The notes under the pieces are model-generated. The model saw only the letters and a list, made by a program, of their open reading frames with translations, was not told where the DNA came from and made no database searches. Below are positions 1-39,449 of a DNA stretch of 39,449 nt, in pieces; position 1 is the stretch's first letter; each line of letters begins with the position of its first letter. Source of the stretch: Heterotrichella gracilis (lineage: Eukaryota > Sar > Xanthophyceae > Tribonematales > Xanthonemataceae); assembly GCA_032358255.1 (NCBI GenBank), contig JAULBX010027252.1, positions 1 through 39,449 on the forward strand. Direction: 5' to 3'. A program made the translations under genes and the position numbers.

Positions 1-53
1 GCGCCGCATGTGCAAGACTGACTGCTAATCTGGCTATTTTGCTGGAATGCATG

Positions 54-75
54 TAACTAACTAACTAACTAACTA
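54..75. repeat. (CTAA)n microsatellite
   Basis: About five perfect tandem copies of the tetramer CTAA. It lies beyond the last recognised exon of the F-box/LRR gene. No function is implied. Confidence 0.9.
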
Positions 76-347
76 TTGGGGAACATTAAGGGGTTTAGGT
101 TAAGGGTTTTGTGCGAGGCATTGGAAGCACCAAAACACTTTGGTGGCGGATGCGGAGGGTGGGTGTGGGTGGGTAGAGGGTGGTGGATGCGTGAGGGAGG
201 GGATGCAGGGTGTTGAGTGCATGTGTGATGGGTTGGAGGGTACTGTTCCTCATCAGTGCCCTACCACGTTGCACTTTGCCACACAAGCACGCCTGCACAC
301 GCATACACTCGCTCCACGCAAAGGGTGTAGGACTGGTAGGGTCTTAC

Positions 348-2480
348 CTCCAAACCCTTCATCTTGCCTTCCGACATCAGCTGCGGGGGCAGGGGCACAG
401 GATCAGCGCATACAGACAGATCTGGTTCCAGGGTACGATGTGACACTGTGCGATCAAGAGCTCGTTCAGCTCTTAGCTCTAAGTGGTTAGTTGTATGAAA
501 ATGCATTCCAGCAATAGAGCCAGATTGGCAGTCAGCTTTAAGGCCCTGATTGCGCACGCAGTGCCAAGCACTTTGGTCCTGATAATGTTGGCATCATTAA
601 GGACTAGGTTAAATGTCCACCTTTACTCCACCTGTCCCCCATGACTGCCATGCAATTGTTTTGTCATGACACAATTTGTTTCTCTTGTTGAACGCATCCG
701 AAGGGGCATAGCTGGTGCTTGGGTGCAAATAGCAAAATCCCTCGGAGTGGGTGCAGTGGGCACCTACCCCACGCCAACACACCCTCCGCCCAACTCCCCA
801 CCACCACCACCACCCGCCACCCACCTGCAGCCCAATCCAGCTGATCCCCTGGCAATGGTCCAGCACTATCCCTCGGAGGTGGAGGCAGTGTGCGCCTACC
901 CCACCCAGCAGCGAATCGTCTACCTGCCAGAGCATAGGGTTAAGAGTTTAGGGTTGATGGCATGTCATGTGCACAGGGGACCTTGAAGCTTGGCAATTAA
1001 ATAATGAATGATTGTCAGTGAGACAAGCCAAGTCCAGGTCGTCTCAAGGTGGCAAGGACGACAGCTGATCTGGATGTGTGATCGCATGGAATTGGAAATC
1101 GGATGCGGAACAGTGTTGTACCAGGGCAGCAACACCATCCCCCCCTCCCCTGGGGTCAAAACGGCCATCGGCAGTTGACAGCATTGGGCATACTGTAGAC
1201 CCCTCTCACCTGCCAGTGCATGCCCCCCGGGTGTCGATGGGTGAGGCAGCGGGTCAGCAGGCAAACCAGACATGAAAAGGGCGACAACCATACTATGACC
1301 AGTTCTTAATAAGGCCATTAGGGCCAGAAACTCTAGGTGAATTAATGGATTGTGTGTTTCCAAGTGAACGTGGTGGGTACACACCCCTCTTACCCCCCAG
1401 GTGTAGATGGCTGAGGGAGCGGCAGCGGGTCAGCAAGCCAACTAGACACCAAAGAGGCTACCTTCAGGCTATGACCAGTTTGATTAAGGCTAGAAATGTT
1501 TTAGGGTTTAGGTGGTATCGATGGAATGAAGGGAAAAGCGGTGGGTACATGTAGACACCCCTCTCACCTGCCAGTGCAAGCCCCCAAGGTGCAGGTGGGT
1601 GAGGGAGAGGCAGCGGGTCAGCAGGCGAGCCAGCCCACTTCGCTGAAGCTTCTGCTTGGTTTCAGAGTGCGCGTGGCGCAGGGAGGCAGGGGTGATGGCT
1701 AGGGTTTCCAGCTGGCGCAGGACCTGGGGGAGAGGGTTTAGGGTTAAGAAGAGGGTGCAGGGTTTGGTTTCAGAGTACGCGTGGCGCAGGGAGGCGGGGT
1801 GATGGCTAGGGTTTCCAGCTCTCGCAGGACCTGGGTGGAAGGGTTTATGGTTTGGAGGAGGGTTTGGGCGGAGGTGATGGTTTAGGGTTGGCACAGGTCC
1901 TGGGGTGTTTTGGGGTGATGGTTTAGTGTTTGGGACTTGAGGAGGAGGGTTTTCCTTGGAGGTTTTGAGCGGAAGGTAACGGGGGTAATAGCGAGGGTTT
2001 ACAGCTACGATGACGTCGCAACAAATATCCTACTAGGAGGGTGTTGTGACACGAGACCCTGCTTAAAACCCTAGGGGCAGAGCATTGTGACGCCATGCTG
2101 GTTTGATTCACACAGCTTGAACAGTGTCAAAACAGGGTTTTTACCCTTTATATAGGATGTGAAAGCCGTGGCATGTGCCACATCCATGCATATAGGGCCA
2201 GTTTGCACATGGCACAAAAAACCTCCGCACAGCGCTTCACTGCAATATTCCCCGTCATGTAGCTTCACATCCGTCACCATGCACCCATCTCCAGCCTACA
2301 AGCCATCCAGTTCACCTGCTCCGCAACGTCGCGAAAGGTGGTGCACACGCATGCTCCCCGGCACAGCTCGAGCGGATTGGACGAGGCAGCTCGACACAAG
2401 ATGTCGCGTAGGATGTCTGGTGGCAGGTGCGTGATGTTTAGCTCTTGCTGCTGTTCCTCCTCGGCCACGTGGCTGTCCAT
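348..2480 (-). CDS. F-box/LRR protein, 5' part (gene continues left)
   Basis: Four phase-compatible exons are proposed on the minus strand: 2316-2480, 1568-1723, 825-923 and, less surely, 348-380. The first starts at the ATG at 2480 and encodes 55 residues with an F-box-like core (LPPDILRDILCRAA, then CVCTTFRDVAE). The second (52 residues) is leucine-rich, with the LRR-type phrases LRQLETLAI and LTHLHLGG. The third reads GAHCLHLRGIVLDHC. Each has AG before it and GT after it, and all junctions are phase 0. F-box proteins normally recruit substrates to SCF (Skp1-cullin-F-box) ubiquitin ligases through the F-box, with LRRs binding substrate; that role is inferred here. The C-terminal LRRs are probably beyond the left edge. 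The second exon has degenerate copies on both sides. The F-box and LRR exon 2 are well supported; the last two exons are tentative. Confidence 0.62.
1196..1836 (-). repeat. Decayed copies of LRR exon ends
   Basis: The 3' part of LRR exon 1568-1723 (encoding LLTRCLSLTHLHLGG plus its donor) recurs downstream at about 1380-1445 and again at about 1196-1268, with small deletions. The intron sequence following them is duplicated too: about 1267-1320 resembles 1447-1505. The 5' part of the same exon (LETLAITPASLRHA) recurs upstream at about 1757-1836 with one base lost, which breaks its frame. The copies are on the same strand as the gene. Confidence 0.8.
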
Positions 2481-3681
2481 GGTGAGGGGGTTACGGTGTC
2501 GTCAAGACGCTCGTCAGGAGGCCAAACTTCGCAATTGGACCAGGCAGGCCACAATGGAATACAGTAGGGAAGGTTTTTATCAGGTGCACCCTAGATAACA
2601 CGCGTGCAAGTGGTGCCTTCTGCTGTCGAGGTTGAGTGTGTGCTGTTTTTGGGGGTCAACACGCAGGGCCTGGCTACCCTAAAAAACCCTATATAGACCC
2701 TTACCCTATAAAGCCTACCATGATAGATGTAGGCAACGGCCCCAGGGACGACAAACCCCTACTGATACGACCGGTTGTGCTCCACATGGCAGTGCGCTTG
2801 TTTTACGTGGGGCCCTTTGAACACACTATTGGCGGTAGCCATGAGCCGATGGACCGTGGCAATATATCGCCCACACACCAGCGGCTGTTGCCTATAGGAA
2901 CAGTATACAAACTGCCAGTGGCAGACAACGTACAGATTCCATAGCATGTCCCTGCGCCTTACAGGGGTGTAGATGTATATTGTGCATACCCCTCCTAGTA
3001 GCCTGCAGTACTGAATACTGGGCGCCGTGGGTATTTGAGTTGCACGCCACGCACAAAAGGCATGCCGTTCCAGGTGCCCTCTCGACCAGCACAGTGGATA
3101 AGGAAACCATCATGCAGCCCACTACCTAGACCTAAACTACTGAAAAAAGGACAAGGAGATTTTGGCACACCAGCTGCCTGTACATTGTCAAAAAAACTAC
3201 GACTAAAACCTGCACACAAGCCGCAAAATGGGGGGCAAACAAATGAATTCTTGGCACGGCAGGCCCCATGCACAGCGCAGCCCAGTCGGGACATCATTTA
3301 GGGTTTACTTCAGGGTTGACAGCGCAGAGCAGCCATCAAGGGTTAGGGTTCAAGCTCAAGCTACGCCAAAAGATCTAGGGTTCAGCGTTTCACCCTACAC
3401 AGAGAGTGGGGCCACCCTCGCAATTGTCTTTACCCCTCCATACTTCAACCAACTGCTACTCCTCCTCCTCCTTCAAAAATCAGCAACACCCTAAATGGCA
3501 CCCAAAAACCCGAAAAGCCCCTTAATTTGCCGTCTTTGTCCACCCGACCATAGCTGCTCCTCCCTCCCCACCACGCCCACTGGTTCTCCTCCCCCTCCTT
3601 ACCTCACCCCATGCAGCAGCCAGAACAGCCCACTTTCTGGTCCCCTTAAAAGTAAAGATCGCCCCTCCCCCTCTCCCCTGT
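2481..3681. other. Intergenic region between two minus-strand genes
   Basis: This stretch lies upstream of the F-box gene start at 2480 and downstream of the RING gene stop at 3682. It should hold the promoter of the former and the 3' UTR of the latter. The ORFs in it are short and resemble no family I recognise. TTACA at 2959-2963 is TGTAA on the minus strand and could be a poly(A) signal for the RING gene, but it is a single five-base match. Confidence 0.4.
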
Positions 3682-6600
3682 TCACCCGATGTAGCTCAGC
3701 CTCCCTTGGTGCCCCGGCCCGGTCACATCCATCACGTGCGCCACCCCCACCGGCCCTGATGCCACCTCCACCACCACCGGCACCCCCCCCTGGATGGCGG
3801 CGTAACTCGCATCCCCGGGGTGCTGCTGGGGGACCAGGAAATTCACCACATTCCCGGAAAATTCCGCCTGGGGGCCCCGGGGGGCCACTTGGGGCACCCA
3901 GGATGCACCCCGGCTGTGCAACCCCGAGGGCTGGGCGTAGGGAGATGCGGATGAATAGGCGGCGGACGTGGGGGAATACGACGCAGGGGGACCCTGGTCG
4001 AGGTCGGCATAGTAGGGGGAGGTGGGGGAGTAGGATGGGGGGGGCGTTGGTCGAGATCCGCGTAGTAGGGGGAGGTGGGTGAGTACCACGTGGGTGTGGG
4101 GGCCAGTGAGGCGGACGCTTGCACCAGGATGTGGGTAGGGTTTGCGCCTGCGGCGTTAGGGTTTCCGTCGCGGGCTGCGTAGCCCTCGTCGCCCCGGAAA
4201 TAGGCCCCCGCCCCGAAATTCTGGCTGTGGTACCCCCCCGATTGCTGCTGCATTTGGGCCAGCTGGCCATCCAAAATCTGCCCCGTGGAAGGGTGGCGCT
4301 GGAGGGGGGTGGGGTAGGGATAGACACCACCGGCGGTGGGGTTCGCCACCCCCCACTCGTTCGAATCCCCACCCCCACCCCCGCCAGGGGGGAGGTAATA
4401 CTGCTGTTGCTCCCTGGGCGCGGGGACCCTCCCACTGGTAGATGGGGATGGGGATGGGGATGACAGCTGGCTGAAAAACTCGTTGAGGAAGGTGCGGTAA
4501 TCTGTACCACTACCCCCTTGTTGCTGCCCCCCCTCGGGGGCGGAGGGCCTATTCGACCCCTGCCCCCCTTGCGCCATTTGGGCCCCCCCACTTGCGTAGT
4601 GGCTGTAGGCGAGCGTGGTGGACCCTTGGGGGTCGTGGGCGGTGGCGGCGGTGGTGGCGGTGGGGCGGTGGTGGGTGGTGGTGTGGGTGCGGGGGCGGTG
4701 GGGTTGCACACTGATGATGCGCCGCCTCTCCACCAGCATCTGGAAGGAGTGGCCCAAGGGGAGGTGGATGGAGGCGGAGGTTGTGCGGCCCTGCGGGGGG
4801 TGGGGTTGGTTGGAAGAATGGGAAACGAGCTTCCGGGAACACAGTAACGAGCAGCAGTGGGGTGTGTAGAGTAGGGTTTAGGGTTTCTGATGCGTAGGGT
4901 TTAGGGTTTGTGGCGTGCGGCAGCATTTGGAAGGAGTGGCCCAAGGGGAGGTGGATGGAGGCGGAGGTGGTACGGCCCTGCAGGATGTCCTTTGAAATTT
5001 GAAATTGAACCATGGCGTTGCCGGAAACAAAAGATCAGCATTTGGAAAGAGTGGCTCAAGGGGAGGTGGATGGAGACGGAGGTGGTGCGGCCCTGGGGGG
5101 TGGGGGGTGGGGGTTAGGAGGATGCGTCAGTACAGTGACATGGCATTTCCTGAAACTGCATGATATACAGCGTTATATAATGGAGGTAACCTTTCTGCAC
5201 ATTACATTGACTCCCCTGCCATAATACTCCTACTGGCGCAGGGCTGTATTCAACCATTTCATTTTTATTCCACCCACCTGCATCGACACCACCTGTGCCC
5301 CCCTTGCCAGGCCGCTGCCAGGTGTCGCCATGTGAGTGGACCGCTCGTAGGTGGTGGAGGGGGAGGTGGCGGCCACCGGTGGGTGGTGGTGGTGCTGGTG
5401 GTGGTGCTGGTGGTGGGTGAAGTGGGGAAGCAGATCGGTGGTGTCCATGTGGTGTGTGCCCCATGTGGGGGGGCCGGGGGCCTGCAGGATTTGGGGTCTA
5501 GGGTAAAGGAACATGTGCAGGGATTGGGGATGTGACTGGCATGCATGTGTGTGGGGAGTGTGTGTGTGGGGGATGTGTGGGGTGTGTGGGTGGGGAAGGG
5601 ATGGGGTGGGGGCAATGATGGTGTGGTTGTGGTGGTGATGGTGGGGTAGAGGAGCCGAATGACCAGGTTGCACTATCCCGCGCACAAAAGAATGCATGAC
5701 GCATGCCCAAAAAAAACAACCCAAACCCCTTAACACTATCAAAACCCTAGCAAAAACCCTAACCTGCTCCACGATGCCCTGCAGCGCTCGGCGGATGCGC
5801 CCCACCATGCCGAAACCCTCCCAAACCCTACCCATCCCCTAACCCAAACCCTACCAAAGCCCCTTACCTGCTCCATGGTGTCCTGCAGCGCCCTGCTTAC
5901 CCGCCCCACCATATCCTGCAGCTGGCCCTTGTTCACTACAAACCCTACAAAACCCTAACCAAACCCTGACCAAAACACAGCCAAAGACCCTTACCTGCTG
6001 CAGCCACCTGGCACTACTAACATTACCCTATTAGAACCCTAGCGAGAGCCCCGTATAAGTAAGGTGTAAGGTATACCTGCCCCATGGTGTCCTGCAGCGC
6101 CCTGCTTATGCGCCCCACCATGTCCTGCAGCTGGCCCTGGTCAACCCCCCCTGCAGGGTTTAGGGCTTCATCAAAGAGGTCGTGCTGCATGCCGGTGTCG
6201 GCATAGGGGTGGTGGGCCAGCAGGGGGGCGGCGCGCTGGCCTGCGGGGGAGGAAGGGGCGGGTGGGTGGGTGGGTGGGTAGTGGTGTGTGCAACAGATGT
6301 AGAGCCGATGGCGCATGTGCTTGCCGGGTTGTGTGCCAAGCAACCCCTTCCTATTTGCACCCTATAAAAGCACCCCTCAGCCTCATGCACCTGAACCCCT
6401 TCCCACACAACCCTCCGCTGCCAGCCACCCACCACCATACCGCCACTACCTCCCCACCCACCACCTGTTAGCGTGTCCTACATGCAGCACCATTATTCCT
6501 TCCCCCTTACTTGCCCAGCCACATATCCACCATGCGCAGCTGCCACCACCGCCACCCACCACACACCTGTCTGCATGCTATACATGCGCCATGCCCCGCC

Positions 6601-8068
6601 CAATGCAACCAGCCACCACCACCGCCTCCCACCACACACCTGTTTGCATGCTATACACGCACCCCCACCATCCACCCACCGCCCATCTGTATACATGCTG
6701 CACATGCAACCTTACCACCCACCCTCCACCCCCCACCTGTCTGCGTACTGTACATGCACCACGCCCCTCCCGAGGCCACCAGCTGCTGCCACGCCTGCGC
6801 ACGCTGGCTGAAGGCGGGGGTGCGGGAGGCGTCGTGCGCATCTGCAGCCTCCTTCAGGTTGCGCACAGGCACTGGCTGGGACCACACCTCCTGCCTGCGG
6901 GTGGGGATTGGGGGTGAGGGTGGGTGGATGGGATGTGGGAAATTGGGGAGTGGGGTATCTTGTGGTCATTATTGTGCACAGGAACTGGCTGGGTAGTGGC
7001 GTTGCGGGGTGCCTGCAGGGTTTTAGGGTTTGCTGTCTAGAGTATGATTTTAGGGTTTCCAGCCTTCATGTTGGGCATGTGGAGCGGTTTTTCAGCCATC
7101 CGTCCAGGCAGGGTTTCCACCCAGGTTTAGGGTTTCGCAGCCCAGGGTTATAGGGTTCTAAAGTTGTCCTACCTGCAAATGGGACATTTGGAGTGGTCCT
7201 TGAGCCAGGCATCCAGGCATGGCGCAGAAGCAGTGGGAGCAAGAGGGGGGTCATGTGCGCCTCAAGCAGTAGCTTAAAGAGGTACCACTCCAGGGTTTTA
7301 GGGTTTGCAGACCAGGATTTAGGGTTTTCAGGGTTTTCCTACCTGCAAATCGGGCACTTGGAGTGGTCCTTGAGCCAGGCATCCTGGCAAGGCGCGCAGA
7401 AGCAGTGGGAGCAAGAGGGGGTCATGTGCGCCTCGAGCAACAGCTCAAAGCATATGGGGCACTTGAGCCAATCGAGTACCAACCCAGGGTTTTAGGGTTT
7501 GCAGACCAGGGTTTAGGGTTTGTAGGGCTTCCCTACCTGCAAATCGGGCATTTGGAGTGGTCCTTGAGCCAGGCATCCAGACACGGTGCGCAGAAGCAGT
7601 GGGAGCAAGAGGGGGTCATGTGCGCCTCTAGCAACAGCTCAAAGCATATGGGGCACTTGAGCCAATCGGGGGCATCGGGCTCAGGGGAGGTGGAGGTGGA
7701 GGTGGAGGTGGATGGGGAGGAAGGGGGGGGCGCATCGCCGCACATGGTGGCCAGGTTTGGTGTGGCCTGCGGGGCGGAGGGCGGGAGGGTGGGTGGCGGT
7801 GGGTGGTGGGGGTGGTGCAGGGGGGATGGGGGAGGGTGTACGAGGGGTTTTGGTGTGGGTGACACAGTGCTAGATGGGTGGGTGTGCAGGTGTGGGTGTG
7901 GGTGGAGGGTCGGTGGCTGTTGGTGGCTGTGGCGGTACCCACTTACACTTTTGTGCCTGCGGGCCGTGTAGGTGGCTGTATCGTATGGCAACCCTTGTGC
8001 AGCCAGCTTGCCATGCAAGCGTACCAAACACTCCCTTTGAAGGAGCAACGTGCAGTAGCTTTCAGCTG
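3682..8068 (-). CDS. RING-finger protein, probable E3 ubiquitin ligase
   Basis: Six phase-compatible exons on the minus strand: 7947-8068, 7537-7766, 6737-6894, 6077-6240, 5278-5481 and 3682-4790. The 5' end is unresolved because the first listed exon starts mid-codon. Exon 7537-7766 encodes a C3HC4 RING: CPIC, 12 residues, CSHCFCAPC, 10 residues, CPIC. It splices in phase 2 to give CPICRQEVWSQPVPVRNL, a typical RING exit. RING domains bind E2 enzymes and promote ubiquitin transfer; substrate and location are unknown. Downstream come a helical exon (QLQDMVGRISRALQDTM), a His-rich exon (HHQHHHQHHHH) and a long Gly/Gln/Ser/Pro-rich terminal exon. The terminal exon has two copies of YSPTSPYYADLDQ and a hydrophobic end near VVNFLVPQQHPGDASYAA. 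That exon is one base short of a multiple of three: its frame changes between the two YSPTSP copies, at the eight-G run at about 4037-4044. About 660 residues if the shift is an error. Confidence 0.68.
4912..5096 (-). repeat. Two upstream copies of terminal RING-gene exon start
   Basis: The 5' end of exon 3682-4790, encoding TTSASIHLPLGHSFQML, is present twice more upstream in the preceding intron, at about 4920-4983 and about 5037-5096. Each copy follows an AG acceptor-like context. They diverge from the exon just after the shared segment. TTTAGGG-like motifs lie between the first copy and the exon (about 4872-4910). Confidence 0.85.
5758..5935 (-). repeat. Two downstream copies of the QLQDMVGR exon end
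   Basis: The 3' end of exon 6077-6240 (encoding QLQDMVGRISRALQDTMGQ plus its GT donor) recurs at about 5872-5935 (DMVGRVSRALQDTMEQ) and about 5758-5815 (MVGRIRRALQGIVEQ). Both retain open frame and a GT at the equivalent donor. Degenerate AACCCT motifs fill the gaps. In principle they could act as alternative donors or exons. Confidence 0.85.
6156..6168 (-). repeat. Telomere-like motif inside a coding exon
   Basis: A TTTAGGG-type motif (CCCTAAACCC on the coding strand) lies within RING-gene exon 6077-6240. There it encodes the residues A-L-N-P of DEALNPAGG. Most other such motifs in the window are intronic or intergenic. Confidence 0.7.
6455..6736 (-). repeat. Minisatellite from a repeated exon 3' end
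   Basis: The donor-proximal end of exon 6737-6894 (minus-strand sense TGCATGTACAGTACGCAGACAG then GT, given here as key features CATGTA, GCA and GACAG|GT) is echoed at about 6690, 6640, 6565 and 6455. Spacing is roughly 50-100 bp. The copies keep the CATGTA/CATGCA core and usually a GT after the final CAG. They are separated by C- and A-rich DNA. Confidence 0.72.
7072..7474 (-). repeat. Tandem decayed copies of the RING exon 3' part
   Basis: The C-terminal part of RING exon 7537-7766, including the GT donor, is repeated downstream. Copy 2 at about 7343-7474 keeps the whole C3HC4 pattern in frame, but with no clear AG acceptor just upstream. Copy 3 at about 7173-7280 has indels that break the frame. 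Copy 4 at about 7072-7117 keeps only the DAWLKDHSKCP portion, degenerate. Each is preceded or followed by CCCTAAA-like motifs, with a period near 190 bp. Confidence 0.9.
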
Positions 8069-10197
8069 CTGAGGATGCAGGGTCGGGGGTTTCCAATAAG
8101 ATCACGCCAGTGGTGGCACGACTCGTTTACGCTGAAACAAACCAGGCGGGGTGCGTAACCACGTGAGGGGCGCTGCAAGTACCGTGTGAGCGAATTTCAG
8201 CAATCCAACGAAACGAGCTGGGTTCCTGGCCGTGCGTGCACCACCACAGTCGTAGGGACGCCTAGCTAAAGCGCAACGGGGACGAAACCCCAAACGCCCG
8301 CCGCCCCGAATCGCCCGGCATTGCAGATGCCAGACTGGCGTGGTGGGGTTGGCGCGTGGAACGAACCGCTGCCTAGCCCAGCGGTATGCGGAAACGCGTG
8401 CGGCTGTGGGCGCCCATCGGCGGGACGAGAGCACGGGAAAACGAGGCGTTGGCGTGTTGAGCACAACGTGTTTGGGCCGCGGGTGTATCCCCATATGCAT
8501 ACAGCCTAGAACCTCAATGGGTGCCGTGGGGTACGATATGCATGCATTGCCGAAACCGTGTCTGCGCGTAGGGTACAGCTGGTGGGGTGCGCCTCACCAT
8601 TCAATCAAGCATAGGCGGTGTGGGGAGGCGCCGCAGACGCAGATCCAGTCCGCAGATTCCCCTTGAGTGGCCTGGGGTTGGCAGTGTCGCCAGCTGAGTT
8701 GTCAGAAAGTCAGACTGTGCCCGCGTTATGCACCAGCAAAGATTTGGTCCCAAGAGCCCACACGGGCGGTGGCGAGGATGCTGCCCTGGCGACGTTGTTG
8801 CTAGAAGGTGTATTCTTGGGTGTGCAAGAGACGGGAGCTGGTGCAGCGCGTGTGGGCAGCGGCGAGGAATACGGGAGGGGTGTGGCGTGAGCCAACGCCA
8901 GCACCCTTGACCTATCCTGTGTACAAACGCGCGGCAGCTGGTCGAGAACGACAATGCGGGGGCAGGGCAGTTCTGGCTGCATCCGGCAGATATTCTCGCC
9001 AAGAAACAAGCAGCGTTTGAGGTGTTGGGCCAGCCAAGCCTAAATGGTACCTGCCTGAAAAGAGCGACCAAGCACGCGCCCAGCTATTGCTGGGGTGTGT
9101 ATTATCTAAATGTTAGCGGGGTTGGGATCTTCCACTCGCCAGCTCAGGTGACAGCTCATCGCGTGTTTTCATAAACGCCCACACCTTTTTAGCTTTTGTG
9201 GAAACCGTGGCTGCTTCCGTAAAAGCCTGACGAGAGCACCACACATTGGTAATCGCTTGTGTGGGCGTTACGTATTTGAGGCTGGGTTATTGAGAGCCTG
9301 GCGTTGCCTACCCCTGTTTATTGCTGTGTAGACAGGTCTGTGGGCTGCAAGCTAAAAAGGTGAAAAGGGCCTGTTGTAGCCTTTTAAGGGTTTGAACAGG
9401 ATCTGCCTGTTTCGGCTTCTCGGCTTACGACAGCTAGTAGCAACCCTTTGAATCGAATACGCCATACAGCTTGCCTTGGGCAGCCCATATACTGCATTCG
9501 TGTGTGAGTAGCAGCGCAGCCAAGGTGTGTGCAATTCGCCTTGATCACCTGCACACCACGCCTGCCTGCACCGCTGTATCGTCAATCGCGTTGTTTCAAA
9601 CTGGCGGTGCTAGCTGCTGTCTAGAGGTATACCTCGTGGACTGGCCTCGTGTCGCATTGCGTGTGGCGGTATAGACTGTGGCTGCCCATTTAAAATTGCG
9701 AAGGTGCTGACTACTCTTCTTGGGCCGTACAAACTTTGGGTGGGCACGAGCAGCCGTTGACCTTGTATTTGGGTACTGGGCAGTTTCCCCCGACTACCAG
9801 TTTACAGTTTACAAACAACTTACACAACAAGCGTGAACGTTTACCTAGAATCTTATGCGTGAATGTGCACTGAGAATCTTAGCCTAACGCCTACTGCTCT
9901 ATTTTTGCAGGTTGAATCACCAGGTCTGTCCCACACGTCTTGCTGGCACCAGTACTATTCAAAAGGCACAACAGCATATAGTAACCAATCAGCCCTGGAA
10001 CCGTCGGCGAGCAACGCCGATTGTTTCTCTTGGTGGGCGGCCAGAGCGGATTAGGCTCAAAAGCTCAGCACCAGCCTCACATAAGAAGGGTGGTCACTAG
10101 CACACCCAGATCACACAGCGCCCTGATCATAAAGCAGGACTTTGGCACAGGGAGGGGAAGGAGCAGATCTTGCTTTTCAACCCTTGTGACTACCACG
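8069..10197. other. Region between divergent RING and RMD genes
   Basis: This is the upstream side of both the minus-strand RING gene and the plus-strand RMD gene. It may contain missing 5' exons of the RING gene, a shared promoter region and the 5' UTR of the RMD gene. A pyrimidine-rich AG at about 9900-9910 (CTCTATTTTTGCAG) could end a 5' UTR intron. The ORFs here are not recognisable. Telomere-like motifs are almost absent, unlike the flanking genes. Confidence 0.4.
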
Positions 10198-13100
10198 ATG
10201 CTGCCAGGCAAGGAGCCAGTACATGGCGAGCCAAGTGCTCGGCACTTCCTGTGGCTCGGGGCAGCACTACAGCCAGCCCAGCACCTGGGGCAGAGCCTCC
10301 AAAAGCGCATCCCTTTTCCGATGAAGCACCCGCTGCCTCCCAAGCTGGGCCTGCGACCCAACCTGCATCGGCGCCCCCACTTCAACCCAGGCAACCCAGC
10401 GGAGCACCTCAGGTCTGTGCAGCTGTGGCTCCAGGGCCTGCGCCAGATAGAGCCCCCCAACCTCCAGAAGCTGTCAACCGTGGTGGCCAGCGCGCTGGTG
10501 GGGCATGTGACAGGTATGAGCGGGTGTACTGAAAGGGTACTTGCTCTATCCTGGATTGTGGGGTTTAGTCTGCTGCGAGGGTAGTGGGTTTGGGACAAGC
10601 AAGGGACGCCTAGGATAGGGATGCCAATCCATTGCTTTAGAGTGTTGAAGCAATGGGACCCTGACTCCGATCTGTTTGTTGAGTGTGGTGTTGGGTGTGT
10701 TCCAGCCGTAGCCTTGTCACTGATACTGCAAGGCAAATGGGGTTTGGAGCATACCTGGTAGCTGCTGGGCGCTGCTGGGTGCTCTGTTACACTGTCGTTG
10801 TTTGGCCCCCGCCTGACCAACTTCATCCCTATTGCAGCCGTGGCGGTGACGTTGCAACACGAGAATCTCCACCTTGACGGTTTGCTGGACCTCAAACCCC
10901 AAACCCTAAACCCTTTACTTCGCCTGACCACCCTTTTCCGCTGCCACAGCCATGGCGGTGACGCTGCAACACAAGAAGTGCAACCTGGAGGGCGCGCTGG
11001 ACCTCAAAACCCTAGACCCCAAACCCTACACTCCACCTGGCCAGTTTTACAGTTCGTGCCGAGTGCCTTTCTTTACATAATACAAATACTTCCCTTTTGC
11101 AGCCATGGCGGTGACTTTGCAACACAAGAAGCGCAACCTGGAGGGTGCGCTGGATGAGGGCAGGCGGGGGTTCAACCTCAAGCTGCGGGTGCCCTGGAAG
11201 CGGATGCGCACCAGGGGCGAGGGCAAGCAGGTGCACCACCTCAACAGGTGGGTGCTCAGACTTAATGTTGCGTGTCTTCAAGTCAGTCATTGGTATTGAG
11301 TCAGTTGGTGGTATGCCCGACAGCCAGGCAAGGGGAGACGTTCTTGCAGTCGCCAGGGAGCCCCTGTCCTGGCACTGCTTAAGGGTTTAGGGTTTGCAAT
11401 TTAGGGTGAAGTGGAAGCGAATATGCACCAGGGGCGAGGGGAAGCAGGTGCACCCCAACATGTGGGTTCAGATTTCACACAGCGCCCATCGCAGGCGCTA
11501 CCAGACTGTTGCGTAGCTGTAGCTGCATACGTTTGCGAGTTCATTTAGCTGTATGGGTTACAGCCAGCAGTGCAAGGTACTTGGGGGTGAAGCGATGCGC
11601 ACCAGGGGCGAGGGCAAGCAGGTGCACCTCAACAGGTGGGTTTGCACTGCCAATTACACAGCGTCTCATTACCATTGCACGGCCTTGCGAAGGGCCCTCA
11701 TACACACCGTGGCTTGGCTTTTGTCAGTCGTTTGGGGCTATGCATGACAGCAAGGCCAGGGTGTTCTTCCTGCCTTGCGCCAGCCAGCCCCCTGTAGTGG
11801 CACTGCTGTAGGGTTTAGGGTTTGGTTGAAGGTGCTGTGGAAGCAAGGCCGCACACGGGGGCAAGGGGAGGTAGGTGGTTGCACGCGGCGCCCTTTGCAC
11901 ACTGATGGGCAGCAGTTGGTGTGTAGGGTTTGTAGGGTTTGGACAATATGCATAGCATTCCTTTTCGTCGATCCCCCCCAGGAAGAACAGAGAAAAATGT
12001 CAACACCATTAACGGCTGGGGAACAGCTCAAGGTCATAATTGTAGGGTGTTCGGGACTCACCGACTCCACTTTCACACCCTTGAGACGCCCTTATATACA
12101 CACACACATGCACACCACGCTACGCCTCTCAAATCCCTTCTGCACACCCACCACCACCCACACACCACCCACCCCCTGCAGGCACCAGCGTGAGCAGCGT
12201 GCGCGGCACCTGAGCGAGGAGGGGTGGCGGCTGCAGGGGCTGAACGACGTGCACGCGGCACTGGCATGCTTCCAGGTGAGGCTCGTAGACCAACGTGGTG
12301 GATGAGGGTGCCTATTGGGGTGTCTTCAACCATGCACTGCGCCTCGGAATAAGACAGCGGCAGGTTGGTGATGCACAACCGGCGTAGTACAGTCGAGGCA
12401 TTGCTAACGCCTTAAACCTCCTCTTGTCCGTTTATAACATTGCATTGTTTCCCCTTTCAGGAGGCGCACGATCTGGTCCCCGGGGATTCGCAATACCTGT
12501 CCCTGCTCGCCAAGCAGTGGTCCGACATCAGCTTCCTGCCTGAGACGCCCAACCAGCGCAAGGTGGAGGTCAACTACAAGGCAATTGAGATCAGCCAAAA
12601 GGTGCGCATGATAATACAAATGTAATAGGATTAAGAAAAGATTTATATATAACAATAAATGAGGCGCCCAACCAGCGCGAGGTGGAGGTGAACTACAAGG
12701 CCATTGAGATCAGCCAGAAGGTGCGCAGATAAATACCAAAATTGAATAGGATTTCTGGCCTGGGAATATTGGTGTGGTGGCCATTTAGATCAGCAGGCGC
12801 TTGACCTCTACCAGCAGGATGCCCTGGCGCAAGTCAACACTACATCTGATAGCATAATAAACCCTGCCCCCCCCCTCTCTGCATGCCCTTGACTTGAATT
12901 AGCAGGGCGTCCTAACGCATTCAAACTCTAAAGCTTGTAAAACTTTAAACCCTAAATCGTACAAAACCCTAAACCCCCCGTCCTTTGCAGGCTGTCGACC
13001 TGAACCAGCAGGACGTCCTGGCGCACATTGGTCTGTGCGTGAGCAAGGGGCGCATCGCTATGTTCCACCCCAACAACAGGATAAAGGTGGAGATGGCAAA

Positions 13101-14354
13101 GGCGGCCAGGGAGGACGCGCACAACGCACTGGAGGTGAGCCGAGTTGCAATTTCCAATGTAGGGTTTTGGGTCTGCCACACATATGAATATGCTCGTGTG
13201 CATGTTCGGCACAACCCCCACCCCTCAACCCCCACCCCACCCCACCCACGACCTTGCGCACCACGTGGCGGGGTGCTGGCACTACGAGATGGCCCAAATT
13301 ACATGCTGATCGCGCTTCATTAAGGCCATGTTCAGCAGAAACCTCATTCAACACCCACCACCGCACCCTCACCCCACCCGCCCACCGCACCCCCACCCCC
13401 CACACCTCACCCGCCAATCCCTTGGCGCACCAGTCAACCACTCCTAACAGAAATTTCCTCCCCTTTCCCCCAGGTGGACCCCAGTAACGACCTTGCGCAC
13501 CACGTGGCGGGGCGCTGGCACTATGAGATGGCGCAGATCAACATGCTCATCCGCGCACTCATCAAGGTCATGTTTGGGACCGCGCTCAGCCCCGGGACCT
13601 ACTCCGACGCGCTGGCGTGCTACCGCAAGGCGGTGGACATCAACCCTACGAGGGTGATGCACCACATCGAGATGGGGCGGGTGATGAGCAAGATGGGCAT
13701 GCGGGATGAGGCGCTGCGGCAGCTGGAGGTGCGCAGACAGGAGGAGGAATTTCTGGTGGAAACTCTAGCTGACCCTCTTTTAACGCCAACAAAGCCGAGT
13801 AACGTGAACCTCGCATACTAGCCAATGAATCCCTAGCCCTGATGATATATACCCACTTCCCCCCTCTCAGGTTGCCATGACACCCTGACATGCCTGGGCA
13901 GTACATCAATCAAAACATGAGAGCTCGTTACCCTCGAGTCCTATCCCCTGACATGATCATCCTCCCCTTCAGGTGGCTATGACGCTCGACCCGGAGGACA
14001 TCAACGGCCACCTCGTGCAGGAGGGTGCAAGGCTGCTGCAGCAACCCTAACCCATCAAACTTCAACCCTGCAACCACTGGTTGTACACCTCAAAACCCTT
14101 GGGCAGTTCACTAGGAAAATGGCATCCAAACCCTGTCCCCTGACATGTGGATCCCCCTCCTTCAGGTTGCCATGACCCTCGATCCTGAGGACATCAACAG
14201 CCACCTCATGAAGGAGGATGCGCGGCTGCTGATGGCAGACCTCCAGCGGCGCCCCACATGGCCCCTGCTGCTCACCCACCACCCGTTGGAGGGGGCGGTG
14301 GTGGGGGGTGGGGAGGGGGGCCAAGGGGGGCTGCCGCCACCGGTGCCTGCGTGA
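10198..14354 (+). CDS. RMD-family TPR-like protein (regulator of microtubule dynamics type)
   Basis: Seven exons with matching phases: 10198-10513, 11103-11247, 12182-12275, 12461-12601, 12991-13134, 13474-13728 and 14166-14354. They total 1284 nt, or 427 residues plus TGA. The ATG at 10198 is in the context CCACGATG. Residues about 186-400 match the TPR-like fold of RMD (FAM82/RMDN) proteins: AVDLNQQDVLAHIGLC, a helix ending ALEVDPSNDLAHHVAG, WHYEMAQINMLIRALIKVMFG, TYSDALACYRKAVDINP, then EALRQLEVAMTLDPEDINSH. The N-terminal ~150 residues are basic and Pro/Leu-rich and contain RGEGKQVHHLNR. Animal relatives associate with microtubules or tether ER to mitochondria; plant and algal members are little studied, so the cellular role is inferred only. 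The C-terminus is Gly/Pro-rich. Nearly every exon has partial copies in adjacent introns. This is the best-supported model in the window. Confidence 0.85.
10833..11007 (+). repeat. Two upstream copies of RMD exon 2 start
   Basis: The start of exon 11103-11247 (AG then CCATGGCGGTGAC, encoding MAVTLQHKKRNLEGALD) occurs twice upstream, at about 10836-10893 and about 10950-11007, each with its AG acceptor. The nearer copy encodes AVTLQHKKCNLEGALD; the farther one is more diverged (AVTLQHENLHLDGLLD). Both are followed by CCCTAAA-type motifs and then lose similarity. Confidence 0.9.
11405..11878 (+). repeat. Three downstream copies of RMD exon 2 end
   Basis: The end of exon 11103-11247, encoding RTRGEGKQVHHLNR with its GTGGGT donor, recurs at about 11405-11466, about 11588-11640 and about 11826-11878. 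The middle copy is closest, retaining GEGKQVHLNR and the donor. TTTAGGG motifs lie just before the first and third copies. The segments between them also share phrases, for example around 11320-11370 and 11740-11790, so larger units were duplicated. Confidence 0.88.
12660..12920 (+). repeat. Copies of RMD exon 4 end and exon 5 start
   Basis: Positions 12660-12727 repeat the end of exon 12461-12601 (encoding PNQREVEVNYKAIEISQK plus GTGCGC) almost exactly. About 12798-12832 and about 12886-12920 are two degenerate copies of the start of exon 12991-13134 (the DLNQQDVLAH coding segment). The intron therefore contains both a downstream donor copy and upstream acceptor copies. Confidence 0.87.
13240..13345 (+). 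repeat. Upstream copy of RMD exon 6 start
   Basis: About 13248-13340 repeats the segment of exon 13474-13728 that encodes DLAHHVAGRWHYEMAQ and the following residues. Base deletions break its frame. It sits in the intron between exons 5 and 6. Confidence 0.88.
13868..14047 (+). repeat. Two upstream copies of RMD last exon start
   Basis: About 13972-14047 repeats the start of exon 14166-14354 (AG, then the segment for VAMTLDPEDINSHL), here reading VAMTLDPEDINGHLVQEG, and ends in a CCCTAAC motif that would supply a stop. A shorter copy at about 13868-13900 keeps only the AG and the first bases. Use of the 13972 acceptor would yield a shorter C-terminus. Confidence 0.87.
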
Positions 14355-15540
14355 TTGAGATTAGGGAAGTCGATGGTCTGAGAGCTGAGGGGAGGTGGGA
14401 CGGGACGGCAGCGGCGGCGTGCATGGAACCTATATTAGGGGTGTGCAGCCTGTTGACAGTGTGCCGTGGGGGGTGGGGGTCAGGTGGGGGAGGGTTGGAC
14501 CGAGGTTGTGGGCGCTGGCCCTTTCTGGCAACGAGGTCCTGTCCTTGCCACATACGGTTTTACTAATGGCTGTGCCAGGTCATGTCAGTGACCTTTTCAG
14601 CATTTCCGACACCGTGGAGATGGTTTTGGCTATTGTTGCGCCAAGCCTCTGTGACACCATGCATAAGGGTGTATGGTTACGTCGCACCAAAGTGTGCACG
14701 GTAAATGGCTGCTGCTCAAGCCATGCCTCAGCCAATACAGTCCATTGGCTCGGAATCCACAACATATGCAATACGTATTATCGGTTTTTCCTGGTTTGCT
14801 TGCCAACACAAATAGCACCCTCTGAACAAAGGCCAATTGGCAGCGGGACACCCTGGCTGCTGGTTTTCCAGGCCACTGTATTTAGGGTTTAGGGTTTTTT
14901 AGGCCACTGTATTTATGACTAGGTAGGCGTAACCGCTGTGATTTGCTTTGTGGATAGAATTTGCAGTGTAGTAGTTTTTTTTTACAGCAACTGGTTGAAT
15001 ACAGTGCCAAGACCACCTTGCCTGGTCGAAGGTTGAGAGGAGGCATTCCAATGTCTCACTCTGTAGGGTTTAGGGTTTACTCGTTTAGAATTTACCTCCT
15101 GGTGTGGACCCTCCTGGTGGTGCCTCATGCGTGCACATGGTAGCCTTTCGTGATGGTGCACCACGAGAGTGCTTCCTTTCAACCTTTGGCCGTGTATGTC
15201 TTCCTAGCCTTCAGCCAGGCTGGTTTGTGTGTTTGTGCTGTGATATATGGCTGAAGTCTAGCAGTTCACCTATACATGACAGAAGTCTAGTTGTTCGCCT
15301 CACAATATTGATGTACAGCTGCTGCAGTTTCCAATAGGTTTGTTTTGAAGAACGAATGCGTTGCATGCCATGCATGCTTGTGCCTTGGGTGCAAGCCTTG
15401 CCTCAGGTGTGCGTACAGTAGACCATAATCTCAGCCAGTTGTAGGGTTTGTTTTGACAGCGTTTCATATTTTTTTGAAGTCACCGGTTGGTTGCTATTTG
15501 TGCTCACTCTCAAGAAGAATGGAAAGTTGGTTGCTTTGAG
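14355..15540. other. Region downstream of the RMD gene, probable long 3' UTR
   Basis: No coding signal is seen. A TTTAGGG pair occurs at about 14880-14895 and another at about 15063-15078. I see no TGTAA between the RMD stop and 15906, so the transcript may run to the TGTAA inside the following dispersed repeat. Confidence 0.4.
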
Positions 15541-15955
15541 CACAGGTGGTTGTGATCATTTTCAGACAGTTGGGAGGTATGCAGGGTGGAGTGCAGAGAA
15601 CATTATGTTACGCGAGGGAAGACTTAGTAGTTGAAGCAGGACCCGTTTTGAGAAGCAGTGCTGTGTGATGTTCTGATTGGGAATGTGCAGATTTTTGGCG
15701 GACGTTTTGATGTTGTGGGTGGCAAATTTGTCTGTATTTTAGAGATGTACTGTGCGCGATGGCAGTACTACATATTTGGGAGATTTTTGCTGGATGATCC
15801 TCGAGGTTTGATATCTATACTATCGCTGGCGGATGGGATTATAATGCTTGTGTGAATTTACATCTTTAGAGAAGATCATCAATGATTGTTGACTCAGAAT
15901 CGGATTGTAACAGTTGTGCCACTAAGTCTCACAAACCTTGTCAAGCAAACAAAAT
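15541..15955 (+). repeat. Dispersed repeat, copy 1
   Basis: A roughly 415-bp segment that matches 25302-25795 along most of its length, with substitutions and indels. Shared blocks include GTGATCATTT near the start, TTGGGAG and CTGCTGTGT in the middle, and TCGGATTGTAACAGTTGTGC near the end. It lies in the same orientation relative to the gene upstream as copy 2. It could be the 3' end of a non-LTR retroelement or a shared 3' UTR module; no coding sequence is evident. Confidence 0.75.
15906..15910 (+). terminator. Candidate TGTAA poly(A) signal
   Basis: TGTAA is the usual polyadenylation signal of chlorophyte algae. This is the first one I find downstream of the RMD stop codon, and its context is conserved in repeat copy 2. 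Confidence 0.4.
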
Positions 15956-16792
15956 CCTTCTCTGCAGCAGGAAAATGCGTACGTATGCGCAAGTATACAG
16001 GGCACGTGTGGAAGCAATTGCTATTATTATATCCGATGCAGTACAATTGACCTCAAACCGCCAGGGCCTGGGCAGTGGGGGCAATGCCATTGGCGGGAGT
16101 GGCCCACGGGGCGCTGCCCGTTTCAACAGCAAGAAAAAGGCAACAAGTGCACGATACTTACAGAGCGATTTCCAACACCGCGGGGGCACGCAAAAATACC
16201 TAACATTTGCCAGGTGCCTTTCCCAAAAAGGAAGGAAATGCCAACAATTGAAATGCCAACAACTGAAGGGAATGCATGCATGCCCTTGAAGGCTGAGTCC
16301 CTCGCCAGCCCCAGATCAAAGCACATCCCACCGCAGGGGGCCATGGTGCCGCTGCAGCTCCTGCGGGCAATGTTGGCGCACATACGCTGCCCTAGTCACA
16401 GTACATCCTACTGCTGCTGACGCACCCCATGTGGCGTGCTGTTGCCACTCCGAGCAGGGTGCAGGGCATACACAGAGCAGCGACGCTCAGCAAAGTGCTA
16501 CTATGCTGCGTGATGCACCACCACAAACCGCCGCAATGTGGTACAAGCTCAACTCCAAACCCGAACTCAGCGGTTGCAGCACTGTGTCATGCACTCGCCA
16601 TGCAACTGATGTGCGCTTCTTACCAACGCCATCTGTTGCAGCTGCACGAGATGCAAGGGTTGCCTAAAGCCAATGCGCGATTGTGCACCTGTATATTGTG
16701 CGATTATGCATTATGCATGCATCTACTACGATGATGTATCGCCAAGGCAACATGTTTAAGACAATGTACTCCAGTAGGCTGAAAACTTAGCA

Positions 16793-17311
16793 ATGGTGAA
16801 CAGGCTGCGGCCAGTACCAGTGATGAAGAGCCAGCTTCTCCCACCCCTGCCATTGAACGATGCTCGTGTCGATGGCAAGCCATGTGGAGCCAACCAACCA
16901 AGCTCCACGCTGTTGCGGTCACTGGCATCTGGCAGAAAGCAGACGCCAGCTGAATTTGGCAGGATGTTGGTAGGGTTTTGGCTCCCCATGGCCACCTCCA
17001 GCGGATTGGTACGTGCAAATTACCGCAAAAGCGTGGGGCTGATGGTCGGAAAAAGGGCATGGTTTCCTGTGCATAAAGCTGCGTACCGTCAGCTCTTCCC
17101 GATTGTGCACCGCCTCCCCTGCCTCACTCTCTATTCGCCCCCTTGGTGCGACCAGCCTGACTCAGCAGGTGGCAGGCCTGTGCAGGAAACCAAACACCAA
17201 GGGTTGGCCCTTAGTGATGGCGCCTTGTGTGGTGTGGATCTGAATTCAGGGCGATTCACTGAACTAGTGCACAATAATCGGTGGGAATATGCACAAGACA
17301 TTGTCCATTAA
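16793..17311 (+). CDS. Hypothetical ORF, 172 residues
   Basis: An ATG-initiated ORF of 172 residues with balanced composition, no low-complexity tracts and several aromatic and basic residues (for example RKSVGLMVGKRAWFPVHKAAYR). I do not recognise a family, a signal peptide or a membrane span. It stands alone, without detectable neighbouring exons. A chance ORF is quite possible. Confidence 0.2.
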   Translation: MVNRLRPVPVMKSQLLPPLPLNDARVDGKPCGANQPSSTLLRSLASGRKQTPAEFGRMLVGFWLPMATSSGLVRANYRKSVGLMVGKRAWFPVHKAAYRQLFPIVHRLPCLTLYSPPWCDQPDSAGGRPVQETKHQGLALSDGALCGVDLNSGRFTELVHNNRWEYAQDIVH

Positions 17312-17616
17312 TATCAACGATTCACCACTCGAGTACTCTCTGCGTACAAATAAACACACCAGCCTGTGCGCCGGGTATCAACTCTTCTTACCACACACGC
17401 CGGTGAACAGATTATGCTGGTAACCCTAAGTTGGGGTTCAAATTTACCCTACTCAGCTTCCCCTCAGGGTTTCTATGCCCTCGGTGCAGGTTAGCTAGCA
17501 ATGCATGCCGTTACAATGAAGACAACACTAGCTGGAGAACACCACCCGTGTGTCTAAACACGCTCATGGGTGGAAGTACAATACTAGTCACGCTTCCCCA
17601 CACCTCACCTGTCTAG

Positions 17617-17751
17617 TCACTGGCCGAAAATGTAGTGTCTGATGAAGAATATGACGGAAAACTGCCAGAAGAAGCCCAGCACAAATAAGACGTACAGGTA
17701 CACACCTTGTGCCACAGGGGACACCAAGGCATCCTTGGCTTTTGACAGCGC
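17617..17751 (-). CDS. Possible terminal exon with C-terminal membrane anchor
   Basis: After a good acceptor (TTGCCCCCCACAG) the minus strand encodes 44 residues ending in TGA at 17617. The start, ALSKAKDALVSPVAQG, leads into a strongly hydrophobic segment of about 22 residues (YLYVLFVLGFFWQFSVIFF) with the short tail IRHYIFGQ. That layout fits a tail-anchored or polytopic membrane protein. No convincing upstream exon was found: the ORF at 17851-18261 ends at a donor of incompatible phase. The family is unknown. Confidence 0.33.
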   Translation of the reverse strand, partial: ALSKAKDALVSPVAQGVYLYVLFVLGFFWQFSVIFFIRHYIFGQ

Positions 17752-19393
17752 CTGTGGGGGGCAAGCGAGCCCTGTGTCAGGGTCACAAAGGCCAAGACTC
17801 AAAAGACACCACCAGGGTAACTATGTCAACAGGATGCTTGCTAGCTGTAGTCACCAACGAATACCCACTACTGAAAACCCTCCACGAGACTCCCCTTTTC
17901 CTGGCTGACGTGACTTTGTGCCTGCCTGTCGCGAACGCTTGTCATCCCTCGCAGATGCAAAGCATGAGAGCCCGTTCCTAGTCTGTAAGCTGGAGCTGAT
18001 GTCATAGCGAATGGGACACAAATGGCTGGGGGTTTCCGCCAGTGCCTTGGCACAAGGCAATTGGCGGGAGTGAGCTGCTGACACAACAAGAGCCATGTTG
18101 CAACCGATTGGCGCGCCAACAGGAGGGTAGTGAGGGCAAATGGTAGTCAAAAGAGATACAAGCCCAGGGGTGGACGTTTGCTGGGTAGAGGTGGAGCCAA
18201 CAGAGGATTGTGAGGCGTCAGGAGTTGATAAACTACTTGCTGTTGTGCCCGCGTCTCGCACGTAGGCATCCTTTCTTTTAGTTCCTTTTCTATGTTTATT
18301 TACGTTTTATTTATTGGGCCCAGAAGGCTTGTGCGCAGGTGATATGTTGCCAGCCCATGTTGTTTCCGCCATTGCCGTTTAACTTGCCAGTTTTGAAGAC
18401 GTGTTTGCGCCTGGGCGCATCGTGCTGTGGTCGTCAAATGCATGCATGCATGTGCAAGGGCAACAATTGGTGTGGTTAATAATAACCACCCCAACACCCA
18501 GTCAGTATTTTCAGCCGGAGAAACGTAGAGTAAATCAGGTTGCAACTGCTTCCCGCAAGGGCTACTCGTACATACGCCCACCATTCGTTGCTGAAACCCC
18601 ACATTCCATGTGTATCCACCACCAAAGGGCTGGTTTGTATTCGCCAGCAAGCCATGTACACCTTTAGACACGGTGCTGTGAACTCTATGTCACCCACCCA
18701 CCAGCATATCTGGGCGTGTGGCCATGGGTATCCTGAAAGAGCAATGCTGGCAGGGAGACTTCAGGTGCGTAAGGGGGGGTGCAAAGCTACAGCTTGGACA
18801 GTACCCTGCCATAGCTAGCCCTAGACTTGCTAGTCCTCACACGGGCCACACTGCGCCCACCATAGTCAGGAAGCAGTGTTCACGACTTGCTGGCTGCGTT
18901 GTGTTGCCAAGGCGCGTATTGTCCACAAGTTCAGCTTTCCTTGCTCCCGAACCATTCTTTGGATACCCAGGGCAGTTTGCCTCCTTGGCGATTGTTCCCG
19001 CTTGCCTGGTTGGGTTTGACCTGAGAATGATCATTGGTTTCAACTGATAACAACCTGCTTCCTGTTTTGCCCTTCTTGGCAGCACCTCCTTGAGCGTACC
19101 CTTACTGTTCCAAACAACCTGGGTGGGCGCACCACATGTATGGACCATGCATGCGTTGCAACGCGTTTGGCACCCTGGCGATCGAGGCAAGGGGTGCAGG
19201 CCTGGGCCCTAGAGAGGGTTTAACATTAGGGTTCAGAGGGTGCAGGCCTGCGCCCTAGGGCGGGCAACGAAGCCCTGCCATCACCTGCTGCTCTCCCAAG
19301 TTTAGTGCCTAGTCAAGTACCAAACCCCAAACCCTTATCTCCTGCTGCCCTCCCCTTGGTCCACAGCAGCCCCTTCCTCCCCCTGCCCCGCAG
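17752..19393. other. Region without recognised genes
   Basis: Several ORFs of 60-136 codons occur on both strands, but none shows domain resemblance or consistent splice partners. Missing 5' exons of the coiled-coil/nuclease-like gene (plus strand) or of the membrane-anchor exon (minus strand) may lie here. Confidence 0.35.
19193..19262. repeat. Short tandem duplication, about 46 bp
   Basis: GGGTGCAGGCCTGGGCCCTAG at about 19193 recurs with one change at about 19239. A TTTA/TTAGGG motif lies between the two. Confidence 0.8.
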
Positions 19394-22300
19394 CTGCGCA
19401 GCGCCAGCTGGCACCAGGCCAGGGCAGCAGCCAGCAGGGCCCGGGAGCGCCCTCGCTTTGCCTCTGTGCTCGCCTGTGCAGCCCAGCAGGAGCCGGTAAG
19501 CCCTAAACCCTAAAACCTAACCTAAACTGAACCCCTAAGCAGCCTAGGGGAGCCTGTAAGCCTTAGACCCTAAACCCTAAACTGTATACCCTAAGCAGCC
19601 CAGCGCGAGCCTGGAAAGCGGCGCACCCCCATCGGCACTCCACAGGTCCGCGCAGGGGTTAGAGTTTCAGGGTTTAGGGACTGGGAAAAGGGACCCTATT
19701 GTAGGGTGTTCGGTGGTGTGTGAAGTACCCACTCAAGCAAACTCCACCACGCCGCCCAAGTTTTTAAGTCTTTCCACTAAACTCCTGGATCCCAGGAGCC
19801 AGCGTTTGCTATCCCGGGGGCCAACAATGCTATCCTGGGGGCCAGCGCTTGCTCATCGCTCCCCACAGGTGTACCCTGGAGGCTGGAGGCTGGTATGATT
19901 GTCAGTGACACATGGTGTGAACAGTTGGGGACCAGGGTTACAGGAATAAGGGCAGAAATTTGTCGACTGGCAACCATCTTTCCAACCCTATATGATCAAT
20001 GGGCAGTAGGTTTTGTCAGGGACTGATCCAGAGGTGTGAGTGGCAGGCACCCTATGCCTGATAAAAACCCCAAATGCCTGCTACCAAACCCTAACCCCTC
20101 ACCCTAATCAGCCCGTGCCTGCTGGCTGGTAAGTGGTCCAGCGGGTGATATTGTGAAAAATATGTAAATACATATCTATGCGGCCTCTTCTTGACACTGA
20201 CACAACGTGAAGCCACTGCCATGGACCTGAGCTGGCCTATAAGTAAATAGACAAAGAAGAATGTAAATAAAAAATATATGCAATAAATATACATATGTAT
20301 GTGTGGCCTGTCCTTGACACCGTGAAGCCACTGCCATGGGACCTGAGCTGCAAGATGTTGCCTTCTTCGCATTGCGCGTACCCACTAGCTGTGTAATTCG
20401 GGTGTAGGGTATGTTTAGGGTTTGATCTGCCGCTCCTCACCTGCACAGGTCCCAGCTGCGGCGCCAGAGTCGGAGCTAGTCCAGCAGCTTGCCCGCCAGG
20501 TGCATGACATAGGGGAAGCTGAGAGGAGACTGGAAGAGGAGACGGATGCGGTCAAGCGGAAGCATTTGAATGAGAAGATAGAACGGTTGGAGAGGCGCAC
20601 AGCGTTGCTTGTGAATGCCATGGCACAACTTGTAGAGTCAGGGTGGCCCACCTTCCAAACCTAGTCAAGGAGGAGCTTGCCAGCACGATTGGTGCCTTAC
20701 AGGAAGCTGAGAGGAGACAGGGGGAGGAGACGGGTGCCCTCAAGCAGGAGACTTTGGAAGATCGAGCGGTTGGAGAAGTACAAAGGGGTCCTTCTGATTG
20801 CCATGGCGCAAGCAGTGCTGCAAGGCAACGTGGTCTCAGCTGCGGCGCGCGAGACGATGCTAGTGGATGCGCTTGCCAGCCAGGAGCGTGGCCTACGGGA
20901 AGCCTGGAGGAGACTGGATGAGGAGACAGATGTCCGCAAGCAAGAGGATTTGAAAAAGAAGATCAAGCGGTTGTATGGGGAGAAAGCTATCCTTCTGAAT
21001 GCCATGGCACAAGCAGAGCTGCAAGGCAAACCAGGAGGTACCGCCCATGTGTGTGAATCTGTTGTCTCCAAACTCGTGTAAATCTCTGTGTACTTGAATT
21101 TGCAATTGCGTAAATGAATCAAGTGAATAAATAAAAATTCCCGCGCATGTGTATGAACCAGCTGTTTCCCATTGTTTTAAAATATGTGTGAACGATCGTG
21201 TTATACAATACCTGATGTTGTCGTATTACAACAACAATATGGGTTGTTGGGTGTATAACATATGTGTAAATTTGAATATGTAGTTGTGTAAGTAAAGTAA
21301 ATTTTTATTTACAGTGTGCAGCACAGGCATGAGGGCTGGGGGTTGTCATGTGCTAGTCAACGCTACAAACTCAACCTCCTTGCCACGCTTCTGTTGCAGG
21401 CCCTCCCGCCACAAGAAACCCTAATTCCTAATCCCTGTTGCAGGTCCTCCCGCCACAAGAAACCCTGAACCCTTAACCCTTAAACCCTATTGTAGGTCGT
21501 CGCTCCAGGTGGAGCCAGTGCCGTATGTGGACAGGCTGGACCAAGTCCTCAGTCACGAGAAACCCTAAACCCTAAACCTTAAACCCTAAACCCTATTGTA
21601 GGTCGTCGCGCCAGGAGGAGCGTTCCAGCGCCAGTGCCGTACGTGGACAGGCTGGACCAGGTCCTCAGCAGCGTGCCTCCAAGCGTGTTCAGTGAGGCCT
21701 GGCCAGACTTTTTGGATGCATGGGAACTGCAAGGCGATGTGCTCTTCCACTGCCACCGGGTCACGGCTGCTAAAGGTGAGCTGTGCATTGCCTCTTTAGG
21801 TTTGGGGTTTAGGGTTTAGGGTTTAGGGTTTTTTGCCAGGCGGTGTGCTGTACCACTGCCACCGGGTCACGGCTACAAAGGTGAGCAGTGCATTGCCTGA
21901 TCAGGGTTTGGGGTTTAGGGTTTAGGGTTTGCCTCCAAGGGTGTTTAGTGAAGGGTGGCCTGACTTTTTTGGATGCATGGGAGCTGCGAGGCAGCGTGCT
22001 GTTCCACTGCCATCGGGTCACAGCTGCAAAGGTGAGCAGCGCATGCTTGTTGAGGGTTTGGAGTTTAGGGTAATCTGCCAGGCGATGTGCTGTTCCACTG
22101 CCACCGGCTCACGGCTGCAAAGGTGAGCAGTGCATTGGCTGTTTAGGGTGCAGGGTGTAGGGTGTAGGGTGTAGGGTGTAGGGTAATCTGCCAGGCGATG
22201 TGCTGTACCACTGCCACCGGCTCCCATCTCAAAGGTACCCATTGCATCGCGTGCCATTGAACAAGGTTACAACATTTTATTTGACAAATCAAGTTCAGGG

Positions 22301-24878
22301 ACCAACCCTGGGCTTACAACACTGTTGGAGGTGCTTCATAAAGTCACGTGGCTCGTTGAAAGGCCCGAGGATTTATGGGGCCGGAATGGCCATTGGGCAT
22401 TTGCAGTTAGCTGGAGGGTGCCCAAGCTATTTAGGGTTGAGGGTTCAGGGTTCAGGGTTTAGGGTTTAGGGTTTGTAGTCAGCCCAGGGTGCCTAGGCTG
22501 TTTAGGAGTTAGTTTGTAGGGTTTAGGCTTTGTGGTCAGCTTAAGGGTGCCAAGGCTGTTTAGGGTTTAGGGTTTGTATTCAGCTCAAGGGGTGCCAAGT
22601 ACATGGGTGTGTGTGCAGGGCCTCGCGGCAAATCTTGCATATGAGCCATTTGCAGCGTTCCTGGAGAATGCCCAGCGCATCCCATTGGAGGCAACAACAC
22701 TGAGGGCCACCACTGAGCTCATCAGCCGCATGGCGCCCCCCTACAACGACACAGACGGCAGCGCAATTCTGGAGCACACCAGGAAGGTGTTTGGAGGGCT
22801 CCATGAGGGGTGGTGCAGGAGCGATGAAGACAAGCGCGCGAGCTTGGCATTGGTGGTTCTCATGAAGTATTTTAATAAGCCTGTGCCATTGGATCCCTCC
22901 TCGACCGCTGAGCCGCCGCCAGTGCCGCTGGTAGGTGTAGGGTTTTACAGGGGTGCTACGTTGCCGTTGGCTGCATTCATTTTGCGGTTTTTAATAAATC
23001 ACATTGTGAATAACTGTAAGAAAGCTATTCAATTTCATTAAATAATGTATTAAAAAAATGATTAATTTCTTTTTGCTCCAACTCACCTCTCTTGTTGCTC
23101 AATCGGCACATGTGGGCTCCTGCGATTGTTTGCAGGGGTGCTATGTTGTTGTAGGTTGCTGTTGTTGTTAAACCCTAAGTTCCAAACCCTAAAACTTCAA
23201 TCTTTCGTGCTGGTCAATCTGCATGCATAACAGAACAGAACAATAATGAAAAGCCCGCCGCTGTCCGAAGACCATGGACAACTCCTGCGTGGAGCGATTT
23301 CCGGTCATGGGGAGGCGTGCAAAGAGCAAGTCGCGCTCCAAATGCAGGAAACATTCCACACAAAAACGATTAAATCCCCAGGAAATGTTAAACATATTTA
23401 ATCTGCATGCATGTGAGCACGTTTGGGGTTCTACCAACGTTTTTATTAATATGTTGACCAGTGTTTTCTACCTAGTGCAGCATTGGCGCTCAGGGATGGA
23501 TGGCAGCCCGGGCATGGCCTCTATACCTGGCAACAAACTGGTAGCTTGCATGCTGGAGGTCAAGGAGGGCAATGGTGGTGGCGAGCCCGCAATGCAACTG
23601 CTGGCCAGCTATGGCAAGCTCATGTGCAAGAGCTATTATGCAGACGCGCCAGATGTGGGCAGATTTGCGGTTGACAACTCCTGCTTCCCAATGCTCGGCA
23701 TTGAAATCCACAACAATTGCATAAGGTAATTGTTGCTGAATTGGCTCTCTGCATGCGAGTGTCAAATGGTTGGGTCAAGAGGAACTGCTTAGAGTTTAGG
23801 GTTTAGGGTTCGGTTAGGGTTTAGGGCCTGAAATCTTGCAAATCTTGGACTGATCATGATATGCCGCGACAAGGTTTAGGGTTTGTGGTGCTGACGCCAT
23901 TTCCCTGCCTACAGGTTCCACGCCATGTTCTTTGTGGACAAGATTGGCACAGAGCCCCTGACCACCCTCATGCACCTGGGGGAACACTGGGAGACCCCGG
24001 GATACATGGAGATGGTGGCCAGGGCGCTGAAAAGCGCAGCGGTGCTGGTGCTGGACCTCCAGGCGCACTATCTCAGGATGGGAGAAGAAGCCAAGGAGGC
24101 ATCTGGGGGCAGCCAGGTAGATGGGGGTGTGCCTCGCGCCAGGGATGGGCGGAATGCTCACATTGCCGACAGCGTGCCGTACATGCTGCGCTACCCAAGG
24201 TGCGGGTGACAACCGCCCAGCTACATTATCTGTGGGTTAGGGTTTAGGGTGTGGGGTCTAGGGTTTGGGGTTTAGGGTGCGTGACATTCAGGCACACTAC
24301 CTCCAGCTGGAGGTAGAAGCTAAAGAGGCAGCTGGGGGGGGCCAGCCAGATGGGGTTTTGCCTCGCGCCAGCGACAGGCGGAATGCACAAATTGCCATCC
24401 AGTCCGGTGGGGGTGTGCCTCGCGCCTGCGATGGGCGGAATGCGCACATTGCCGACAGCGTGCCTTACATGCTGCACTACCCAAGGTGCGGATTGAATTG
24501 AATTGAATTTGAATTGAAAGACATCGTTCAGCCGCATGATCTAGGGGCAGCTCCAGCTCAAGCCCTAACCCTAAACCCTAAAAAGCCCTAAACCCACCCA
24601 GGTGGCGAGGGGATGTTAGGTGAGCAAGTCGCAGGTCGCTGTAATGGCTTCAATTGCCGTGCCGTTATGCATTTTCTATGATTTAGATGGTGGCCACCAG
24701 GCGAGATTGTATGCACGCGTCCCACCCCTAAACCCTACATAAACCACACCTGAAAAGCACTCCTCCATAAACCCTAAGCAGGCGCTCCCCTTGGTCAACC
24801 TGAACCCTAACCCTTCACAGATACCACGTGGCATATCACAGCTGGGCAGGGTTGGCAAGCATTGTCGCCCGACCCTAA
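19394..24878 (+). CDS. Coiled-coil protein with putative PD-(D/E)xK-like (Crinkler-type) domain
   Basis: Proposed exons: 19394-19495, 20449 to about 20634, a coiled-coil part to 21037, 21602-21775, 22584-22930, 23481-23725, 23915-24199 and 24821-24878. Phases agree from 21037 to the TAA at 24876. The start codon was not found; the first listed exon is Arg/Ala-rich like a plastid or mitochondrial presequence. Next comes a Glu/Arg/Lys coiled-coil module present about three times (ending LLVNAMAQ, LLIAMAQ, LLNAMAQ), then VPYVDRLDQVLSSV and WPDFLDAWELQGDVLF. Exons 23481-24199 contain KLVACMLEVKEGNGGGEPAMQ and CFPMLGIEIHNN. The E-x-K plus GxGxPxxQ pattern resembles the restriction-endonuclease-like domain of Crinkler-type proteins in oomycetes, fungi and some algae. 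The assignment is tentative; no kinase domain follows. The second coiled-coil copy has a frame break. The stop codon lies in a CCCTAAA repeat. Confidence 0.52.
19540..19625 (+). repeat. Two decayed copies of a donor segment
   Basis: The end of exon 19394-19495 and its donor (CAGCCCAGCAGGAGCCG|GTAAGC) is echoed at about 19540-19562 and about 19596-19618. Each copy is flanked by CCCTAAACCCTAA motifs. Confidence 0.7.
20153..20350. repeat. Tandem duplication of about 85 bp in an intron
   Basis: About 20153-20236 and about 20266-20350 share an AT-rich start (AAAATAT...ATACATAT) followed by a conserved block containing GTGAAGCCACTGCCATGG and ACCTGAGCTG. The duplication lies in the first intron of the coiled-coil gene. 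Confidence 0.82.
20470..21037 (+). repeat. Threefold coiled-coil coding repeat
   Basis: Three homologous units of about 165-200 bp. Each encodes an Ala/Glu-rich start, a conserved LREAERRLEEET-like core, a Lys-rich stretch, and KIxRLxxxxALLxxAMAQ. Unit 1 is about 20470-20635, unit 2 about 20680-20830 and unit 3 about 20850-21030. Unit 2 has lost about five bases near 20759, so its first half and second half lie in different frames. A stop (TAG at about 20662) lies between units 1 and 2 in the frame of unit 1. Confidence 0.82.
21418..21560 (+). repeat. Upstream copies of exon 21602-21775 start
   Basis: About 21497-21560 repeats the start of the downstream exon (segment for PVPYVDRLDQVLS, with the TAG acceptor). 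Shorter remnants (AG followed by GTCCTCCCGCCACAAG or similar) lie at about 21400-21418 and about 21444-21462. CCCTAAACCCT motifs separate them. Confidence 0.85.
21806..21832 (+). repeat. Interstitial telomere-like array (TTTAGGG)
   Basis: Three to four perfect GGGTTTA units in the intron just after the donor of exon 21602-21775. Similar short arrays occur at about 21908-21930, 22452-22473 and, as CCCTAAA, 24878-24902. Confidence 0.9.
21836..22235 (+). repeat. Four downstream copies of exon 21602-21775 end
   Basis: The segment encoding VLFHCHRVTAAK plus its GTGAGC donor recurs at about 21836-21886, 21990-22037, 22078-22127 and 22193-22235. The second copy extends further left (from about 21932, the VFSEGWPDF segment). 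The first three copies retain GTGAGC at the donor position. TTTAGGG or GGGTGTA tracts lie between the copies. Confidence 0.9.
22146..22185 (+). repeat. (GGGTGTA)n variant telomere-like array
   Basis: About five tandem units of a heptamer that differs from GGGTTTA by one base, between two copies of the duplicated exon end. Confidence 0.9.
24283..24485 (+). repeat. Downstream copy of exon 23915-24199 end
   Basis: About 24283-24485 repeats the last third of exon 23915-24199, encoding LQAHYLQLEVEAKEAAGGG and ending HIADSVPYMLHYPR with the same GTGCGG donor. It contains an internal duplication of the PRACDGRNAHIA segment. TTTAGGG motifs lie at about 24238-24278. The frame is open, so inclusion as an alternative exon cannot be excluded. 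Confidence 0.9.
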
Positions 24879-24911
24879 AACCCTAAACCCTAAACCCTAA
24901 ACCATATCTTC

Positions 24912-25035
24912 ACACATCCCACGTGGCATATCGCAGCTGGGCAAGGGTGGCGAGCATTGTCGCCGGACCCTAAAACCCTAAACCATAAACCATAATCCTT
25001 CACACATCCCACGTGGCATATCGCAGCTGGGCATG
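24912..25035 (+). repeat. Two downstream copies of the terminal exon
   Basis: Terminal exon 24821-24878 (YHVAYHSWAGLASIVARP) recurs at about 24912-24968 and, shortened, at about 25006-25035. Both follow CACAxATCCCACGTGGCATATC. CCCTAAA arrays lie between the copies. Confidence 0.9.
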
Positions 25036-25225
25036 TGGTGTGTGAGGGGTTAGGGTTTAGAGTTTAGGGTTTGGGATGATGGCAGCGGCCATGTGGGGTG
25101 TGTGGAGGTTTAGTGTTTAGGGTTTGGGATGATGGCAGCAGCCACGTCGGGTGCGTGAAGGGGCTGGCATGCACCAGCTTATCTCTCAATGGTATAATTG
25201 CAGCATGGGTTCTTGGGGAGCCTCC

Positions 25226-25292
25226 CTGGGTTTAGGGTTTAGAGAGTAGGTAAACTACCTGGGTTTAGGGTTTAGAGAGTAGGTAAACTACC
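25226..25292. repeat. Perfect tandem duplication of about 33 bp
   Basis: Two adjacent copies of a unit containing GGGTTTAGGGTTTAGAG and AGTAGGTAAACTACC. The inner GGTAAACTACC part is itself partly palindromic. Confidence 0.9.
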
Positions 25293-25388
25293 CAAGAACA
25301 CACGCGAATGTGATCATTTCCAGACATTTGCAAGTATGCGTAATGGAGTGCGCGTGGCACTGTGACAGAGATTGTTACGCCAGGGAAG

Positions 25389-25476
25389 GAGCCGAGACAG
25401 GCCCTGGGCAGGCCGAGACAGCCGAGACAGCCGAGGCAGGCCGAGGCAGGGCAGGCCGAGGCAGCCGAGACAGGCC
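25389..25476 (+). repeat. GCCGAGACAG / GCCGAGGCAG decamer array
   Basis: A purine-rich array of about eight degenerate 5-10 bp units inserted within dispersed repeat copy 2. It has no counterpart at the matching point of copy 1, so it expanded after the two copies separated or was lost from copy 1. Confidence 0.85.
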
Positions 25477-25761
25477 CGTAGTACGTTTTTAGCCAATGCT
25501 TCGGAAGCACTGCTGTGTCGTTGTTTGCCCTGATTGTGGATGGGCAGAGTTTGGTACCATAAGCCCCTGGGCCAAAAACATTGTCTGTGTTGTATTTTAG
25601 AGTTGCACCTTTGCGCCATTGGCATGGCATGGCAGTGCTTTGATGTTTGGGAGTTGTCTGCTGGGATGAGATCTCTGTATAATTGCTGGCATGACGGGAT
25701 CAATGATGCTTGTGTGAAATTATATCCTTGCAGAAGATGAGATTGTGGATTCAGATCGGAT

Positions 25762-25766
25762 TGTAA
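25762..25766 (+). terminator. Candidate TGTAA poly(A) signal
   Basis: This is the first TGTAA I find downstream of the stop at 24878, in the same conserved context as the TGTAA at 15906. Confidence 0.38.
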
Positions 25767-25838
25767 CAGTTGTGCCACTAGTTCTTACAAACAAACACAT
25801 AGAAAGGCAGGCTGCGCATTCCCAGGCAGCATTTAGCC

Positions 25839-25859
25839 GATGATCATAATATGATCATC
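25839..25859. repeat. 21-nt palindrome
   Basis: GATGATCATA and TATGATCATC are perfect inverted copies around a single central A. The palindrome lies within the tail of dispersed repeat copy 2. Confidence 0.85.
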
Positions 25860-26154
25860 AGCTTACATTGCTTGTGTGCCCGTGGACTTCAGGCCTGAGG
25901 CCACACACGTGGGACCTGGGTCCACAACGTCATGACTGGTATTACCAGTGCATTTGATTAAATTAAAGAAAAAATAAAATTCAAAGCAGCCTGCAGCACG
26001 GGGCACCCCTCGTAGTCTTCATTTTCCACAACGAATAATTTTCCTTAGTGACAATGCACACTGCGTTATATTTTCTTTTCTCAAAATAAAAAAAATCTTT
26101 CTTTCTTGTTGTAGTCAGTTGACAGACATCGTGACGGTGCCGCCATTCCTGACC

Positions 26155-26577
26155 CTATTCTCCACCAAGAATCATCATCCAACGCCACGTTGCTGTGTTC
26201 ACCAGCTGCCACTCGCCATTCACCTCAACCTTGCCCGCCCCCACCAGGATGCACCCCGCAGAGTCCCTGTAGGTATTTCCTGCATGGATGAGAATGTCTG
26301 ATCTCCCGGGGACATCAATGAGCGGGAGCCTTTTCCCAAACCTCGGGCTTTTCCTCATGGTCACTGGGAAGGAGCCGATTTGGATGGCGTGCTGGGAGCT
26401 CTCCAAGGTGTAGCACAGGAAGTTGCCGTTGTGGAATAGCTCCCCCACGATGCTGTGGATACCTGTACCCGTGCGGCGGATCTCCAGGTCCATGGTCCCT
26501 TGCGCAGATGATCTTGCAAATTGCGCCGCAGCACTTGGTAACTGCAACCCAGAACAACACACTGTGTTGGAATCCAT
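26155..26577 (-). CDS. DUF5675-domain protein (candidate horizontal transfer)
   Basis: An uninterrupted 140-residue ORF with ATG at 26577 and stop at 26155. Residues about 29-128 match the DUF5675 family, mostly known from bacteria and phages: GELFHNGNFLCYTLE, then IQIGSFPVTMRKSPRFGKRLPLIDVPG, then ILIHAGNTYRDSAGCILVG (strings here shown by their key blocks). The conserved His98 and Cys109, spaced H-x10-C in an IHxGN...GCI context, recall the His/Cys arrangement of L,D-transpeptidases, although DUF5675 has no assigned function. The first 28 residues are an extension; Met29 could be the true start. It is the only single-exon gene in the window with a recognised family. It has no exon-end copies or telomere-like motifs around it, which suggests a recent origin. 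Confidence 0.72.
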   Translation of the reverse strand: MDSNTVCCSGLQLPSAAAQFARSSAQGTMDLEIRRTGTGIHSIVGELFHNGNFLCYTLESSQHAIQIGSFPVTMRKSPRFGKRLPLIDVPGRSDILIHAGNTYRDSAGCILVGAGKVEVNGEWQLVNTATWRWMMILGGE

Positions 26578-27299
26578 TTTTTTGTTATTATATTACATAC
26601 AGAAATTAGGGGTATAGCACAGGAATGTCCGTTTGTGCAACTGCAACCACTGAGAGACGGCCAAAGGCGCAGATAACAACCTGCAAAAACGTTCTACAGC
26701 CAACTCCCCTCATTATGGTTCCAAACCAGGCTGGGCATTGACCAGTATTACTGGGCAATGCCCAAATACTATACCCTTAATCTAGGCTTTCAGGGAGGGA
26801 CTGGATCGTGCATTGTACAAAGTTTGGTGCCTGCGGGAGCAGCCTGCCAGCAGTGGATACCATTTTATGGTGCTCGTAGAGGCTGGCAGATGAGGGTGGA
26901 GGCCAAATGGCGAACCAAGACTTGGGGCTGCACTCCCCCAATAACTGCCCTCCTAACTAGGGCTATACATGACTGCAAAGCTGCTATGCCGCCCGACTTC
27001 TGCAATATGCTATCATCGCAGTATACATGAGCTCGTGTCGCATCAGAAATAGCTGCTATTAGCATGGCTTCTATGCCGCCTTTGACAACAGCCAATAAAT
27101 TGTAAATTTTAAATTTCTTTGACACGCATGCCTCACATCCATATTGGGTCCTACGCACAACCTACATGTCACTGGCTACGCTAACTATGCAAAAAGAATC
27201 ATGGCCTACTTATGTATACATACATGGACCCATGCGCAATGCAAGCCAGGAGGTGTCCTGCCTAACTACCTCTAATCTACAGGCTGAAAACAATGAATT
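26578..27299. other. Region without recognised genes
   Basis: This is upstream of the minus-strand DUF5675 gene. ORFs up to 97 codons occur on both strands but none is recognisable. No repeats were seen. Confidence 0.35.
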
Positions 27300-27432
27300 G
27301 AATTGTTCAGCAAGTAAGACACAAACAAACAAACAAAAGGCGTTCCAAGCCGTCATCGGCTTATTGCCCTGTGTGCCCCTGAAGGGCACACATTTGGGAC
27401 TCAAAGTCCACAATGTCATGAAAAGTATAGTG
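27300..27432 (+). repeat. Dispersed repeat tail, copy 3 (partial)
   Basis: An ACAAACAAACAAA tract is followed by a segment (GTGTGCCCCTGAAGG, GGGACTCAAAGTCCACAATGTCATGA, key blocks only) that resembles the tail of copy 2 at 25785-25950. The GCAAGTAAGACACA segment at about 27310 also recurs at about 28398. Only the distal part of the family is present. Confidence 0.55.
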
Positions 27433-27460
27433 AGTAAAAAAGTCTCGCATACTGGAGACA

Positions 27461-28066
27461 TCAGAAATCAACAGACATAGAGTCCATCAAAGACAGAAGT
27501 GGGTGAATAAGTCTCAAACTAGAGACATGAGAAAATATGGTGGAAAAACCAACAGCAAGGTCTGTGTGGAAGCAGGATGGGAGCATAAAAGTGTCACTAC
27601 GAGCCCTCCCAGGGTCAAACTGTCTGTGGGAAGCAGCACCCAGCTGACTGGGTGCAGGCACAGTCACAGGTAAGGTCACCGGCTGAAGCGGCAGTACTGG
27701 CATGATCATGATGAGTGGGGTGAGGGTACCGGTGCTGGCAAGACTCTGGACAATAGGGGCCTCGAAGCTTGAACAAAATAGGTGGATGACCTTGTGGAAC
27801 GTTATTCCCCGGCGTGGTGAGAGGTCCTCTTGGCCAGAAAGGAGCTCGGACTGAGGCTGGGTGACAGTGGACTGGTCGTCCGATGCCATCTCGACGACGG
27901 GTGTCCTTCCGTTGACAGCAGTTTGAGCGGAATCCCAAACTTTTGCCAAAGCTTCAGCTTGAGCGTGCAGGTCGTTGCACAATTGGAGAGTGTTGGCTAG
28001 CAACTGCTGGATGGAGGTAGTCGCGAGGAGGTCGGACTGAACCGTTAGTACCGGTTCGACAGTCAT
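27461..28066 (-). CDS. Unassigned ORF, 201 residues, possible retroelement gag-like fragment
   Basis: An ORF starting at the ATG at 28066. The first ~120 residues look protein-like and probably helical: MTVEPVLTVQSDLLATTSIQ and LLANTLQLCNDLHAQAEALAKVW, followed by an acidic, polar linker (shown as key blocks). The remainder, after about residue 115, has a different and less plausible composition, as if the true frame changes or an intron follows. An N-terminal helical region with a polar linker is compatible with a gag-like protein. However, no zinc knuckle, protease, reverse transcriptase or LTR pair is seen, so that identity is weak. Confidence 0.3.
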   Translation of the reverse strand: MTVEPVLTVQSDLLATTSIQQLLANTLQLCNDLHAQAEALAKVWDSAQTAVNGRTPVVEMASDDQSTVTQPQSELLSGQEDLSPRRGITFHKVIHLFCSSFEAPIVQSLASTGTLTPLIMIMPVLPLQPVTLPVTVPAPSQLGAASHRQFDPGRARSDTFMLPSCFHTDLAVGFSTIFSHVSSLRLIHPLLSLMDSMSVDF

Positions 28067-28835
28067 GGCTGAAATGTCCAAGGTGTGGACTCACAGAGCT
28101 CACCAGGTGATAGTTCTTGGTTGGCGATAGATAAATATAAGAGGAACGACCAAGGGAAACGGGCGGAGAGCCGTGGTGAGGGCGAAGGAAGTATGCACAG
28201 GCGCAAGGAGATGCCGTCAGATGGCCCGACGGCAGAGCAACTCAGTCAACCTATAAACTATCGTCTTCAACCAGGCCGTGAACAGAGCTATGTACTGCAG
28301 CTGCCAAACTGCAAGCAATCAAAATGGATTATCACGTTTTTGGCATACGTTTGAATACATTCTAACAGTTACTAGATTATTTGAAGCTGATAATAAGCAA
28401 GTAAGACACACAAAGTTAATGAGTTGCATCCTCAGGCCGCGTGATTGGAACGGCTGCAATAAATGACGCCACATGCACTCACGGGGCGCCTCATAAGATG
28501 TGATCACATGATATAATCACGACCTCCCTGCGGATCACCCTAATCACCCCCCTTGAGCCAGTGGCACCCACACTCAATGGGGGCTACCCCTTGCATCACC
28601 CAAGCTGTCATCTTTGACCGCGATTGCTGTTAACAATATTTGGGGCCCTGGATAGATTGGGGGTGGGCCATTCAATTTGAGAATGACTGAGTTGCCAAAG
28701 TAGCTCCCCTCCTCTGTGTGCCAATGGTCAGACTCCCTCCTTGCCGGTTGGATCACAGGCACGTTGAACTTGGACATAAGGACTGAGATTTGCAAGCCTT
28801 CCTTGGATCATTGCAATGCTAATTTGTTGCCTGGC
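28067..28835. other. Intergenic region
   Basis: This lies between the 3' end of the F-box/LRR gene (minus) and the unassigned minus-strand ORF. It probably contains the 3' UTR of the former. I see no coding signal in it. Confidence 0.4.
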
Positions 28836-31800
28836 TCATGGCGTCTCGGCACCCTTGAGAGGCAGCCCCACCCACCCCTCCTCTGCCATGACCCTCAGCT
28901 TGGCACCCATGTCCTCCAGATCACAGTGCAGCTGCCAGTCCCCCACCACCTGCTGCTGCAGCTGGGGGCAGGGCACGAAGGAGTGCACCCACGCCCACCT
29001 GCATGTGGATTGAAAAAATTATTTATGATGAAGTAATGGAATATTAACACAAAGGAATGCAGTCGTGCATGCAATGGAAATGAAAGGAAAGGAGTGTCAC
29101 CTGCCACACCCAGTGATAGCTGAGCCATTGACCATGTGACTCGTCACTGATAAGGTGTGCACCCACCCACCCACCCACCACACCACACCACCATCCACAC
29201 CACACCACCCACACCTGTTCCCCTCGGCTCCCATGTCAGCAGTGACAGTACACACACGCGGCGGGCAGCTGTGCAGGTGCTCCCACAGCCATGCAGCAAC
29301 GGGTGGCGCTTCGCGCTCCCAGAAGGCTGCCATCGCGTCAGCAAGCTGCGCATCATCCTCACAAGATTTTTCGTTGGTGAAGCGCATGTGGATGTTGTCC
29401 TCGCCCACCTGGACCCAGTCAAAACAAAGAACGAGTAGAGGATTGTTTGAGGTGCCAGAGGGATCTAGGGTTTAGAGTTCAGCGGTTGGAATGGTAACGA
29501 TCACTCTGCGTTAGACTTAGGGGTTGAGTTTGTTGTTCTGCCCTCGAAGATCTGTCCTGGCCTCAGCAAGTTGCCCATCATCCTCACAAGATGTTTCGTT
29601 GGTGAAGAGCATGTAGATGTTGCCCTCGCCCACTGGGACATTCAGAGCTGGATGCGCTTTAGGTTTAGGTTTGCATTTAGGGACTAATTGTCTAAGGTCT
29701 TCTCCCATTTATGGGCCAAGCAAGAGCTGGATGCTTCCAGTTGAAATACAACGGTTTATTGGCCCACAGACCTCTCTCAATCAACTGGTCTCATTGCGGA
29801 ATTAAGGTGAGGGTTTGGGTTTGGGTTAGGGTTTACATCTGAGAATGCAGGGTATATCCCTACCTGGCCACAGTCTGCGCTGGATGAGTCTGTGACAGGG
29901 CCCTGCCCATCCAGTGGCCCAGCAGCGGCACCCTCCAGCAAACCCTGCACATTGAAATTACAACCGTACTGATGACAGCAGATTCCTGCACAAATATAAT
30001 CACAATGCAGCAAATAAAGCAACCCTATTCAGGTATTATGAGTCATATACTAGTATCTGAGTCTTACCTCGAAGTCAGAGAAGCTCAGGAGTCCTCTCAC
30101 GGCTCCGTCTGTGTCCAAAACATTTGCCCCACCACCAGCCTCTGCAGCCCTAAAAAAGCCCTAAACCCTAGACTTTTCACACCTGGTGCATGGGGCCCCC
30201 GCTCGAGCCGCTGGAGCTGCGCATGTCTCCCCCTTTGCAAAGCAGGAAGCCCATGGCTCTCATTGTGCAGTTGGCATGGTCATCTCAATCACTGACACCT
30301 CTACAAGTATAATCTTCACAAGGACATTACCGGTACTCTCCTGCTAGGTTGTATTATTCATTGTGTTTTCTACCTGGTGCATGGGGGCCCCGCCCGAGCC
30401 GCTGGAGCTGCGCCTGTGGCCCCCTCGGCACACGCCCACATGCCCTAATGCAGTGTCCACGCAGAAATCCAGGGGCTCCCTCATGGTCCCCTCTGAATCA
30501 AAGTGTGCCACCACCAGCCTCTGCAGCCTTGTCAGGGTGGTGATGGAGCCAAACTTGCACACATACTCCCTGGGCCTGGAATTAAAAGGGAGGAAAATAG
30601 CACGTGAGTAAGGCCAAAATGGATAGTAATGAAGGGTAAATGAGCAAAAGAAGACTAGGAAGTGCGCCATCGCCAGCCTCTGCAGCCTTGTCAGGGTGGT
30701 GATGGCGCCAAACATGCACATGTACTCCCTGGGCCTGGAATAAATAGGGAGGAAAAGAGAAAAAATATATATATAAATAAAGCGTAAATGGGAATTTATT
30801 GATGCAAAATCATTTGGGCCCACACAACAGCGCATGATGTGCCCTACCATTACCTGTCATACCCCACCACCAGCTCTGTCAGACTGACCAGGTCAGGGGC
30901 AAACACATGCAGCGTGGGCTCCACCACCCAGCCGGGGTTCGGCGCCTGAAACCCTTCTAGGTCATTCACGATGGCGGTGAGGGTTCGGAGGTTGCTGAGG
31001 CGCGCCACTGGCTCCGGCACGATATCCAAGATGTGGGCGTGCCCGTCATACTCCTCCAGGGAATTTGCCCAATACTGCAATTCAGTGAGACAGAAATTTA
31101 GTAACTTTTGGAATTTCAATGTCCCTTACTATTAGAGAGCATCGATATTGCAATCCTGTCTCCTACCATATCCCTTACCATGAGTGCGGTGAGGCCAGTG
31201 AGGGCGTTGAGACTGCGCATGGACTCTGCTTGTGCCCCCCTGCCAGAATCACCGATCCCCCTGCCAGTATAAGGCACTTGCCCCACTGTCCAACTCGTAC
31301 CTCAATATTATACAGCATCCACCACCTGTGTTCTACTCCCCCACTATTCCCCATCTGTGCATCATGTTCCTTACCATGAGTGCGGTGAGGGAGCTGAGGG
31401 CGGTGAGGCTGCGCATGGAGTCTGCTTCCCTCTCCCAGGTCACCACCCCGCGCAGCGCCAGGTGGGCAAGGTTGGGGAGCAAAGAGGGGAGGTCGGCCAC
31501 CACGGGGAGGGCCACGCCGCTTATCTCTGTGCCCTGCGCCAGGATGTTTGATTTGAAAGACAATTGTTGGTAATCCATTGGCAGTCGTAGTTGATCACCG
31601 AGTTCACACCTCCAGGGTGTGTGTTGGAACACGAATTTTACCTAGCTATTTTTCCATACAGTTTTATCACCTGCATACGCAAAACTGGCTGCAACATCCC
31701 TGGACAAGGGGAGACCAGGTTGAGGCAATGATGTTAAGAAATACCACAATAAAAGTAGGAGATTTGTTACCTGCTGGCGCAGCACTCGGCTGCCCACTGT

Positions 31801-33600
31801 GAGGCTGCGCAGGCTGCTGCTGAAGCTAGGCACCAGCTGCCAGGGCATGCCCACACCCTCTACCAGGAACAGGCGCACCAGGTTTTGGCGTGAGCACAGG
31901 TCAGCACCGAAGACCAGCTCCATGCCCTCCAGGTGGGGGAAGCTGCCGAGGCTGGCAGGGAAGGTAACAATTTAACAAGCAAATCCAGTACTCACAAACA
32001 ATGGAAAAGCAAAACAACGTACTATGATGCTAATAGCTCCAGTGTAATATATACAGGTGTTCCTAATGCGTTAAGAGTTTGATTATCTTTCTACGTGGTT
32101 TCTATTGCTCTTAGAAGGATTGAACAGGAAAATAGGTAACATCCACTACACCCCCTATCAATCACCGCCATCCTACCATGCGGGGGAGGGCAAGCCCACC
32201 AGGCGCAGGGCAGTGAGCGCAGTCAGCGCATGCAGGCTATTGGATGCCGCTTCATAGGCGCGCAGCAGCGCCACACGCTCATCTGTTGCCGCCTGGGTGT
32301 CAACACCCCATCTCGGGAACATCCAGCACTAGCTGCAGCAGATGGGTCAGGGCTGCAAGGCCTGCTAGGGCATCTGCCAGGCTACGCATGCAAAGAAACA
32401 CCATGTAGTAAGTGTGACTTATTTGATATATTTACTGATCATCAAGTACTTGTATTCTCAATTTGGCACGCTCATGGCCGGTGAGCACCTGGGTATCTAC
32501 AGCCATGTTGGGATTGGCTACCTCCAGGATATGTAAGAAATCAGGGCAAAAGAGGCCCTGCAAACGCTCTGCAAGGCTGTGCATGCAAGAATATACTTGA
32601 ACTTCAAATAGACATCAATTTGTATTATTGACATACCTGCGCATGCGCCCGCACATGACCCCTGTTGCGTGCGCATGCGCGACCCATGCGCTTGCAGTGG
32701 GAGACACCGCCAGCGCCAGGTGGGTGAGGTGGGGCGCAGAGGAAACAAAGGGGATGACTTGCACAGGCGCATTGGTGAGTGCCAGGTGGCGCAGGCTGGT
32801 GGCTTGGGCAAGCGAGCGTGGTAGTATGGGATGCAGGGAGGGGACGTATGTGACTGCCAGGTGGCGCACGCTGGGGAGGACTGACTCCAGCCAGGGGAGG
32901 AAGGAGGGGTGAGACGAGGTAGCCTGTGGGTGTGGGACAGCGGTTGGTAGCATGGTCGGTGTTACTATGCCAGCCAAATTGGGCACTTACGATGCGCGCT
33001 ATGTGAAACAGGCTGGTGGGGTGGGCCAACGAGGGGGAAGACTGTTAAGTGGCATGGAGGAATGTTCCCGATGTGCATGCTGTATATGCTTTCCATCGCA
33101 CAACTGTGACTCACAACCAGGAGTGAACCCCCTGCTTGCATTCGAATGGTCTGATGCGCGCACCTCCACAACGTCCCACATAATTGAAGGCCCCCTGCAG
33201 TGCGCGCTCCACGCCCTGCAGACCTGTAACGGTAGAACACCAGGGATCATGAAGAGGGAAGGACTGGCTGGCATAGTACCTCACCAGCGCATTAAGTGGC
33301 GGCATTAAGTGGCGGTGGTGGCATTACGTGGCGGTGGGCCTAGGAAATAGCCTGTGTCATCACTGCAGAAAATTCGAATGATAGGGACACCATGAGGGAG
33401 TTGCCTCTCTGCCTTTTTTACCAACAACCTTGATCATAAAACCACACATTCGAACGAGCCTCACGGGATACTGTTTATTCACTGCACACCTGTGCCGCCA
33501 TGGCTCGCTCCCTAGCGGTGAGGAGGATGAGGTGAAACAGCTCGACATGGAGGCTGCTCCAGCCATCGGGGTGCCCATGGTGGGATTGAAGGTGCTCCAT
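28836..33600 (-). CDS. F-box/LRR protein, apparently complete
   Basis: Minus-strand exons with matching phases: 33490-33600, 33164-33223, 32991-33041, 32637-32923, then either 32522-32576 plus 32177-32292 or one exon 32177-32381, then 31771-31951, 31375-31533, 30854-31074, 30374-30575, 30068-30139 (weak acceptor), 29864-29944, 29215-29408, 29101-29146 and 28836-28961. The first model gives 653 residues from the ATG at 33600 to the TGA at 28836. Residues about 14-57 form an F-box split by an intron (WSSLHVELFHLILL, then VCRAW). LRR-type segments follow: LPSVRHLAV, TSLRHLALT, PHLTHLALA, LTALTALRLVGL, LLPNLAHLALRGV, LSNLRTLTAIV and TRLQRLVVAHF. The last 150 residues lack LRRs and contain GEDNIHMRFTNEKSC. 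The expected role is substrate recognition in an SCF ubiquitin ligase; the substrate is unknown. The longer exon 32177-32381 needs one G fewer at about 32315 to stay open. Confidence 0.75.
29580..29645 (-). repeat. Upstream copy of exon 29215-29408 start
   Basis: The minus strand encodes VGEGNIYMLFTNETSCEDDGQLAEA here, a diverged copy of VGEDNIHMRFTNEKSCEDDAQLADA at the start of exon 29215-29408 (blocks shown for comparison of positions). TTTAGG motifs lie at about 29466-29480 and about 29659-29683. Confidence 0.85.
30125..30235 (-). repeat. Downstream copies of exon 30374-30575 parts
   Basis: About 30182-30235 repeats the end of exon 30374-30575 (RSSSGSSGGPMHQ plus the GT donor). About 30125-30155 repeats its LQRLVVGQ segment, and may have been recruited as part of the next exon (30068-30139). 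A CCCTAAA motif lies between them. Confidence 0.75.
30655..30745 (-). repeat. Upstream copy of exon 30374-30575 start
   Basis: The minus strand reads PREYMCMFGAITTLTRLQRL after a TTATTCCAG acceptor, nearly identical to the start of exon 30374-30575 (PREYVCKFGSITTLTRLQRL). It diverges after about 25 codons. Confidence 0.9.
31178..31245 (-). repeat. Downstream copy of exon 31375-31533 end
   Basis: The segment encoding SMRSLTALSSLTALM with its GTAAGG donor recurs as MRSLNALTGLTALM with the same donor at about 31180-31222. The acceptor half is missing. Confidence 0.85.
32470..32576 (-). repeat. Homologous copies of an LRR exon start
   Basis: About 32470-32576 and about 32275-32381 are homologous on the minus strand. 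Both start SLAxxLxGL after a GCATGC-AG type acceptor and share the block DTQ...ERA/ERV about 35 codons later. One of them is presumably the working exon and the other a duplicate. The upstream position of 32470-32576 fits the rule seen for exon-start copies elsewhere. Confidence 0.7.
33289..33334. repeat. GCATTAAGTGGCG minisatellite
   Basis: Three units of about 13-19 bp in the first intron of the F-box/LRR gene. Confidence 0.85.
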
Positions 33601-35408
33601 TGTTGAAAGTAATTGGTTTGGATGATGGGTGTGTTGTAGCAAAGGTCTGGTAGTCTTGGAGGGTGGCCTAGGGGCGCAGCAGGGTTGTCAGAACCTGCTG
33701 GATGGGATGCCAAGTCAGTGACAGACAGAAAGTGCAGGTATGGACGATGATACAGGTTTGAGACAAACATCATCAGTGCAGCATTCTAGAAAGGTGTTGT
33801 TGGGGAGAGGAGAGGTGGCAGGTGGCACAGCGTTCCCTCAGCTGAAGTTTGATGGTGAATGAATGGTGGAGTCTCGACACACACCCCTAGCTCACTGCAC
33901 GGAGATGAGTCGAAATGACTTTCGTTGTTGTGAATTAAGGTAGCTTCAGCGCAAAAGGGTGCAGATCATCAAGCATTATCACAAAGTTTTGACTTGGACA
34001 CCGGAGCATGCATGCATGTGTACCCAGGCGCCCACCACTGGAGCTGAATATCCAAAGCAGTGCCGAAGTGGTCACTGCGACGCTAAAAACTTCTAGAAGT
34101 ATTATTCTCGACATCACTTGTGGGTAATGCGTGGCACACCCATATTGGCATGGCACTGTGAGTGCATGCATGCCATAACCAACCAGACAACAAGATCATG
34201 CAGGAGAATTGGGTTTATTGATATATTGGGATACCCACCTTAGCCAGATATACTACAACAAGCTTGCTCCTGGTATACGGTTGGGGCCCTTGGTGCGAGA
34301 TACCCCACCTGTCGCCACTCGACAGTCAGCCCTGGCTCCCACAATGCCGAGACAGATCACAACGAAGTAGCAGACTGTGCGGCAGCAGCTTCTGTTGGTG
34401 AGATTAAATCTAAATACCCAAGGCTTTGTGTCGAGCAGAAGCTGAGATTGGTTCGAAAGCTGACAGCCTGACTGGGAGTGAGATATTCAAAGGGATTTAC
34501 TCTCGTCAGACATTGTGCGTTACCCTCTCATTGCATCAAAACAACGCCGTGTGTAATTTTTTTGCAAATTACTTCAAAGTAGTTATGCTCCATTCCCACG
34601 ATACCTTCGAGCAAGACTTGGAAGTAAACATAGGAACTAGGTAGCACTTGGGCGTATTTAACAGAAGGGTTTGTATCAGAATCGTCAGAACTCGAGGCCG
34701 TTTTTGCTGGACGTTGGGGTTTTAGGGTTCTGTTAGGGTTTTACTTGTCAGCACCAAGCCGCTTGACTGGGCCTTGTAGTTGAGACCACCCACGCAGTCC
34801 GTATTCCCCTTTACCTCATCCCCACCCCTCACTTTTCTTGCGTGTAAGTGTATTCATCGCAACTCGGAACAGTCCCACTGAGGGCGCAGGCTGTGGTACG
34901 TTATGTCACACACTGCAGTGTTTGCATAGTCCATCCCAAATCGGGGACTGTCAAGGAGGACTCCATATCCCTTTCTCAGATGTGTGTGCTTGTTACTCTC
35001 CAGGCAAGTATCAACTCACCAGGGCAAAATCAATTGATGCTGACTCCCTTATGGCTAAACATTTACAGCTATGGCAAAAGCCGGTGCTCGTCTTGGAACG
35101 CTATGGACTAATCCTAAAAGACAATACTACAGGTTCTGAGGCAGCAATGCAGCCCGCCCCTCATCATTTCACACTCCATTCATCTGTCATTCCCAACAAC
35201 AGGACGGGACCAAAATAGCGATTTACCGCTGACAGCAAAACACTTGCACGCCAAGCCAGATAGTGACCGTTCCACATATATTCAGCAACATAAGAAGTTT
35301 TAGCAACCACTGCCTGCCTGCGCATTGGCCCCTGCATTGGCCTGCGCAATGGTGTTGCCTCCAGCCAAGTAGTGGCCAGTCCACAGGTATTCAGCAACAA
35401 GAGCAGAT
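33601..35408. other. Intergenic region between two minus-strand genes
   Basis: This should contain the promoter of the F-box/LRR gene and the 3' UTR of the silk-like gene. One TTTAGGGTTCTGTTAGGG motif occurs at about 34719-34741. ORFs up to 126 codons are not recognisable. A decayed copy of the silk-like terminal exon lies at 35290-35395. Confidence 0.4.
35290..35395 (-). repeat. Downstream copy of silk-like terminal exon end
   Basis: The minus strand reads GGNTIAQANAGANAQAGSG, matching GGNTISQANAGANAQAGSGR at the end of exon 35409-35572, including the sequence following the stop (GTTGCTGAATA...GTGG). It lies just downstream of the stop, so it is probably 3' UTR. Confidence 0.88.
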
Positions 35409-38400
35409 TTAGCGGCCACTGCCTGCCTGCGCATTGGCCCCCGCGTTGGCCTGAGAAATGGTGTTGCCACCTGCTGCAGCCTGGAAGCAGTTGATGAGGG
35501 CCTGTGAGCTGGCTGATGCAATGGCGCCTGCAGCTGCGCCATTGCCCTGGGCGGTGGCGAGTGCTTCAGCCTCTGCACCGCGCACAGAAAATTTGTGACA
35601 ATGGACACAATCAGCATAAGTTGTACCAGCTGCCAGACAACGGCATGTGAAATATATATTTATCATCAAATGTCGGACTCCTTAACATTACATTGTGACA
35701 ATCCAATGCGTTATGCTGCAGTTTGTTGGTGGCAACATGACCCAATTACCACAGTAGGTATGCAATCTCGGCAGTTGAGGTGCACGTTCTACTGGCGAGT
35801 CACTTCAAACAGGCTGTCATGAGGTGGGAGGCAATGTGCATCCTGGTTAGGATTTTGGAAACGAGGTCATTATCTAGGGAAAAGGCACATTGTGTCATGA
35901 CTTTGTGCCCATTCTCTTCCCCACTGCAGTACACTCACGAGCAATGACTTGGGTGACCACATCACAGCCGATGGTAAGTGTGCATCCTATTTAGGCTTTT
36001 GGAAGGAGTCATTGTCTAGGGAGATGCGGATTGTGTACTTGCATGCGATGACTTGGTGCACCCAGTGCAAGGACACCATGCACGTCATAAGATATTAATA
36101 ACACAATGGGTCCCCATTCCCTTCCACCAATGCAGCACACTCACGGGTAATGACTTGGGTGACCACATCACAGCCGATCGAGGAGGCAGCCGTGGCCAGC
36201 GCCTGACTTGCTGCCTGGGCGACAGCCCCACCCTGCAGCCGCATGCGCGTTCAAGACAAGGGGAGGATAGTCAACATGCGGCAAAGTCAAATTCAGCTCC
36301 CAAAGGAATGCTCCCTGGAGGTATGAAGTAAATCACATAAGCAGAAATGGCGCGCAGTGGCTTGCGCCAGGCAGGTGTGCATGGCTTGTGCTATTTGTGG
36401 CCCGTATTTTAAATAGGGTCGAGTAGATGCGTCACCATAGCAGCTGTAAATGACATTGGGCAACAAACTCGATATATCCTATGCCAGACAGGGGTGCATG
36501 GCATGTATGTAGTTACTATTGGTGGCTGCACAGACATTGAGCACGCAAATGCAGCTGTAGCAACGCAAGGCATCAACAACTAAATAGGTTTTAGGGGTAA
36601 AGGTTTCAAGGCTCAGAGCAGTACAATTTCCTATCTATGTACACCTCTGTTGTACCTGAGCGATGGCTGCGGCACACGCGGATATTTTTTATGTACATAA
36701 ATAATTGTACATACACCAAAAATATTAGTGATTAACTGAACAAGAAATGGAGGTATAAGGGTACCCCATGTACCTGAGCGATCGCTGCTGCATAGGCGGT
36801 GGCTGCGTCATTGATGTTGGCGGGGGCGTCCACCCCCAGTGCCTGGGTGAATGCCTGTGCGTAGGCTTGGGCTGCTGCCTGGGCATCTTTGGCCTGAGCG
36901 GCGGCCTGGGCGGATGCGGTGGCTTGGGTGAAGCCCTCTGCAGGACAGGGTGCGGGGGAGTGTCAGATTCGATCTTAAGGCAGATACTCAGCTGTCATTA
37001 TGACGCAGAGTCGATGCAAGTTGCTTGAAATAAATAAAAGAAAGTTTGGGAAGTATTTGTACGGTAAAAAGTCACATAAGGTGGCTGCCTTCTGGCGAAG
37101 GGGCAGCAGCTGGGGCTGAGGTCACATTAGGTGGCCTGCTGAGAAGCCCGCTGCATGTGGGTAGGCTACTAAGTTCTGAAAAGGGCGTTGCAAGGTTTAT
37201 GTGGGGCTTCCCCGTCTCAAATGTGTGGGCTTTAAAGGCACCAGGCAATCAGAATCAATATATGCATCCAAAGGTCGGTGCAGTTGTTGACATCAAAATC
37301 ATTCAATCAAACATGAGGGTGTTCAGGGCATAAAGACAACAATAATAATTATTTATTACGCTTATAATTATCACATATTGTTTGTGCACATTTCCTTTGT
37401 TTTGTAGAGCTGAATGTGCATCCCACTCACGTCCGAAGGTCTGTGCAAAGGCGTTGGACACGGCCTGTGCATTGGCTCCCCCCTGCGCCAGCGCATCACT
37501 CACTGCATTGGCTGCCGCCTGGCCCCCACCGGACACTGCATTGGCGATGGAGGTGGCTTGGGCGGTACCGCCACCGGTGGAGGTGGCCTGGGGACGCAGT
37601 GTAAGAAAACTAGTTTGTGAACCAATGTGGAAGTTGCAAGGGTCCCACATGTGTAAGGGCGCAGGCTTCTATTTCAATGGATACTTGAGTACATTATAGT
37701 CCTTGCATATGTTTTACTGAAAATTTCTTCAGGCTAAAGAAGAGGTAAGTTTGACAATTTACCATTAAAGTTTACAAATTGTGGCTCTGAGAACACTGTG
37801 GGCAGAGGTTGGTTGCCTTTATATTCTTTTGGTGTTGCAAAACAGCACGGTCTTATGCTTTTGAAGGCAAGCCTTGACTGGCAGGCAACATGTGTGCTAG
37901 CTGTTGCCACACGTGCAGCAAGTTTCCACGTTTTGCATGGCCTAACCGCCCTTCTTAACATTTATGTCTCGAAACAAGACATGACTCAGTCTGTTGAAGA
38001 CAGGTGCTGAGCCAATTAAAATGTACTTCTTTACATGTCGTGACAGCTAGAACACTGTATGGGTCGTGCACGCTTGCCATCAAAAGTTTCTGCAGCATTA
38101 CTCATGCTTCCTCCAGCTCGAGACATAACGTCCTAAACCCTGTATCGGCAAAGCTCATTCAATCCTTGCACAGCCATAAAGGTGGCGATCAATTGTTTTC
38201 TTGCAAAGATGAGCACAGCTGCACAACTGCAGTCCCACAAACCCTGAACCCTAGGCTAACGGCGTGAATATGGTGTGCCACAGTTGTAATGAAAGCCTAA
38301 TAGTGTGGTTGCAGTGGTTTGAATGATTCCCCACACAAGCAAAAGTAATCGAGTCTCAACTACCAGTCTGCACGTGCCGGTTTGGGGCAACCCTGCGCAA

Positions 38401-39282
38401 GGTCTACATGACTCCCCTGAACGTCAAGGCTGTTCAGAACTGCATGTCTACGTGGTGGAAAGGCCGTTTCACGGCAGCCCGGACTGTTCACCTTTGAAAG
38501 TCCGGGCTGATGTGAGACTGCCTATCCAACCATGTAGACAAGCAGTTCTGAACAGCCTTGGACGTCCAGCGGAGTCATGACCTTGCGCAGGGTTGCCCCG
38601 AGCCATCACAATTCCCAAATGGAATGGAACACTTGTTATTACCCGCTATACCCGCTCAGTACCCAGTATCACAGGGTCCTGATGCCCCAAAGGCAAGCCC
38701 AGGTACTGTAAGGACACGTGGCACAGTGACAGTATCCCGCACAGGCCCTTCAGGACCCATACAACCCTCTAGCATGATTTTGTTTTATAAAAACCATTGC
38801 AATCAATTAACGCTCCTCGTTGCAAGGTTCAGGGGTTCACAGACCCGTGGAAACCTACACGATCCACATTCCTTGATAGGCATCGATTACACAGTGTGTC
38901 ACCCCAGGGCTCCACAACCACCAAATGCATGACCCAGCAGCAACAAGTGTCCCCCATACCTTAACAACCCTAGAACAGCGCAAATGCCCCCCAAACCCTA
39001 AACCATAAGGCAGCACAAGTGCCTCTAAAACCCTAAACCCTAAACCAGCAAAAATGTAAAAAATGCCCCCAAGGCCCCCCCAAACCTGTGAGTTGGAGTT
39101 GGCAGTAGCGCTCCCACCCCCTGTTGTTGACGCTTGGGACGTCGACTGCGCGATTGCGGTGCTCTGGCCCCCCTGGGTTGGGAAGCACTTCTTGAGGGCG
39201 TCCGTTGTGGCGGTGGCTATTGCGCTTGCGCTGGCCTGGGAATTGCCTCCCTGGGATTGGGCATTGGCCAGGGCTTCGGCGG
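35409..39282 (-). CDS. Ala/Gln/Ser/Gly-rich silk-like repetitive protein, 3' part
   Basis: Five phase-compatible minus-strand exons: 39086-39282, 37431-37587, 36774-36937, 36145-36232 and 35409-35572, ending in TAA. They encode about 255 residues; the 5' end lies beyond the right edge. The sequence is dominated by A, Q, S, G, N and T, with phrases such as AQAAAQAKDAQAAAQAYAQ, NAVSDALAQGGANAQAVSN and GGQSTAIAQSTSQAS. The first and last exons share one module: AEALAxAQ, an Ala/Ser-rich helix, AL-x-x-CF, then a Gly/Gln/Thr stretch. Exon 36145-36232 has a related single-Cys motif (SSIGCDVV). Charged residues are rare. Such composition resembles silk-like or extracellular-matrix proteins, and the regularly placed cysteines could cross-link chains; both points are inference. 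No signal peptide can be checked because the N-terminus is missing. No family name is offered. Confidence 0.62.
35837..36020 (-). repeat. Downstream copies of exon 36145-36232 end and intron
   Basis: The segment for IGCDVVTQVIAR with its GTGAGT donor recurs at about 35935-35972. It is accompanied by duplicated intron sequence: TGTGCATCCT...TTTTGGAA...GTCATT.TCTAGGGA occurs at about 35839-35882 and again at about 35980-36020, and TTCC.CC..TGCAG.ACACTCACG at about 35918-35940 matches 36121-36145. Confidence 0.87.
36650..36690 (-). repeat. Downstream copy of exon 36774-36937 end
   Basis: A short remnant encodes AAAIAQ followed by a GTACAA donor-like sequence, matching the AAAIAQ/GTACAT end of exon 36774-36937. 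Confidence 0.7.
38384..38599. repeat. 216-bp near-perfect inverted repeat (long hairpin)
   Basis: Arms 38384-38485 and 38499-38599 are reverse complements along about 100 bp, with few mismatches and small bulges, around a 13-nt loop. Examples: GGGGCAACCCTGCGCAAGGT opens the left arm and its complement closes the right arm; AAGGCTGTTCAGAACTGC pairs with GCAGTTCTGAACAGCCTT; AGCCCGGACT pairs with AGTCCGGGCT at the loop. It sits in the 1.5-kb intron of the silk-like gene. It could be a MITE/foldback element or a long-hairpin small-RNA precursor of the kind known in green algae. Confidence 0.93.
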
Positions 39283-39420
39283 CTGGGGGAGAGGGGGACA
39301 CAAGGGGTGGGCGACAAAAAAATGTACGATGTTAGTTAGTTCACATAATGGAGTTTCTAACTTATTACAACAAATGACTAGGGTTGTGCGAATGCGTATA
39401 AATTTGGGCCATATACTGCC

Positions 39421-39444
39421 ATATACTGGTATATACCAGTATAT
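39421..39444. repeat. 24-bp perfect palindrome
   Basis: ATATACTGGTAT and its exact reverse complement lie head to head at the right edge, preceded by a similar CATATACTGC segment. It is AT-rich and possibly part of a longer structure beyond the window. Confidence 0.85.
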
Positions 39445-39449
39445 ACCGT

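Follow-up and report, generated by a model that had tools for sequence, protein, structure and literature searches.

Recurrent copies of exon ends, splice sites included, in neighbouring introns of the alga Heterotrichella gracilis

In Daphnia pulex, direct repeats in introns have been described as footprints of the repair of staggered double-strand breaks, with filler between them, and passive growth of introns by this route has been proposed (Li et al. 2014, PMC4202315). These repeats measure 4–17 nt; of 90 new introns 55 contained them, as did 16.2% of 617 established ones (PMC4202315). The repair-mediated duplications (RDs) of vertebrates are short local duplications with fillers, donor and acceptor lying near each other (Pace et al. 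2009, PMC2671141); 824 are reported in the human genome at an average spacing of 1.2 kb, with partial exon/intron donors numbering only 4 and pairs ≤50 bp apart excluded (PMC2671141). Interstitial telomeric sequences (ITSs) are inserted at double-strand breaks, the break site being duplicated at 10 of 155 loci (PMC2246262, 2007); duplication accompanies a minority of such events in mammals, and human intronic ITSs (31%) are consistent with random insertion (PMC2246262; PMC7215372, 2020). Intron gain by tandem duplication, as in the potato RdRp case, involves a duplication spanning the intron-exon boundary (Ma et al. 2016, PMC4974935), and direct repeats of 4–30 nt near splice sites, common to both borders of one intron and present in several intron classes, have been read as insertion footprints (Rogers and Bendich 2025, PMC11782384).

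The duplications described here share features with each of these systems and coincide with none. As in Daphnia, they are direct (179 direct and 9 inverted pairs ≤800 nt apart) and mostly have filler between the copies (the gap exceeds 5 nt for 168 of the 179 pairs and is ≤5 nt for 11), but they are far longer than 4–17 nt, with copies of 20–100 nt in 163 of the 179 pairs (5–95% range 25–110 nt), and they span exon ends; repeats as short as those of Daphnia fall under the detection limit used here. The sections of the Daphnia account drawn on name neither exon-end copies nor telomeric filler (PMC4202315). Like RDs, which are defined by a donor-acceptor distance below 5 kb and by filler or microhomology at the ends, the pairs contain fillers and lie close together (median offset 152 nt, 1–99% range about 55–430 nt, computed as 56–430); unlike RDs, they occur about once per few kb, mostly at spacings below 400 nt, and nearly all are direct. 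The short internal telomere tracts resemble ITSs, the motif being the organism's own telomere repeat, but unlike mammalian ITSs they adjoin splice sites and associate with duplications. Splice signals are duplicated as in the potato case, the copies falling instead inside existing introns, and in contrast to the repeats of Rogers and Bendich they are exon ends within the adjacent intron. The separate components are already known; among the papers listed by a literature search, judged by titles and abstract openings, with preprints outside its scope and subscription journals thinly covered, none combines exon-end copies with telomere filler.

The window, the whole 39,449-nt stretch of H. gracilis DNA under study, was analysed together with 19 usable 10-kb stretches, 11 CCT loci and six other loci, giving 37 loci from an assembly of 68.5 Mb in 903 contigs. 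The 10-kb stretches were drawn non-randomly from nine low-numbered contigs (a further stretch, L019, was all N). Five of the 37 loci were centred on telomere motifs, and counts are also given without these five. Exons were taken from Pfam for the CCT genes, by hand for gene B and otherwise from our own gene finder, which predicts them from sequence alone; the whole set comprises 275 reliable exons with 528 ends, and in the unselected window set 43 splice ends belong to 22 such exons. A second window list holds 28 hand-picked exons, those of gene B defined by hand and the others selected from gene-finder output; one acceptor on it, 23482, is not preceded by the required AG. Pairs were dropped where more than 25–30% of the copy consisted of telomere words. 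Self-BLAST of the window yielded 52 non-telomeric direct pairs at offsets below 800 nt.

On the minus strand, exon 1568–1723 of the F-box gene has a copy of its acceptor and 5′ part (original 1656–1756) upstream at 1764–1863 (89% over 101 nt) and a copy of its 3′ part and donor (original 1550–1633) downstream at 1194–1269 (81% over 84 nt). The acceptor and 5′ part of exon 4592–4790 (original 4734–4797) recur at 4921–4984 (minus strand, 94% over 64 nt), where the coding strand carries AAACCCTAAACCC 11 nt beyond the exon-side break, and in a second upstream copy at 5036–5111 (minus, 88% over 76 nt). Donor-end copies on the same strand belong to exon 6077–6240 (original 6074–6141; 5865–5932, 93% over 68 nt, and a second downstream copy at 5762–5809, 83% over 48 nt), to exon 6737–6894 (6556–6613, 81% over 58 nt) and to the RING-finger exon ending at 7537, which is followed by a downstream array at 7016–7474 (73–86%). 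On the plus strand, exon 11103–11247 of gene B is preceded by two acceptor-end copies, at 10818–10889 (acceptor and 5′ part, 81% over 72 nt) and 10947–11001 (93% over 55 nt, the exon-side break being followed by CCTCAAAACCCTAGACCCCAAACCC), and has donor-end copies at 11404–11475 (81% over 77 nt) and, downstream again, 11589–11641 (93% over 57 nt). Further plus-strand copies are the donor end of exon 12461–12601 at 12660–12753 (88% over 95 nt), the acceptor end of exon 12991–13134 at 12793–12831 (82% over 39 nt), the 5′ part of exon 13474–13728 at 13239–13332 (85% over 97 nt, the alignment beginning within the exon at 13478) and the acceptor end of exon 14166–14354 at 13940–14038 (83% over 100 nt). 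Exon 21602–21775 (plus) has an acceptor-end copy at 21441–21552 (78% over 128 nt) and four serial downstream donor-end copies within 21834–22236, with TTTAGGG-like tracts between them, and the donor end of exon 23915–24199 (plus) recurs at 24408–24491 (94% over 84 nt). The remaining copies lie on the minus strand: the acceptor end of exon 29215–29408 at 29552–29639 (86% over 88 nt); both ends of exon 30374–30575, the donor end at 30181–30234 (91% over 54 nt, extending 2 nt into the intron) and the acceptor end at 30660–30759 (90% over 100 nt); and the donor ends of exons 31375–31533 (31167–31231, 86% over 65 nt), 36145–36232 (35905–35972, 90% over 69 nt) and 36774–36937 (36651–36681, 87% over 31 nt). 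The filler beside copy 30181–30234, at 30235–30371, occurs once in the genome. Both fillers searched genome-wide were confined to their own place, and for these two a mobile-element origin, such as an introner with a multi-copy family, was therefore ruled out.

Protein relatives of gene B were found in Parachlorella kessleri (43%), in 'Chrzof1' (37%), which we take to be Chromochloris, in Scenedesmus (41%) and in Raphidocelis (43%). The alignment with Parachlorella is gap-free across three junctions that adjoin copies. In this one checkable gene the copies lie within introns, and collinearity between the spliced protein and its relatives is preserved.

Duplication of exon ends into neighbouring introns is real and extends beyond the window. 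A copy was found for 11 of 43 unselected exon ends in the window, for 30 of 316 in the nineteen other stretches and for 57 of 528 over all loci (55 after removal of two within-exon exceptions), and such copies were present in 19 of the 37 loci. The hand-picked list gave 30 pairs touching 21 of 53 ends, a rate biased upward because its exons other than those of gene B were selected after the pairs were already known. The earlier note had counted more than twenty copies, assigned them to five longer multi-exon genes plus a partial F-box gene and called their density unusual; each statement agrees with these figures, the placement by our own grouping of the pairs. The window is richer in copies than the other sampled stretches (58 pairs in 39 kb vs 79 in 190 kb), and the spread that the note envisaged is genuine but uneven, 5 of the 19 stretches being without any pair. 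The comparison with shuffled sequence that it proposed gave 0 pairs after one dinucleotide shuffle per stretch, vs 59 direct and 4 inverted pairs in the real sequence. Its description of the duplications as tandem needs refinement, since most are separated by filler (median gap 91 nt, or 54 nt under looser alignment). Of the 179 direct pairs, 68 reach an exon end, a further 27 overlap an exon elsewhere and 84 do neither.

The rule that donor-end copies lie downstream and acceptor-end copies upstream, also taken from that note, held in 43/43 donor-side and 23/25 acceptor-side pairs, both exceptions being copies within the same predicted exon. The corresponding figures were 37/37 and 22/24 without the five telomere-centred loci, 19/19 and 13/15 in the 10-kb stretches alone, 6/6 and 3/3 in the CCT genes with Pfam-defined exons, 8/8 and 6/6 in the unselected window set, and 19/19 and 11/11 on the 28-exon list. 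If splicing tolerates only insertion points within an intron, exon-end copies would be expected to consist solely of a 3′ part with its donor downstream or an acceptor with its 5′ part upstream.

Judged from its arrays, TTTAGGG is the telomere repeat of this alga: 11 contigs contain (TTTAGGG)8, and on 6 of these the array lies ≤200 nt from the start of the contig, oriented as at a telomere. Counts of telomere words and duplications per 10 kb are correlated (Spearman 0.78, p=1e-4), and the two also coincide within introns (OR 5.4, p=1e-6; length-matched OR 4.0, p=8e-4). Stretch L022 contains 45 telomere words and no pair. Right after donors the words are concentrated, with 33 at +0–40 and 2 at +40–80. 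At acceptor-side copies, CCCTAAA-type words lie ≤25 nt from the exon-side break in 12/19 cases vs 12/245 controls (p=5e-10). In the main test, donor-side fillers did not differ significantly from control donors (G words 9/36 vs 29/226, p=0.07; C words 7/36 vs 25/226, p=0.17), and at the right edge C words alone were significant (5/36 vs 6/226, p=0.009). The earlier suggestion that telomere-like motifs bound the copies stands as a statistical link, strong at acceptor junctions and short of significance on the donor side in the main test. A mirror-image telomerase polarity, with the G-strand always running into the copy, was given up as a general rule: acceptor-side words agree with it (13 C, 0 G), whereas those on the donor side are mixed (9 G, 7 C). 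Introns lacking both features had a median length of 264 nt (n=108); the median was 327.5 nt with telomere words alone (50), 429 nt with a duplication alone (14) and 502 nt with both (35), in keeping with the proposed link to intron growth. Longer introns give more room for both duplications and telomere words, and length matching lowers the odds ratio as given above.

Taken together, these observations probably reflect a widespread, ongoing process of short, mostly spaced direct duplication, leaving repair scars with telomeric filler that are filtered by splicing. Error-prone repair of presumably staggered DNA breaks would create the spaced duplications, and the telomere repeat, possibly supplied by telomerase, would often be left at the repair site as filler. 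Splicing would then act as the filter, insertions within introns being tolerated, and each event would lengthen the intron and add decoy splice sites while the original sites presumably stay in use. The process is still producing copies, some of them young. Against this explanation stand the donor-side result of the main test and the stretch rich in telomere words yet lacking pairs. Branch-point-like CTAAA occurs before acceptors, and telomeric words may be kept by selection for splicing rather than as marks of breaks.

Ordinary tandem duplication, arising through slippage during replication or through unequal exchange, ending at random and giving telomere repeats no special part, is a less likely source. 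The copies would then seem truncated at splice sites because their intron parts diverge and the exon is conserved, and in a gap-tolerant anchored extension 26/43 donor and 11/23 acceptor pairs did exceed the 95% null for homology within the intron. Such homology was seen in four of nine exon-end pairs with ≥96.7% identity (L001 twice, L027 and the L002 acceptor), and some arrays are flush or overlapping (L001, L025 x7184 and window 21728–21930 with period 106). However, the other five fell below the null, including the cleanest young edges, those of L035 (98%, ending at +4), L043 x4796 (100% of 21 nt, +3) and L025 x8513 (100% of 35 nt, +7), and both the scarcity of gaps ≤5 nt and the telomere junctions at acceptors speak against it.

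Equally doubtful is a break or insertion targeted to splice sites (AG|GT or YAG), for example through transcription- or spliceosome-linked lesions, by which exon ends would be copied preferentially. Under strict alignment the exon part of a copy has a median of 48.5 nt vs 8.5 nt for the intron part, and young pairs (≥93%, n=23) deviate from uniform placement (p=4.5e-6), but this alignment cut the edges early. The statement that most copies end ≤10 nt from a splice site was given up, and splice-site edges are claimed for the clean young cases only, because 37/66 pairs extend into the intron under gap-tolerant alignment. The share of pairs touching an exon end would also favour targeting, although pairs confined to introns would be expected to decay at roughly double the rate and hence be under-detected. 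The peak of telomere words after donors points the same way, as does the genome-wide occurrence of GGGTTTAGGG within 28 nt after CAGGTG (945 times) rather than before it (381); however, CAGGTG is found at acceptors and in exons too, and CCCTAAACCC is less one-sided around it (731 after, 642 before). In an edge test made independently of annotation with AGGT and acceptor-like words, AGGT was commoner close to the edges of copies, up to about 11 nt away, a diffuse signal that was left unused. A related and similarly unlikely variant holds that breaks prefer exon-intron borders, that telomerase extends the end and that the adjacent exon end is copied, many introns consisting partly of telomere repeats and recopied exon ends. 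If it were true, a decoy site would stand at about one in nine or ten exon ends, perhaps used or policed by nonsense-mediated decay.

Retention of the decoy ends as functional alternative or recursive splice sites, or for titration of the spliceosome, appears less probable still. The splice dinucleotide is kept in 40/43 donor copies (GT) and 22/23 acceptor copies, vs neutral expectations of 36.0 and 18.6 (p about 0.06 and 0.05), donor scores are equal in copies and real donors (median 5.67 in both), and donor offsets divisible by 3 are rare (6/43, p=0.004; 95/272 for other strong GT sites). These are weak effects among several tests, however; acceptor copies score lower than originals (medians 5.9 vs 7.1, p=0.07), their offsets are unbiased (7/23), and the segment up to the copied donor would include a stop in 40/43 cases. 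Differences between original and copy reflect genuine divergence, with the original under selection, mismatches at codon positions 1, 2 and 3 being 7.3, 5.9 and 16.1% (third-position excess p=1e-15). An assembly artefact, by which alleles or paralogues were joined serially, might be suggested by the number of contigs in the assembly and by a few 98–100% pairs, but is very improbable given this excess, unlike sequencing error, the spread of identities (74–95%, 5–95 percentiles in the 10-kb stretches), the number of loci with copies and the strict side rule.

Repair-generated spaced duplication filtered by splicing, as favoured above, bears on the origin of intron sequence and on why green-algal introns are long. 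About a tenth of the sampled exon ends still have their copy next to the original, from which, if the sample is typical, thousands would be expected genome-wide. The rate, the ends, the filler and the splicing consequence of intron growth would become directly measurable, telomere repeats would be tied to repair in the introns of an alga, and the choice of the spliceosome between two near-identical splice sites would be open to a natural test.

Self-comparison of the window revealed many direct local repeats and, telomere words (TTTAGGG/CCCTAAA and variants) aside, few inverted ones. With 28 hand-picked exons, 30 exon-end pairs were found on 21 of 53 ends, a rate inflated because the list was picked after the pairs were known; every donor-side copy (3' part plus donor, 19/19) lay downstream and every acceptor-side copy (acceptor plus 5' part, 11/11) upstream of its own exon. 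One listed acceptor, at 23482, has no AG and bears no pair. The side rule proposed in the earlier note held equally with exons from an unselected gene finder (22 reliable exons, copies at 11 of 43 splice ends; donor-side 8/8, acceptor-side 6/6). The best-controlled case among the window genes is gene B (+ strand, exons including 11103-11247), whose spliced protein aligns with that of Parachlorella over 302 columns at 43% identity, with no gap at any of three junctions (residues 232, 280 and 365); the junction at residue 154 adjoins an eight-residue gap in Parachlorella that is absent in P0002. The gapless alignment therefore supports the chosen exons and excludes the copies from the protein.

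Other repeats in the window comprise three direct units about 190 nt apart at 20448-21029, with open frames resembling coding repeats, which may have arisen by duplication of whole units instead of exon ends; at 38374-38609, a 72-nt centre flanked by nested inverted arms of 31 nt (87% complementary) and 32 nt (94%), a structure that looks like a small foldback or MITE-like element; and a 35-nt inverted repeat (18-52/501-535, 91% complementary, about 450 nt between). A DUF5675 domain (Pfam E=1e-21) is encoded in an open frame on the minus strand at 26158-26592.

The source genome (68.5 Mb in 903 contigs) is, judging from the relatives of the gene B protein and the TTTAGGG telomere repeat, of green-algal affinity. 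Perfect (TTTAGGG)8 runs are present on 11 contigs; on six, they lie at most 200 nt from the contig start, in chromosome-end orientation. Twenty non-randomly chosen 10-kb stretches, drawn from nine contigs and including one that is entirely N, contained 59 direct and 4 inverted pairs, against zero after dinucleotide shuffling (one shuffle per stretch). Later alignment settings raised the count to 79 pairs in 190 kb, with 5 of 19 stretches free of pairs; the copies thus spread past the window, but with 58 pairs in 39 kb the window is about 3.5 times denser. Exons for most of the sample were predicted ab initio by a small self-trained gene finder, which yielded 275 reliable exons from some 300 kb, with copies at 57 of 528 ends (donor-side 43/43 downstream, acceptor-side 23/25 upstream); each of the two acceptor-side exceptions is a pair wholly within a single predicted exon. 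Five loci centred on telomere motifs, and hence biased, contribute 7 of the 68 listed pairs. The earlier note had staked its claim on recurrence elsewhere in the genome, and outside the window the rule indeed held for 35/35 donor-side and 17/19 acceptor-side pairs (10-kb stretches alone: 19/19 and 13/15, 30 of 316 ends affected). An independent exon set, blind to duplications, was derived from exon-by-exon Pfam PF00118 matches for CCT/HSP60, with splice solutions for 32 introns, some scoring poorly, and none for three neighbouring exon pairs; copies occurred at five donor and three acceptor ends, all on the predicted side (6/6 and 3/3 pairs). A further Cpn60 match (contig C180, 5368-6876) is a single unbroken 546-aa frame, in contrast to the intron-rich CCT genes, and may be organellar, bacterial or intronless.

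Copies measured 20-100 nt in 163 of 179 direct pairs and were separated by more than 5 nt in 168 (median gap 91 nt; median offset 152 nt, 5-95% limits 71-359 nt). Exon-end pairs comprised, at the median, 48.5 nt of exon and 8.5 nt of intron. Placement of the 23 young pairs (at least 93% identity) was non-uniform (p=4.5e-6), a test that overstates the edge effect since gap-tolerant extension recovers intron homology in 26/43 donor-side and 11/23 acceptor-side pairs. Among nine pairs of at least 96.7% identity, four showed intron homology and five none; copies at three loci (L035, L043, L025) end at intron +3 to +7 with no homology further. GT was retained in 40/43 and AG in 22/23 copies; donor copies scored about as well as their originals, acceptor copies somewhat lower. 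Mismatches at codon positions 1, 2 and 3 numbered 72/993, 59/997 and 161/1003, and the original has therefore been under selection since duplication. Sequencing error would not yield such an excess at position 3, nor would assembly error, which the earlier note had raised as a possible source of the copies. At 2.4-fold, the excess slightly exceeds the at most about twofold reasoned for a neutral copy, and partial constraint on copies or more mutable third positions may account for the surplus.

Exons hold few telomere words (3 in 55 kb); outside exons such words are common (227 TTTAGGG/CCCTAAA in 300 kb in all; 849 words of a 14-word set against 181 reversed controls in 19 stretches). Per stretch, their number correlated with that of duplications (Spearman 0.78, p=1e-4), L022 with 45 words and zero pairs being an exception; 7-12 pairs accompany 50-108 words in L013, L016, L023 and L027, and 0-1 pairs accompany 3-22 words in L010, L012, L015, L017 and L026. 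Among 207 introns, 35 carried both features, 14 duplications alone, 50 words alone and 108 neither (OR 5.4, p=1e-6; OR 4.0, p=8e-4 within 200-600 nt), with median lengths of 502, 429, 327.5 and 264 nt, respectively. At the junctions, counting one event per exon end, the motifs noted earlier at copy boundaries were borne out on the acceptor side, where CCCTAAA-type words lay within 25 nt past the exon-side break in 12/19 copies against 12/245 control acceptors (p=5e-10), but not on the donor side, where enrichment over control donors was non-significant in the main test and words were almost equally common beside exons without copies.

Selection for splicing may explain part of this placement, through G runs after donors and branch-point-like CTAAA before acceptors. 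Words cluster within 40 nt after donors (15 TTTAGGG and 18 CCCTAAA, against 2 and 0 at +40-80), and upstream of acceptors they are mainly CCCTAAA. Genome-wide, GGGTTTAGGG and CCCTAAACCC occurred 945 and 731 times within 28 nt after CAGGTG and 381 and 642 times before it (backward controls 0-5 per strand), CAGGTG being a donor proxy only that acceptors followed by GTG also match. Such selection would predict where some of the words lie but not their link with duplications.

The duplications fit a repair process in which staggered breaks are filled in and extra sequence is added, which would leave a spaced direct duplication; the break, its enzyme and the order in which the steps ran are inferred from sequence. 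This reading is favoured because of the near-exclusive direct orientation, short distance, telomeric filler and single-occurrence fillers (both fillers searched are present once in the genome). The side rule needs no added mechanism, because the insertion point must fall in an intron. Staggered breaks are described as a source of intron lengthening in Daphnia (PMC4202315), and telomere repeats at break sites, some with duplication, in mammals (PMC2246262), offering precedents for the intron growth and the telomeric filler, respectively, proposed for the alga.

Donor-side offsets divisible by three were scarce (6/43, p=0.004; 5/36, p=0.008, when each end is counted once), in one among several tests made; no such shortage was found for other strong GT sites (95/272) or acceptor-side copies (7/23). 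This is a weak lead only; if real, the shortage would hint at occasional use of decoy donors.
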